From: Chloranthus sessilifolius
Lineage: Eukaryota; Streptophyta; Magnoliopsida; Chloranthales; Chloranthaceae
Direction: 5' to 3'
DNA: 64,000 nucleotides
Assembly: GCA_021018995.1 (NCBI GenBank)
Contig: CM037588.1
Coordinates: forward strand, 92,726,765-92,790,764
Of the stretch, positions 1 to 64,000 are shown piece after piece. Under the pieces are notes generated by a model. The model was given only the letters and a program-made list of their open reading frames with translations, made no database searches and was not told where the DNA came from. Positions within the stretch are counted from its first letter, which is position 1. Each line of letters starts with the position of its first letter. A program made the translations under genes and the position numbers.

Positions 1-446
1 TAGAATATATTGATTTTAAGTTCAACATTATGAGATTTTATTTTGACAATAATAGTAGAGCAGTTCAAAGAAAATTAAGCATGAATAAAAACAGTCTCTC
101 TTTCTCTCAGAATAAAGAGGAATAGGCTCTATAGCTCACTGGTTATATGATTTTGAAACTATAATCTAAAATATTTTGAAGTTCAGATCAATCGTATAGT
201 TTAAAACATTCTTCTGATATAGTATTTTAGAGATGCTTTATTTTGAATTATAACTATTTTTATTTTGTTTTTTGAACTACTACTATGATGGGTTACTAAG
301 AAATTTGAATTTTTATATTTTTTCTATAATTTGCATATAATGATTAACTTATCTAAAAACATTCAAAAAAAAAAAAAAAAAATTAAAATTTCTACGAAAA
401 AGAAAACTAAAAAGAAAACTGAACTAATCTATACATAGGTGGCGTA

Positions 447-460
447 TTCCCCCCAAACTT
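447..460 (-). promoter_or_regulatory. Polypurine tract, distal copy (E1)
   Basis: On the minus strand the sequence reads AAGTTTGGGGGGAA, the form of a plus-strand-priming polypurine tract of Athila elements. The same 14 nt recur at 575-588. No LTR start TG follows at once, so which copy primed synthesis cannot be told from this window. Confidence 0.55.
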
Positions 461-574
461 AAATAGGACAATATCCTCATTGTGAAAAATATGGGACATA
501 CAAGAAAAGTTACCTATTACTTTACTGCTATGTTAGTAACTGGGTGTATAATCTGTAAAAAAAATAAAAAATTC

Positions 575-588
575 TTCCCCCCAAACTT
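575..588 (-). promoter_or_regulatory. Polypurine tract, proximal copy (E1)
   Basis: This is an identical copy of the 14-nt tract AAGTTTGGGGGGAA seen 128 bp away at 447-460. E4 also carries two copies of its own tract, so the doubling looks like a trait of this lineage. Confidence 0.5.
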
Positions 589-886
589 GGGAGAAAAATA
601 CTTCTGATTTTATAAAGTTAAATGTTAGTAGTAAAAATAAAAGAAAGACGGTAATAAAAAAAACTTTTCATCTATGAACTAATTACAGCAACATGAAAAG
701 AAAACTAATTACATAACATAAATTCCTAGGATAAATTTAGACACATACTAAACTAAGACACTGGCAGCAACGCTCGAACAAAAATGTTATCGCCAGTAAC
801 AAAAAGATAGGGACACATCCCAGCGGTGGGTGTGTCCAAAAAAAAACTTATGAAGATGATGGAGGAGCAGATGGTGAAGCTTTTTG

Positions 887-1063
887 TCATTTCGGAGATG
901 GAGGTGGTGAATCATCTTTGTCTCTTGGTTTAGGCAGGAGAGAGATGAGTTTGTCGCTTAGCAGCCGCTTTTCCTCGATGAGGGCGGAGATGTCATCGAC
1001 TTCTTGTGGGAGGATCCTATCAAATGCCTCATAAATTTTTGCCCAAGTCAACGGTTTCGTCAT
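887..1063 (-). CDS. Short accessory ORF of E1 downstream of integrase
   Basis: A 58-residue ORF starts at the ATG on 1063-1061. The frame is open further upstream to about 1306, but I prefer this ATG because a TATA box lies only about 70 bp upstream of it. The middle is helical and charged (ISALIEEKRLLSDKLISLL) and the tail is Lys/Pro/Ser-rich. There is no signal peptide or membrane segment, so it is not an obvious envelope-like protein, although it holds the position of the Athila env-like ORF. E4 has an ORF of similar size, place and composition at 46487-46729. Function unknown. Confidence 0.45.
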   Translation of the reverse strand: MTKPLTWAKIYEAFDRILPQEVDDISALIEEKRLLSDKLISLLPKPRDKDDSPPPSPK

Positions 1064-1130
1064 GGCGAGAAGGGTGGTGATGGAAGAGGGTGCAGGAAGA
1101 ATAGAGTAAGGGTATTGCGCAAATATGTTC

Positions 1131-1141
1131 GTATTTATAAA
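1131..1141 (-). promoter_or_regulatory. TATA box for the E1 accessory ORF
   Basis: On the minus strand the bases read CCCTTTATAAATACG about 70 bp upstream of the ATG at 1063, a normal plant core-promoter spacing with a short leader. It is far from any LTR, so it would be an internal promoter. Confidence 0.45.
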
Positions 1142-1499
1142 GGGTCTGGAATGTAAACAGTTGCTATTAATGGAGGTTAAGGCAGGCGTTGACGAATTCG
1201 ACTGGTTGGTATTCTTATTAATGGTGAAGGACGTGTCTGTGTAGCGTGAATTGGGGCGACACCTTTTGGATTGAAGGCCGTGCTCTTGATAAATAAATCT
1301 TGGCAATCATAATCACTACGATGAGATGCTAGAGATGGCTTTGTTAAAGAAATCATATTTAGTACAATTGCCCATGCTTGTGTATTTAGTTCCAAAGTTT
1401 TCTAATCTTAGTATTATACATCAATTTACTTCAGATGAGTCGGTAGTGCGACGATCGTCCAAGAGTATATCAGACATTCTCTGGGTCCTTTTGTGACAT

Positions 1500-2610
1500 T
1501 GTGACTACTATTTCTTTTTCTTGTAAGGTTAGAATTAGTTTAAGTCTTTGCCCATTAACCTTAAATGTATGATTATCCTTGGGATCCTAAATAGTAACAG
1601 CCCCGTGAGGGAATGTTTTTATGATATTATAGGGTCCGTCTCAATGACTTCATAATTTTTTAGGGAACAACTTTAGCCTTGAATTGTATAGCCATACTTG
1701 TTGGCTTGGCTCAAAACTCTTTCATAAAATATTTTTATCGTGAAATACTTTAGTTTTTGTATTATAAATTCGAGCATTTTGATAAGTTGAATATCCTCTA
1801 ACTCATTAAGTTCAAGCTTCTGTTGTTCTCCGGATGCAAGTAGTTAGAAATTAAGTGTCTTAATTGCCCAGAAAACTCTATGCACTAATTCGACAGGTAA
1901 ATGGCAAGCCTTACCATATACTGGTCTAAAAGGTGACATACCGATGGAGGTTTTGTAGGCTATTTTGTATGCCCATAGAGCATCATGTAGTCTTAGGGAC
2001 CAGTCCTTGTATCAGGTCTAACGATTCTTTCTAAAATTTTCTTTATTTCTCAATTAGAGACTAATTGATCGTCCGAGGGTGATAGGGGTTACATTTTATG
2101 TAACCTCGTATTTTTTAGTAGACTCAAGTAAAATACCAACATGCAAAAATGATTGCCCTCACACTTATAATAGCCCATGGGGTACCAAACCGTGCAAATA
2201 TGTTTTCTTTGATAAAAGAGACTACCACCTTATGATCATTAGTCCTTGTAGCTGATGCTTCGACCCATTTAGATACGTAGTCAATGGCTACAAGTATATA
2301 AATAAAATCATATGAGGGTAGGAATGGGCCCATAAAGTCTACACCCCATACATCAAAGGGTTCTGCGACCAAAATCGGATGTAAGGGCATCATATTCCTT
2401 TGGGACATGATACCTGATTTCTGGCATAGATTGTAGGCCTAACAGAATTACTGAGCATCCTTGAATAATGATGGCCAATAAAATCCTGATTGTAGTACCT
2501 TAGCAGTCGTTTTCTTACCACCGAAGTATCCCCTCACAAGCTATGTGGGACAAAATTGTAGGATATTATGGGTGTCACTGTCGGGCACAGATTTTCGGAT
2601 TATTTTGTTT
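1500..2610 (-). pseudogene. E1 integrase (broken)
   Basis: The zinc-binding half is at about 2410-2610 ([19 protein letters not shown] in a broken frame). The core begins at 2408 with WGVDFMGPF, which holds the first catalytic Asp, followed by [10 protein letters not shown]-type residues. A frame break follows after FARFGTPWAIIS. The C-terminal tail ends near 1540 in VNGQRLKLI, matching the VNGQRLKPC tail of E4 integrase. Several stops separate these pieces. Confidence 0.85.
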
Positions 2611-2685
2611 GAGCATATTTTAAATAGGTCTGGGTCCTCCCAAATATAATATTTAGCATTGGCGAAGAAAATATATTTGTCTTGA

Positions 2686-4147
2686 TTAGACCAATTTGGG
2701 GAGGATCTTACCTATTGTCAAATAATTTATAATATTGGCATACCATGGAACTATTACGTGTATGGCAAAAAGCTGTTCGTCGGGAAAGGTATCATGGAGA
2801 GGTTCTTCACTGATGGTCTGAGGCATCTCGAGTCTAGACAGATGATCCACCACTATATTTTCAACTCCCTTCTTGTCCTTTATTTCGAAGTCAAATTCTT
2901 GTAAAAGTAGGATCCATCGGATTAGTCTCAGTTTGGCATCCTTTTTTGCTAATAAATATTTGAGTGCAGAGTGATCCAAAAAAATGATAGTTTTAGATCC
3001 CAATAGATATGGTTGAAATTTGTCTAATGCAAATACGATAGCAAGAAGTTCCTTCTCAGTAGTGCTGTAGTTAACTTGTGCTTCAATTAAGGTACGACTC
3101 GCATAATAAACTACATGGGTAATCTTATCTTTTCGCTGTACTAAGACGGCGACTATTGCATAGTCAGATGCATCGCATATATTTTCGAAAGGTAGGGAAT
3201 AATCAGGAGACTGTATGATTGGTGCGGACGAGGGAAGGGCTTTGAGCTTATTGAACGTGTTAAGATAGGCATCATCAAAATTGAAGAGTACATCATTAGC
3301 TAATAGGTGGCATAAGGGTCTTGAAAATTTTAAAAAATCATTAATAAAGCGATGGTAGAAGCTGACATGGCTAAGGAAAGATCGAATATGCCGCACTGAG
3401 GTAGGTGGAGGTAGATTAGCTATTACATCAATTTTAGCCCTGTCAACTTCTATTCCTCTTTTGGAGATAATATGTCATAAAATAATGCCTTTTTGAACCA
3501 TAAAGTGGCTCTTCTCTCAGCTTAACACTAGGCTGGTTTCTTCACATCTTTTTAGAATAAGGGCCAGGTGATCAAGATAGGAATCGAAGGTTCGACCAAA
3601 TACCAAAAAATTATCCATAAATACTTCTAGAAACCTATCTATCATGTCAGCAAAGATAGCCATCATGCATCTTTGAAAGGTTGCTGGTGTATTGCATAGC
3701 CTGAAGGGCATGTGTCGGTAAGCAAATGTTCTAAAAGGACACATGATGGTGGTATTTTCCTGGTCCTCCGGATACATCGGTACTTGATTGTACCTTGAAT
3801 ATCCGCCTAGAAAGCAGAAATATTCTTGACCTGCAAGTTTTTCTAAGATTTGGTCAATGAAGGGTAATGCAAAATGATCCTTGCGTGTCATGGAGATAAG
3901 CTTCGAGTGGTCAATACATGCACGCCACCCTGTGGTTTCACGTAACTAGTTCATCGGATGCATTTTCTTTCACAGTAATTCCAAATTTCTTTGGAACTAC
4001 CTGAATGGGGCTTACCCATTGGCTATCAGATTTTAGGTAGATAATACCTGCATCTAACAACTTTATGATCTCCTTTTGTACTACCTCCCTCATGTTTGGA
4101 TTCAACCGTTGCTGACTTTCTTGTGAGGTTTTGGTATTATCCTCCAA
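2686..4147 (-). pseudogene. E1 reverse transcriptase and RNase H (broken)
   Basis: RT starts near 4147 (SDSQWVSPIQVVPKKFGI), continues in another frame with FALPFIDQILEKLAGQEYFC and reaches the active site as FMDNF, where the family has FMDDF, so the second catalytic Asp has become Asn. RNase H follows at 3396-2686 with [34 protein letters not shown] and [11 protein letters not shown]. At least three frames are needed to cover the domain, so the copy cannot be active. Confidence 0.92.
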
Positions 4148-4726
4148 ATGAATTTCGATGCATACAAATTAATGGATCAAGCCCTTTGAGGTCGGCCATG
4201 GTCCACCTGATTGCACGTTTAAATTTCTTTAGTATGACCAGCAACTTGTTCTCCTGTTCCTTGCTGAGAACAGATGAAATGATTACTAGTAGAGCTTCAT
4301 TAGGTCTAAGGAAAGCATACTTAAGGGTGTTAGAAAGTAATTTCAGGTCTAAGAATGACACTTTTTCGATGGACGGTTGTAAGGGTTCATTGGAAGTAGT
4401 AGGCAAAGGTTATATCCATGGTTTCCATATTTTGGACTGGAGTTCACAGGCAGATGTGTCCAACACAGAGGTTACTTCTTTTATTTGAAAGTCTGATTCT
4501 TCTGAATCTGTATACCATGATGAGGCTTGTAGCATTTCTTTAGATAGGTGAGAGGCAATGCTTCTTTTATCAGTTCTTCTATTTCATCAATGCGCAAGCA
4601 CTCCTCGTTGTTGATTGAGGCCATCTGATTGGCTGTCGAGAAAATATTCAACTGGATTCGCATATCTCCAAAGGAAACTTCCATTACCCCGGTCTTGCAA
4701 TTAATACATGCGTTGGCTGTAGCCAA
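4137..4726 (-). pseudogene. E1 pol segment between protease and RT
   Basis: Two overlapping open frames (4481-4726 and 4137-4406) hold the linker between protease and RT. The first begins with MATANACINCKTGVMEV, the C-terminal part of the protease domain. The second has ISSVLSKEQENKLLVILKKFKRAIRWTMADLKG, the segment just before RT in Athila elements; E4 has the same segment at 49.9-50.2 kb. A frameshift divides them. Confidence 0.75.
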
Positions 4727-4752
4727 GAATGGTCTACCGAGTATAACAGAAT

Positions 4753-5179
4753 TTATGTTGGGGATTTCAAACTTGGTTCCATCTTCAACACCAGAAAGTC
4801 AACTGGAAAAACAAATTTATCGACTCCAACCATGACATCTTCATTTACTCTTACTGGCCTTCTTTCTGATTTGTCGGCTAACTGAAGAGTTACCGAAGTA
4901 GGCCTTATTTCTCCTAGTCTTAGTTTTTCATAGACAGAGTATGGTAGTAAATTTATGCTTACTCCCAAATCCAGGAGTGCTTTGTTTATAGCATGATTTC
5001 CTATGATATATGGCATCGTAGGGATTCTCGGATCTTTGAGCTTGGGAGGGGTCTTGGCTTGTAAGACTGAGCTTACTTGCTCGTAGGGATTCTCGTTTTT
5101 GTGTGCATATCTCTTTCAAGAATCGTGCATAGGCAGGGACTTGTTTAATTGCTTCTAATAGAGGTAGATTAATCTTCAC
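4753..5179 (-). pseudogene. E1 aspartic protease and gag/protease junction
   Basis: The protease motif is LLDLGVSINLLPYSVYEKL at about 4940-4990, with Asp-Leu-Gly in the place of the usual Asp-Ser/Thr-Gly, as in E4. It is followed by VNEDVMVGVDKFVFPVDFLVL. Upstream in another frame (4928-5179) is LPLLEAIKQVPAYARFLKEICTQKR, also present in E4. The two frames are shifted relative to each other. Confidence 0.85.
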
Positions 5180-5988
5180 TTCCTTGAAGATTTTTGTGAG
5201 CTCCTCTAGTTTTTGTGGATTTTTGTTAAAAGGTGATGGTGTACCAAAGGCGTTAGGGAATAATAACTTTGGTACGTAGGGAACTTCGGTCGCAGATATG
5301 GGTATACCATCATCCTTAATTTTTTTATTTTCTAATTTTTTTGTGTTTTCTGGCGGTGAGGTTTCCTATATAACTTTGTTTTCCTTTTTCTGAGGTTCAG
5401 GGTTGTCTATTGGTTTAGGCATATCTACTTTGTTATCCACAACCTTACCACTTCATAAAGTTTGAATAGCTTGGGCATGGGTTGTAGGGTTGTTTACCAT
5501 CTCATCACTCAATTTTACCCCTAAGTTGATCGCTGGTAGTTACAATCCTTCATTATTCCCTGTTTCCTCCTATTGTGTAGCAATCTATTCAATTTTGGTT
5601 CCTAGGTTTGCAATAGTCTGAGAGCAGGAGTATAAATCTTGGGAAATTTGGGAAAGTTGAATAATTCCCTAGAACGCTGATGCGCATGTTTCTACAGATC
5701 TCGGAGAATCTGAATAATAGTGGTATCTTCGTCCATAATAGGTGACTATTCAAAAAAATGATTTGCGACATATATTGGTTGAGAATTAAAGGGGTATTGC
5801 TGATGTGCATAAGAGTAGTCTTGTTGGGTCATCTGTGGAAAATTGTAATGGTCTCCCCACGGATGGTTATAGAAGTTCTCGGGACTTCCCCATTGAGCAA
5901 CGAAGAGTTGCTTGGGGGTAGGCGAGTACTCTTGGAGGTCATAAGTCAACTGATAGCTTGGCCACGTTGGGTAATTATGACTTTGCAT
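5180..5988 (-). pseudogene. E1 gag C-terminal remnant
   Basis: Minus-strand fragments are rich in Tyr, Gln, Pro and Asn (for example WGSPENFYNHPWGDHYNF), like the low-complexity C-terminal half of Athila gag. The capsid half found in E4 (TLKELNAPDDYNSPF and onward) is absent: only about 250 bp separate this remnant from the primer-binding site. Confidence 0.6.
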
Positions 5989-6244
5989 GTTTACAAAAAA
6001 GATTGGCTATATATATATATATATTTTCAAAGCAGGGAGAGAAACAAATCTGAGCCTCTAGTCTTTGTGGCCAACAAAAGTGTTGAAGTTCTAATCTGTT
6101 ACTCTGAATAAACTTGTAAAAGCTTAAGAAGTGATCAAAGAAAAATGAAAATATAAAGAAATACAAAAAGAGAGAAATAAATATTGGTTTTTAAAAGAAT
6201 ATAAATATTAGATAAAAACTTGAAAGAATTAGATAAATTCCGCT

Positions 6245-6262
6245 TCCCTGACAACAACGCCA
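6245..6262 (-). promoter_or_regulatory. Degraded primer-binding site of E1 (tRNA-Asp type)
   Basis: On the minus strand the bases read TGGCGTTGTTGTCAGGGA. Compared with the plant tRNA-Asp type TGGCGCCGTTGCCGGGGA, which is exact in E6, four positions differ and all are transitions. It ends 6 bp from the LTR border at 6269. Confidence 0.8.
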
Positions 6263-6800
6263 AAAACTTGATCGGTTGCTTATTATGTATTATAATTATA
6301 TTAAATTCAAGTCTTAACCTATTGCAAGTGCACAATAGAAATTGTAGAGTTAGTATAGGATCAATCCCACAAGGAAGTTCATTATCTAATTAATTCCTAG
6401 TTTATAACTTTTATCTAAATCCCTATCTTAAAAACTTTTATTTATTTTTAAGATCTAATCTACTGGAGAAATATGAATAAAAGAATGGGTTATAAAACTA
6501 AAGTGCATAAAAATAAATCCTAATCATCATTCTTCAGATTAAGGTCGTCAATCTTAATCTTAAGCGTTCAGATATTTATGAAAATAAACAGTATCGTTAT
6601 ACCATATTTCTAGTCTCTTAGCATTGGTCATCAATCAAGTCTAAGATCCTACCAATATAGATTTAATCTAATCAACAATCAACCAAAAATTTAGGCGTCA
6701 ATCAAACTCTAAAAAACTGAAGATGGAAAAGTAAAAATCGTTACACTAATCTGCAAATTCTAATATGAGTCGTCAATTCAAATTAAAACTTGGAGATGTT

Positions 6801-6980
6801 TACAAAGCAAATAAAATCTAAAGTAGAAAACAAAATAAAATATATCCTTCACCCCTCAGCTATAGTCGTCAATTGCTCCTGAGAAATTATTACAAAGCAA
6901 ATAAAATCTAAACTAAAAAATAAAGTAAAATATATCCTTCACCCCTTAGCTATAGTCGTCAATTGCTCCTGAGAAATTAC
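6801..6980. repeat. 90-bp tandem duplication inside E1 LTR
   Basis: Two adjacent copies, 6801-6890 and 6891-6980, both start TACAAAGCAAATAAAATCTA and end with a TAGTCGTCAATTGCTCC block. They differ at only a few positions. A third, weaker relative of the end block follows near 7010-7040. Confidence 0.9.
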
Positions 6981-7463
6981 AGATATCTACACTAATCTTC
7001 AGCACTCAATTATGGTCATCAATTGCTCTTAAGAAATCTCTGATATCTAATCTACTATAACTATGTTACACTACTTTGATCGAAAGAAAATCTAACCTCA
7101 GGCGTCAATTAATTCTAAAATTTTTCGATACTTATTCTTATGCCGAGCTCTCTTATTTATAGATCATAAGGGGCTGATTTACAATGATCTATTTCTAATA
7201 AAAGAAGCTACTAAAAATAAAAGATTCCTAATATAACTCTAATTTCTAATTTTATCTTTCCTTGCTTTCTTTAGTTGATGCGCTTCTGGATTGATCTTTA
7301 TTGAGTAGCAGTAGAGTCCTTCGGATTAGATCTTTTTCAATCTTCTCAAATACGTGATTCACCAGACTTCTAATTGCAGGAGTCCTGTAATTCTGGATAT
7401 GAGGGTGTTAAACTCTCACGTGATCCGCAGCAGCAGTGTGTAGTAGAAAGCTTCTATTTTTAG

Positions 7464-7523
7464 GAAATCGTAAATAACGATTTCTTTCTTATTCTTTCTG
7501 GAAAATCGTAATTCACGATTTTC
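7464..7523. repeat. Two ATCGT..ACGAT palindromes in E1 LTR
   Basis: At 7464-7484 arms GAAATCGT and ACGATTTC flank AAATA. At 7501-7523 arms GAAAATCGT and ACGATTTTC flank AATTC. Both have a 5-base centre and their starts are 37 bp apart. Loose relatives (AATCGTC) lie near 7600 and 7650. They look like paired binding sites, but this is only a sequence pattern. Confidence 0.6.
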
Positions 7524-7836
7524 TATTTTTAGTAGGCTTTTAGCTAACAATTTCTTATTTTTGGATCGATCTCTTTCTTCTTTTATCACTTTCTGAGGAA
7601 TCGTCTTTTAAAGAATTGCAATTTTTCAGCCTTCCTGTTATTGGCAAATCGTCTTTAACGCTTAGTCATCTTTTTACTACTTTTTGAATTCATTTTGACA
7701 AGGATTAACACTTTGGCTCTAATTTACTGCTTATCTTTAATATCTGCACATCAGTAACTCGTTAGTAGCAAACTAAGCCCTAGCATCACTAAGTTTAGGG
7801 TGATAAAATGGTAAATTATGTGATTGATCATTACCT

Positions 7837-7915
7837 CAGGTGCCTTTTTGGGTTTTTACCTGTCCGCACAAGCTCGTTCTTTTTACCCGTAGCGCCCTTA
7901 CGAGTTTTCGCCACG
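7837..7915 (-). other. Two two-helix hairpins downstream of E2 integrase
   Basis: On the minus strand 7915-7888 reads stem CGTGGCG, then AAAA, then CTC-GTAA-GGG, then stem CGCTACG. This is the same 7-4-3-4-3-7 layout as the four hairpins of E5 at 33664-33844. A second one (7862-7837) has CAGGT and ACCTG as outer arms. Positions are analogous in the two elements (past integrase), which argues for conserved function. E1 inserted at the edge of this array; further units would lie left of the window. Confidence 0.65.
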
Positions 7916-8554
7916 TTCATTTTGCTTTGAGCTCGTATATTTTTATTTTCTTTCTTTCTTTTTCTTTTTTCTTTCATTTCAAGATCATTTCAAAGGCCAC
8001 AACATGGACATCGATTCCGTCATAGCCGACTGGATGGAGTTCTTCTGTTATCTCTCAGCTCAGCTTGTGCTAACTCAACGGATACTGTGACTGCTTGTAG
8101 ACTTTAAAGAGGACTTTCTTTAGGGATGTATCGTGGCCATGAGTTAGAAGGGATAGGTTGGGAATTTCGAAGGCATTTTTGGGTTTAACAGTAATATACT
8201 TTTTCATTGGGGGATTTTTACTATACATGCTCCATGATTTTTCTATCTCTTTTCTTATTTATTATTTTTATTCTTTTTACTTTTTTCAGACATCCTCTTG
8301 TTGGGATTTTATTTTTCTGATTTTTTAAATTTTGATGGCAATTCTTTTGTTTTTTTAGTATATACACTTTTTCTTTCTTCTTTTTATGGGGAGGGATTTA
8401 CAGAAGAAAGGCTAATGACTCAATGGGTGTAGCAAAGGGTATGAGCATTCATGGATGCTTTTTAGCTACCTAGCTTTGAAATGATTGTCTCTTTTATGGG
8501 GTCCTTAAGGAGTCACGTATCTATTTTATCAACACTTACCTTATCGTAGGAGAC
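7916..8554 (-). other. E2 noncoding spacer after integrase
   Basis: This T-rich (plus strand) stretch corresponds to E5 33017-33660. I see no coding frame or repeat that stands out. Confidence 0.6.
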
Positions 8555-9376
8555 TTAGGAGTAGAATCGTCGTACGTATCTAGGTAGCACTTCTCTAATG
8601 ACGTAAAGCCCTTCCCAGTTGGGCTTGAATTTCTCTCTCGGATCAACGTGGAAAGAAGGGAAGATTTTCTTGAGTATAATGTCACCCACTTTCAAATCTC
8701 GAGTGCGAACACGCTTGTTGTAAGCACGTACGATCTTTCTCTGATAGGCCTGGGTGTTACACAAGGCTAGGAGTCTTTTCTCATCGATCAGGTTCAGTTG
8801 CTCAAAGCTGGATCTCTCTCTTTCTGCTTTCCACAGACCGAACTCGATGAGGATACTTAGTGAAGGTACTTCAACTTCAACTGGTAGTACGACCTTAGTT
8901 CCATACACAAGGGAGAATAGTGTTGCCCTTGTAGCGGTATTGATCGATATTCAATAGGCCCAAAGTGCAAAGGGTAGCATCTTGCTCCAGTCTCGATATG
9001 TGATGACCATCTTCTGAAGGATGCCGACGACCATTTTGTTAGCAGTTTTTATGGCCCTGTTAGCTTGCGGCCTATATGGTGACTAGCAATGATGTTTGAT
9101 TTTGTACCACTCGCATAAGGCTCTAATGGGCTTGTTTGTAAAATTAGTATTGTTATCTATGATGATGTCCTTGGGCATGTCAAACCGACAAATGATGTTG
9201 TTCTTGATGAACTTTTTGACAGGACCGACCATGATGTTCATGTAGGATGCTGCCTCTACCCATTTGGTGAAATAGTTGATAGCAACTAGAATAAACTGAT
9301 GCCCATTTGAAGCTTTCGGATTGTCCTTTTCAACGACATCAAGACCCCATGTGGTGAATGGTTATATTGTGTAGAT
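8555..9376 (-). pseudogene. E2 integrase (broken)
   Basis: The C-terminal domain is open at 8555-8908 (LLALCNTQAYQRKIVRAYNK, VGDIILKKIFPSF, KPNWEGLYVIREVLP). The core at 8909-9376 is readable only in pieces, for example the region opposite TTACAAACAAGCCCATTAGA. The zinc-binding part is fused to the end of the second RNase H frame (HVNGHMLTKKILQQRYFW). Frame breaks make it inactive. Confidence 0.85.
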
Positions 9377-10258
9377 CTATAGTAGGAGCATGTATCTGAT
9401 TGGAGTGTTTTTGACATTTGTAGCACTTTTGAACATGCTTACACAGTCAGATTCTATGATAGTCCAAAAATATCGTTGCTGTAGGATCTTTTTGGTGAGC
9501 ATGTGACCGTTGACGTGTGCCCCACGGACTCCTTCATGAAGCTCTTTTACAATGTTGGCTACCTCACTCTCGGTTAGACACCTTAACAGGATGTTATTAT
9601 ATGATCGCTTGTAGAGGCACTCACTACAGATGACGTAATTTTCCGCTAAACGTTGGATGGTCCGCCTGCTCATCTTGGATGTGCCCTCTGAAAATGCTCG
9701 AGTTTCAAGGAAGTTCTTGATATCTGATAACCAAGGTGGCTCATCATCTGTATCTGTGAATCCTTTGATCTGGAGGCAGAAGGCTGGCTCATTTCTCTGC
9801 TCAATCAGGATAGGCTTCATGTCAATGCCATATGAAATTTCAACCATTAATGCTAAGGTTGCGAGTTCATTAGCAAACCGATTTCTTGCTCGCGGGACAT
9901 AGGAGAATGTAATGTTGTCGAAGCTAGCGATTAGAACCTTAAGATGTTCATGGTATGGGATCAACTTCTCATCCTCTGTCTTCCAATCTCCTTTGGTTTG
10001 GCATATGATTAATTGTGAGTCGCCAAACACCCTAAGATGAGTTACATTTAGGTCGAGAGCAGCCTGTAGGCCGGCTATGCAGGCTTCGTATTCAACCATG
10101 TTGCTGGTGCAGGGGAGATTAAGGTTGATGGAGACTGGTATGTGGGACCCTTTTGGTGAGATTAGAACAACACCAACTCCTTGACCTTCGGCATTCGATG
10201 CCCCATCGAAATGCATTACCCAGGACTCCTTTGCTTCCTCTATGTCGTCCTCTGTCAT
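9377..10258 (-). pseudogene. E2 second (archaeal-type) RNase H plus integrase N-terminus
   Basis: One open frame of 293 residues. It starts before VMHFDGASNAEGQGVG (first catalytic Asp), continues with YEACIAGLQAALDLN (Glu) and VFGDSQLIICQTKGDW (Asp), and ends the domain with VPRARNRFANELATLA. This is the extra RNase H of Tat elements. The rest is the integrase N-terminus (LYKRSYNNILLRCLTESE). The domain reads without a stop, so this part is better kept than the rest of E2. Confidence 0.9.
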
Positions 10259-10359
10259 GAACAGGATGTCTTCATCTGGGAACTCAGTTCTCAGAGGCTT
10301 ATAATCAGGTAAGGGATTCTGGCAAGATGATCAATGAGTGCTTGCCCCTTGATTGGTTT

Positions 10360-11480
10360 CTATGTTACATACGTGATGCCAAACTCGGATAGAAGGAGTT
10401 GCAAGTGTGCAGTTTGGTCAGTGAGAGCCAGCTTTTCAAATAAGTACTTTAAGGGATCCATTCGAGCTAGGAGGAGAACTGCTTGAGATGACAAGTAGTG
10501 ACGAAGACTCTGTGTAGCCCATACGAGAGCCAGACATTCTTTCTCTAGATGAGAATAACGCGTCTCGTCATCAGTGAATTTCTTGCTTAGGTAGTAAATG
10601 GTATGCTCTCTTCTTTTGGTTTTGTCATATTGCCCTAAGACACATCCCATCGAGAATTTTGTCATGGAGAGGTACATCAAGAGTGAGCTCCCGGGTACTG
10701 GTGGTATGAAAACTAGAGGGTTTAGACAGTAACCCTTGATTTTATCAAACGCGGCTTGGCAATCATCATTCCATTCAACGGGCGAATCTTTCCTTAATAG
10801 CTTGAAGATCGACATGCAGGTAGGAGTTAACTGTGCAATGAACCGACTGATATACTGTATTCTGCCCAGGAAGCCTCTGACTTCTTTCTTGGTAGATGGC
10901 AGTGGCATTTCGATGATAGCTTTTACTTTAATGGGGTCAACCTTGATGCCTCTTCTGCTGACGATGAAGTCTAGTAATTTTCTTAACATGGTACCGAATG
11001 TGCATTTCTGAGGGTTCTGACGTAGCCTATATTTCCTCAGTTTTTCAAATAGCTTTTGGAGATTGACTAGATGGTCACTCCTTTCCGGTGACTTAGCGAT
11101 CATGTCATCGACATATACTTCAATTTCTCGATGCATCATGTCATGGAACAATGCAGTCATCATCCTCTGATAAGTTGCCTTGACATTCTTCAACCTGAAT
11201 GGCATGACCCGGTAGCAGAAAGTCCCCCATGAGAAAATGAACACTGTCTTTTCTCGATCAGCCTTTGCCATCTTTATCTGATTGTAACTAGAGAAACCAT
11301 CCATGAATGACAGCATCCCATGCCTAGCAATGTTATCGACCAAGCTGTCAATGTGTGGCAAAGGGAAGTCATCTTTCGAGCTTGCCTTATTGAAAATTTT
11401 GAAATCAATACACATGCGAACCTTCCATCATTGTTCGGCACCGGGACGATATTGGCCAACCATTGCGGGTATTTGGAGAC
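10360..11480 (-). pseudogene. E2 reverse transcriptase and first RNase H
   Basis: The frame starts in MCIDFKIFNKASSKDDFPLP, goes through FMDGFSSYNQIKMAKADREK to the active site VYVDDMIAKS (intact Asp pair), then GFLGRIQYISRFIAQLTP, and RNase H parts MTKFSMGCVLGQYDKTKR and EKECLALVWATQSLRHYL. The RT N-terminus is in another frame (11274-11483, YPQWLANIVPVPNNDGRF), so at least one frameshift is present. Confidence 0.92.
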
Positions 11481-11892
11481 CATGAGAAAACCCGCATCAT
11501 ATTACTTGATGACTTCTTCCTTTACTTTCAACATCCATTTTGGCCGAAGGCGCCTCACTTTTTGCATGATCGGCTTGATATCGGGATACAGTGGCAACTC
11601 ATGCTCGACTAAATCGGTATCGAGACTAGGCATGTCCTCCTATGACCATGCGAAGACGTCTTGGTATGACCGAAGGAAATCAATCATGCCTTTTCTTTCT
11701 TTGGGAGACAGTGACATTCCGATCTTAGTGATTTTAGGGGCCTCCTCGGTACCCAGATTGACATTTTTAGTCTCTTCTATGATTGGGGTAGGGCTATACT
11801 CAAAATCGGAGTACCGTTCAAGGAGCTCATTGGAAAGCTCCTTGATTAAGTCCTCGCATCTAGATCCGTGACTACTACCTCTTCTTATATTT

Positions 11893-12197
11893 CTATAGAA
11901 AAGAGGTCGGTTTCACATTAGATGGGCTTTTCAATTAAGGCATCTATTTTCTTGCTTTTTTTAAAAAATTTAAAAGACAATATTTTTGGAGTTTTTTTAG
12001 ATTTTTTATACTTTTTTATGATTTTCCTTTTCTTCGAAGATGGGCCCTTGGCAAGGTGGGTCTTTATTTACACATGGTATTGCCCGCCAGGGCTAATCTC
12101 ACTTTTTATAGGTTATTTGTTTTTTGGAAAGCTAGTGATGAATTTATGACTATTTGATGCTTCCAGTGTTAGAGGCATTGAAGCCCAATTCCTCACT
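11893..12197 (-). other. Intron-like spacer between protease and RT (E2)
   Basis: This noncoding stretch aligns with E5 29339-29629. Shared features are a GTGAG donor context next to CCTCG and an acceptor, here TTTTCTATAG, just before the RT leader. Ogre elements are known to splice an intron at this very place. I infer the borders by comparing the two copies; the exact donor base is uncertain. Confidence 0.5.
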
Positions 12198-12689
12198 CGA
12201 GGTGCCACACCTTTACCTGGTCTTGTGAAGGAAGCTGATTGAGATGGCTTTTGAGGGTCACCCTCCATCATATTTACCATTGGCTGGTCTAGGACGTGGT
12301 CTTCGAACCTTAAACGGGCTTGGGGTTGGTCATGGCAGGTGGCTATATTGGCGGGGGTACCTCCTCCTCAAAGAGTGATAAGGAGGCCAAGTCTATCTCA
12401 ATTTTCAAGGGAATGATTTGGGGATTGGTTTGGTGGATGGCGACCTTTTTGTGCGGGGTCAACTGTGGTGCCCCATTTTGATCAATTTTAACAACCCCGC
12501 CACTTACAAATGTGCTTCTAATGTGTGGCCGTGGATGGGGTTCATCTTCTAGGTCTATCCCCTAGCATTGGTGATGCCAATGGTTCGGGCCTTTTCCTTA
12601 GCCTCTTGGATTTCTTCTTCGGTAGGCATATAGCCTAAGCCAAATCTAACATGTTTCCCGCTTTTCACTCTGACTGGGTCCCTTCTGCC

Positions 12690-13561
12690 TTACAAGCGAG
12701 GGCCCAACCCTTTACCTTTCTGGTAACCCCACTTTTCGAGCATTCCTACCCCTGCAATCATTCCTCCTCTGATTTTTTTGATGACCAGTCTGAGGGATTC
12801 TGGCGCCACTGTCGCTGGCACATCATATTGAAAACTATGAAGCTTTGTACCCTCAGTGGTGTGCAGTATATCTAGCATCTTGAGATTTTTGATGCTGTGG
12901 GCCATTTTTTCTATTTCTTCTCACCCCTCTCCCATGATGGATACAACTCTCTCTTCTGTGATGAATTTGAGCTGTTGGTGTAGGGTGGAGGGCACCGCCT
13001 CGATTTCATGCAGCTATGGACGCCCTAGAAATAGGTTGAAAGAGGACTTGATATCCATGACATGGAACGGGATTAGAAGGTCATTGACCCAATGGTGAGG
13101 TCAAGATCGACTTCTCCTATCACCTCTCTCCTCGTATTATCAAACCCTCGGGCTCCAGTTCTGGCCGGTGGAAAAATAGACGAATCGATCCCAATCTTGG
13201 CCGCTGTTCGTAAAGGGCACACATTTAATGCTGATCTGTTATCTATTAACACCAACAGAATCACCATGGTCCTGATTTCGACCGTGATATTGAGGGATTT
13301 GGAGTGGTTCCCTCCTTCTACTGGAAGATCGGCGTCCGAAAATGAGTTGGCATTGGGAGCCAATACTTGACCTATCATTTTCCCCACTTCATCTGGGGAG
13401 ACCTTGTCTGATACATGGGCATCTTTTAATGCCACTATTAAAGCTTTGAAGTGTGGTGGAGATGTCATTAATAGGTCCCAGATGGTGATATGGGCCAGAG
13501 TTCGCCTTAACTGAGTTTCTAACGCATACTCCTGGCTCATGAGTTCCATTGGATGTATCAT
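12690..13561 (-). pseudogene. E2 aspartic protease and G-patch
   Basis: Protease: HITIWDLLMTSPPHFKALIV and KMIGQVLAPNANSFSDADLP lead to VLIDNRSALNVCPL. The active-site triad position reads Asp-Asn-Arg where Tat elements have a Gly, so the site is damaged. A G-patch follows at 12690-12760 (GVGMLEKWGYQKGKGLGPRL), a module regularly found after the protease in this clade. Confidence 0.85.
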
Positions 13562-13599
13562 TGTTGGTTCCCTTCTCTCTTCTGACTAGGCTGGTATAG

Positions 13600-14580
13600 G
13601 TAACTTAGGCTGTTTGGGGACTCTACCCGACCGAGTTATGAGCTTAACTGCCCCTTCTCTATTGCCGCTTGTATTGACATCCGTTTGATTGTAGTTGAGT
13701 GGAACATGATGGGGATCATATGTTGGTCCAGAAATTTGAAATGGGACGGATGGAGATGCCAGATATGTTTGAACTGGCAGCGCTGGTGTGGCAATGTTGG
13801 GCCAAATGTGGTTGACTGGTACAGGATGCAGCTGGACTTATGATGATGTGGCAAAATTGGGCCAACTATATTGGATTGGTGTTGGAGGTGAATATACTGG
13901 TGGCAGTGCAACAGTACTGGGCCATCTGTATTGGGTTGGTCTAGTAGGTGAAGGTGGATGGGTTGATGATGGTATGGTGAAATGGGGCCAAATGTGGTTG
14001 ATGGGAGCTGACTCAGAAGGCGAGGTGAAATTGGGCATCATATAATTGACGGGGCCGATGTCGGATATGATTGGTATTATGGAGGTGGGGTTCAACTGGA
14101 TTGGACCTGATTAATGGGAGCAGGTGTGGGAAAATAGAATCTTAGATCTAGCGGTGCTGCTTGGGGTGTTGGGCTTGGGAAATAATCGGCTAAGTTCAAA
14201 GGCTCGACTACCCCGATGGTTTCGCTTTCTTGGTTCCACTGTCCTGCCGTTTCATAGCTTTCCCCTATGCTAATATGTTCCGAGAGGTCGAACTCTTCCA
14301 CCTCTTCTTGTAGCATGTTAATGGTGGCCCTTAGGCCCATTCCTCTTTGTGGGTGTGCTGGTAATGGCACCTGTAGTATATTGGTATGGGGGTTTGCCTG
14401 GGGAGGTGCTGGAGGGATGCTCTTTCCCGCCTCTATTAAATCATCAATTGCGTGCTTCAAAGGAAAGCACTGATCGGTGGGATGCCCTGGTTCCTGATGA
14501 AAACTGCAGTGCGTATTGGGTCATAATTTTTAGGGATTGGATTCAGAGGAGGCCACGACTGAAGCCGAGTAACTAAGCCT
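13600..14580 (-). pseudogene. E2 gag C-terminus: zinc knuckle and proline-rich linker
   Basis: Minus-strand pieces near 14510-14440 read CSFHQEPGHPTDQC followed by PLKHAIDDLIEAGKS, a CCHC-like knuckle shared with E5 (CNFHQGPGHPTDRC). Downstream, 13640-14100 encodes a repetitive Pro/Thr/Ser/His-rich linker with a recurring TIPHFT- or YSWPNFAT-like unit. E3 interrupts the gene at 14690, so the rest of gag should lie beyond the right edge of the window. Confidence 0.75.
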
Positions 14581-14684
14581 TTTTCGATCAGTAAGGAAAA
14601 TAAGATACTCAGGGACTACCCCAACGACGTGAATACTCAGTTAAGGTGGGCCCTTCTCTGCTCAGGGTTCTACTGCCCCCAGGG

Positions 14685-14689
14685 GATAT
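14685..14689. repeat. Target duplication of E3, left copy (GATAT)
   Basis: The five bases next to the E3 LTR are GATAT. The partner copy would flank the E3 5' LTR, which lies outside the window, so this is a prediction. Confidence 0.5.
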
Positions 14690-17073
14690 TGTAACAGCCT
14701 AGATTTCGGCACCCCAAAACCCTCGCCGTCGATACTACCCCCAAGGCCATACCCCATATGTCACACTAAACACCCGGTACAACAGCACACGAAGCGAAAC
14801 AAGCTCAGGTCTAAAACAAATAGAGCCATCATAATGAAAACAAATATCTATTTCTATATCAATAATTGTAAAGACCTCAAGAGACAGTTCAAATCTCATG
14901 CCAATCGCATGAGGAAAAGAACCAAACCGAACCATCCGTGACCAGACAAAAGTCACCCGAAGATGGTTCATAAAAAAGAATAACGTATTATATGAAATGC
15001 CTTCTTACAAAACATAAATGGCTGGACGTACCAAGCCTTACAGTTGAGCTCCCAAAATACACAAAGCAACGTAGTAGATCTTCTAGAAAAACTCCTCTGG
15101 AGGTTGTTCGACCTCCTCCTTGAGAATGTACTCCGAATCCTCTAACTCTAGATCCTCGGTACCCTCAAAGATCTCCGAACCTGTGACATATAGACGAAGG
15201 GTGAGCTACATCATAGCTCAGTAAGGAAAAGTAATAGCATGCATATCTTCTATCATCACACATATCTTTCATGACGTATCTCAAAGCATAAGAATCACAA
15301 TTTTAGAAGCATTTGAATGATCCAAAATAAATATCTGAAGCATAGTTTCAAACACATTGATCAAGGTTTCTAAAACACCCCTTATTACACACACGCTTAA
15401 GTCAATTACTTAAATAGTTTATCGAGCATGTATAGCAACGAGCCCCCGATGGAATACCCACCAACGTCATTCACATGAACCATTGCACAATGCCCAAGTC
15501 CCTTTGCATTAGGTGACTTGTGCCGAATGAAGTATTTCTACCGTTGGAAATCAAAGAACGGATATCCCATCGTACCGGTACACAAATTTGTATCAGATAT
15601 CCCACCATACCGGTCACGGATATCCCGTCGACTTGTCACGATGATCCCACCGTGTCGGTCGGGTATTCACACACAAAATCTTAAATCAACGTGCAAAAAG
15701 TTCCATATAGTTTATCACCTTGAGTTTGTGCTAATTATAGTAGTTCAAAATTCTCACATGTTTCACACACATACTTATTCACATTACTTTTGATGTTACA
15801 CACATTGCTTTACATCTCTTTGATGTCACACAGATGTTTTTCTGAAATCACACACATCACACACACCTGATTCTTCTCTTAGTGATCACATATACTAATT
15901 TCACATGTTCAAAGGCTAAAAAATGAATTCATGCTATTATGAAAACAATAGTCGTAAAGCACACATATTCTTATCATATCACTATACACATGCTAGCTGA
16001 ATTCAAAGATACATGCTAAAGAGTTTTCCCTACCTCAAATGTCACACATTGGTTAACCCAACCATATTCCTCATGAGTCCACACATGTATCCACACGTCA
16101 ACCCTATAATCAAATGTCCAAATATTCCATGAGACTGCTTAAAAGAACCTAAGATATACCTTGTTAAAGAATTCAGAGCGAAAGGACCAACTTAAGTACT
16201 CTGCTCCTCGCGCAAGCGAGCTCTGAAGCTCAGGCGCGCGAGCACAAAACTGGTCATTTCTCGCGCGACTGACCTGAATTTCAGTGCACTGATGATGGTC
16301 ACGCAAGGCCTCACACGAGCGAGGCTTATTTCACTTAAGTACTCGTGCGAGCGAGACACATAGCCCCATGAGCTTACTTCATCCTTCAAAAGGGTTCTCA
16401 AGCCTTCATGAGGTCTCTCGCAGGAGCAACCTCGGAAGCTCGTGCGCGCGAGAACCAGAGATATTCTGACCTGAGTTTTCTTTTCTCTTCAACTCGATCT
16501 CTACCAAATCTCATCCATATTTCACACGCATCATACATTAATTGACCCATTATAAATACAATGAGTATCGATTTCATACCTTAAACACTGTGATCCTCTC
16601 GTAGATCGGATTGTTCTTCTTGAAAGTACGAAAAGGGTTTCTAAAACCCAATCCACTCATGCCTAGCACTCCAATCACCACATAACCAACACAATCATAA
16701 GGCTCGACTCCCCACACACCCTTACATGCTCTTACAACAATATATTGGATCGAATCACAAGGATTCAAACAATCCTTCCTCTCTTTCTCTTCAAACCCTC
16801 TTTCTCCTCTCTTCTATCTCTCTAACTCTCAACAACTCAAGCTAGGAAAAGGAACTCATGTGTGAAACCCCCCCTTTTATCTTAGCACTTGAGTTTTCTA
16901 ACATGTCAAGCACTAACATCTAAAATAGATGTTACCTTATCCACTAACTACTAATGGTGTTAGACACATACACACCAAGGTATAAAATTGTGCATGGGTT
17001 CCCTTGTGAACCACATACACTAAGTCCTGTAAACACGTGACTTAAATGGTTTATGAAAATTGGGGTTATTACA
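14690..17073 (-). repeat. 3' LTR of E3, Tekay-like chromovirus (2384 bp)
   Basis: On the minus strand it starts TGTAATAACCCCAATTTTCA at 17073 and ends AGGCTGTTACA at 14690. The TGTAATAACCCC start is typical of Tekay/Del LTRs. A polypurine tract adjoins at 17074. A cluster of CTCGCG/CGAGCG motifs fills 16190-16460. A related segment occurs inside the element at 56905-57045. Confidence 0.88.
16190..16460. promoter_or_regulatory. CTCGCG/GCGAG motif cluster in E3 LTR
   Basis: The hexamer CTCGCG or its shifted forms (GCGCGAG, GAGCGAG) recur more than ten times, for example CTCCTCGCGCAAGCGAGCTC near 16202. The block up to TGGTCATTT at 16256 resembles the internal copy at 56907-56960. It lies in the U3 part of the LTR and may be an enhancer or silencing target. 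Confidence 0.5.
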
Positions 17074-17088
17074 TTCACCCCACCTTAT
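17074..17088 (-). promoter_or_regulatory. Polypurine tract of E3
   Basis: On the minus strand ATAAGGTGGGGTGAA stands directly before the LTR start TGTAATAA, the normal position of a plus-strand primer. Confidence 0.8.
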
Positions 17089-17670
17089 AAAATTTTCATC
17101 CTCGAAAATTGCCGTAAGTCACGGTAACAATGCTATGTTAATAAATCTGGAATGCACCTACAATTACTAATACAAAACCTTGCAACACATATTTCATATC
17201 CCACATTCACGTGGCACCTGTACACATATAACTAAAATTTACGTGATCACCACATGCCATAGACCGTAACCATCCTGCATAAAACTATCCCTTTGGCATT
17301 CTTCCACCACACATTATCCATTGAGTATCCATATTTGTATTTAACATATCCATTCAAACAAAAGCCAACACATTGAAACTAAGGCATACGCATTTCATGT
17401 GGATGCATTAAACCTATACCACATTCATTATATCTAGCAATCCATTTACTAGACTATGAAAGTAACCATTTATGTTGAACTAAAACCATTTATCATACTA
17501 AAATCATTCACCATCCATGAACTAATTACATCAAAATGTACCTAGTGTGACAATCATTCACAATAGTCCAAAAGATGATACCCCAAAATTACATACAATT
17601 TGTTTTCCCATTGTGCTTTCAAAATTTATAAGGTTTCTCAAAAGAACCAAAACATCCTGAGCAGCCATGT
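17089..17670 (-). other. E3 3' untranslated stretch
   Basis: This AT-rich stretch lies between the accessory ORF stop near 17671 and the polypurine tract. It has no ORF and no clear repeat. Confidence 0.6.
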
Positions 17671-18053
17671 CTAATCGTCCTCCTCGTCCTCATCCTCCTC
17701 CTCGGAATCGGACTCATCATCCTCCTCGCCATCATCGTCCTCATCGGCCTCCTCAGCAACAGCTCCCGTTGCCTCAGTACCCACCCTCGGGCTGGAACTT
17801 GAAGAACCAAAGATGGAGTCCCGCATGATAGCAAGATGCTCCCGATATGTTTGTGGGTATGCATGATGCATTAAATCTACGCTGACGACCTCCTGAAATC
17901 GCTGATGTAGGCGGATGTCGGTCTGATGTAGGCTAATGTCGCGGGTCTGTAGTAGTACCTTACGGGTGATGCCCTCCATGGTATCAGGCATCAGCTGGGA
18001 TGAAGACGATGCCACAGTATGGGTGTTCGTGGCTGGCACTGGTCCTTGATGAG
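17671..18053 (-). pseudogene. E3 accessory ORF, 3' part
   Basis: This holds the C-terminal part of a protein whose upstream part is at 55764-56690, on the other side of E4. The frame (GPVPATNTHTVASSSSQLMP) runs on from the right-hand flank once E4 and one ATGAG copy are removed, which proves that both flanks are one ORF. Features are a glutamine/histidine-rich helical stretch (ISLHQTDIRLHQRFQEVV) and a very acidic tail of Asp/Glu ending the protein. Function unknown. Confidence 0.7.
18049..18053. repeat. Target duplication of E4, left copy (ATGAG)
   Basis: ATGAG directly precedes the LTR start TGTTGGC at 18054 and is repeated exactly at 55759-55763 after the other E4 LTR. Confidence 0.95.
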
Positions 18054-20474
18054 TGTTGGCAAATTTCTGAGTGTGTGCTAACTTTATTGGTTGGTGGTGA
18101 AAGTCATTTAAAAATCAAAGAAAGAGTAAAACAGGGGATGGAATCAGCACAACTAAGAAATCCTAGACCTGCAAGATACAGGGTCCATTGTAGCAAGTTT
18201 TGACAAGTAAGAGTTTGTCCCACAGGGAAAGGTGATTTACAGCTTCAAAGGAGCTATCTCTAGTAGTCCCTCCAGATCTGACTACAGATCTGGCAGTCCT
18301 AAAAGGAGGGGAGTTTAAGGTCACTTATTCTAAGTATTCTAATGTCTAAACTACAAAAAGGGTTAAAAGGATGGATGGAATGTGGAAAATAAATATAAAA
18401 GGGTGAGAAGTATGTTATTGAGCCCAGATCAGAGAAGTTTTGTAACTCAGATTCAGATATGATGTTATAGAATTCCTGTCCAGTGGCTACATTATCACCA
18501 CTGAGGAGAAAGGATCCAACCCATCACTCTGCCATGATTCCACCCTTAAGGCTATAACCTGTCCACTCAAATGGTCACAGATTATCCCATAGGGGAACCA
18601 CTATCCAGGGATGGGTCAAAACATAATCAGTAAATCATTGCAGGCACTATTTCATCCAGGCTACCAGCTCAAGAATCCATAGGGAACCTCAACCTCTAAA
18701 GCTCTATATGTGGGGCTAAGGTTGTATGGGACCATGATAGCCCAGACACATAGAACCAGCAAGAGATTGAGTACAACCTTCGATCTAGCTGTCCATTGCT
18801 TGAGTGAGGCTACAATGGTCTAGTCACCAGCCTACAATCTCTATAACCAGATCAAATCCAACATCTGATGGTGGATCTATACAAATATAGGGGAGTCTAC
18901 CTCTGTACAATCTCCCACCAGGCTTCTACAAGCTCAGGTGTAAAGAAGAAGGATCCATCTTGGATTGGTGGATTAGAATCACCCTAAGGCTATAATCTGT
19001 CCACTTAAATGGTCACAGACTATCCCAGAGGCTATCCTCCTCACGGAGCCCAAGACAAAATAAGAATATCGCTGCTACCACCATGGTCACAAGGTTACCA
19101 GCTCAAGCTCCCATGGGGATTTCATATCTAGTGGGTCCTGTGGTGGGGCTAAGGCTGTATAGGACCATGACAACCCATACATACAGGTCACTTGGATCTG
19201 AGTGGCCCTTAGAATCAGTCCTCCACTGCTTTGAAACACAGCCAAAGTAATGGCGGATCACAAGGCAGCAGCCTTGCACAGAGCATCTCACACACAAACA
19301 CAAATCCCACAAAGTACAGATCCTATTACAAAACTTCCATTAATCTAGTTCAAAATACATAGAAAGACATAGCCAGCAAGTGCTGGACTATGGAGAGAAG
19401 GAAAAAGAAAAAGAAAGCTACTTATAACTATAAAAAGAAAAACTAAACGATCTCAGATCAGGTCTCCCAGAAATGAGATGGGTTCCTAGCTATTCCAGGA
19501 TGTAGAAAGAAAAAGAAAGTCTAAGCTCCTAAACCTAAGCTAAGTGTGGGTATTTATAGCAGTGGTGTGGCGGCGCATTAGGGTTAGGAAACCCTAATTT
19601 TAATGATGCCACGTGGCTGAATAGTGATCCTCTGATGCATTGGGGCGCGTGCATGGAGATTTAACGTGGAGTGCGTGCCCTAATCGCTAGAAATTCCCAA
19701 AAAGTCCTCAGCTGAAGAGATGGAAGTTTGAGGTTCAGAGCTTTGCTAGGTAGCCATTGTTTCCCAGACTTGTCGTGTGATAGCTTTTATTCTTCGCTAG
19801 GATGATTTGAAATTGACTTACGCCTTGAGGTTGCTTGTTTGCTCTTGAGGGTGATTGCGAGTTGATGGACATGAGCCTCGGATGTGTGGGGGTTGGGCTT
19901 TAAGCGATCGCGAGGTTGATCTTCACTTCTTGAGGGTTGGAGCTTAGCGATTCCGAGTTGATCTTCGCGAGGATAGATTTGAATAACGTAAGAACTTCGC
20001 GAGCACTTATCTTCACTAGGCTTCACAAGTTACCTCGTGAGGCTTTGATGAGTTCTGAACTGCATGAGGTTCCATGTCTTAACTGATCTTCGCGAGGGTG
20101 GCTTTGCCTTTGCAAGGACGCTTTCTTCTTGAATGGCGTGCGTCATGAGTTCTTATGATAATTGCATCCCACGGTGGCTGCGTGGCTGTATGTCGAGAGT
20201 CTTTTAGGCTCTCTCTTCTCGGCCGTTCTAAAAGCCAATTACTGCCGCAGCAGTTGAGAGAAGTCTAGTTTGAACTACGCGAGACTGCGCGAGGTGTTCT
20301 ATTCTTGAGCTTTGCGAAAGCTGTGCAAGAAGTTGTTGTAGAGTCTTGGGAAACTTCAGGTTTGGGTATGCAGAGCTCATCTTGATGCAGATTCGAGACT
20401 TCATCATACGAGGACTTTTGGTGCCAAAGCAGGCTTTTTAGCGAGTTCACGGCCTTATTTCGCTGCTGGTGCCT
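18054..20474 (-). repeat. 3' LTR of E4, larger part (interrupted by E5)
   Basis: It matches 53321-55660 with scattered substitutions. The LTR is broken at about 20470 and resumes at 44550-44652. On the minus strand it ends CCGCCAACA at 18054. A TATA box (CTATAAATACC) lies at about 19548-19559. Upstream of it, at 19790-20340, is a CTCGCG motif cluster that is partly decayed. Confidence 0.93.
18547..19031. repeat. Duplicated block inside E4 LTR
   Basis: A block starting TAAGGCTATAACCTGTCCAC at 18547 recurs at 18985 (438 bp on) with few changes, followed in both copies by a pairable GGGGCTAAGG stretch. The same doubling exists in inverted orientation in E6 (62102 and 62619, 517 bp apart), so it predates the split of E4 and E6 and lies in the transcribed part of the LTR. 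Confidence 0.7.
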
Positions 20475-20849
20475 TGTAGACACCCCAAATTCGGCCCAAA
20501 CTGGATCAATCTGTACTTGAGAGAGATGTACCCCTACAATAGCTTCGATAGCACCTACCCACCAGACCCTTAAGGAACCTACCTAGACCAATAGGAATCA
20601 CCCTAAGAAGAAGCCATTCTCCCAATCCTTAGAAGTCACCTACACACAATCCCTTCCCGGACCTAGCAAACCCTTACGGCGGTTGATGGGAGGAGAGCTA
20701 CAAAATTTCACACAGACTAGTACCATGGATGAGCCATATACCATTGGAAGCAGGACTCCTCTAGCTTTCCAACAAGCCAAAAATCACACCCAATTTGGAA
20801 CTCAAAGGTTATGACCGTTTAAGTTTCACATAAAATCATGAATTTTACT

Positions 20850-21043
20850 GCAGATATTACATACATGACCATTTTCAGTTACTCGGTGTATATATTATAT
20901 GGGCTGCCTATTTCAGGAAAATTTGGCGGTGTATATAATACATACACCAGTATAGATGGGACCCTACGGTTTCATCTTCTCAAAACTCTGATTTTGGTGA
21001 AATTCTTGTTCCTAAAGCTAGGGCATATATAATATATACGCCC
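20850..21043. repeat. Palindrome cluster P1 (5' LTR of E5, decayed)
   Basis: Four remnants of the GGCGTATATA/TATATACGCC palindrome lie near 20850, 20885, 20928 and 21022. Losses are mostly CG to TG or CA (GGTGTATATA; TACATACACC) and small deletions. The matching sites in the 3' LTR (43344, 43391, 43438, 43538) are far better kept. Confidence 0.8.
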
Positions 21044-21324
21044 TTGACTTAAACTCTGATGGCATCATCGATAGCTCGAATTTCCTCCATCTAGTTTGAC
21101 CCTTTGACCATCCCCTAGGTTGAGGTGGGTGTCTTGAGATTGGTTGCACCCCCTTTGAGCTTATTGGCAACCCTTAAGTCACCCATGGTCTCACCCCATC
21201 ATCCGCCATTGAAACCAGTTTCCCAAAACCCTAAGACCTTGAAAACCCAAAAAACCTTAGATGGGGGATTACCTAATTGCTAAACCAATTAGCTCTTAAG
21301 TAAGCCCCTAACCCATCCTTTCTC

Positions 21325-21333
21325 TATAAATAG
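21325..21333 (+). promoter_or_regulatory. TATA box of E5 LTR promoter
   Basis: TATAAATAG stands within CTCTATAAATAGAG, a strong plant TATA box, and is repeated in the 3' LTR at 43839-43847. It lies about 280 bp downstream of the palindrome cluster, placing the palindromes in U3. Confidence 0.8.
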
Positions 21334-22037
21334 AGAGGCCTCCCTCTTCCTTAAGGGTTGGAAGAAATTGGAGGTTAAGGATTTGGAGCCCAAGAGAGAA
21401 CCCTAGTGAGAGAAAATGCACATATTTTTCTAGAATTCCAGCATGCTTAGTTCATCCCTTTCGATCCATTTCCACCATTAGATCACTCCCTTTTGCTAAA
21501 GTCTAGCCTCCAGCCTCACTCTACACCCCTTACTTTAGTGAATCCTAGCATTAGAACCCATTTTCACACCATTTAAGCCATCGGAAGCACGCTAAAGCGA
21601 AGATCTTCCACGGTGTAACAAGGGCCCGTGAGCTCCGGCTCACCCCTCTCTTCCTCTACCTTCTTGGTGTCTCCTCCGTCCAAGGATTCAAGCCGTTACG
21701 CCGCCGAAATTTCAGTTTGGCTCAAAGCTTGATAGGACCGTATTGCCTTCGGGCAAGGGGAAACTCCACCCTTTTTATTTTTATTTTTGGCCATAGATAG
21801 AGACCGCTACGTGCGGGTTGATCGGGTGCCTAAACCCTTCCCGATCGATAACCGAAGCCCCTACCCTAGAGCCTTTGGCAAAGACCGGTAAATCAGAGTC
21901 ATATTTAGCACTTCGGTGCTCAAAATATCGATTTGAAGGTTTCCCGAGTCACCAAAAGCTCTGGGTGGCGACTCTACATTTTATCCAAGGTGAGCGCATC
22001 GCCGCGACGGGTTCGAGAGGATCCACGGTCGCACAGA

Positions 22038-22055
22038 TGGCGACTCTGCTGGGGA
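22038..22055 (+). promoter_or_regulatory. Primer-binding site of E5
   Basis: TGGCGACTCTGCTGGGGA begins 3 bases after the LTR end. This is the type used by Ogre/Tat elements and attributed to tRNA-Arg; the tRNA match is from memory and was not aligned here. Confidence 0.85.
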
Positions 22056-22546
22056 TTTCACCCTAGCGCTTCCCCTCTTGTTGGCCTTTCCTTTTATTTT
22101 GTTATTTTACTAACCATGGCTATTTTCTATTCTAATTTGCTGCTGTTTTTCGCTATTTTTTGTTATTTTTACTAACGTACTCACCCCTACGATTCAGTCA
22201 TTTAAGCCGCCTTAGCCGTTTGGCGGGCCTGCTCGCATTTATTTTCACGTCATTTAAATTTCGGTCATTTACAAGCCTTAGCCGTTTGGCGGGCTTACTT
22301 GCGCACTTTATTTCGGTCATCATATTTCACCTTTGAACGCCGGCCCGTTGAGGCGGCACGGGTTTGTCATCCTCGACCCGATTTTGGACTTAATTTAACT
22401 CCCCTATAAAAATTTGTAATTAAAAGTGAACCAACAGTATAGGGACATAATTGAATTTATTTTTGCATTTTTGGGTAGTTTTCGGGGGGTTTAGGCACAG
22501 ATACAATTTACTAGGCGGCAGACCTAGTGGTGATGATCCTGAAAAG
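22056..22546 (+). other. E5 leader, proximal part
   Basis: Noncoding. The 18-nt block CTTAGCCGTTTGGCGGGC occurs at 22211 and again at 22277, each able to fold through GCC and GGC arms. A weaker relative with GCCGGCCCGTTGAGGCGGC follows at 22339. These could be packaging or leader structures, but nothing proves it. Confidence 0.5.
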
Positions 22547-22799
22547 AACCACCCCTTCCAGTACCTGAGAAGGCGCTTGCGCCGGAGGTATATCGGTTGG
22601 GTTGCCAATTCCGATCAAGCCGTAAAACCCGCATTGGTGAGAGCGTAGAAAACCCAAAATTCAGCCGTGTATCCCTAGGAAACGGAAAGGAGGGACCCGA
22701 TAACAAACACAGCAGTCCCCGGGAGCATTTCTCCCAAGAAACCAGTTCAAAGACCCACATTCGGGCTTGCTGTCCACTGTCATACAGAACCTTTTGCCC

Positions 22800-22961
22800 G
22801 ACGTATATAATATATACGCCCAGCAAAATAGCCCTAGATTTACACAGGCGTATATAATATATACGCCCAGCCAAAATCCCCAGATTTAAGCCAGGCGTAT
22901 ATAATATATACGCCCAACCAAATCTGTACTTTTTTGGTCGGGCGTGCATAATATATACGCC
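22800..22961. repeat. Palindrome cluster P2 (E5 leader)
   Basis: Four 21-bp palindromes start at 22800, 22847, 22894 and 22941, a period of exactly 47 bp. Arms are GGCGTATATA and TATATACGCC around a single A; the first copy has GACG and the last GCGTGCATA. The 26-bp spacers differ from each other. Confidence 0.95.
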
Positions 22962-23256
22962 CAGTATATACTGGGCTGCAGCAACCCGACCTGAGGCCCA
23001 ATCCACCACCCCTTCCAGTACCTGAGAAGGCGCTTGCGCCGGAGGTATATCGGTTGGGTTGCCAATTCCGATCAAACCGTAAAACCCGCATTTGTGAGAG
23101 CGTAGAAAACCCAAAATTCAGCCGTATATCCCTAAGAAACGGAAAGGAGGGACCCGATAACAAACAAAGCAGTCCCCGGGAGCATTTCTCCCAAGAAACC
23201 AGTTCAAAGACCCACATTCGGGCTTGCTGTCCACTGTCATACAGAACCTTTTGCCC

Positions 23257-23418
23257 GGCGTATATAATATATACGCCCAGCAAAATAGCCCTAGATTTAC
23301 ACAGGCGTATATAATATATACGCCCAGCCAAAATCCCCAGATTTAAGCCAGGCGTATATAATATATACGCCCAACCAAATCTGTACTTTTTTGGTCGGGC
23401 GTGCATAATATATACGCC
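23257..23418. repeat. Palindrome cluster P3 (E5 leader)
   Basis: Four copies start at 23257, 23304, 23351 and 23398, again exactly 47 bp apart. It is the duplicate of P2 within the 457-bp repeat. Three of the four are perfect. Confidence 0.95.
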
Positions 23419-23460
23419 ATATATCTTGCAGAACGACGAGGCCCAATCCACCACCCCAAT

Positions 23461-23929
23461 TCCCCGAATAGCGGTATTAGTGTCCGCGGTAGCCTCCCAC
23501 ATTCTCTAACACCCAATATGCCCCCGCCCAGTCAAAAGAATGCGACTTCTTATTGATTTGCTCCGGGGGATCGGGTCATTTGCATGGATTCCCTCGCCTT
23601 CAATAGAATGAAAGGGTTCCCTTTCGCTTCTTCCGAAGTGTGGATCCATGATGGGACCTACTAAAGGTACATATATCGCCCGAAACGGGAGTTGACCTTG
23701 GGCACCAGGTCATCAGTCATCTAAGTAGAGGGGAGTTGATTAAAAAAAAAAAAAAAAAGAGAAAGAAAATCCTCATCTTCAAAAAAATCCACCTTCAAAA
23801 AAGGGAAAAATCAATCAAAATCAAAAATCAAAAATTACAAAATTCACTTTTCAAAACAAAAAAAAATCATTTTCAAAACCCAAAAAAAAAAAAACACATA
23901 AAGAAAAACAATAAAAAATATACCTTGGT
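23461..23929 (+). other. E5 leader, distal part
   Basis: Noncoding. The last 190 bp before the gag ATG (23736-23925) are strongly A-rich with short T and C interruptions, which would keep the start codon region unstructured. Confidence 0.6.
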
Positions 23930-26800
23930 GTGACCGGCACTACGGCGACCTCAAACCCGGCCCGTAGGAGAAGAACCAGGAAGGTATTCGGCCCCTATCC
24001 GCGACATCAATACAACACTCGTCGGCGGATCATGTCAAGAGCCGATACATCCCCACAGTCATCCCCTTCCCATTCTCGTATAGGAGAAGACCCGGTCTCC
24101 GACACCTTCACCCAAGCCAGGTTCGATATCACAGGCCCATTCGGGGCGCCCGTGTTCACCTCCACCTCATCCCCTTCCCTTACATTCCCCCAACATACCC
24201 CTTTGTCATCCCCTACTGACACCCCCCATTTCCCAACCGATCCTTACATCCCCATCTCCCATCCAAACACCATTACCACATCCCCATACTTCCAAAGACC
24301 CCCCAGGGAGTCCCATCCCTCGCCTACTTCCCACACTCCATCCCTCTCATCACCCACGCCCCCAACATCCTACATCTCATCCACCCCATCTCACATACTA
24401 TTCCCACCACATGGCCCATCCACATCCCAACATACCCCCCCATTTACTCGGGTCATGCCCAATTTCTCCCAACCACCTCCATCCTTAAGTGATCCATCAC
24501 CCCCCAATCTCACACCTGAGTCCATGCCCTCGATGGAGGACATGAGAACGATGTATGCCCTGTGGGCCGCGTCTCGCAACCCTACCTCTCAAACCCCGCA
24601 TCTAAATTTCCAAAACCTCCATACCCCATTCCCTCCTAACCATGCCCAACCACCCATTGTCCATACCTCCCAAAATCCCCCACCTCAACTCCAGACCCAA
24701 ACCCACACAAATCCATGGGCCCTAGCCTAAACCCCTCTAGAGACATGGGCCCAGGCCCAAAACCCTCAAAACCCATGGGCCCAAGCCCAAGCTTATCAAG
24801 CCCAGGCCCCAGCCCAAACACCTCCAAACCCATGGGCTCAAGCCCAAGCTTATCAAGCCCAGGCCCCAGCCCAAACACCTCCAAACCCATGGGCTCAAGC
24901 CCACCAAACCCAGGCCCATACCCAAGAACCTCAAAACCCATGGGCCCAACCCCAAGCCCACCAAACCCAAGACCCTCAAAACCCATGGGCCCAAGCCCAC
25001 CAGATCCAGACCCAAGTCCGAGCCCCCCAGGGCCCATGGACCCAAACCTACCAAACTCAAACCTAGGGCCCATGGACCCAAACCCAGCCCCCTCATGGCC
25101 CAGTAGCCCAAACTCAATAAGGCCCATTGGCCCAAAGTCATATTAAGCCCCACCCCCAGGCCCAAAGCCCGTCAGTCCAAGCCTTCCAAAACCATCAAAC
25201 CCAAATCCCTCAAACCCAAGGCCCATTCGCCCACGCTCATCAAAACCCATTCACTAACCCCATACCCCCCACCAATACCCTTCATTCACCTATACCCCTT
25301 ACGCCCCCATCCCACCTCCAAAGGGAAATCCAATCCCTCCCATTCCTCAAAATCACAACATCCCACCATCTCAATCACACCCCCATCACCCCCAGAATGT
25401 GCCACCAACTCAGCACATAACTTACCCACAAAACACTCACCCATTTATCCCTTCTCATCCCCTACAAACCTTGTGGCCCCACCAAGTCATCCAATCCATC
25501 ACCCCCCAAGTCCAAATAGCAGAGCTCGCCCCTCACCAATACCACGACCAGCAGTACGAGGAGGATGAGATCCGCAACAGTGGAGGAACTGCCAGTTTTA
25601 ACCCTCCAGGGCCCACCATCATCACACCTAGGGTCGAACCAAATCAAGGGGAAGCGGTCCCCGCCATAGCCTCGAAGGAACCGGAGCAGCTGAAAGAACA
25701 GATAGACAGAATACAGAAACATCTGATGAAAATGGGAGGAATGGAACTACACTCGACAAACTTTTCAGACTTATGTCTGTTCTCCGACGTCCCCCTGCCA
25801 CCAAAATTCAAGATGCCATCATTTGATAAGTATAATGGCACTAGCAACCCCATCGCCCACTTGAAATCTTACTGCGGGGATATGTGCCAGTATGGCGGAG
25901 ATGAACGACTCCTCATCAAAGTGTTCCAGAAGAGTTTGGATGGTTCACATCCCTGGAACCATCCATGATAAAAAATTGGAAAGATCTGACACGCTTATTT
26001 CAAGAACAATATGTCTATAACATGGACATAGAACCAAGGAAGTCGGACTTGGCCCGATTAAAGCAAAGACATGATGAAACATTCAGTGCTTACTTAGGGA
26101 GGTGGAGGGCCTTAGCCGCTCAGGTAACTCATCGAATTCCCGATGATGAGCAGATTGAATTGATAACCAAGGGAGCCCTCCCAGTCATCGCAGATTTTTT
26201 AGTATATCAGCAGCAGTCAAGTTTTGCTGATCTGGTCCGAAATGCCAACCGTTGAGAAGACGCCATTATAGAAGGCAGGTTAGGAAGGAATGCGGCCAAC
26301 GGGGCCACTGGGGTTCGAAAAGCCGCCGAACCAAGAATTGTAAGAAGACCGTGGATGAGGTATGCAACATTGTTTACCCCGTGCCAATACCAACGCCTCA
26401 ATACAACCTGTGTTACACAACCGCCCCTGACCCGTTTCGAGCAAGTACCAAGGCCAAGCAATGGACCAAGAGCCCCGTTTACCCCGGAACAGATGAAAGC
26501 ACGCTTCGAACGAGTATTCACCCCATTGGGGCAATCCTTGAGTGTCTTACTGCCGGTGTTACTACAGAAAGGCCTGGTCAATTTACTCCAACCTCGCCCC
26601 CACCCCACCCAATACCAAGGAATTATGATCCAAATCTGCATTGTAATTTCCACCAGGGACCGGGTCACCCTACGGACCGATGCTTCCTGTTAAAGCACGC
26701 GGTCCAAGATCTGATAGAGGCGGGAAAGATCATACCCCCGCCACTTCCCCAAGGGCAGAACCAGAATATCCATCAAGCCCCTCTACCATCACACCTGTGA
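23930..26800 (+). pseudogene. E5 gag (broken): proline-rich N-terminus, capsid, zinc knuckle
   Basis: The first ATG of the frame is at 23930. Order: a basic start (ARRRRTRKVFGPYPRHQYNT); a Pro/Ser/Thr-rich region to about 25640 with a 57-bp (19-codon) tandem repeat of the type MGSSPSLSSPGPSPNTSKP near 24773-24888; the capsid-like part 25640-26255 (PPKFKMPSFDKYNGTSNPIA, TFSAYLGRWRALAAQVTHRI); and a knuckle at about 26639 (CNFHQGPGHPTDRC). At least five frame changes are needed, for example at 24730, 25968 and 26255. The C-rich, G-poor plus strand gives shadow glycine-rich frames on the other strand. Confidence 0.85.
24773..24888 (+). repeat. 57-bp in-frame tandem repeat in E5 gag
   Basis: Two near-perfect copies, with related partial units after them, encode Pro/Ser repeats with CCCATGGGC and CAAGCTTATCAAGCCC blocks. 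The unit length is a multiple of three, so copy number can change without a frameshift. Borders are good to a few bases. Confidence 0.8.
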
Positions 26801-28047
26801 GGCCCCAGGCCTAACATACATTGGATAGAGGAAGAAGAAGAAGAAGAGTTTGACCCTTCAGATTATATTAGCAATCAGGAGGAATTTTCGCTCCCCAGGC
26901 CAAACGAAGATGAACTATTTGTTGGGGTGATCGAGCCACTGTATCTTGCCGATTATTTTCCCACACCAGCTTGCCAAGAGGAGCCCTTAGATTTAGGGCA
27001 GTATTTTTCCACCCCCGCTCCCGCCTATCAAATCCAAACGGGCACAGCCCCGTCGCAATCATACGCATATCCACCCCACGCCCAATTCATCCCATACACC
27101 CCTCCGTCACACATAAATCATCCTATTCCTTACGCAATTCCACCATCCCCATATTATCCTACCCCATACACGCCCTCAAGTCCCTCCACCCAATATAATG
27201 CTCCGCCATCCTCAAGTTACCCCATGCCATACACGCCCTCAAGTCCCGCCACCCAATTTACCCCATACACCCCTCCATCACCCCCGAATTACCCCGCTCC
27301 ATGCACAAATCTGTCACCCCCAATCTATCCCATTTCATCTACCAACCCATCATCATCCCACCATGCCACAAACCCTTTATATCCCCCCATTCCACCCACT
27401 ACCTCGCCATGTCTCGATCATCCCGCTCAATGCACAACTCCATCGCTCCCAATTTACCCCACTTCATCCACAAACCCGTCACCATCCCATCATACCTCCC
27501 CATATACAAATCCTTCATACCCCCATCATCCCACGCCCACCACACCTCAAACGTCTCCCCATCCCTCCAGCCCAGTCACACTCCCGCCATCCCTTCGCTA
27601 TTTTGGCCCTAATCCAATTCCAATACCACCCGGACAAGCAACCCCTCACCCAGTCCCCTCATCACCCAATCACCACTGGTCCTACCATGCCCAGGTAACA
27701 CCAGTACAAGCCCCCTCCGTGCCCATAACTCCAATTCTGTCAATTCCCCCCACTACCATTCCACCCCCATTGGAGTTAACCTGGTCAGACCTGAGAAACT
27801 AGTATATCCGACCCAATCCTCCCCAGAATCCTCACGCACCCCATTTCTCATCCCAAAACCTGCTTATGACCCGCATCAGGTACCGTTGAGCTATGAACAA
27901 ATGAACATGAATGTCGGGTGCAACCAAGAAGAGGCTGTTGAATTTGTTACTTGATCGGGCCAGATTTCTGCCCAGCCAGAAACATCAGGGGCAGTCAGAG
28001 GAGAAGAAAAGAAGAAAGAACAGGCCACAGGAAATCCCTTTGAAAAA
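26801..28047 (+). pseudogene. E5 gag-protease linker, Pro/Tyr/Ser/Thr-rich
   Basis: After a small acidic stretch (EEEEEEFDPSDYISN, about 26830) an open frame at 26927-27802 starts VIEPLYLADYFPTPA and turns into low-complexity repeats of the types YTPSSPSTQYN and TNPSPSHHTSPYTNP. E2 has a matching linker (PLNLADYFPSPTPQ). It looks like an extended tether rather than an enzyme. Confidence 0.7.
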
Positions 28048-28539
28048 ATGGCCAGGGAACATATACTGGAGACACAGCTCAAGAGAATGCCCGCACATAT
28101 TACCGTGTGGGATTTATTGATCACGTCTCCACTCCACTTTCAAGCCTTAATGGGAGCGCTCAAGGACGCGCATGTCTCCACCCATGTAACTCCAGATGAA
28201 GTAGGGGAAATAATAGGGCAAGTGTTGGCCCCAAACGCCATCTCTTTCACTGATGTAGACCTACCAATTGAGGGGAATGACCATTCTAAACCGAATAAAC
28301 TTGGTGGTCTGGTCCCGATCGACAAATTAACGGTCATTAATGTACGCCCTCTAAGGACGGCAATCAAAATTGGGGCGAACTCCGACACCTTTCGGCCATC
28401 CATATCAAGCGCACGGGGATTCGACAACACTAGAAGGGAAATCATAGGAGAAGTATACCTTGACCTGATCCTCAGACCGCAAACCTTCACCACCCCCTTT
28501 CAAGTGATGGACATCAAGTCTACCGCCATGGAGACATAA
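28048..28539 (+). pseudogene. E5 aspartic protease (active site lost)
   Basis: The frame holds HITVWDLLITSPLHFQALMG, EIIGQVLAPNAISFTDVDLP and INVRPLRTAIKIGAN through SARGFDNTRREIIGEVYLDL. Where Tat proteases have Asp-x-Gly-Ser-x-Leu-Asn, E5 reads IDKLTVINV, so the catalytic triad is absent. It cannot process its own polyprotein. Confidence 0.85.
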
Positions 28540-29338
28540 GCTCAGAGCGATACCATCTTCTCTACACCAAAAGCTCCAATTCATCTCAGAAGGAAAAATT
28601 GTCAACATCTTAGGTGAGAGCAGAGAAGACATGGGGAAGAGGGCTCTGCACATTGAGAATTCGAAAGTGCTGAACATACCGCACACAGCTGAGGACCCGA
28701 TCTCCATCGATTTGAGTACGACTTCTCAAGTGTTACCCTCGAACCAACTGAAAAGACCCCGGATAAAATTGGAGGAGGAATGGATGCAGCTGTGTTCATG
28801 CTCCACAGATGGGGCCATCAAAAAGGGAAAGGACTGGGCCCACGCCTTTAAGGAAGAAGAGACCCCGTCAAGGCCAAGGGGCAACAAACTAAATTCGGCT
28901 TAGGCTACAAGCCCAGAGAAGAGGAAGTCAGAGAAGCCAAGGAGAAGATGAGAGCCGCAGCAGCCGCCAAGGCTAGAGGAATCATCTTGGAAGAGGAACC
29001 TCACGCTCGCCCCCACATCCGTGAAACCTTTGTGAGCGCCGGGGTAGTAAAAATTGATCTGAATGGGGAGACGAGGGTAACCCCACATAAGCCTACTGCA
29101 ATCCACCCCACCAACCCCTACATCATCCCCCCAGATTTTGAAATGGACTTAGCCGCCCTTTCCTTGTTTGAGGAAGAAGTGCTCCAATCCACCCCACTTC
29201 AGCACCAACCATGCTGGGCCCCTCCTAACCGTAGAGGATAAGGTCCCAGAAGGTCCCTCTGTAAATATGTTGGGGGAAGAAATGCAAGAGCCTACCGATG
29301 CCGCTTCCGATTAAAGAGGTAAAGGCCAAGCCTCGCAG
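28540..29338 (+). pseudogene. E5 protease tail and G-patch region
   Basis: In a frame other than the long one, 28770-28850 reads VFMLHRWGHQKGKGLGPRL, a degenerate G-patch (the usual Gly-Tyr is Gly-His). An Ala/Lys-rich helix (AKEKMRAAAAAKARGI) and an acidic stretch follow. G-patch after protease is shared with E2. The region ends at the splice-donor-like CTCGCAGGTGAGT. Confidence 0.75.
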
Positions 29339-29629
29339 GTGAGTAACTGGGCATCCTTGCCCCAACTCTTGAGAGCCACCAAATGCCATGAAAGTGGCAC
29401 CGACTCTCCCAAAAAAAATAACCTGTAAAAAGTGAGGTTAGCCTCTGGACCACTCTACCTTGTATATATAGAGATCCACCTCGCCAGGGGCTGACCTCCG
29501 AAAAAATACAAAAGATCATAAAAATAGAAAAAATACCAATTCCAAAAATATTGTCCTTTAAAATTCCTAACAAAATTAAAATCAATGTCTTGATACCCGT
29601 CCCACGTGAAGCCAACCCCTTCCCTGTAA
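29339..29629 (+). other. Intron-like spacer between protease and RT (E5)
   Basis: It starts with a consensus donor, CAG before GTGAGT at 29339. It is AT-rich and stop-filled, with no coding in any frame. The expected acceptor is CTGTAA at 29624-29629 where E2 has CTATAG, so the AG may be lost in this copy. Ogre elements are known to splice here, and the 5-fold conserved blocks between E2 and E5 support it. Confidence 0.6.
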
Positions 29630-31262
29630 AAATACAAGAAGATGTAGGAGTCACGAGTCTGGACGAGGAAGGCTAAACCGACGAGCTCCCCAATGAGCTC
29701 CTCAAACAATTTGCCGATTTTGAGCATGGCCCTACCCCGATCGTCGAAGAGACGGAGGACGTCAATTTGGGCACCACAGAGGCCCCCAGAATCACCAAAA
29801 TTGGAACGTCGTTGTCCCCTGCGGAGAGGGAAGGTATGATAGACTTCCTTCGGTCATACCAAGACGTCTTCGCATGGTCGTATGAGGACATGCCTGGTTT
29901 GGATACCGATCTGGTTGAGCATGAGTTGCCACTCTACCCCGATGTTAAGCCGGTGAAATGAAGTCGAGACGACTCACCAATGGATGTTGAAGGTGAAGGA
30001 TGAGGTCATTAAGCAGTATGACGCAGGTTTCCTCATGGTATCCAAGTACCCACAGTGGCTAGCCAATATTATCCCCGTACCAAAGAAAGATGGAAAGGTC
30101 CGAATGTGTATCGACTTCCGAAATCTCAACAAGGCGAGCCTTAAGGATGATTTCCCACTACCACACATCGACATCTTGGTCGATAACACTACAAATCATG
30201 GGATGCTCTCGTTTATGGATGGATTCTCAGGATACAATCAGATAAAGATGGCAGAGGTTGATCGCGAGAAGACAGCGTTCATTACCCCCTGGGGAACCTT
30301 CTGCTACAAAGTAATGCCATTCGGGCTGAAGAATGCTGGGGCGACCTATCAAAGAGCAATGACGGCACTGTTCCACGACATGATGCACTGAGAGATCGAA
30401 GTGTACGTCGACGACATGATTGCCAAATCACCAGAAAGGGAGGACCACTTGATAAACCTGCAGAAGCTATTCGAGAGGCTAAGAAAATACAGATTGCAGT
30501 TGAATCCCCAGAAATGCGCGTTTGGCACTATGTCCGGAAAGCTACTGGGCTTTATTGTCAGTAGGAGAGGGATCGAGGTCGATCCGACCAAGATCAAGGC
30601 CATCATTGAAATACCACCACCATCTACAGAGAAGGAAGTCAGAGGTTTCTTAGGCAGGATCCAGTACATCAGCCGATTCATCGCACAGTTAACTCTGAAA
30701 TGCGCACCAATCTTCAAGCTGCTGAGAAATGACTCACCGATTGAGTGGAATGATGACTGCCAGGCTGCATTCGACAAGATTAAAGGTTATCTCCTGAAAC
30801 CTCCGGTATTGGTACCGCCCGTACCTGATAGACCCCTGATAATGTACTTGTCCACGACTGAGTTTTCCATGGGCTGTGTGTTAGGACAGCATGATGAGAC
30901 GGGAAGAAGAGAGCAGGCCATCTATTACCTAAGCAAGAAATTCACTGATTACGAGATGCACTATTCTCATCTGGAGAAAGCATGGCTAGTGTTCGTTTGG
31001 GCTACTCAGAGACTTCGACACTACCTGTTATCCCAGGCTGTTCTACTTCTAGCATGGATGGATCCGTTGAAGTACCTATTCGAGAAACCTGCTCTCACTG
31101 GCCAAACCGCACGTTGGCAACTACTCCTATCCGAGTTTGACATTACTTATGTCACCCAGAAGTCAATTAAGGGGCAAGCACTCGCCGATCACCTTGCTGA
31201 GAACCCTCTGCCAGACTATGAGCCTCTAAGGACCGAATTCCCCGATGAAGACATTTTGTTCA
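29630..31262 (+). pseudogene. E5 reverse transcriptase and first RNase H
   Basis: RT: YPQWLANIIPVPKKDGKVRM, FRNLNKASLKDDFPLP, FMDGFSGYNQIKMAEVDREK, then a TGA at 30389-30391 just before the active site VYVDDMIAKS (Asp pair intact) in the next open frame from 30401. RNase H: STTEFSMGCVLGQHDETGR, EKAWLVFVWATQRLRHYL (the catalytic Glu position reads Glu-Lys-Ala) and ALADHLAENPLPDYEP. The stop is a CGA-to-TGA type change, and an earlier frameshift lies near 29960. Confidence 0.93.
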
Positions 31263-31690
31263 TGACCAACGAGGATACAGAGGAAACGGAGGAGCCCTGG
31301 GTAATGCACTTCGATGGGGCATCGCATGTTGAGGGCCAAGGAGTTGGCGCCCTTCTTATCTCGCCAAAAGGGTCCCATATACCCATCTCCATCAAATTGA
31401 ACTTCCCATGCACCAAAGATATGGCCGAGTATGAGGCCTGTACAGCTGGTTTACAGGTGGCTCTTGATCTAAATATAACTCACCTTAGGGTCTTTGGAGA
31501 TTCACAGTTAATTATATGCCAAACCAATGGGGATTGGAAGACCAAGGATGAAAAACTGATCCCATACCATGAACATCTGGAGGATCTGATAACTTGCTTT
31601 GAGGAAGTCACCTTCTCTTATGTGCCACGAGCAAGAAATTGGTTTACTGATGCCCTGGCCACCCTGGCCTCTATGGTTGAGATTCCATAT
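31263..31690 (+). pseudogene. E5 second (archaeal-type) RNase H
   Basis: It lies in the same open frame as RNase H one. VMHFDGASHVEGQGVGALL gives the first Asp, YEACTAGLQVALDLNITHL the Glu, VFGDSQLIICQTNGDW the next Asp, and VPRARNWFTDALATLASM the last. All four catalytic positions look intact. It is marked as a pseudogene because the polyprotein around it is broken. Confidence 0.9.
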
Positions 31691-33016
31691 GGAGTGGTTA
31701 TGAAGCCGATCATGATAGAGCAGAGGAACGAACCGGCTTTCTGTCACCTGATCGAAGGACCTATCGAGATAGATGATGAACCACCCTGGTTCTCAGACAT
31801 CAAGAATTTCCTCGAGACCCGAACTGTCCCGGAAGGAACATCAAGGGTAGACAAATGCACCATCCAGCGATTAGCAACAAACTACGTCATCTGCAGCGAT
31901 CTCCTGTATAGATGGTCTCACGACAATATCCTGCTCCGATGCCTAACCCAGAAAGAAGCAGTTGAGATCATGAAGGAGATCTCGCGGAGCCCACGTCAGC
32001 GGTCACATGCTTGCTAAGAAAATTCTAAGGCAAGGATAATTTTGGACTACTTTGAGACCGACATCGCCAAAGACGCATGAAGTGCTACAAATGCCAAGAG
32101 CACTCCAAATAATACACGCCCGCCATTGACTTGACACAAGATGGCCACCCCTTGGGTTGCTACACGGGTCTCGGTCATGGCAGGTCAATCCTAAGGCTTC
32201 CAACGGACATCAATTCATCCTCGTCGCTGTGGAATACTTTACAAAATGGGTAGAGGCGGCCTCCTATATGAGCATTAAAGCTAGCCATGTTGAGAAGTTC
32301 ATCAAGAATAACATCATTTGCAGATTCGGCGTACCCAAAGATATCATCACTAATAATGGCACTAATTTCGCTAATAGGCGCATTCGGGCCTTGTGTGAGC
32401 AGTTCAAGATCAAGCATCATCGTTCTTCCCCATACAGGCCTCAAACGAATGGAGCAGTAGAGGCAACAAACAAAACTCTGATCCGCATCCTAGAAAAGAT
32501 GGTAGTTACTTACAAAGATTAGAGTGAGCAGTTACCCTTCGCACTTTGGGCCTATAGAACGTCTATCCGCACCGCAACAGGGGCAACACCATTCTCCCTT
32601 GTGTATGGGACCGAGGCCGTGCTACCCGTTGAAGTCGAGGTAACCGTCGCTTCGTATCCTTTTTGGAATCCCATCTACCTGAAGCTGAGAGGGAAAGAGC
32701 CCGTTTTGAGCAGTTGGATTTAACTGACAAGAAAAGGCTCCTTGCCTTGTGCCACACTCAAGTCTATCAGAGGAGAATTGCACGTGCTTACAATAAGCGC
32801 GTCCGCGGTCGAGACTTGAAAATAGGAGACACTGTACTGAAGAAAATTTTTTCGTCTCTCCACACTGATCCGAGAGGGAAGTTTAGGCCAAATTGGGAAG
32901 GACCCTACGTCATCCGAGAGGTTCTGCCAGGATACGCTGTTCGCCTCGCCACCATGGACGGAGACCACTTTCCTGAGCCCATCAACGCTGGATACCTCCG
33001 TAAGTTCTACTCATAG
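31691..33016 (+). pseudogene. E5 integrase (catalytic residues lost)
   Basis: The N-terminus (LLYRWSHDNILLRCLTQKEA) runs to a frame loss at 32017. The zinc-binding part at 32018-32156 is scrambled. The core at 32157-32522 has ASNGHQFILVAVEYFTKWVE and IICRFGVPKDIITNNGTNF, where the second catalytic Asp has become Asn, and RPQTNGAVEATNKTL, which keeps the Glu. The first Asp segment (Asp-x-Ile-Gly-Pro) is missing. A TAG follows at 32521. The C-terminal domain is 32530-33016 (LLALCHTQVYQRRIARAYNK, KFRPNWEGPYVIREVLPGY). Confidence 0.92.
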
Positions 33017-33663
33017 GTCTTGGGACAAGGTAAGTTTCGATAAAAGTAGATGCATGACCGCTTAAGGGCTCCATAAAAGAGGCCATCATTTCAAAGTCAG
33101 GTGGCCTAAAAGAATATTCCCTGAAAACCTTCACCCCTTTTTGCTACACACTTCGGGCCAACAACCATTTCTTTCATATGCCCCACCCAAAATTCCAAAA
33201 AAGAAGAAGAAGAGAAGGGAGGAAAAATCCAAACCAAAAAAGAAGAAGGAGAAGGCCCCCCCCCAAAAAAGAACAACAAGGAAAAAGAGGGGTACCCCAA
33301 AAAAAAACAAAAAGCCCAAAAAAAAAATGAATGATGACTGGGGCATAAAAGGCCCCCGAAAACAAAAAGGAGTCCCCGAACCTAGAAATCACCCCAAACT
33401 TAGATCCAAATCCCCAGAAAAACCCAACCTGTTTGAACCCCAACCACATTACAACCCGGAAGAAAGTCCTCTTTAAGGTCCACAAGCGGTTATAACATCT
33501 ACTGCATCAGAACAAGCCGAGTTAACAAACCACATAGAACTTCATTCAGCCGGCTATGACGGAATCGACGTCCATGTCGTGGCTTTCTAGCTCTTGAAAA
33601 AAAAAAAAAAAAAAAAAAAAAAGGGGGAAGAAAAAAATTAATTTGAGTTCAAAGCAAGACGGA
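33017..33663 (+). other. E5 spacer after integrase
   Basis: The first part (33017-33130) matches the E2 spacer. The rest is purine-rich with long A runs (33180-33340, 33595-33625) and no believable gene; the Lys-rich open frames there follow from base composition. Confidence 0.6.
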
Positions 33664-33844
33664 CGTGGTGAAAACCCGAAAGGGCGCCACGGGCAAAAAC
33701 AGCGAACTCACGCGGACCAGGTAAAAACCTGAAAGGGCACCTGGGGTAAGAGAGCGAACCCATGGACGTGGTGAAAACCCGAAAGGGCGCTACGGGTAAA
33801 AACAGGGATGACAGGCATGGCGAAAACCCATCTTGGGCGCTATG
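33664..33844 (+). ncRNA. Array of four two-helix hairpins (candidate RNA element)
   Basis: Units at 33664-33691, 33717-33744, 33767-33794 and 33816-33844 share one design: 7-nt outer arm, AAAA, 3-nt inner arm, 4-5 nt loop, 3-nt inner arm, 7-nt outer arm. Unit 1 is CGTGGTG/CGCCACG with CCC-GAAA-GGG inside. Unit 2 is CCAGGTA/CACCTGG with CCT-GAAA-GGG. Unit 3 has CGTGGTG/CGCTACG and unit 4 CATGGCG/CGCTATG with loop ATCTT. Arms change on both sides together, so pairing is kept. GAAA and, in E2, GTAA loops are of GNRA type. A role in packaging, export or 3' processing is only a guess. Confidence 0.6.
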
Positions 33845-34135
33845 AGCAAAAAAATTTCAAGAAAAGAGAGATTAGGAGAAGATCTGTCCTTGCCCGCCTA
33901 TTTCAGGTTGGACCACTTAAGCCTCTTCTCCCCTTTGATGGGCCACTCATGTTGGAAATTGGATCGGATCCCAGTCAAGCATGTCATCTCTACCGCAACG
34001 TCTGACGCATGACCAAAAGGAAAGACAGAGGGCTGAACCAATCCCAGGGCAGCTAACCTTCCCATGTTTAAAAGAAAAAACTTGTGCCTCACCCACAGGG
34101 TTCGACCATGCTCAAAATAGGACCCACTGGTTTGG

Positions 34136-34800
34136 TTCCATAAAAAAACCTCACCCTGTGAGGAAGAAAACTCCAAAAAAGATAATAGATTTTCCTTTCC
34201 CATAAAAAACCTCACCCTGTGAGGAAGAAAACTCTAAAAAAGATAATAGATTTTCCTTTCCCATAAAAAACCTCACCCTGTGAGGAAGAAAACTCCAAAA
34301 AAGATAATAGATTTTCCTTTCCCATAAAAAACCTCACCCTGTGAGGAAGAAAATTCCAAAAAAAGATAATAGATTTCCCTTTCCCATAAAAAAACCTCAC
34401 CACAGGAAGAAAATTCAAAAAAGATAATAGATTTCTTTCCCATAAAAAACCTCACCGTGAGGAAGAAAACTCAAAAAATAATAGATTTCCTTTCATAAAA
34501 AACCTCACCGAGGAAGAAAATTCAAAAAGATAATAGATTTCTTTCCCATAAAAAACCTCACCACGAGGAAGAAAACTCCAAAAAGGATAATAGATTTCCC
34601 TTTCCCATAAAAAAGGCCTCACCCTGTGAGGATGAAAATTCCAAAAAGAAAATAGATGTCCCTTTTCCACAAAAAGCCTCACCCGATGAGGAAGAAAATT
34701 CCAAAAAGAAAATAGATTTCCCTTTTCCACAAAAAGCCTCACACTGTGGAGGAGAAAATTCCAAAAAAAAAAGAGAGAAACCCCACCAGGTGAAGAAAAA
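34136..34800 (+). repeat. About twelve 50-62-bp minisatellite units with a hairpin core
   Basis: Units start CCATAAAAAACCTCACC and end in a GATAATAGATTTTCCTTTCC-like block. Each has a CCTCACCCTGTGAGG inverted repeat at its centre. The first four units are nearly identical at 61-62 bp. Central units are shortened (CCTCACCGAGG) and the last ones diverge (CCTCACACTGTGGAGG). It lies between the hairpin array and the antisense genes. Confidence 0.92.
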
Positions 34801-35239
34801 AAAGAGAGGGAAAAATCCCATAAAAAGTCTTACATTGCAGGATTACAAAAAGCAAAACAAGAGCGCATGTATAGATTTCATTCCCTTCCTTTACAAGTGT
34901 TACTCGAGTGTCACGTCCCAAAAGATAACGACATGACACACTTTCTATTTTCTGATTTCTTTACAACAAGAAGCAAAACCCAAAATGTATATAGCTGTGT
35001 ATATATAAAAAAAAAAAAGAAGAAAGAATAGAAAAAGATAACCCAAAAAGAGATCTTTGATAGGGGGCTTTCCCCCCGTATATATGATCTATGGTGCAGA
35101 GCAGTCAAGGGTCAAGGGCGGAGCACGCTTCAAAGCACTAATCAGAAGGTGGAGTCCTCGCGGCATTTCGATCGACATCCACCTACCATGAAGACTCTTC
35201 CGTCTCCATGAAGCTTCACTCGGGACTCATCAAAAGACT
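34801..35239. other. Spacer at the 3' side of antisense gene B
   Basis: AT-rich and mostly noncoding. A GC hairpin GGGGGCTTTCCCCCC is at about 35065-35079. This region would hold the polyadenylation sites of both the sense transcript part and gene B; I could not single out one. Confidence 0.5.
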
Positions 35240-35259
35240 ACCAATCAAGAACCTCGGCT

Positions 35260-36603
35260 CGGTCAGAGAGCGGCTCTCACCTCCGCAATATCAGCTCTGA
35301 CCCTTTCTTTCTCCAAAGTCTCGATCAAAGCCAGCCTCTCTACGGAAAGGGACTCGATCCGGGTCCGAAGCATCGCTTCCTTACATGGCCAGGGCCCTGT
35401 CTCTACCACATCTACCGAAGCTGGGCTAGGAGTAGGTAATTCCTCAGATACTAGCCAACCCTCGTAACCCGGAGAGACAATGCCCCCCTGAACCAAGCTA
35501 CACATATGCGCCGATTGACAGGTTTCCCAGAGGGCAGCTATGCGATCAAGATCACTAAGAGAACCACGAGAGAATATCAGAGAGCACAGGGGTGGCCTCG
35601 CGGTGCACGACACATGCTGAGTGTACCCGAATTGGCGGAGCACCCGAGATGGGAAGTAATATGTGCTACCGGTCAGCCCCAAGAGTGTGATGCCCTCACA
35701 ATCCCGAGAGCGGACAATCGGAAAGGTGTCGTCTGTGGAAGTTGCAGTCACCGGCCAGATAGCACAGCTCGTTCTCGACGCTCCCATCTGCCTCAACTCC
35801 GGATCGTAAAACCCCGAGCCACATCCCTCTAATCAAGGTAATCTCTAAGACAGGTCCCATGATAGCCAAATGATCTCCTAACTAGATCTGAACAAGAAGT
35901 GGGCTCCCGCTGAAAATCCCAACCCGGCCCGAGGCCGCAGCATCCAAGCCTTGATACATCTCCGCCAGGACCAGGTGTACCAATGAGCGACCTCCCTCCA
36001 GTTCAGTCAAAACATCACATAGCCCGAGGGAAAAGCTCTCCCCCCCAGTGAAGAAGAGAACCTCCGACAGCAAATAAAGAGCAAAGGCCTTCACATTGAA
36101 GGGATCTCGAATAGGCAACTTTCGAAGGCTCGAGTCACCGAAAAGTTCTCCCAGGAATTTCACCGAGCACTTGGTGGGCCCTCCGGCGAAACATTTCTCA
36201 TATCCACCCTTCTTCAGGCCAAGGACCGCGTGGACCGCCTTTGCATACCCCGGTTTGGGCACTACTTTGGCAAGGCCTCGATGCATCTTCAAGCCAGTGA
36301 GGGAGGCTAACTCTTCCAAAGTTGGGGTCAGCTCCTAGACCCAATTTAAAGACATGGGCCCTATGGTCCCATGATGCCAAAGCCGCCTAGTAGGTTGGGC
36401 AACAGAGGAACAATGAGAGAGAAGAAAGGCGGATAACCCGAGGCCATTCTGTAATAGCAAGCTCGCTCTCCAACTATCATGCCATTTTGCAAAAAGTCGG
36501 GCCCCGTCCAAATCAGGAAGTATACCGGTCCCTCAGATATAAAGCTTGGGCCCCCTTTTGAAGGCAGGTTCATCGGCGTGCAAAGAGGTTCTTTATCGGT
36601 CAA
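35260..36603 (-). pseudogene. Antisense gene B: DUF7745-like protein
   Basis: Frames on the minus strand follow each other: 36361-36603, about 36198-36380, 35882-36319 and 35263-35796. Recognisable parts are HRAHVFKLG, then PTLEELASLTGLKMHRGLAK, KAFALYLLSEVLFFTGGESF, and VHLVLAEMYQGLDAA, and further on RVLRQFGYTQHV with a coiled coil (RIESLSVERLALIETLEKER). The layout resembles the plant DUF7745 family common in transposable elements. It is broken by stops (after 36361 and 35882) or has undetected introns. The family call is from memory. Confidence 0.6.
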
Positions 36604-36710
36604 TATATGGCGATGGGCCCGCTAGAAAAGAGGGGAGAGAAAGGAAATAAAAGGAGGGGCATAACAGCCAAACCAAAGTAAAAGAGGAGACAAGGATGGA
36701 ACCAGGCGCG

Positions 36711-36718
36711 GTTTATAA
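36711..36718 (-). promoter_or_regulatory. TATA box of antisense gene B
   Basis: On the minus strand CCTTATAAACC lies about 110 bp upstream of the first open frame of gene B and 28 bp downstream of palindrome cluster P4. The spacing suits a core promoter with the palindromes as upstream elements. Confidence 0.5.
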
Positions 36719-36745
36719 GGAGCCCGCTGGGTACAGTGTATAGCC

Positions 36746-36909
36746 GGCGTATATATTATATACGCCAAGGCAAATTTTGAACAAATTTTTCCTGGCGTAT
36801 ATAATATATACGCCCGGCCATTTTTGCTGGGGATTGGTCAGGCGTACATAATATATACGCCCGGCTATTGATTGCTGAATGTTGGCCTGGCGTATATAAT
36901 ATATACGCC
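36746..36909. repeat. Palindrome cluster P4 (upstream of gene B)
   Basis: Four copies start at 36746, 36794, 36841 and 36889 (spacings 48, 47, 48). Three are perfect 10-nt-arm palindromes; the third has GGCGTACATA. Spacers are unrelated to those of P2/P3 except for short GGCC/GGTC pairs beside the arms. Confidence 0.95.
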
Positions 36910-37320
36910 CAATTTAAGCCGAGGCCGGTAAGGCCCCCCCCCCCCTTTTCACTGGTCTATTTCTTTTCCCAAGGAGGGACGTAGTTATGTTGACCCACCT
37001 TTTCGTCGCAAGAGCGCACATGGGCGGCCATGCCACACCCGTGAGAAACACCCGGGTGGCGCGCCGCCCGTAGGTCACATACGAAAGGTCACCTGCATGA
37101 TCAACCTCATCATTGGAGAGGTGCCAGTTCATTCCAAGCAAGGAAAAAAGGAAGGAAACCACCAAAGCAAAGGAATATCCAAATAAAACATTCATATAAG
37201 CCATAAAAGTTATAAACCATCCAAACCAAATTTTTTTTTGTTATTACATATCCCCAAATGAAGCCGTGTCTGAACTGTTTTATTATGTCAAATTTGCAGG
37301 AAATAAACTAATCTTGGGCA
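36910..37320. other. Intergenic stretch between genes A and B
   Basis: It contains a C-rich run at 36934-36948 and no credible coding sequence. The 3' end of gene A (stop near 37390) points toward it and the promoter of gene B points away from it. Confidence 0.5.
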
Positions 37321-37389
37321 GCCCCCTTTGACTTCTTCCGGCGCCGGCTCGCACTTTGAAAGGTATGGGTCTCCCCCACCCGAGTTCAT

Positions 37390-39697
37390 GCCTGAGAGAT
37401 ACGGCTAAGCAAGGAGCGCGACTCCTTTTCACGAGCACGCTGCAAAGGCGCACCAAAAGCCATTAGATAGAAAAACAGGCAGAAAAGTAAACTAGGAAAA
37501 TGACTAGGTTGGGCCAGCATTCACTCACCACTTCGGTCTCCCTAAGCCCAACGAGGTTACGATAGTATTCGGCCTGACTCACTGCCGACTCATAATCCGG
37601 GCCAGTAAGAAAAAGGAGGTGTTAGTCACACAGGCCATCAACATAATTTAAAGGGAAAGAGAACAGAGCAACAAGGTAGAGATTACCCCAGGAATCAGCT
37701 CAGGAGGTGGGACCTGGATAGCTTCGGCAGAAATCCGTGCCTTTTCGGCCACGTCGGCACACACGCGTGACAAAAAGGCATCATCCAGGCGCTTGAAGGT
37801 CCCCTGGACCTCAACGGGCGAGCTACCAGAAGCACTAGCACCTGAGGCCATGCCAGAGGCGCCAGCCCCGGAAGGATCGGAAGGTCTAGCACCTGTCGCA
37901 TCATAGGGAACGACCTCCTCTTCCCCCTCATCTGAGTCGCCGCCCTGCTCAAACTGTAGAGAGAAATATTTTATCATTAAGGGTGACAGGTCAATCAAGG
38001 TAACCACATGAAAGCTGCTGAATGAAAGAAGAAAAGGGGCATTACCTGAGATCGCTGCCCGCTAAAAGCTAAAAAGTTAGCACCAGAGCGAAGCGGCAAA
38101 GAAGAAATGATAGGGCGGAGTCGTAAGACCGTGATACCCCCCGGGCAGGAGAAGGTCATCGATAGGCACCCCATGATGAAGAAAATGAGCAGTGAGCTCA
38201 TCAATGGAGCCCTCTGGGGCTAACACGTCGGCGGGAGGAGCTTGGGGCACGGCAAAGAGAGGGTGATACTGATGAACCGCTCTCTCCCCTAAATAGTAGG
38301 CCCTAGTCCAGGACCCGTAGAGAAAGATGATACGACGGTCCAGCAAAAGATGAGAGGGGCCCACTAAGGCCAAATTCCAAAAGGGGGATCCTATGTAAGG
38401 GTCGAGGATGACCTACAAAAGAAGAAAAAATCGAAGAGGGATGCACACATTTGATTAGAACCCCTAGCACACAGAAGCTGAGCTATCGAATTTATAAAAA
38501 GGGAATTGTTTCACCTGCTCTGGGATCAACAGGTCGAACTGAGAGCGCAGCCCTAACTCCAAATGCTTCATACCTACGTCCCGACGGCGACCCACGTGCC
38601 AATTACTCATAAGGGGGAACGTAGCAATGTTTGACTGAAGCAGAGGGCAACCCGGTTGAAAGTGAAGGTATCGCTAGACCTGAGAAAGCAGGCAGATGAG
38701 GACAGGTATGCTATAAAAAAAAAATTGAATAAACTAAAAACAAAAGATAAAATACCTCGATGGCAGGCCAGAAACCCACAATGGAGCTAGACTCCCCAAG
38801 CACGGCCCGCTTTAGGCTGGACATGAGTACGGCATAGCCAGCGCCGCCCCAATCGAATCGATGCACAGTCTCCCAGTTCACCATCAGGCTGAGCAGGGAC
38901 AAGGAGACTCGCCCTCCACTGGTGTTGGAGAGGAGAGTCTTGCCTAGGAGGAACAGTAAGGAGATGTGGGCCGTGCAGGCTCGATATAAATGTCCATGTC
39001 GGGCTGCCCCTGGTCCACCAACTCATTAGGCCCAAACTGATCAACCAACCAGGATAGCTTGACCTCCGAGCCCCGAACGTTCCCTGAGGACGGGTAGGCC
39101 CCTAGCAGCTGAATCACCTCCTCCCTACCCGGTGTGCGGGTGGGTACCACGGGCACACCCCCGATACGGACCCCAGTGATCATAGACCAGTCCGCCGGAG
39201 TGAAGGCCATCTCTGCCACGGCCATGTGGAATGTCATCGTCTCGGGGCGAAAACGCTCTATCAACGCTTTTAAATAGGCCGACGCTCACTGTACGAAATG
39301 AAGTCCCCAAAATCGGCAGCAGTAAGTAGGTCCTTCACCACTGGGGGAAGGTAAAGCACAAGGCGCTGGAGGTCAAACCAACCGCCTTGGAACATAATGT
39401 GCGGCAGGGGCTGCAAACAAAAGGCATCAATCAGCTAGGGGCAGGGAGATATAATGAGGGCATCAAAGGAAAGCAAAAGCGGAAAGGAGGAGAGGGGTCC
39501 ATCTGTTTACCTGACCAACGATCCTGAAGTTGGACATATGGGTGTGCTGGCAGTAGAGGAGGCCGGTGTAGGCAGCCTCGCCTTGCATCTCATACCAAGG
39601 CTGGGAGGAGCGCTGAGACACAATGAACTGTTCCCCACGGGGACCATAGGCCATTTCCGGCCCTTCTTGCTGATCATGCCCCTCGTCACCAGACATC
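37390..39697 (-). pseudogene. Antisense gene A: plant mobile domain (PMD)-like, spliced
   Basis: Exons with clean GT-AG borders on the minus strand: 39697-39511, 39410-38756, 38710-38515, 38412-38046, 37954-37687, about 37590-37528, and 37439-37390. The first begins with ATG at 39696 (MSGDEGHDQQEGPEM). Exon two carries the PMD signature: ERFRPETMTFHMAVAEMAFT and VKLSWLVDQFG, then AHISLLFLLGKTLLS. Later exons have a Gly/Ser/Ala-rich acidic linker and end AREKESRSLLSRISQA. Frameshifts near 39270 and 38975 and a TAG in SQV-stop-RYLHFQPGC make this copy a pseudogene. PMD proteins occur as host genes (MAIN/MAIL type) and inside transposons. Confidence 0.75.
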
Positions 39698-40703
39698 CTG
39701 AAAACACGAGACGCATTGGCATATGAGGAGTTGCCAACAAAAAAAAGAAGAAAGAGGAAAATATGTATATGCATTAATCCAAAGAATAATAACAAAAAAA
39801 AAAAAACAACCATGTGTGTATGTATACTAATCCAAAACCAAAAAAAAAGAGAGATGTGTGTGTGTGTGTGCTAACTAAAAAAAGAAAAAAAAACAACCAT
39901 GTGTGTATGTATACTAATCCAAAACCAAAAAAAAGAGAGATGTGTGTGTGTGTGTGCTAACTAAAAAAAAAAAAATGTGTATGTATACTAATCCAAAACT
40001 AAAAAAGAGAGATGTGTACGTGTGTGAAGAATAATAACAAAAAAAAAAAAAAAACAACAACATGTGTGCATGAATACTAACCCAAAACCAAAAAAAGAGT
40101 GAGATGTGTATGTGTGTGAAGAATAATAACAAAAAAAAACAACATGTGTGTATGTATACTAATTCAAAACAAAAAAAAGGTGTGTGTGTGCTAAAAAAAA
40201 AAAAAAACAAAAAAACTCATGTGCATATACTAATCCGAAAGAAAGGATGGGTGTGTGTACTAAAAGAAAAAAAAACAGAAAAAACTCATGTGTATATACT
40301 AATCCGAAAGAAAAGGTGTGTGTACTAAAAGAAAGAAAAATAAAAAAATCATGCGTGTGTGGGTACTAATCCAAAAAAAAGAGATATGTGTGTATATAAA
40401 AAAAAAAACAAAAAGGCAAAACCATGTGCGAGTGTGCTAATCCAAAAAAGATAAGATGCGCTAATCCATAGAAAACAAAAAAAGAGAAAGAGAAAATAGG
40501 ATGAGATGAAAAAAATATATAGGCCTAAGGAAAACAACAAAAAAAAAAACAACAAAACCGAGAGAAAAGGAACATAGGCATCACATATGTTTAAATGGAA
40601 ATGAAAAAAGAAAAAGCATTTCACCACAAAAGAAAAAAAGAGAGAGAAAAACAATAATGTTATTAAAATACAAAGAGAAAGTAAGGGAAGGTAATGGTTA
40701 CCT
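39698..40703 (-). other. Large first intron of antisense gene A, microsatellite-filled
   Basis: On the minus strand the donor is GAAG before GTAACC (40703) and the acceptor GTTTTCAG at 39700-39698, one base before the ATG. The intron holds about eight tandem 60-90-bp units of the type TATACTAATCCAAAA plus GTGTGTGTG runs (39800-40440). The noncoding first exon would be about 40704-40850. Confidence 0.55.
39800..40440. repeat. Degenerate tandem repeat with GT runs
   Basis: Units carry ACTAATCCAAAA, A-rich tracts and GTGTGTGT. The first two (from about 39808 and 39896) are nearly identical over 88 bp; later ones are shorter. It lies in the first intron of gene A. Confidence 0.85.
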
Positions 40704-40853
40704 TCAATGGGGGAGAAAAACGATGAGCGGCGGAGGATAAGCGCCTTTCGATCAACACCCGTGACCGCCGGTAATGGAATTCAAGCCAAACCAAGAAAAA
40801 AAACCCTAAGGGGTTGTCCCGGACTCAAGAAGAAAGGAGGGAGGAAGAGAGAA

Positions 40854-40959
40854 TTAGTATATAATATATACGCCCGACCATTTTTCGCCAGATTTTGGTC
40901 AGGCGTATATATTATATACGCCCGCCAGATTTTGGTCAGGCGTATATATTATATACGCC
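40854..40959. repeat. Palindrome cluster P5 (at the start of gene A)
   Basis: Two perfect copies start at 40902 and 40939 and a one-armed copy at 40854-40874. Spacings are 48 and 37. Beside the arms, GGTC and GACC extend the pairing to about 15 bp per arm. The one-armed copy leaves TATATACTAATTC on the minus strand, which could itself serve as the TATA box of gene A. Confidence 0.92.
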
Positions 40960-42942
40960 CGACCAAAAAATGGCAGTTTTTAAACTGCCCGACCTCCCTT
41001 TTCCGATTTTAAGGCCTAGCGGCCCCCTTGTATGCTATAGACCTCGATCTGGACCCCCCCTCGAGGCCCACGAATCGTCGGCCATGGTGCACGCATCTCC
41101 AAATGACCCTTCGAGTTCACTTCGATCGGCCCAAAGGGACCGTGCTACAATAAACAGATCTAGGTCCGTAGGTGCCCACCTATTGCACCCACAAAATCAA
41201 CAAAAAAGGAGAGAATAAAAAAAATATATATAATAAACAAAAAAATAATAAAAACAAAAATACAATGCTGGTTCTCACAAGGGCGTCGCAACGTCTGTTT
41301 TCCCCTCCCCGAGAGCCGTGTTAAATCAATTCGGAATGATCGGGTTCACCCAAAAGTTCTCGAACCCCGTTTCATGCATGGACACTTTGTACCTGATCCG
41401 GCAGGCAAATGAATTTCATTCATCACCGGGAGCATACACTTAGCCCCAGATCTCCCCAGTGAAGTCAAGGCCTCGATCCAAAGTAACCAAGAACCCATCA
41501 CCGGAATGCACACGTCCCTAAGGCATATCAACATGGCAAGTTGATTCGCCTAAGGATACGTGCAAAAACAAAGGCAGTTTGAGCATGCCCAGGGTCTCCA
41601 TCTGACATGAAAGGAAAAGAAAAGAGAAAAAGAAAAGAAAAAAGAAAAAAGAAAAAGAGAAGAAATAACAACTTGTTGTTGCTTAGTGAAAACCCTGAGT
41701 AGGTTGACCCCGCCTTCCGGCATTCACTCTGGTCATCCGCCTTCGGATTGATATTGACCAGGAGTGCCCCCAACTTCAGACCATTCGAAGAGTCTATTGT
41801 CAGTCAAACCCCGCCACAAAGATGAAATTACAACCAACCAAACTATGTGCAAACATACAGACCAAAGGGCTCTTTTCCCTTTTTATTTCCTTTTACATAG
41901 GCTTAAAACCTGTATAGGCATGGTGTCCCAATTGAATGTACGCACTTGCGTCTGGGTATCCGCAGGATGGTCGTTGTCCTCGTAAATTGTACCTTAGGGT
42001 CGAGGCTTCTGTTCGCGCCTATTTGCTGCTTATCACCCCTGATGGGTGTCTGTCTGTGCATAGTAGTAAGATGTGATTTCATTAGGGACGGAGGCTAGGA
42101 ATTAGCCATATCTTTCGAGGGATGTTTGGTTCTAGCCCGATCTTTAGCTTTGTCTCGAGTCAAAGCACTCCGGTCCGTGCGAATCAGGAGCACCTCACCA
42201 CTGGAACGTACACATCCCCAAGGTGCACCTATCCCTAGCATGGCGCACGCACTCTTAAAAGCGTATCAACTGGCATTTGATCCACTTAAAGAGTTGTGCA
42301 AAAATAAAGTTGTCAGAGGTCATCGAACTCTGCTTAGAGGCCTCGAAACAAAAGAAAATTCAGAAAATGACACAAAAAAAATTACTCAGAAAATGAGCAT
42401 GCATTCCCAAGAAGTGTTGCGACATCAATATTCGCTCCACTCGGGTCAATCATGCTAAAGCAACCTCGAGGTTGATGGGTTCACCCAGAAACTCCGAGCC
42501 TTACCTAGGTAAGGGCACCTGTGGCCAACCCAATGGAGCTATCGATATTCCATAGGATTGGACACAGTTTGAAAGCCTTCGCTTTGTGTGCTTCACATCA
42601 ATTCCGAAGCATAGATCGATCATCCCGTTTCATGGAGCTGTCTGGTTCAGGTTAATACTCAACATCACAAATCTATAATTTCCCTCAGGAAGTGGACGAT
42701 ATCTTAGCTAGCGGGCTTACACTTTTTGTGATCATCACAGTTATGCCCAGTAATGTCGCAATGCGCTTGGGGACTGTTAGCTTTGAGGTATGGACGATAT
42801 CTCGAAATGAGAGGACTTACGTACACTCACCATCACCATGAATGTTTGAGAATTGAGTTGAACCAGGCGGACCCATAAAATGAGCCTCGGACCTCTTCGG
42901 ATGTCTCTTGTCTTTGGCATCCGATCATTAGTGATCGAATAC
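40960..42942 (+). other. E5 3' noncoding region
   Basis: About 2 kb without a credible gene. Some phrases recur in degenerate form: GGTTCACCC (41343, 42479) and CATCACCGG/CACCACTGG with ACACGTCCC/ACACATCCCC (41497, 42196). These suggest an old internal duplication of about 0.7-1.1 kb. A/G-rich runs occur at 41605-41660. Confidence 0.6.
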
Positions 42943-42956
42943 CAAAGAGGGGCATA
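42912..42956 (+). promoter_or_regulatory. Polypurine tract of E5 in a stem-loop
   Basis: AAAGAGGGG (42944-42952) followed by CATA precedes the 3' LTR start TGCAGACACCC at 42957. The tract begins inside an inverted repeat: CTTTGG (42912) pairs with CCAAAG (42942) and GATCA (42923) with TGATC (42932). Confidence 0.75.
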
Positions 42957-44549
42957 TGCAGACACCCAAATTTGGCCCAAGGCCCGATCAATCTGTACTT
43001 CGGGAGAGATGTACCCCTGTGCTTCCGATGGCACCCCCCTGAACCCTTACGAACCTATCTAGACCAGTAGGAATCACCCTAAGACCTTTAGAGCCATTCT
43101 CCCAATCCTTAGAAGTCACCCCTACACCCTAGAATCCCTTCCCAGACCTAACTTAAACCCTTCTGGTGGTTGATGGGAGGAGAGCTACAAAATTTCACAT
43201 AGACTAGTACCATGGATGTGCCATATACCATTGGAAAGAGGACTCCTCTAGCTTTCCAACAAGCCAAAGATCACCCAATTTGGAGCTACGGTTCAAAGGT
43301 TATGGCCGTTTTAAGTTTCACATAAAATCATGAATTTTACTCAGGCGTAGATATTACATACGCCCAGCCATTTTTACCCCAGATTACTCAGGCGTATATA
43401 TTATATACGCCTACCTATTTTGGGGAAAATTTGGCTGGGCGTATATAATGCATACGCCCAGTATAGGTGGGACCCACCACGGGTTTCATCTTCTCAAAAC
43501 TCCCTTGATTTTGGTGAAAATTACTGTTCCTAAACTGGGCGTATATAATATATACTCCCAGCTTAGCTACAGTAATTGTCATCAGTAGCTCGAATTTCCT
43601 CCATCTAGTTTGACCCTTTGACCATCCCCTGGGTTGAGGTGGGTGTCTTGAGATTGGTTGCACCCCCTTTGAGCTTATTAGCAACCCTTAACTCACCCAT
43701 GGTCTCACCCCATCATCCGCCATTGAAACCAGTTTCCCAAAACCCTAGGACCTTGAAAACCCAAAAAACCTTAGATGGGGGATTACCTAATTGATAAACC
43801 AATTAGCTCTTAAGTAAGCCCCTAACCCATCCTTTCTCTATAAATAGAGAGGCCTCCCTCTTCCTTAAGGGTTGGAAGAAATTGGAGGTTAAGGATTTGG
43901 AGCCCAAGAGAGAACCCTAGTGAGAGAAAATGCACACATTTTTCAAGAATTCCAGCATGCTTAGTTCATCCATTTCGATCCATTTCCACCATTAGATCAC
44001 TCCCTTTTGCTAAAGTCTAGCCTCCAACCTCACTCTACACCCCTTACTTTAGTGAATCCTATCATTAGAACCCATTTTCACACCATTTAAGCCATCGGAA
44101 CCACGCCAAAGCGAAGATCTTCCACGGTGCAACAAGGGCCCATGAGCTCCGGCTCACCCCTCTCTTCCTCTACCTTCTTGGTGTCTCCTCTGTCCAAGGA
44201 TTCAAGCCGTTACGCCGCCGAAATTTCGGTTTGGCTCAAAGCTTGATAGGACCGTATTGCCTTCGGGCAAGGGGAAACTCCGCCCTTTTTATTTTTATTT
44301 TTAGCCATAGATAGAGACCGCTACGTGCGGGTTGATCGGGTGCCTAAACCCTTCCCGATCGATAACCGAAGCCCCTACCCTAGAGCCTTTGGCAAAGACC
44401 GGTAAATCAGAGTCATATTTAGCACTTCGGTGTTCAAAATATCGATTTGAAGGTTTCCCGGGTCACCAAAAGCTCCGGGTGGCGACTCTACATTTTATCC
44501 AAGGCGAGCGCATCGCCACGACGGGTTCGAGAGGATCCATGGTCGCACA
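42957..44549 (+). repeat. 3' LTR of E5 (1593 bp)
   Basis: It starts TGCAGACACCC and ends CATGGTCGCACA. It matches the 5' LTR with few differences outside the palindrome cluster. TATAAATAG is at 43839-43847. The right flank resumes the E4 LTR at GTACTACCTAC, matching 55657 in the uninterrupted copy. Confidence 0.95.
43344..43558. repeat. Palindrome cluster P6 (3' LTR of E5)
   Basis: Copies start at 43344, 43391, 43438 and 43538 (spacings 47, 47, 100). The second is perfect; the others have one to three changes (GCGTAGATATTACATACGC; ATGCATACGCC; TATACTCC). The 100-bp gap suggests that one copy was lost. Confidence 0.93.
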
Positions 44550-44652
44550 GTACTACCTACATAAAATACTTAACAAGGACTTATTAGGTGGCTATGGGTC
44601 TAATGAAAGGTTAAGTTAAGGGATGAAAAGTGGTACTTTTCAGGTCTAAACA
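44550..44652 (-). repeat. 3' LTR of E4, remaining end
   Basis: The 103 bp from GTACTACCTACATAAAATAC to GGTCTAAACA complete the E4 LTR cut by E5 and match 55656-55758. On the minus strand this is the LTR start, TGTTTAGACCTGAAAAG. Confidence 0.95.
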
Positions 44653-44666
44653 CACCCCCAAACCTA
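44651..44666 (-). promoter_or_regulatory. Polypurine tract of E4, at the LTR
   Basis: On the minus strand TAGGTTTGGGGGTG directly precedes the LTR start TG. The same 16 bp (including the TG) recur at 46288-46303. Confidence 0.8.
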
Positions 44667-44667
44667 A

Positions 44668-46287
44668 TCTTTGCTAGTCCCTTAGCAAAGCTACATTAAA
44701 CCTAATATAAAAATTAAATGTCACTTTCGTAGGGAGCACGGATACATTTAGCATATGTACCAAGCCTTTTAAACCCCTAGGTGATCCCTAGTGGAGGAGT
44801 AAAGTCTCCTGAGGGTTTTCAGTGAAGACACCCACAAACTTCTTCAATGAAACAGTTAATAAAAGTGCAATATCATCCAATGAGCAATCAAGGGGCAGAC
44901 TTAGTTTACTCTTGCATCATTAAGCATAAAAGAAATTTAATTCATTGGTTGCACAGTAACTTAAACAGCATAAACTCTTCATAATTGCACAACATTTCCA
45001 ATTAGTTTACAATCACGGAAAACTGCACTAGTGTGTGCCAGCACTGAGCTTATCCTTAGGTCAAAAATTAGGTTAAGGTCATACATAATGTATTCAAGTT
45101 CAGACCCAAAAACTTTGCAGGGCATACTCTCATAAGGGTTTTGTTGAGGGGTTCATTCTCTCACAGGCTCAAGAGCTGTTACATCCCCCAAATGGGTCTA
45201 TAAGCATGAGCATAGGCAGAGTTCTTAAGTGCTGACATCATTGGCAGTTCCTCACCATAGATTGGATAACTCTTTATCTTCACATGACAGCTCACTCAAC
45301 TTTTGGATCACAAGAGCTTTTAACTGGGCTGTAATGTGGCTTATGGAGTGGGTTTGAAAGAATGGAGGGTTGAGTAGGTGACAGGGGTGATTCATGACTT
45401 CACCTTCTTGAATTTAGCTCCTTTCATCTTCTTTGAGATTTTCATATTTGAAGTGATCAGTTTCACTTCTTGATTTTGATTTTCCAATGAAAGTTCCTCT
45501 TGACTCCTCCCTTGCTTCTCTTCATTATTATTTTTGTTTCCTTCTTGTGGAATTTTTTGATTTTGATTTTTTTGTTTTTACTTTTTAGAAATGCCACCAT
45601 GCTCCCAATTATCATACTGCCAGATTTGAGGTATTTCTTTTCCATTCACCTACTGTTGACCATAGCTAGTCCATCTTCAACTTTTTCTCCTTTACCTTCT
45701 GAATTCTCAGAGTGAGGGTAGGCTGAAGCAGGTTCATAGGTTAAGGTTCAAGTACTCAGGTATATTTTGAAGAAATTTAGGATTTAAAGCTCAAAGGGGG
45801 TATGGACAAGGGCAGTTACTTAAGGGTTGGTCTTATTAGGCTCAAACTGTCCAAGAGAAGGCCTTGATCTTTTTCTCAGTCTCATGAGTACTGTCAGTTG
45901 TTTCAACTTGGAGTTACCTAACTTCTAGTGAGCACAGTGACTCAGTCAGTCTTTAGAACTAGAAGGGATTGCCTTGGTTACTCCTCAAAAGATGAAATTT
46001 TTTTTTATATAGGCCCAATTCTCACTGGTTATGGTCTTCCTTTGAACTTTTAAGTATGTCCTCACCTTTTTCTCTCTCTACTAATTCACTGAGTGCTGAT
46101 ACAAGTGAGTTTCCTTGGTGATATTATCATGGAAATGTGGAATATTAGAAGTTTATAATGTCAAAAGTTTACAAAAATTTTAAACTTCTTATTTTCATAA
46201 TACTTAAGTGAACAGAGGTCCATTTCCATATTGCTCAGATGAGTCTGCTGCACTTATGTTAGCTATTCATTGGCAGGGTCTGCCTGG
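44668..46287 (-). other. E4 3' noncoding region
   Basis: This 1.6-kb stretch between the second polypurine tract and the LTR has no coding sequence I can support. T- and A-rich runs near 45525-45595 create hydrophobic and Lys-rich shadow frames. Confidence 0.6.
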
Positions 46288-46303
46288 CACACCCCCAAAC
46301 CTA
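46288..46303 (-). promoter_or_regulatory. Second polypurine tract of E4
   Basis: This is an exact 16-bp copy of the LTR-proximal tract, 1637 bp away, including the TG that would start an LTR. It lies just downstream of the accessory ORF. Confidence 0.6.
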
Positions 46304-46486
46304 TGAGAAGTAGTGTCCTCACTGGTTCAAAGGTGGCTGTGTAGCAAAGTTATTACAGCATAAAAGATCAGAAAAAAAAAAAAAAAAGTAACCAAGAATA
46401 GAAAATTGTACAGCATATCAAAAAAAAGAAATTTTCATTAAGATTAAAAGAAAATTACAAAAACGGAGGAGGAAAGGAGAGAGGGA

Positions 46487-46729
46487 TCAGGGGTGAGGGG
46501 GTTGAGAAGGTGGGGGAGGGGGTGGAGTGGAGGGGGTAGGGGATGGCTCCGTCTTTTGCTTCTTCTTCTGCGGCTGAAGCTTTTCCTCCTCCTCCTTGGC
46601 AAGGATTTGCAGAACCTCCTCGTATTCATCCCAGAGGGGTTGGAGGGGATCCGACTCTTTAAGTGGCGGTGGGTCCAACCATATCGGGTAAAACTTGTTA
46701 GGCAGTGCATTTGGCTTGTCATCTGCCAT
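46487..46729 (-). CDS. Short accessory ORF of E4 downstream of integrase
   Basis: 80 residues from the ATG at 46729-46727. It starts MADDKPNALPNKFYPIWLDP, has a charged helical middle (WDEYEEVLQILAKEEEEKLQ), a KKKQK cluster that could be a nuclear signal, and a Pro/Ser tail. A TATA box lies about 75 bp upstream of the ATG. Size, position, acidic-helix-plus-proline-tail layout and promoter placing are like the E1 ORF at 887-1063. The frame is open and intact, unlike pol. Function unknown. Confidence 0.5.
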   Translation of the reverse strand: MADDKPNALPNKFYPIWLDPPPLKESDPLQPLWDEYEEVLQILAKEEEEKLQPQKKKQKTEPSPTPSTPPPPPPSQPPHP

Positions 46730-46801
46730 GATTAGGATTAGGGAAGGACCGCTAGGGTGAGAGGAGATCGGATGTGATGAAGATGAACAGGGCCTCCCTG
46801 T

Positions 46802-46811
46802 GTATTTAAAG
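46802..46811 (-). promoter_or_regulatory. TATA box for the E4 accessory ORF
   Basis: On the minus strand CGCCTTTAAATACACAGGG stands about 75 bp before the ATG at 46729. CTCGCG-type motifs lie directly upstream (46868-47100). Confidence 0.45.
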
Positions 46812-46867
46812 GCGAGGATGGTGGAAGATGAAACGGTTGAATAGCATCCAAGTCGCCGCAATTAATT

Positions 46868-47100
46868 GCGAGTGAGTTGGGAAACGTCAAGTCCCAACAG
46901 TCAGCGTGGGAAATGACAAATGCATTAGACTCGCGCAGCTGGGTAAGGGGATCACAAGATATCAGAATTGCGCGATAATGGGAGTTAAAGCTGGAAGTGC
47001 GCGAGAGATTCTGCAGCATTGAAGCTCGCGACAGCGAAAGAAATGGTCTATGCTAATTGCGCGAGTCTTCCCAAATCACAATTTGAAATGCGTGAGGGCC
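46868..47100. promoter_or_regulatory. CTCGCG/GCGCGAG cluster upstream of E4 accessory ORF
   Basis: Motifs include GACTCGCGCAG (46929), TTGCGCG (46970), GTGCGCGAG (46998), GCTCGCGAC (47025) and TTGCGCGAG (47057). The same motif type fills the E4 LTR upstream of its TATA box. Confidence 0.5.
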
Positions 47101-47332
47101 TAGTGCCAAACAGGGGCACTAAAGTTAGTGCAGCCTGCTCATCAAAAATATTCACATAATATGCATTCAAATTCGAAAATCAGCAATTCACAGAAGAAGA
47201 AGAATAAATCATACCAATCCCACACAAACTCTATCAAGCTTAACAATATCAAACTCCACATAACCCCTAAAATTTCCTAGAACTTAAGGTAGAAACAAAA
47301 GTAGTATAGTACAACATGGACACAACTATGGG

Positions 47333-49640
47333 TCAGGTAGATGTAGGGGTCCCATGAAAATGAATAGTGGTCATAGGATTAGCAGGTTGTTTAATGCAAG
47401 GCTTAAGCCGCTGACCATTCACTTTGAAGGTCCTCCCAGATTTGGGATCCTTGACTTCTACAGCACCAGATGGGGAAACATTCAAGACAACATAGGGACC
47501 TTCCCATCTGGACTTTAATTTGCCAGGAAAGAATTTTAGTTTGGAGTTGAATAACCAAGCCTTACCACCCGGTTCGAGGCTTTTTCTCAGCAAGCCCTTG
47601 TCAAAGAAAGCTTTAGCCCGTTCCTTGTAGATCCTGGCATTGGTGTAAGCATCCATCCTCAGCTCCTCCAATTCTGATTGCTGTAATGACCTGTGATGAC
47701 CAGCAAAAGTTAGGTCCATGTTCAAATTCTTAGTGGCCCAATAGGCCCTGTGTTCTAACTCTACTGGGAGATGGCAGGCCTTGACATAGACCAGTCTGAA
47801 TGGGGACATTCCAATGAGAGTCTTATAGGCAGTCCTATAGGCCCATAGTGCATCGTCCAGTTTCTCAGCCCAATCTTTCCTGTCAGTCCTAACTATTTTC
47901 TCAAGGATGTGCTTGATCTCCCCATTGGAAATTTCAACTTGCCCACTTGTTTGTGGGTGGTAGGGAGTAGCAATCCTATGGCAAGCTCTAGGGGTTCCAA
48001 ATTCTTGTTGTAGAAATGGCTACCCCCATCACTAATAATAGCTCTAGGGGTTCCAAATCTTGAGAAATGTTGTGCTTTACAAATCTGAGGACCACCTGGT
48101 TATCATTGGTTCTTGTGGCAATGGCTTCTACCCATTTGGAAACATAGTCCACTGCCACTGAGATAAAATGGTAACCATTAGAGGGAGGAAAGGGGCCCAT
48201 GAAGTCAATTCCCCATACGTCAAACAGTTCTACAACAAGGATGGGCTGTAAAGGCATTGAATTTCTTTTAGACAGCCCTCCTAATTTCTGACATCTCTCA
48301 CAGGCCTTGCAGTGTGTGTATGCATCCTTGAATAAGGATGGCCAATAAAAACCACACTGCAGGACCTTGTCAGCTATTTTTCTCCCACTAAAGTGGCATC
48401 CACAGGCATTTTCATGGCACATGGCCAGAATACTGGGGATATCACTTTCAGGAACACATCTTCGGATGATCTGGTCGGCACAATACTTGTATAGGCAAGG
48501 TTCCTCCCAGAAAAAATACTTGACCCTTGAGAAGAACAGGTCTTTATCCATTTTGGTCCAGTGGGGAGGAATCTTTCCTATAACTAGATAATTGACAATG
48601 TGTGCAAACCAAGGGACTAAGGATTGGATGGCAAATAATTGCTCATCAGGGAAGGCATCATTTGTAGGGCCATCCAGGCATTTCTCTAAGATAATTTTGG
48701 ACAAGTGGTCAGCCACCACATTCTCCACACCCTTTTTGTCCTTGATTTCGATGTCAAACTCCTGTAGCAGAAGTATCCATCTAATCAGCCTAGGCTTAGG
48801 ATCTCTCTTGGACAGTAGGTACTTCAATGCCGAATGGTCAGTGAAGATTACAGTTTTAGATCCTAGTAGGTAGGCTCTAAATTTATTAACAGCGTAAACC
48901 ACTGCTAGAAGCTCTTTCTCAGTTGTGGTATAGTTCAGCTGAGCTTCAGCAAGTGATTTGCTGATATAAGCAATGACCACAGGCAGTTTATCTTTTCTTT
49001 GGCCCAAAACAATACCTATTGCCAAGTCTGATGCATCACACATCAGCTCAAAAGGTAGGGTATAGTCTGGTGTTTGGAGTACAGGAGTAGAGGTGAGGCA
49101 GATTTTCAATGTTTCAAAAGCCTTACGACAGTCAGCAGAAAAGTCAAAGGGCACATCCCTGCAGAGCAGGTGGCACAATGGCTTAGCAATTTTGCTGAAG
49201 TCCTTAATGAACCTCCTATAAAATTCCACATGCCCCAGGAAAGATCTGATTTGCTTGACTATTTTTGGAGGGGGCAAATTGGCAATGAGGTCCACTTTGG
49301 CCCTGTCTACCTCAAGCCCTTCTTTAGAGACTACATGGCCCAACACAATGCTTTGTGTTACCATGAAGTGGCTCTTTTCCCAGCTTAAAATCAAATTGGT
49401 TTCCTCACATCTTTGCAAAACAAGGCTGAGGTGTTGTAGACACTGGCCAAAGCTGTCCCCATAGACAGAAAAATCATCCATAAAAATCTCCAAAAACTTG
49501 TCAATCATATCAGAGAATATGGCATACATACACCTCTGAAAAGTGGCTGGTGCATTACAAAGTCCAAAAGGCATCCTTCTGTAAGCGAAGGTGCCAAAAG
49601 GATAGGTAAAGGTGGTTTTCTCTTGGTCTTGAGGATGCAC
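47333..49640 (-). pseudogene. E4 RT (C-terminal part), RNase H and integrase
   Basis: An open frame of 550 residues (49640-47988) has [20 protein letters not shown], the active site [25 protein letters not shown], RNase H ([46 protein letters not shown]), the integrase zinc part ([30 protein letters not shown]) and core start ([18 protein letters not shown]). A frameshift after FVKHNI near 48070 divides it from the integrase tail (47333-47990: [44 protein letters not shown]). It is separated from the upstream frame by a single stop. Confidence 0.95.
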
Positions 49641-49646
49641 AAGGAT

Positions 49647-51290
49647 TTAGTTGTACCCTGAGTACCCATCAAGAAAACAGTAAAAAGCTTTTCCAGCCAA
49701 TTTGTCTAGAATTTGATCAATGAAGGGGAGCGAGAAATGGTCCTTTCTGATTTTAGAGTTGAGCTTCCTATAATCAATGCACACTCTCCAGCCAGTGGTT
49801 GCCCTGGCTGGCCTCAACTCTCCAGTTTCAGTCTTAATCACTGTTATGCCAAATTTCTTGGGCACCACCTGGATAGGTGCCACCCAATGAGAATCAAAGA
49901 TGGGGTAAATCACCCCTGCATCTAGCAATTTAATGATTTCCTTGAGGACCACTTCCTGCATGTGAGGATTTAACTTCCTCTGCATTTCCCTGGAGGGTAG
50001 TGCTCCCTCCTCAAGATGAATCCTATGCATGCAGATTGATGCATCTATTCCTCTCAGATCGGCAATGGTCCAACCAATTGCCTTCTTGTGCTTCCTCAAA
50101 ATTGTTAGTAATTCCTCTTCCTGCTCATTGGTAAGGGAGGAAGAGATAATCACAGGAAGCTTATCACCTTTCTCAAGGAAGGGATATTTTAATATTTCTG
50201 GAAGCTTCTTGAGTTCCAGATCAGGGGCTTGTTGGGTGGATGGCAAAATTGGTGCATTGGAGGTTGGAGGAAGAGGTAGCAATGTAGGTTTCCAACTAGA
50301 ATGCTGCACTGAGCCCACAGAAGACTTCGATATGGTCATGTCTTTTGATCTCCCATCTGGGCTCTCTTCCTCCACCATGTCCCAAATTTTAACTAAATTC
50401 CTGACAATGTTGCCCCACTCCAGCAAAGTGGGCAATTCCTCTTCCACAATTTCCTCTGATACATCCATTGTAAAGCTCTCCTCATTGTCCATCTGAGGGT
50501 ACTTTGCACTGTTGTACACATTCAGCTCAACTTTCATATGTCCAAAAGTTACCTCCATTACTCCAGACCTGCATTGGATGCAGGCATTGGCAGTGGCCAA
50601 GAAAGGCCTGCCCAATATAACAGGTATGGGATTTGGGCTATTGCTGCACCCCATGTCCAAAACTAAGAAGTCGGCAGGGTAGAAAAACTTATCCACTCCC
50701 ACCAAGACATCCTCAACCATTCCTAGAGGTTTCCTCTCAGATCTATCAGCCATCATCAGCACAATGGGGGTAACTTTCAGCTCCCCCAAACCTAGTTCTT
50801 GAGATATACCTTTGTATGGCAACAGGTTAACACTGGCTCCAAGGTCTAAAAGGGCTTTTCCAATTATATGGTCTCCAATTACGCAGGGAATAGTGGGTAT
50901 CCCTAGATCTTGCAACTTCTCAGTCATTGATATGTTAAATACAGAATTCACTGTATCAGTTGCAAAGACCTTTTTGGACACATGACCTCTAGCCTTTCTC
51001 TTTTGGGTGTATAGGTCCTTTAGGAACTTTGCATAGGCTGGGACTTGTTTAATTGCCTCAAGAAGGGGTAAATTGATTTTCACCTGCCTGAAGGTCTCCA
51101 TCATTTCCTCCATCTGGGAATTCCCTTTATTAAAAGGGATAGGACCATCCAAAGCCTGAGGAAATGGCAGCTGAGGTTCTGCTGGTTCCTCAGCTGCTAG
51201 CCCATGACTAAACTTCGGTTTCTTTCTTTTTTCATATTTTTCTCCCTGCTGCAGCTCAACTACAACCTTATTAATTTTCTCCTGTTGCAA
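49647..51290 (-). pseudogene. E4 protease and RT N-terminal part
   Basis: A 547-residue open frame. Protease: ALLDLGASVNLLPYKGI with an Asp-Leu-Gly triad, then GVDKFFYPADFLVLDMG. RT starts WVAPIQVVPKKFGITVIKTE, WRVCIDYRKLNSKIRKDHFS and FLDGYSGYN, and then meets a stop (49644-49646, CAA to TAA type). Otherwise the fold reads well, so E4 is the best kept Athila copy here. Confidence 0.93.
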
Positions 51291-51299
51291 GGTGCAGGC

Positions 51300-52830
51300 A
51301 CTTCTTGGCTTTGTGGTCCAACAACTTCTCTATCATGATCATTTGCATCATCTGTGGAAATTACCTCTGCTGGTCTGTTACCCACCTGGTTGTCTACCAG
51401 CCTGTCAGACCTCAGGGCAGTGACATCATTGGTGTTCTCAAACTTTGAGGAAGCTTCCTCAATTAAAAACTGACCCTTGGGGTTAGCAATTGGCTGGCAG
51501 GGCAATCTGCCTTCATCTCTCCTAGCCAAGGCTTTTGACATTTGGCTCATCTGCTCTTCCATTTTCTGGAGGCTCTGACCATGAGAGTCCACAGTCTGAG
51601 CCAAGGAACCCAGGTTTGTAGTGAGGTCAAGACCTGGTCCTTGAAAGAAGTATTTCTAGGTTGAGAAGGGGGTAAGACTAACTGATTTTGCTATTGATGG
51701 GGCTACTGATGGTGCTGGAAGGTAGACCTAGGGGCATTCCCTTGATTAAACTGCTGTTGTGGCCTTTGTGGTAAGGCCAACATCTGCTGGGGCTGCATGT
51801 AGTTGTCTTGCCTCCACCTCAGATTTGGGTGGTCTCTCCATTGGTGACCAACATTTTGGTGCTGGTATCCATATGGCTGCCTATTGTAGCCCCTAGATTA
51901 TTGCTGGCCATAAGATTGAGCAACAGCAGCATGTTCCAAAACTAATTCAGGAAATTACCCTGCAGATGGACATTCCTCCACTGTGTGCTGTGGGGACTGG
52001 CATATCAGACATGCCTCCGCCACATGAGCAGTCCTTCTGGGTTGCATCACAGTCAATAATTTGTCAAACCTCATAGAGAGGTTTGCCATTTGCAGCTGTA
52101 GGTCATTGTTCCCAGACACCTCATAAACTTTTCCTCTTGATCCAGTAGCAGGCCCCACCTTTGACTCAGATTCCTGACTAGTTCTTGCCAGGGATGGCTT
52201 TTGAAAAGCATTCTCACTAATCACCTCAAACAATTCCCATGCCTCCTCAGTAGTCTTGTGCATGTAGGATCCACCACAAGAGGCATCGACCATATCTCTA
52301 TTTTTCTCATCGATCCCATTGTAGAAGCTTTGTACAAGCTGCCACTCTGGGATCTTGTGGTGGGGGCATTATTTGAGCATCTCTTTAAACCTATCCCATG
52401 ACTGGTTAAAATCCTCAGTTGGGGATTGAGCAAATGCAAGAATCTCTTTCCTCAACTGGCTAGTTTTGGTCTCAGGGAAGAACTTGGTTAGGAACTTGGT
52501 CTGCAGGTCTTTCCATGAAGCAATGCTATTGTTGGGAAGAGTGGTTAGCCAGGTACTGGCCCTATCCTTCAGAGAGAAGGGAAAGAGTCTGAGCCTAGTA
52601 GCCTCAGGTCCCAAACCAGTGATATTAAAAGTGGTGCACAAGGCCAAGAACTGGTCAATATGCTTGTAAGGGTCCTCTTTGCTAAGCCCATGGAAAGCTG
52701 GCAGCATCTGGATGATTGAAGTTTTTATCTCATAGTTCCCCTGAACATCAGGGAATTGAATGCTAAAAGGGGAGTTATAGTCATCCGGAGCATTCAACTC
52801 CTTGAGGGTTCTGGGTTGTTCTTCACCCAT
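51300..52830 (-). pseudogene. E4 gag
   Basis: It starts at the ATG of 52830 (MGEEQPRTLKELNAPDDYNS), which has a counterpart in E6 (MAERQRTLKEYNALGEYTS). The capsid part holds LFPFSLKDRASTWLTTLPNN and SWKDLQTKFLTKFFPETKTS. A stop at 52369 (CAA to TAA type) interrupts LK-stop-CPHHKIPEWQL, followed by DASCGGSYMHKTTEEAWELF and a knuckle-like CLICQSPQHTVEECP. The C-terminal part (51260-51954) has more breaks. Confidence 0.9.
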
Positions 52831-53296
52831 AATTGCTGTCACAGATTCACTTGGGGGCTCTCCTGTGGTGTGCCTGTCTCTCCTAAGTCTCCTTCCCCTT
52901 TCTAACTCAAGGTTAAGAGGCTCTAGAGTAGGGCTGAGGGATCTCCTCCCTAGCATACAAGCACACCAACAGGAAGGGAAGCTTCTTGCAGGCACATTGC
53001 AAAAGAATAATTGTACACTAACAAATTTATCTAACTAGTTTACAGCTATTCAGAGAATACATTTAAAACTATCCTAGATACTGTTAGAAATTTTTTTAAG
53101 AAAGATAGACAGAGGTTTAAAAGTCAGAGAGTTTGCAAACAGAGGTAGCTAAGCTCCAATTGCAGTCCAACTATCCTTCACTGTTGCTGTCTAGATCTGC
53201 AAGAAAGATTCAAAATTATGTCAGCAGTATCAATTATTCACATGTGCAAAGAATACTAAGAATACAAAAACTAAGGGTCTACTAATAGATCATCGT
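52831..53296 (-). other. E4 leader
   Basis: Untranslated stretch between primer site and gag ATG. No repeat or ORF of interest. The corresponding leader of E6 (63205-63617) is of similar length. Confidence 0.6.
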
Positions 53297-53314
53297 TCCC
53301 CGGCAGCGGCGCCA
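53297..53314 (-). promoter_or_regulatory. Primer-binding site of E4 (tRNA-Asp type)
   Basis: On the minus strand TGGCGCCGCTGCCGGGGA differs at one base from the exact plant tRNA-Asp complement seen in E6. It begins 6 bp inside the LTR border. Confidence 0.9.
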
Positions 53315-53320
53315 AAAACT

Positions 53321-55758
53321 TGTTGGCGGATTTCTGAGTGTGTGCTTACTTTATTGGTTGGTGGTGAAAGTCATTTAAAAATCAAAGAAAGAGTAAAACA
53401 GGGGATAGAATCAGCACAACTAAGAAATCCAAGACCTGCAAGATATAGAGTCCATTGTAGCAAGTTTTGATAAGTAAGAGTTTGTCCCACAGGGAAAGGT
53501 GATCTACAGCTCCAAAGGAGCTATCTCTAGTAGTCGCTCCAGATCTGACTACAGATCTGGCAGTCCTAAAAGGAGGGGAGTTTAAGGTTACTTATTCTAA
53601 GTATTCTAATGTCTAAACTACAAAAAGGGTTAAAAGGATGGATGGAATGTAGAAAATAAATATAAAAGGGTGAGAAGTATGTTATTGAGCCCAGATCAGA
53701 GAAGTTTTGTAACTCAGATTCAGATATGATGTTATAGAAATCCTGTCCAGTGGCTACATTATCACCACTGAGGAGAAAGGATCCAACCCATCACTCTGTC
53801 ATGATTCCACCCTTAAGGCTATAACCTGTCCACTCAAATAGTCACAGATTATCCCATAGGGGAACCACTATCCAGAGATGGGTCAAAACATAACCAGTAA
53901 ATCATTGCAGGCACTATTTCATCCAGGCTACCAGCTCAAGAATCCATAGGGAACCTCAACCTCTAAAGCTCTATATGTGGGGCTAAGGCTGTATGGGACC
54001 ATGATAGCCCAGACACATAGAACCAGCAAGAGATTGAGTACAACCTTCGATCTAGTTGTCCATTGCTTGAGTGAGGCTACAATGGTCCAGTCACCAGGCT
54101 ACAATCTCTATAACCAGATCAGATCCAACATCTGATGGCAGATCTATACAAATATAGGGGAGTCTACCTCTGTACAATCTCCCACTAGGCTTCTACAAGC
54201 TCAGGTGTAAAGAAGAAGGATCCATCTTGGATTGGTGGATTAGAATCACCCTAAGGCTATAATCTGTCCACTTAAATGGTCACAGACTATCCCAGAGGCT
54301 ATCCTCCTCACGGAGCCCAAGACAAAACAAGAATATCGCTGCTACCACCATGGTCACAAGGCTACCAGCTCAAGCTCCCATGGGGATTTCAGATCTAGTG
54401 GGTCCTGTGGTGGGGCTAAGGATGTATAGGACCATGATAGCCCAGACACACAGGTCACTTGGATCTGAGTGGCCCTTAGAATCAGTCCTCCACTGCTTTG
54501 AAACACAACCAAAGCAATGACGGATCACAAGGCAGCAGCCTTGCACAGAGCATCTCACACACAAACACAAATCCCACAAAGTGCAGATCTTATTATAGAA
54601 CTTCCATTAATCTAGTTCAAAATATATACAAAGACATAGCCAACAAGTGCTGGACTATGGAGAGAAGGAAAAAGAAAAAGAAAGCTACTTACAACTACAA
54701 AAAGAAAAACTAAACGATCTCAGATTAGGTCTCCCAGAAATGAGATGGGTTCCTAGCTATTCCAGGATGTAGAAAGAAAAACAAAGTCTAAGCTCCTAAA
54801 CCTAAGCTAAGTGTGGGTATTTATAGCAGTGGTGTGGCGGCGCATTAGGGTTAGGAAACCCTAATTTTAACGATGCCACGTGGTTGAATAGTGATCCTCC
54901 GATGCCTTGGGGCATGTGCATAGAGATTTGAGCATGGGAGTGCGTGCCCTAATCGCTAGAAATTCCCAGAAAGTCCTCAGTCGAAGAGATGGAAGTTTGA
55001 GGTTCAGAGCTTCGCTAGGTAGCCATTGTTTCCCAGACTTGTCGCATGGTAGCTTTTGTTCTTTGCTAGGATAATTTGAAATTGAAGCTTCTGCCTTCGC
55101 GAGGTTGGCTTAGTTTGCTCTTCAGGCAGTCGCGAGGTTGATCTTCGCGAGGATTGATTTGAATAGCACGAGAACTTCACGAGCACTTATCTTCACTAGG
55201 CTTCACGAGTTACCTCGCGAGGGTTTGATGAGTTTTGAACTGCGCGAGGTTCCATGTCTTAATTGATCTTCGTGAGGGTGGCTTTGCCTTCGCAAGGATG
55301 CTTTCTTCTTGAATGGCGTGAGAACTGCGCGAGGAGTTCTCTTATGATAATTGCATCCCGCGGTGACTGCGCGACAGCTGCGCGGGGAGTCTTTTAAAGC
55401 TCTCTCTTCTCAGCCGTTCTGAGCGAACTGCGTGCGGTTGAGAGAAGTCTTCTTTGAACTGTGCGAGACTGCGCGAGGTGTTCTATTCTTGAGCTTTGCG
55501 AGAGCTGTGCGAGAAGTTGTTGTAGAGTCTTGGGAAACTCAGCTGGACTGTGCGAGGCTCATCTTCAAGTCTGGATTCAGACTTCATCCTTCTGAGGGAC
55601 TTCTGGTGCCAAAACAGGCTTTTTAGCAAGATTTCTAGCCTTATTTCACTGTTGGGTACTACCTACATAAAACACTTAACAAGGACTTATTAGGTGGCTA
55701 TGGGTCTAATCAAAGGTTAAGTTAAGGGGTGAAAAGTGGTACTTTTCAGGTCTTAACA
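53321..55758 (-). repeat. 5' LTR of E4 (2438 bp)
   Basis: On the minus strand it starts TGTTAAGACCTGAAAAGTAC at 55758 and ends AATCCGCCAACA at 53321. TATA box CTATAAATACC lies at 54816-54826. CTCGCG/GCGCGAG motifs are dense at 55090-55570, upstream of the TATA box. The duplicated TAAGGCTATAA blocks recur at about 53815 and 54253. Confidence 0.95.
55090..55570. promoter_or_regulatory. CTCGCG/GCGCGAG motif cluster in E4 LTR
   Basis: Examples are TTCGCGAGG (55097), CTGCGCGAGG (55240, 55327), GCGCGACAGCTGCGCGGGG (55369) and CTGCGCGAGG (55469). More than fifteen copies occur at irregular spacing in U3. The 3' LTR copy (19790-20340) shows the same sites partly turned to GTGAG or GCAAG. Confidence 0.55.
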
Positions 55759-55763
55759 ATGAG
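55759..55763. repeat. Target duplication of E4, right copy (ATGAG)
   Basis: It is identical to 18049-18053. The two copies prove that 18054-55758 is one insertion. Confidence 0.97.
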
Positions 55764-56690
55764 GTGGTTGGGATGCTTGTTGGGCTATTTGGCTGTCGCT
55801 TCTCTTTTTGGTATTGGTTTGTAGGCTTTTAAGGCTCTTGATTAGGTCTTCGGCTCAATAGGTGTGCATGCTATCTGTAAGAATGAGTTCGTGACCTTGG
55901 ATCTCAAATCCATTGCTTCCGTCACGGAGCTCAAAGAGTTTTGAAATCAATCGGGCGCATGGCAACTTGTTTATAGGTTTGGGAACGACACCTGGTTTGT
56001 TCCTCATGAGGGCTTATAAAATGGCTTTTCTGACTAATATGGGGGTGCTAAACCATTTATCGTGATATGCCGAGTGGATGGCTTGCAAGAACGGGATCTG
56101 CGACGCTCCTGCTCATGTCCTAAGGGAAATAAATTTTTTCGAAAGATGATGTCTAGGGGCCACATGCGTTGAGATAGTTGGGCATGGGTTATGGACTGGC
56201 CTGTGGTGGGCACACCACATGCTATATTAGCTGTGCTATCCTTAAAGCCAATTTCTTGGAGGAATGGGGGTTTGGAGATCCCATCCTCAATGTAGTCAAG
56301 AGGGCATCCCATCGCGTGGGCAATGTCCTTTGCCTCGAAGGAAAATTCCTTTCCATCAATCTCATAAATGAGTTTGGTTTCGATGGGATTGGTCTTTAGG
56401 GTTTGGTAAAACAATCTCACTATCCGGGGGTAATAATGCAGGCTACAAGGAGCCAATAGTGGTTTAAGTTCATTAATATTCACATAATTCAAGGTCCATT
56501 TGGTAGTCGATGGATCCTCAAGAAACTCTTATGGATTGTCCATTCTTTCTCAAAAATTTTGTTTTCCCACCATGGGGCAGGTTGGGTCCAGACAATAGGT
56601 GCCAAAGCCACCCTCTTTCGAGAACTTGACGGCCAAACGGCCTATTGCTTCCTTGGCCTAGGGTTTGGTGATTTATCGGTCATTCTAGGG
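55764..56690 (-). pseudogene. E3 accessory ORF, 5' part (plant transposon protein-like)
   Basis: The best open frame is 56034-56492: LKPLLAPCSLHYYPRIVRLF, TKLIYEIDGKEFSFEAKDIA, HAMGCPLDYIEDGISKPPFL and SQRMWPLDIIFRKNLFPLGH. This resembles the family annotated as putative plant transposon protein (Transposase_32-like). A start (MTDKSPNPRPRKQ) lies at 56683 but in another frame, and a CAA-to-TAA stop is at 56531. Downstream of 56034, KPGVVPKPINKLPCARLIS and an Ala/Gln-rich stretch lead to the E4 insertion; the gene goes on at 18053. It lies in sense between the chromodomain and the 3' LTR. Confidence 0.6.
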
Positions 56691-56884
56691 TTTCAAGAAC
56701 TTGAAAGAAATCGCAATAGAGGTAGATCTTGGGTGGAGATTACCATTTTGTGAGAAAAATCTGATGCGATGTCGAAGAAAACCCCTAAATCACGCATATG
56801 GTGAGCTGCCTCCACAAGAATCCCAAAACCCTAGCTCTCACCCTCTCAATCGTACGTGCAAAATGACAGGAAAAATGAAAGTTT

Positions 56885-57045
56885 AATCCCTATATATAGT
56901 CTGTTCCTCGCGCGAGCAAGCTCTAAAGCTCGTGCGCACGAGCAACAGGTAGTCATTTGAGCCTAAATCCTTTAAAGTCCTTTTTCGTTTTTATCGTTTT
57001 TGAGAGGCTCGTGCGAGCGAGCTTTAAGTTCTTGTGCAAGCGAGA
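56885..57045 (-). promoter_or_regulatory. Candidate internal promoter of E3 accessory ORF
   Basis: On the minus strand ACTATATATAGGG (about 56891-56902) is a TATA box roughly 200 bp before the accessory ORF start. Directly upstream is a CTCGCGCGAG cluster (56905-57045). Its block CTGTTCCTCGCGCGAGCAAG through GTAGTCATTT resembles the E3 LTR at 16200-16256. Confidence 0.5.
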
Positions 57046-57301
57046 CGCAGATACAACTTTTGAAGCATTTTTGCTTTAGTTATCCATTTCTTTCACTTTT
57101 GGCCCCCAATTTCACTTCGCACAAGTTGTCCTTTAGTGTGTAATTCATTAACTAATTACCAACATGATCAATCTATGGAATCTATGGTCAATTTGGACCA
57201 TTGCACTCATACACTCGTTGAAAATTCTAATATGTGCACAACAAACTAAAATTCTACATTATACTCATACATCGTTCAAAATGCATATAATGTAGACAAA
57301 C
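57046..57301 (-). other. E3 spacer after chromodomain
   Basis: AT-rich; nothing coding seen. Confidence 0.5.
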
Positions 57302-57440
57302 TCATGTAAACAAATTCGGATAGGCTTCACGCACATCCAGCTCACGTTCCCACGTGGCTTCTTCACGCGAATGGTTCCGCCACTTCACGAGTACCCATGG
57401 AATTTTCTTAGTGCATAAAATTTTCTCCTTCTGATCAAGA
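57302..57440 (-). pseudogene. E3 chromodomain
   Basis: The minus-strand frame has VKWRNHSREEATWERELDVR followed by EAYPNLFT, the signature C-terminal chromodomain of plant chromoviruses. It is separated from the integrase by a change of frame near 57470. The domain is thought to steer integration to heterochromatin. Confidence 0.9.
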
Positions 57441-57458
57441 ATTTGTACCGGGTCCTCT

Positions 57459-58780
57459 CTAACGGTCAAATCTTCTTGGATCAATTCTTTGATAATCTAA
57501 CACGTGCGTTGGGTCCTTGACATATCGTCTTAACATTGAAACATGAAATATATCATGCATGTTGGAGAGATATGGAGGTAGTGCAATTCGATAGGCGACC
57601 TCTCCAACACTTCCCAAAACTTCAAATGGCCCCAAGAAGTGTGGGTTCAACTTGCCACGCTTCCTAAAGTGCACAACGCCCTTCGTCCACGAAATCCTAA
57701 TGAAGACGCTGTCTCCCAACTGAAAGCATGATACCGGGTTAACATTAGTGGTTTGTACATGCCTATATAAATGTAATTCATTTGAATGCACAATTAAGTT
57801 CTACCTGAAAGTCCATGCTCATCCTCTTTAGGTTCACATAGCTCTTCTATAGTGCTTTACCATTAACCATTCTCGGATCAAGCGTATCGTCTTAGTAGTG
57901 CTTTGTAAAATCTCAGGCCCCAATATAAACTTCTCTCTCGTCTCTTCCCAATTAATTGGAGATTGACATCTTCGGCCATACAATGCCAAATATGGTGCTA
58001 TGCCAATACTTGCTTGAAAGCTATTATTATAGGCAAACTCGATTAATGGCAAGTGCTGATCCCATGATCCCTGAAAATCAAGCATGCAGGCCTGTAACAT
58101 ATCTTCTATAATCTGATTTACTCTTTCAGTCTGACCATCTATTTGTGGATGAAACGTTGAACTGAAGTCTAGTCTAGTGCCCATCCCTTCTTGAAATTTT
58201 CTCCAAAATTGAGAAGTATACAGCGGATCTCCATCTGACACAATGCTTAGGGGAATGCCGCGCAATCAAACAATCTCTCTCATATATAGATATGCGAGCC
58301 TACTTGTCGTATATGTGGTGTTGTAAGGCAAGAAATGGGCAAATTTTGTAAGTCTATCAACGATCACTCAAATTGCATTGTGCTTCTTTTGTGTTCGTGG
58401 CAATCCTAAAATAAAATACATTGATATGGACTCCCACTTCCATTCTGGTATAGGTAAGGGTTGCAATAACCCTGATGGATGTCGGTGATCCACTTTCACT
58501 TACTGACATACCAAACACCTTGAAACATACTTAGCATATCCCTTTTTAAACCTCTCCATCAGAAGCCTTTCTTCAAATCTTGATACATCGTAGTGCCTCC
58601 TGGGTGGATAGCATAAGGTGATTTATGTGCTTCATCCAAAATGGCTTGCCGCCGATCGACATCTATTGGTATACATAATCTTCCTTTGTACAATAGTGAA
58701 CCATTGCTCTTTATGGAGAAGTTCTGCTGAGTACCGTCCTTCACTCTTTGTCGAATTTTCAATAATTCAACGTCTTTCAT
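57459..58780 (-). pseudogene. E3 integrase
   Basis: Zinc part at 58559-58780 (CIPIDVDRRQAILDEAHKSP, HPGGTTMYQDLKKGF). Core at 57834-58265 from the second Asp (PLSIVSDGDPLYTSQFWRKF) through HPQIDGQTERVNQIIEDML (catalytic Glu) to FAYNNSFQASIGIAPYLALY. C-terminal part 57459-57791 (FQLGDSVFIRISWTKGV, LNPHFLGPFEVLGSVGEVAY, HDIFHVSMLRRYV). The first Asp segment (58270-58520) is in broken frames. Confidence 0.93.
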
Positions 58781-58799
58781 CTATAGGTCACAAATCTTA

Positions 58800-59300
58800 T
58801 CAAAGATGACTGTTTTGATCGTAACATTTGCCAAGAAAGCTCCTGGAGCTTTCACCTCTATCCGTGCATTGCATAAAGCTATGTCTTCTAATAATTTCTA
58901 TTTGCGAAGCCCCATGATCAAATTTGACAATTGTGCTGAAGCCTTGAGACTCAAGGCATCGACAACAACGTTCGCCTTTCCTGGATGGTACTGTATGGAG
59001 CAATCATAGTCTTTAAGAAATTCAATCTACCTTCTTTGTCTCATGTTTAAGTCTTTCTGCGTGAATAAATATTTGACTCTTGTGGTCCGTGAAGATCTCA
59101 AAGGCTTCACCATATAAATAATGTTGCCATATTTTCATCGTAAAAATCACGGCTGCTAACTCAAGGTCATGCGTCGGGTAATTCTTTTCATGATCCTTAA
59201 GTTATCTAGATTCATAAGCAATAACCTTCTTATGTTGATTGAGTACACAACCCAAGCCATTGTGTGACCCATCACTGAACACTACAAATCTTTTGGTGCC
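58800..59300 (-). pseudogene. E3 RNase H
   Basis: The start ([18 protein letters not shown]) is in the frame of 59202-59498. The later parts (the [13 protein letters not shown]- and FTDHKSQ-like segments) are in other frames around 59040-59200. A stop (TAG after YESR) divides them. Confidence 0.8.
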
Positions 59301-60230
59301 ATTTGGGATGGCGAGCATTGGTGCCGAAGTAAGTATTTTCTTCAATTCCTGAGAACTCTTCTCGCATGTCTCAATCCATTCAAACTTCATATTCTTCCTT
59401 GTCAACTTTATAAGTGGACTGAAAAGTTTTGAAAACCCTTCCACAAATCTTCGGTAGTATCCGGCCAAGCCTAGAAAGCTTCTCACCTCAGTATCCATCC
59501 TAGGTTGTTCCCATTAAACCGCAACTTCTATCTTAGCTGGATCTACTTTAATTCCTTCTTCAGAGACAACATGTCCCAAAAAGCTTACTTGTTCTAACCA
59601 AAACTTGCATTTGTTAAGTTTGGCATACAGCTGATGCTCTGGTAATGTTTGTAATGTGACCCATAAATGTTGCTCATATTCTCCCTTTGTTTTTGAGTAT
59701 ATCAGTATGTCGTTAAGAAATACTACTACACAAGTGTCAAGGTAAGGCTTGAACACCCTATTCATGAGATCCATAAAAAATGCTGGTGAATTAGTCAAGT
59801 CAAAATGCATCACTAAGAACTCCTAATGCCCATATCTAGTCCTAAATGCCATCTTCTGAATATCCTCAGCTCTAACTTTCAACTGGTGATATTCAGATCT
59901 CAAATCAATCTTCGAAAAGAATCTAGCTCCTTGTAATTAATCAAACAAATCATCGATTCTTGGGAGTGGATATCGATTCTTAATTATCAGTTTCTTTAGC
60001 TGATGGTAGTCAATGCATAATCTCATCGACCCGTCCTTCTTTATGAACAAGACCAGTGTTTCCTAAGGAGAAACCCTAGGTCTTATAAAACCCTTGTCTA
60101 ATAGCTCTTGCAGTTGATCCTTCAACTCTTTCAATTTGGCTGAAGCCATTTTGTACGGCGCTTTAGACACTGGTTCTATACCTTACACTAAGTCTATAGC
60201 GAAGTTGACTTCTCTATCAGGTGGCAATCC
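59301..60230 (-). pseudogene. E3 reverse transcriptase
   Basis: From the N-terminal side: broken segments at 59820-60230; then [20 protein letters not shown], the active site [11 protein letters not shown] (family FLDDIL; first Asp changed to Asn), [20 protein letters not shown], and in the next frame [20 protein letters not shown]. It carries several stops. Confidence 0.92.
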
Positions 60231-60494
60231 CAGAAACTCTTCAAGAAAAAAATACTCAAAGTCACATGCGACCAGAATGTCCGTTATCACGTTCTTCCCT
60301 TCCTTACTTTCTTACAAAAATGTCAGGTATCCGTTAACACCCCTTCCTCATCATTTTCTATGCACGAACTACAGAAATGAGTGGTAATAAAGTTGATCGC
60401 ATGCCTAGAAAATTGCAAGATCTACCCTTATCTGGGCAGAAGGAAACGATCTTCCTTCGGCAATCCATGTTTGCACCATGGATGGCTAACCAAT
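60231..60494 (-). pseudogene. E3 protease end, cut by E6
   Basis: On the minus strand WLAIHGANMDCRRKIVSFCP matches the segment after the protease fold of Tekay elements. E6 inserted next to it at 60495, so the protease core and gag of E3 must lie beyond the right edge of the window. Confidence 0.7.
60490..60494. repeat. Target duplication of E6, left copy (CCAAT)
   Basis: The five bases before the LTR start TGTTATTCACT are CCAAT. The partner copy is outside the window. Confidence 0.5.
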
Positions 60495-63180
60495 TGTTAT
60501 TCACTAAAAAGTACCACTTTTCACCTCTTAACCTAGCCTTTTCTAGACCTTGAAGCTCACTAATAATCATGTTTTAAGTTTGTTTTGTAGTTAGCAATAA
60601 TCTGTGCAGCTTAATATAAAATCTATACTTATTGGTCCAAAGAAGAGAGGGAATACATGTAAAGGTGACAGCTGCTCTAAAGTCTAATGGAACACCTTGG
60701 TAGTGCTCACCATGGTGATTCAATTGCTGGTCATCATTAACCAAAAGCTTAGCAGATGGAAGAAGTTAGCTGAGAATGGAGAAAGCTGCAATAGCAGTAA
60801 GTGCAATGCATCAGAGTGATAAAAGAATCATCTTGCAAAGATGAGGACCCCCCTTGTGAAGTTAAAGATGCAGTGAAAGTTTCCCTCACACAGATCAGCC
60901 CCGCAGTCAAGAGGAGAACAAAAAAGACATCGCAAAGATCTCGTAGTTTAAAACTCTCAGAATTTGCCCTTGCAAAGATCGAGCCCCAAAGCAGCTGCGC
61001 ACAGAACATAGCGAGTTCATATGCACAAAGAACAATCTATCACCTCACGGAGTTCTCGCGCAGCCAAAGAAGAGAGAGAAGCCCAGAATTTCTCTCGCAC
61101 AGCTCTCGCACACCATGGAGCCTAATTAGTTACTACGTGAGTGCAGGTGCCTTACTGCGTGAGCACTCTGTGAGAGAGAGAGAGCTTCTGAAGCTCTATC
61201 TATGCGAAGAGTCCTGGCGCTCCAGAGAATCTCCGCGATAGCAAGGCAGCATAAAGGAACTGTGCAATGAACTAAAGATTGATTGCACGAGTAAGCACTT
61301 CTCACCAGCTAAAGGCTACTCCGCGATGGCTCTACAATTGCGCGAATGAACTAATGCAGATGCCAGCCCCGCAAAGCTCGGGCTCTCCGCTTCTCAGTTT
61401 TAACTGAAGAACTTTTTAAGATTTCCCCAAGGCTAGGGCACACTCCTCGAGGCATAAATTTTGAGGCACATATCTCTAGGCATCCAAGGGTTGAAACAGT
61501 GCCACATCTGCTAGAAAAATTAGGGTTAATCTCTTCAGAGCCAAAGCCTTATGGACAGAGTATATAAGCTGTACTTAGAGTTTATTATTTTTATCTTTCC
61601 TTCATCCTCTGTCGGCTGAGAACTCCAGCGGGCTAGGGTTCAGGTTTGATCATCTCTTTTTCTTATTTCTCTTCTCTCTTAGCCCATCACTTGCTGGCTA
61701 TTCCCCTGTAAGCAGTTAGGTTTAGTTTTATTTTAATTTGTAATAGGTTTTTATATACATTGGGATTGTGGATGAGCAGTTGTGTACAGGCTGCAGCCTG
61801 GAGATAGTTCATTGTAAGGTTTGTGTTCATCAATGGATTGTTGTTTTAATGCCTACTTGAATCTAAAGATCTTATGGTTTCATTAGATGTCTATAGGATC
61901 CATATATTTGGGACTAGCCCATTTAATTTCTAGTAGATCTATTGTTTACCATTTGATTTCCCTTGCTTTGATATCCCCATGGAAAGCAATGCTGGATCTG
62001 TAGTGAGATCCAGGGAGCTCGGAGGCCTATGGACCATGGTGGTTGCAGCAGTTTTCATGTTCTTTCTTAGGCCTTTGTGGTATGGACAGACTAATGGGAT
62101 ACCCTGTGACCATTCGAGTGGACAGAGTATAGCCCTAAGGTTGTGTCCATTCACATGTTTGAGAAGGATTCTTCTCCCTTGCACATGAGCTTCTAGAGCC
62201 TTGTGAGGAGGTTTGTACAGGAACTTGCTCTCCTCTATTTTACCTAGCCGACATTAGATGTTAGAGCTGATCTCTTTGTAGTAATTATAGCTTGAGGCTG
62301 AGTCATTGCAGGCCATTTGTAGCAATGACCAACTGAATCTAAATCCCTATTTAACTTATTGTATGGTCCTTTTTGTGGGCACTAGTGAGCCATTGGCCTT
62401 AGCAAAACACCTAGGATCTTATGGGTTGGAATACCTATGGATGTTAGCCAGGTCTGTGCGCAGATCTGGGGAGCTTGTTGTACTGGCATTACATAGTGCT
62501 GCAATAGTATTCATGGCTTGATCTGGTCCAATGGCTGGGGGAATGATCAGTCCACTCCTCTGGGTTAGATTGGCAATGTTTGTTTTAACCAATGAGATTT
62601 GACAGACTCTATAGGATACCCTGTGACCATTAGAGTGGACAGAGTATAGCCCTAAGAGCGCCCCAAATGGCATGGGTTAAATCGAATATTTTTACCTTAT
62701 TGAGGCTTTTAATAGCGTCTCAGTAAGGAACACTGCAGAGACAGACTAAATCTGTGTTACATCACTGCTTTAACTCTAGCTTAACCTGCTTACTTCTCAT
62801 AATTATTTGTATTTTATTTTGGCACACACTACCACCTTCTTCCCCTTAACCCTTTCTTTAGGATAGGGCTATAGTTTATTTCTCTATTTTTAGGATTAAT
62901 TTAGTGTAGTCGTGACACCCAACTCCCTTTCTTTAAGATTGTCAGATCTATACCCAGGTCTGGAGGCCTACTATTATAGCTCATTCTGGGTTCTAGATCA
63001 ATTTCTCTGTGGGACAAACTCTCACTCATCAAAACTTGCTACAATGGACCCTGTATCTTGTAGGACTATGTGTATTTTAGACTTGTTGTGCTGACCGATC
63101 TCCATATCTCCACTCTTAATTTATTCTCTCCACTGTTCTTAATAAAATAGCAGCAAGAATCCGAAATAACAAGACCAACA
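60495..63180 (+). repeat. 5' LTR of E6 (2686 bp)
   Basis: It starts TGTTATTCACTAAAAAGTAC and ends AACAAGACCAACA. TATATAAG at 61561 is the TATA box. CTCGCGCAG-type motifs occupy 60930-61380 upstream, as in E4. Two copies of CCCTGTGACCATT (62102, 62619) show the same internal duplication as E4. Confidence 0.9.
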
Positions 63181-63186
63181 ATTTTT

Positions 63187-63204
63187 TGGCGCCGTTGCCG
63201 GGGA
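63187..63204 (+). promoter_or_regulatory. Primer-binding site of E6 (tRNA-Asp)
   Basis: TGGCGCCGTTGCCGGGGA is an exact complement to the 3' end of plant tRNA-Asp as I know it. It begins 6 bp after the LTR end. Confidence 0.95.
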
Positions 63205-63617
63205 CATTGATCTTTTCAATAGACCTGAGTTGTATTATAATTTAGACTAACTAATTCTTTATAGTTGTACCTAATTTTAAAAAAAAAGTACTACAATTCT
63301 TTGTGGAATTTTGCAAAAATAGATAGCAGAAGAAGGGAAAAGCTAAAGTTGCAGCTGGAGTGTAGCTAGCTCTGTTTGCACTTCCCCCTAAATCTCAGTC
63401 CATTTATGTTTAATTCTCTGTTATTTGTTTAGTGTAAAACTGTGTAGTTGTTAATTTTTGCTTGAGATTCTTTGTGTGTTTGTGAGTATTTTCTGTACTT
63501 ACTATGGGTGTAAGTTTATGCATGGTCGAAGGTCCTTAAACCCTAATTGCAACCTTCAAGTCTAGAGGTTGAAAGGATTCTTAGACTTAGGCACTCCACA
63601 CAAGTAAACCAGCTACT
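63205..63617 (+). other. E6 leader
   Basis: Untranslated; nothing notable seen apart from an A run at 63280. Confidence 0.6.
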
Positions 63618-63734
63618 ATGGCTGAAAGGCAGAGGACATTAAAGGAATATAATGCACTTGGGGAGTACACCTCTCCCTTCTGCATCCAGTTTCCCTCTGT
63701 TGAGGAGAACTATGAAATTAAATCCTCCACTATC
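63618..63734 (+). pseudogene. E6 gag, first 39 codons
   Basis: The frame starts MAERQRTLKEYNALGEYTSP and continues FCIQFPSVEENYEIKSST, matching the E4 gag start. The homology stops at 63734 where the E7 LTR begins. Confidence 0.9.
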
Positions 63735-64000
63735 TGTAATATCCTGAAAAATTGATCGTTTGACTTTGACCTCAAGATTCGTGCCTGATTTATTATAGGT
63801 TTGACCAAGTGATGGTCAAACATTGAGTTCATGAAGTTATGTAATAATGTGAGTAGAATAACCTAAGTGTAGAATATGATCTTATGTTGCAGTCACATAC
63901 ACCTATCTCCAGTGTGTGTGTTTAACACACAAGCAGGAGAGAGAATAAAAGGGTTTTAATAACCCTAGTTTCTTTTTACTTTGATTATTGAAGAGAGAGT
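63735..64000 (+). mobile_element. E7: start of an LTR, probably a chromovirus
   Basis: TGTAATATCCTGAAAAATTG begins where E6 gag homology ends; the flank CTATC (63730-63734) should be its target duplication. TGTAATA starts are typical of Tekay-type LTRs. A TATA-like AATAAAAGGG is near 63945. Only 266 bp are visible, so orientation and type are inferred. Confidence 0.6.

What the first reader, a model, noticed from the sequence alone, without database searches (positions are those of the whole stretch)
20850..43558. A 21-bp TATA palindrome repeated about 23 times at the candidate promoters of one retrotransposon
The palindrome has arms GGCGTATATA and TATATACGCC around one base. It occurs in six clusters: both LTRs, twice in the leader, before antisense gene B and at the start of antisense gene A. 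Inside clusters the spacing is 47 bp again and again (22800/22847/22894/22941; 23257/23304/23351/23398; 43344/43391/43438), about 4.5 helical turns, while the spacers differ. This looks like selected binding sites and not a simple satellite. Known parallel: VANDAL elements carry short motifs bound by their own VANC proteins, which remove DNA methylation. Inference: an E5-encoded factor, perhaps the PMD-like or DUF7745-like protein, or a host factor, binds these sites and co-activates all E5 units.
Basis: partly seen in the sequence, partly recalled or inferred. Interest (0 to 1): 0.92.

Follow-up and report, generated by a model that had tools for sequence, protein, structure and literature searches.

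The report
Family-specific palindromes at retrotransposon promoters
A very abundant plant jumping gene carries the same 21-letter mirror-image DNA signal near each of its candidate promoters, and a sister jumping gene in the same genome carries a different signal in matching places, which suggests, without yet proving it, that each family makes its own protein to read its own signal.

Summary
The window has 21 copies of GGCGTATATA-N-TATATACGCC (<=3 mismatches, 0 expected) in six clusters of one Tat/Ogre-type LTR retrotransposon, E5. The host genome has 24,851 sites (<=2 mismatches), 4 for the reversed pattern. All 50 sites listed there lie in or beside E5 copies.

In promoters chosen by other anchors, 20 of 20 LTRs, 20 of 20 gene A and 20 of 20 gene B promoters carry it. 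It varies less than spacers of matched base type in LTR and gene A, not significantly at gene B. Antisense genes A and B, both with a plant mobile domain (PMD), are under purifying selection like pol.

New: a sister family with diverged A and B proteins (44-71% identity per block) has GGCGCAACTA-N-TAGTTGCGCC at its A and B promoters and, in decayed form, in its LTR: 46,922 genome sites, control 0.

Best reading: binding sites for an element-encoded, co-diverging factor, probably a PMD protein. Binding is not shown. The 47-bp spacing is a repeat-unit length, not independent evidence of phasing.

The parts
20475..22036 (+). 5' LTR of E5
   Evidence: 91% blastn match to 42957-44550; 92.3% over 1551 aligned positions, K2P 0.08
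20885..21042 (.). 5' LTR palindromes at 20885 (4 mm), 20928 (3 mm), 21022 (1 mm)
21324..21332 (+). LTR TATA box ctataaata, about 280 bp downstream of the last palindrome
   Evidence: sequence; TATAAATA is in all 14 rows (12 loci, 2 window LTRs) aligned
22038..22055 (+). primer-binding-site-like TGGCGACTCTGCTGGGGA just after the 5' LTR
   Evidence: sequence; the tRNA-Arg type of Ogre elements comes from PMC9289625 passages and was not tested here
22800..22961 (.). leader palindrome cluster 1 (22800, 22847, 22894, 22941)
23257..23418 (.). leader palindrome cluster 2, in the second half of a 457-bp duplication (22548-23418)
25905..33016 (+). gag-pol remnants in several broken frames: Retrotrans_gag, RT, RNase H, additional RNase H-like domain (RVT_3), integrase core
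   Evidence: Pfam
35263..36573 (-). antisense gene A, PMD protein with a coil-like C-terminal tail (by eye), broken in this copy
   Evidence: PMD weak in window pieces, E=1.3e-16 in another copy; pN/pS 0.21 and 0.27 in two blocks
36712..36718 (-). TATA-like box of gene A, 27 bp from the nearest palindrome
   Evidence: TTATAA kept in 4 of the 6 other copies (changed in L023, not alignable in L019)
36746..36909 (.). gene A promoter palindromes 36746, 36794, 36841, 36889 (spacing 48/47/48)
   Evidence: present in 20 of 20 anchor-chosen promoters
37648..39696 (-). antisense gene B, PMD protein, several exons with GT/AG borders (by eye), broken in this copy
   Evidence: PMD E=1.6e-11 in one piece; splice borders; pN/pS 0.13-0.26 in four blocks
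39698..40701 (-). gene B 5'-UTR intron (by eye), T-rich on the coding strand
   Evidence: donor sequence kept in all 7 rows covering it and all 21 rows
40854..40959 (.). gene B promoter palindromes 40854 (looks like a deletion joint), 40902, 40939
   Evidence: 20 of 20 anchor-chosen promoters carry 1-2
42957..44550 (+). 3' LTR of E5
43344..43558 (.). 3' LTR palindromes 43344, 43391, 43438, 43538
   Evidence: 20 of 20 anchor-chosen LTRs carry at least three
43838..43846 (+). 3' LTR TATA box
   Evidence: sequence

Best explanation
The palindromes are dyad-symmetric DNA binding sites that put the three transcription units of the element under one control: the sense gag-pol unit (LTR, with a further set in the leader) and the two antisense PMD genes. 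Shown: positions, restriction to the family among the sites examined, conservation beyond spacers in LTR and gene A, purifying selection on the antisense genes, and a different palindrome at matching promoter positions of a sister family in the same genome. Inferred more weakly: the outcome is anti-silencing or transactivation of the family's own copies, as with VANDAL/VANC. Each E5 palindrome holds two CpGs, so binding could also be sensitive to methylation.
For: 24,851 sites against 4 for the reversed pattern; 50 of 50 listed sites in or beside E5 copies. Anchor-chosen samples: 20/20 LTRs, 20/20 gene A, 20/20 gene B promoters. A/T columns, palindrome versus spacer: LTR 30/896 versus 128/1331, gene A 31/935 versus 70/861; gene B versus flank 5/454 versus 368/4198. 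The first LTR site keeps its own variant (2-5 mismatches in the 19 of 20 LTRs that have it), so sites are not simply homogenised. pN/pS of A and B 0.13-0.27, pol and gag 0.17-0.25, wrong frames of the A/B blocks 0.94-2.90, noncoding 0.62-0.79. Sister family: proteins 44-71% identical per block; palindrome differs at 3 of 10 positions in each arm, symmetrically; gene B sites 48 bp apart, gene A site 27 bp from a TATA-like box, LTR sites spaced 47 and 98 bp. The motif read from that one copy then gave 46,922 genome sites, control 0. Sister-type sites (<=3 mm) occur in none of the E5 loci held or the window. Spacers are found inverted beside an unchanged palindrome.
Against: No binding, expression or methylation data. 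Of 20 other PMD loci (20 of the 128 matches), none carries the E5 palindrome, so PMD presence alone does not predict it. PMD proteins are not known to bind DNA (passages of PMC7156037 leave it open). At gene B, palindrome versus spacer is not significant; in LTRs the G/C palindrome columns vary as much as the LTR flank (24/345 versus 181/2988). Divergence between the two families is overall about as large as that of the palindrome (60-62% nucleotide identity), so co-divergence is not proof of mutual adaptation. In the sister LTR only one site is clear (2 mm); the other two have 4 mm, and one of these is nearly as close to E5 (5 mm). Sister evidence rests on one old copy and three 201-bp stretches. 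Sister gag-pol was not examined. The leader could act as RNA.
Confidence: 0.55

Rival explanations
1. A host transcription factor binds the palindrome; the element has borrowed host regulation, as box motifs in other plant LTRs are thought to do. Two different host factors could serve the two families.
For: Palindromic boxes of Sirevirus LTRs were compared with host factor sites (PMC2829016 passages). The arms resemble the GCGT..ACGC half-sites of VOZ/NAC factors (PMC6321167 passages).
Against: The VOZ site is GCGT-N7-ACGC; here the spacing is N11. Two families in one host use different palindromes at matching places. None of the 50 listed sites lies away from the family, though a few host sites among 24,851 would be missed.
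Confidence: 0.17
2. The palindrome is a passive repeat: a 47-bp unit that spread by recombination and is kept alike by conversion, with no function.
For: Spacers share ancestry and can be inverted; some copies show deletions between palindromes (L052, L053; L095).
Against: Similar promoter positions in copies 74-90% identical to E5, lower variation than spacers of matched base type in LTR and gene A, a site-specific variant kept at the first LTR site, and the same layout with another sequence in the sister family.
Confidence: 0.12
3. RNA hairpins: the palindromes act in the genomic RNA, for packaging or dimerisation.
For: The leader folds very well as RNA (-77.5 kcal/mol, z -9.9). The symmetric change in the sister is also what a stem would need. 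In LTR sites CpG decay leans to the wobble-tolerant side (C>T 17, G>A 8).
Against: Does not explain sites just upstream of antisense TATA boxes. Over all 181 sites CpG decay is C>T 31, G>A 24, and it is even at gene A and gene B. The LTR sites lie upstream of the TATA box and so would be absent from the 5' end of the RNA (inference).
Confidence: 0.08
4. The TATATA core is simply the TATA box of each unit.
For: The E5 core contains TATATA, and gene B shows no other clear TATA box.
Against: LTR and gene A have separate TATA-like boxes about 280 and 27 bp away; most promoters have several sites; the sister palindrome has CAACTA instead.
Confidence: 0.04

Closest known systems
Sirevirus (Ty1/copia) palindromic repeated motifs (Bousios et al. 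2010, PMC2829016; passages seen)
   Same: High-copy palindromes clustered upstream of the LTR TATA box, a second cluster upstream of an extra internal gene (env), different palindromes in different elements, function unproven.
   Different: Ty3/gypsy Tat/Ogre-type element; 10-bp arms around one base, GGCG...CGCC; clusters also at two antisense gene promoters and in the leader; the extra genes are PMD genes; two families of one genome compared here.
VANDAL/VANC anti-silencing (Hosaka et al. 2017, PMC5735166; Sasaki et al. 2023, PMC10398659; passages seen)
   Same: Proposed: an element-encoded factor recognises a short motif repeated in that family's noncoding DNA; related families have different motifs.
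   Different: VANDAL are DNA transposons; VANC has DUF1985 and DUF287; the VANC21 motif YAGTATTAY is 9 bp and not described as a dyad; binding and demethylation are shown there and not here. One gene B exon gives a weak DUF1985 match (E 0.0065, below the cut-off).
PMD eORFs of Ogre and other Gypsy elements (Neumann et al. 2019, PMC6317226, passages; Ikeda et al. 2017, PMC5418596, passages)
   Same: PMD found in 57% of Ogre elements; two PMD clades encoded by Gypsy elements only; an anti-silencing role was speculated for MULE-captured PMD.
   Different: No cis sites were described in the passages seen; here two PMD genes per element are tied to a repeated promoter motif.
Antisense ORFs of Retand and Grande (Vicient 2025, PMC11963269, parts 1-3 of 5; Vicient and Casacuberta 2020, PMC7264820, passages)
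   Same: [quoted passage not shown] tandem repeats in the same region.
   Different: Retand antisense ORFs mostly carry TRP28, not PMD; no shared promoter palindrome in the parts seen.

Membership tests
Ogre (Tat clade, Ty3/gypsy) | additional RNase H between RNase H and integrase (shared with Retand) | tested here: met
   RT, RT_RNaseH and RVT_3 in one frame 30392-32017, integrase core in 32130-32522
Ogre (Tat clade, Ty3/gypsy) | PMD eORF | tested here: met
   PMD in genes A and B; known from 57% of Ogre elements, so not required
Ogre (Tat clade, Ty3/gypsy) | tRNA-Arg primer site; intron between GAG-PROT and RT ORFs; place in an RT tree | not tested
   PBS-like sequence present, tRNA not matched; no RT tree built
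VANDAL/VANC system | Mutator-like DNA transposon with VANC (DUF1985/DUF287) | tested here: not met
   LTR retrotransposon with PMD genes; DUF1985 only weak in one exon and not listed for two host-like PMD proteins
VANDAL/VANC system | short family-specific motif repeated in noncoding DNA, different in related families | tested here: met
VANDAL/VANC system | encoded protein binds the motif and removes methylation | not testable with these tools
   needs laboratory data
Sirevirus repeated motifs | palindromic repeated boxes upstream of the LTR TATA box and of an extra gene | tested here: met
Sirevirus repeated motifs | Ty1/copia element; CGG-CCG core | tested here: not met
   RT, RNase H, then integrase, which is the gypsy order; the 21-mer contains neither CGG nor CCG
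VOZ/NAC palindromic site | GCGT-N7-ACGC | tested here: not met
   E5 spacing is N11; the sister arms are GCGC...GCGC

The most novel reading that the evidence does not exclude
Ogre-type retrotransposons carry private recognition codes. Antisense-encoded PMD proteins are dimeric DNA readers of a family-specific 21-bp dyad placed at every promoter of the element, keep the family's copies expressible against silencing, and split into mutually blind systems within one genome (TATATA-type and CAACTA-type arms inside a constant GGCG..TA-N-TA..CGCC frame).
Probability: 0.4. Interest if true: 0.9.

Novelty: new variant of a known kind. Interest (0 to 1): 0.76.

Why it matters
What the antisense genes of large plant retrotransposons do is stated as unknown in the reviews seen (PMC7264820, PMC11963269). 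Here a conserved DNA target is linked to conserved PMD genes, with two sister families that act as each other's specificity control. If right, it would be an LTR-retrotransposon counterpart of VANC anti-silencing, would suggest what Gypsy-encoded PMD proteins do, and would bear on how host PMD silencing factors (MAIN, MAIL1) arose. Binding can be tested directly with four proteins and two palindromes.

Tried and rejected
Rejected: 'a simple satellite' (the largest cluster among the 50 exact sites listed has four sites); 'the palindrome is the TATA box' (separate TATA-like boxes); 'a general mark of PMD elements' (0 of 20 other PMD loci); 'VOZ/NAC host site' (N11, not N7). The second Tat-like pol remnant in the window (8575-12202) has no palindrome within 3 mismatches, and tblastn with gene A and B pieces found no homologue in the window outside E5 (best other hits E 0.036 or higher). 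No exact match of the palindrome in viral or prokaryote contigs; no protein at E<=0.001 among the 7,999 candidates scored; PDB matches only at E 0.05 or higher. A centre-length control and a generic-frame search (GGCGNNNNTANTANNNNCGCC) did not complete, so a third arm type is untested. Ascertainment: the first copies were chosen from exact palindrome matches and are biased; the samples were chosen by other anchors, but from the first 100 exact anchor matches listed, so they favour well-kept copies. The gene A anchor contains the TATA-like box, so its conservation in that sample says nothing. Rows with stops were kept and the stop codons skipped. Fisher values ignore the relatedness of copies.
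Full report
What is there. E5 is an LTR retrotransposon with LTRs at 20475-22036 and 42957-44550 (92.3% identical over 1551 aligned positions), inserted into the LTR of another element (18054-20469 plus 44550-44652; other LTR 53321-55758). It keeps broken gag and pol with RT, RNase H, an additional RNase H-like domain and integrase. Two antisense genes lie between pol and the 3' LTR, both with a plant mobile domain: gene A (cluster 36746-36909, ATG read by eye at about 36573) and gene B (cluster 40854-40959, ATG at 39696). PMD is weak in the broken window pieces of gene A but clear in another copy (E 1.3e-16, 61 bits against a cut-off of 34.9; DUF7745 4.1e-8). In gene B it is E 1.6e-11 in one piece. 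Gene B has several GT/AG introns and a 5'-UTR intron, read by eye, which an antisense gene can keep because the sense genomic RNA is not spliced there (inference).

The observation. 21 sites at up to 3 mismatches, 0 expected, plus one at 4 mismatches. In the 2.17-Gb host genome the pattern has 24,851 sites at up to 2 mismatches, against 4 for the reversed pattern. I fetched the surroundings of all 50 distinct sites that one search listed; all lie in or directly beside sequence alignable to E5. The weakest, L085, is a diverged leader, 79% to L086 over 420 bases. The other sites of the 24,851 were not looked at one by one.

Anchor-chosen samples. Copies picked by exact palindrome matches are biased, so I picked promoters by anchors that exclude the palindrome: LTR (3,189 anchor sites), gene B (1,053) and gene A (627). 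From each I fetched 20 of the 100 exact anchor matches listed. 20 of 20 LTRs carry at least three palindromes (<=6 mismatches), at offsets within about 35 bp of the standard ones in 19 of 20 and shifted by about 265 bp in L075. 20 of 20 gene A promoters carry at least two and 19 of 20 at least three (<=6 mismatches). 20 of 20 gene B promoters carry one (3 of 20) or two (17 of 20) (<=5 mismatches). Spacing is 47 or 48 bp in 35 of 53 LTR, 46 of 51 gene A and 16 of 17 gene B neighbour pairs (<=4 mismatches), and 96-100 bp in 17 further LTR pairs.

Conservation. In A/T columns, mismatch to the majority is 30/896 (palindrome) against 128/1331 (spacer) in LTRs and 31/935 against 70/861 at gene A. 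At gene B it is 5/454 against 6/268 in the spacer (not significant) and 368/4198 in the flank. G/C columns outside CpG are also less variable than spacers in LTR and gene A, but in LTRs not less than the flank (24/345 against 181/2988). CpG positions in palindromes vary more, 0.09-0.12, as expected for methylated copies. The first LTR site differs from the 21-mer by 2-5 mismatches in the 19 of 20 LTRs that have it, so sites are not simply homogenised. The 47-bp spacing is inherited: spacers of different clusters are related (z up to 7.0), and one LTR spacer is inverted. The palindrome reads the same either way, which fits a symmetric binder.

Antisense genes are maintained. Pairwise pN/pS over 6-9 rows per block is 0.21 and 0.27 in gene A, 0.13-0.26 in gene B and 0.17-0.25 in pol and gag; wrong frames give 0.94-2.90 (A/B blocks) and 0.74-1.63 (pol, gag), noncoding stretches 0.62-0.79. 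One copy (L006) lacks both antisense coding regions but keeps the gene B cluster.

The sister family. A tblastn with gene B exons over the loci held hit L024, beside an E5 LTR: gene B 51-52% and gene A 44-71% identical in protein by block. Its gene A promoter has a different palindrome, TGCGCAACTATTAGTTGCGCC, 27 bp from a TATA-like box (read by eye), and a half-preserved one beside it. Its gene B promoter (L112) has two (3 and 1 mismatches to the inferred motif), 48 bp apart, followed, by eye, by a 5'-UTR, a splice donor and an exon starting MSGDEE. Its LTR (L113) has three, spaced 98 and 47 bp as in the E5 LTR (100 and 47), with 4, 2 and 4 mismatches; the first of these is nearly as close to the E5 motif (5 mismatches). 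Six sites (<=4 mismatches) in 10.2 kb compare with 0 in 60 resampled sequences. The inferred motif GGCGCAACTA-N-TAGTTGCGCC then gave 46,922 genome sites at <=2 mismatches, control 0; I looked at three short stretches of these. L114, which matches the gene A promoter side of L024, has three sites (0, 0 and 3 mismatches; 48 bp apart); L115, which matches the gene B promoter of L112 over 160 columns, has two perfect ones 48 bp apart; L116 has a four-site cluster that I did not assign to LTR or leader. L114 and L115 lie 4.2 kb apart, as do the E5 A and B clusters. The two palindromes differ at 3 of 10 positions per arm, symmetrically; none of the E5 loci held or the window has a sister-type site at <=3 mismatches.

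Interpretation. One host, two related element families, two palindromes, matching places: one host factor would not be expected to change specificity between them, whereas an element-encoded factor can. The two PMD proteins are the accessory proteins seen in both families, and they have diverged; the sister's gag and pol were not examined. This makes a PMD reader the leading hypothesis; Gag, integrase or a pair of host factors remain possible. Ikeda et al. 2017 (PMC5418596, passages) describe two Gypsy-only PMD clades and speculate on anti-silencing by MULE-captured PMD. Bousios et al. 2010 (PMC2829016, passages) describe palindromic boxes upstream of the Sirevirus TATA box and env. Hosaka et al. 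2017 (PMC5735166, passages) show sequence-specific anti-silencing by VANC. My literature searches (open-licence PMC only) listed no paper that by title or shown abstract joins palindromic promoter repeats to PMD genes in Ogre elements; subscription papers, including the 2011 Genetica survey of extra ORFs, were not held, nor was the 2022 EMBO J paper on VANC co-evolution.

Limits. No species name, expression, binding or methylation data; sister evidence from one old copy and three short stretches; gene A and gene B roles not separated; TATA boxes, splice sites and start regions read by eye.

Noticed in passing
L026-L044 (host genome loci): 19 of the 20 fetched PMD loci are linked by >=300 bp of blastn matches and look like one other mobile-element family; 16 of these 19 carry CACCCACA, 1-7 times in gene sense (a few also reversed), about 20 to 380 bp apart, upstream of the PMD frame. 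No shuffle control was run. Possibly another PMD element with its own motif array.
   Followed up: partly
L052, L053; L095: Copies in which a deletion between palindromes removed one unit, or fused the gene A and gene B promoters; palindromes remain at the joint.
   Followed up: no
window 34138-34767: A tandem array of a 61-bp unit, 10.7 copies, between pol and gene A.
   Followed up: no
window 40930-40968: At gene B the dyad extends to 19-bp arms with one mismatch allowed (TTTTGGTCAGGCG...), the longest in the window.
   Followed up: no
literature, PMC10673657 (passages): In tea, 175 phasiRNA loci map to PMD genes, so a host may target PMD transcripts; relevant only if this genome is related, which was not established.
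   Followed up: no
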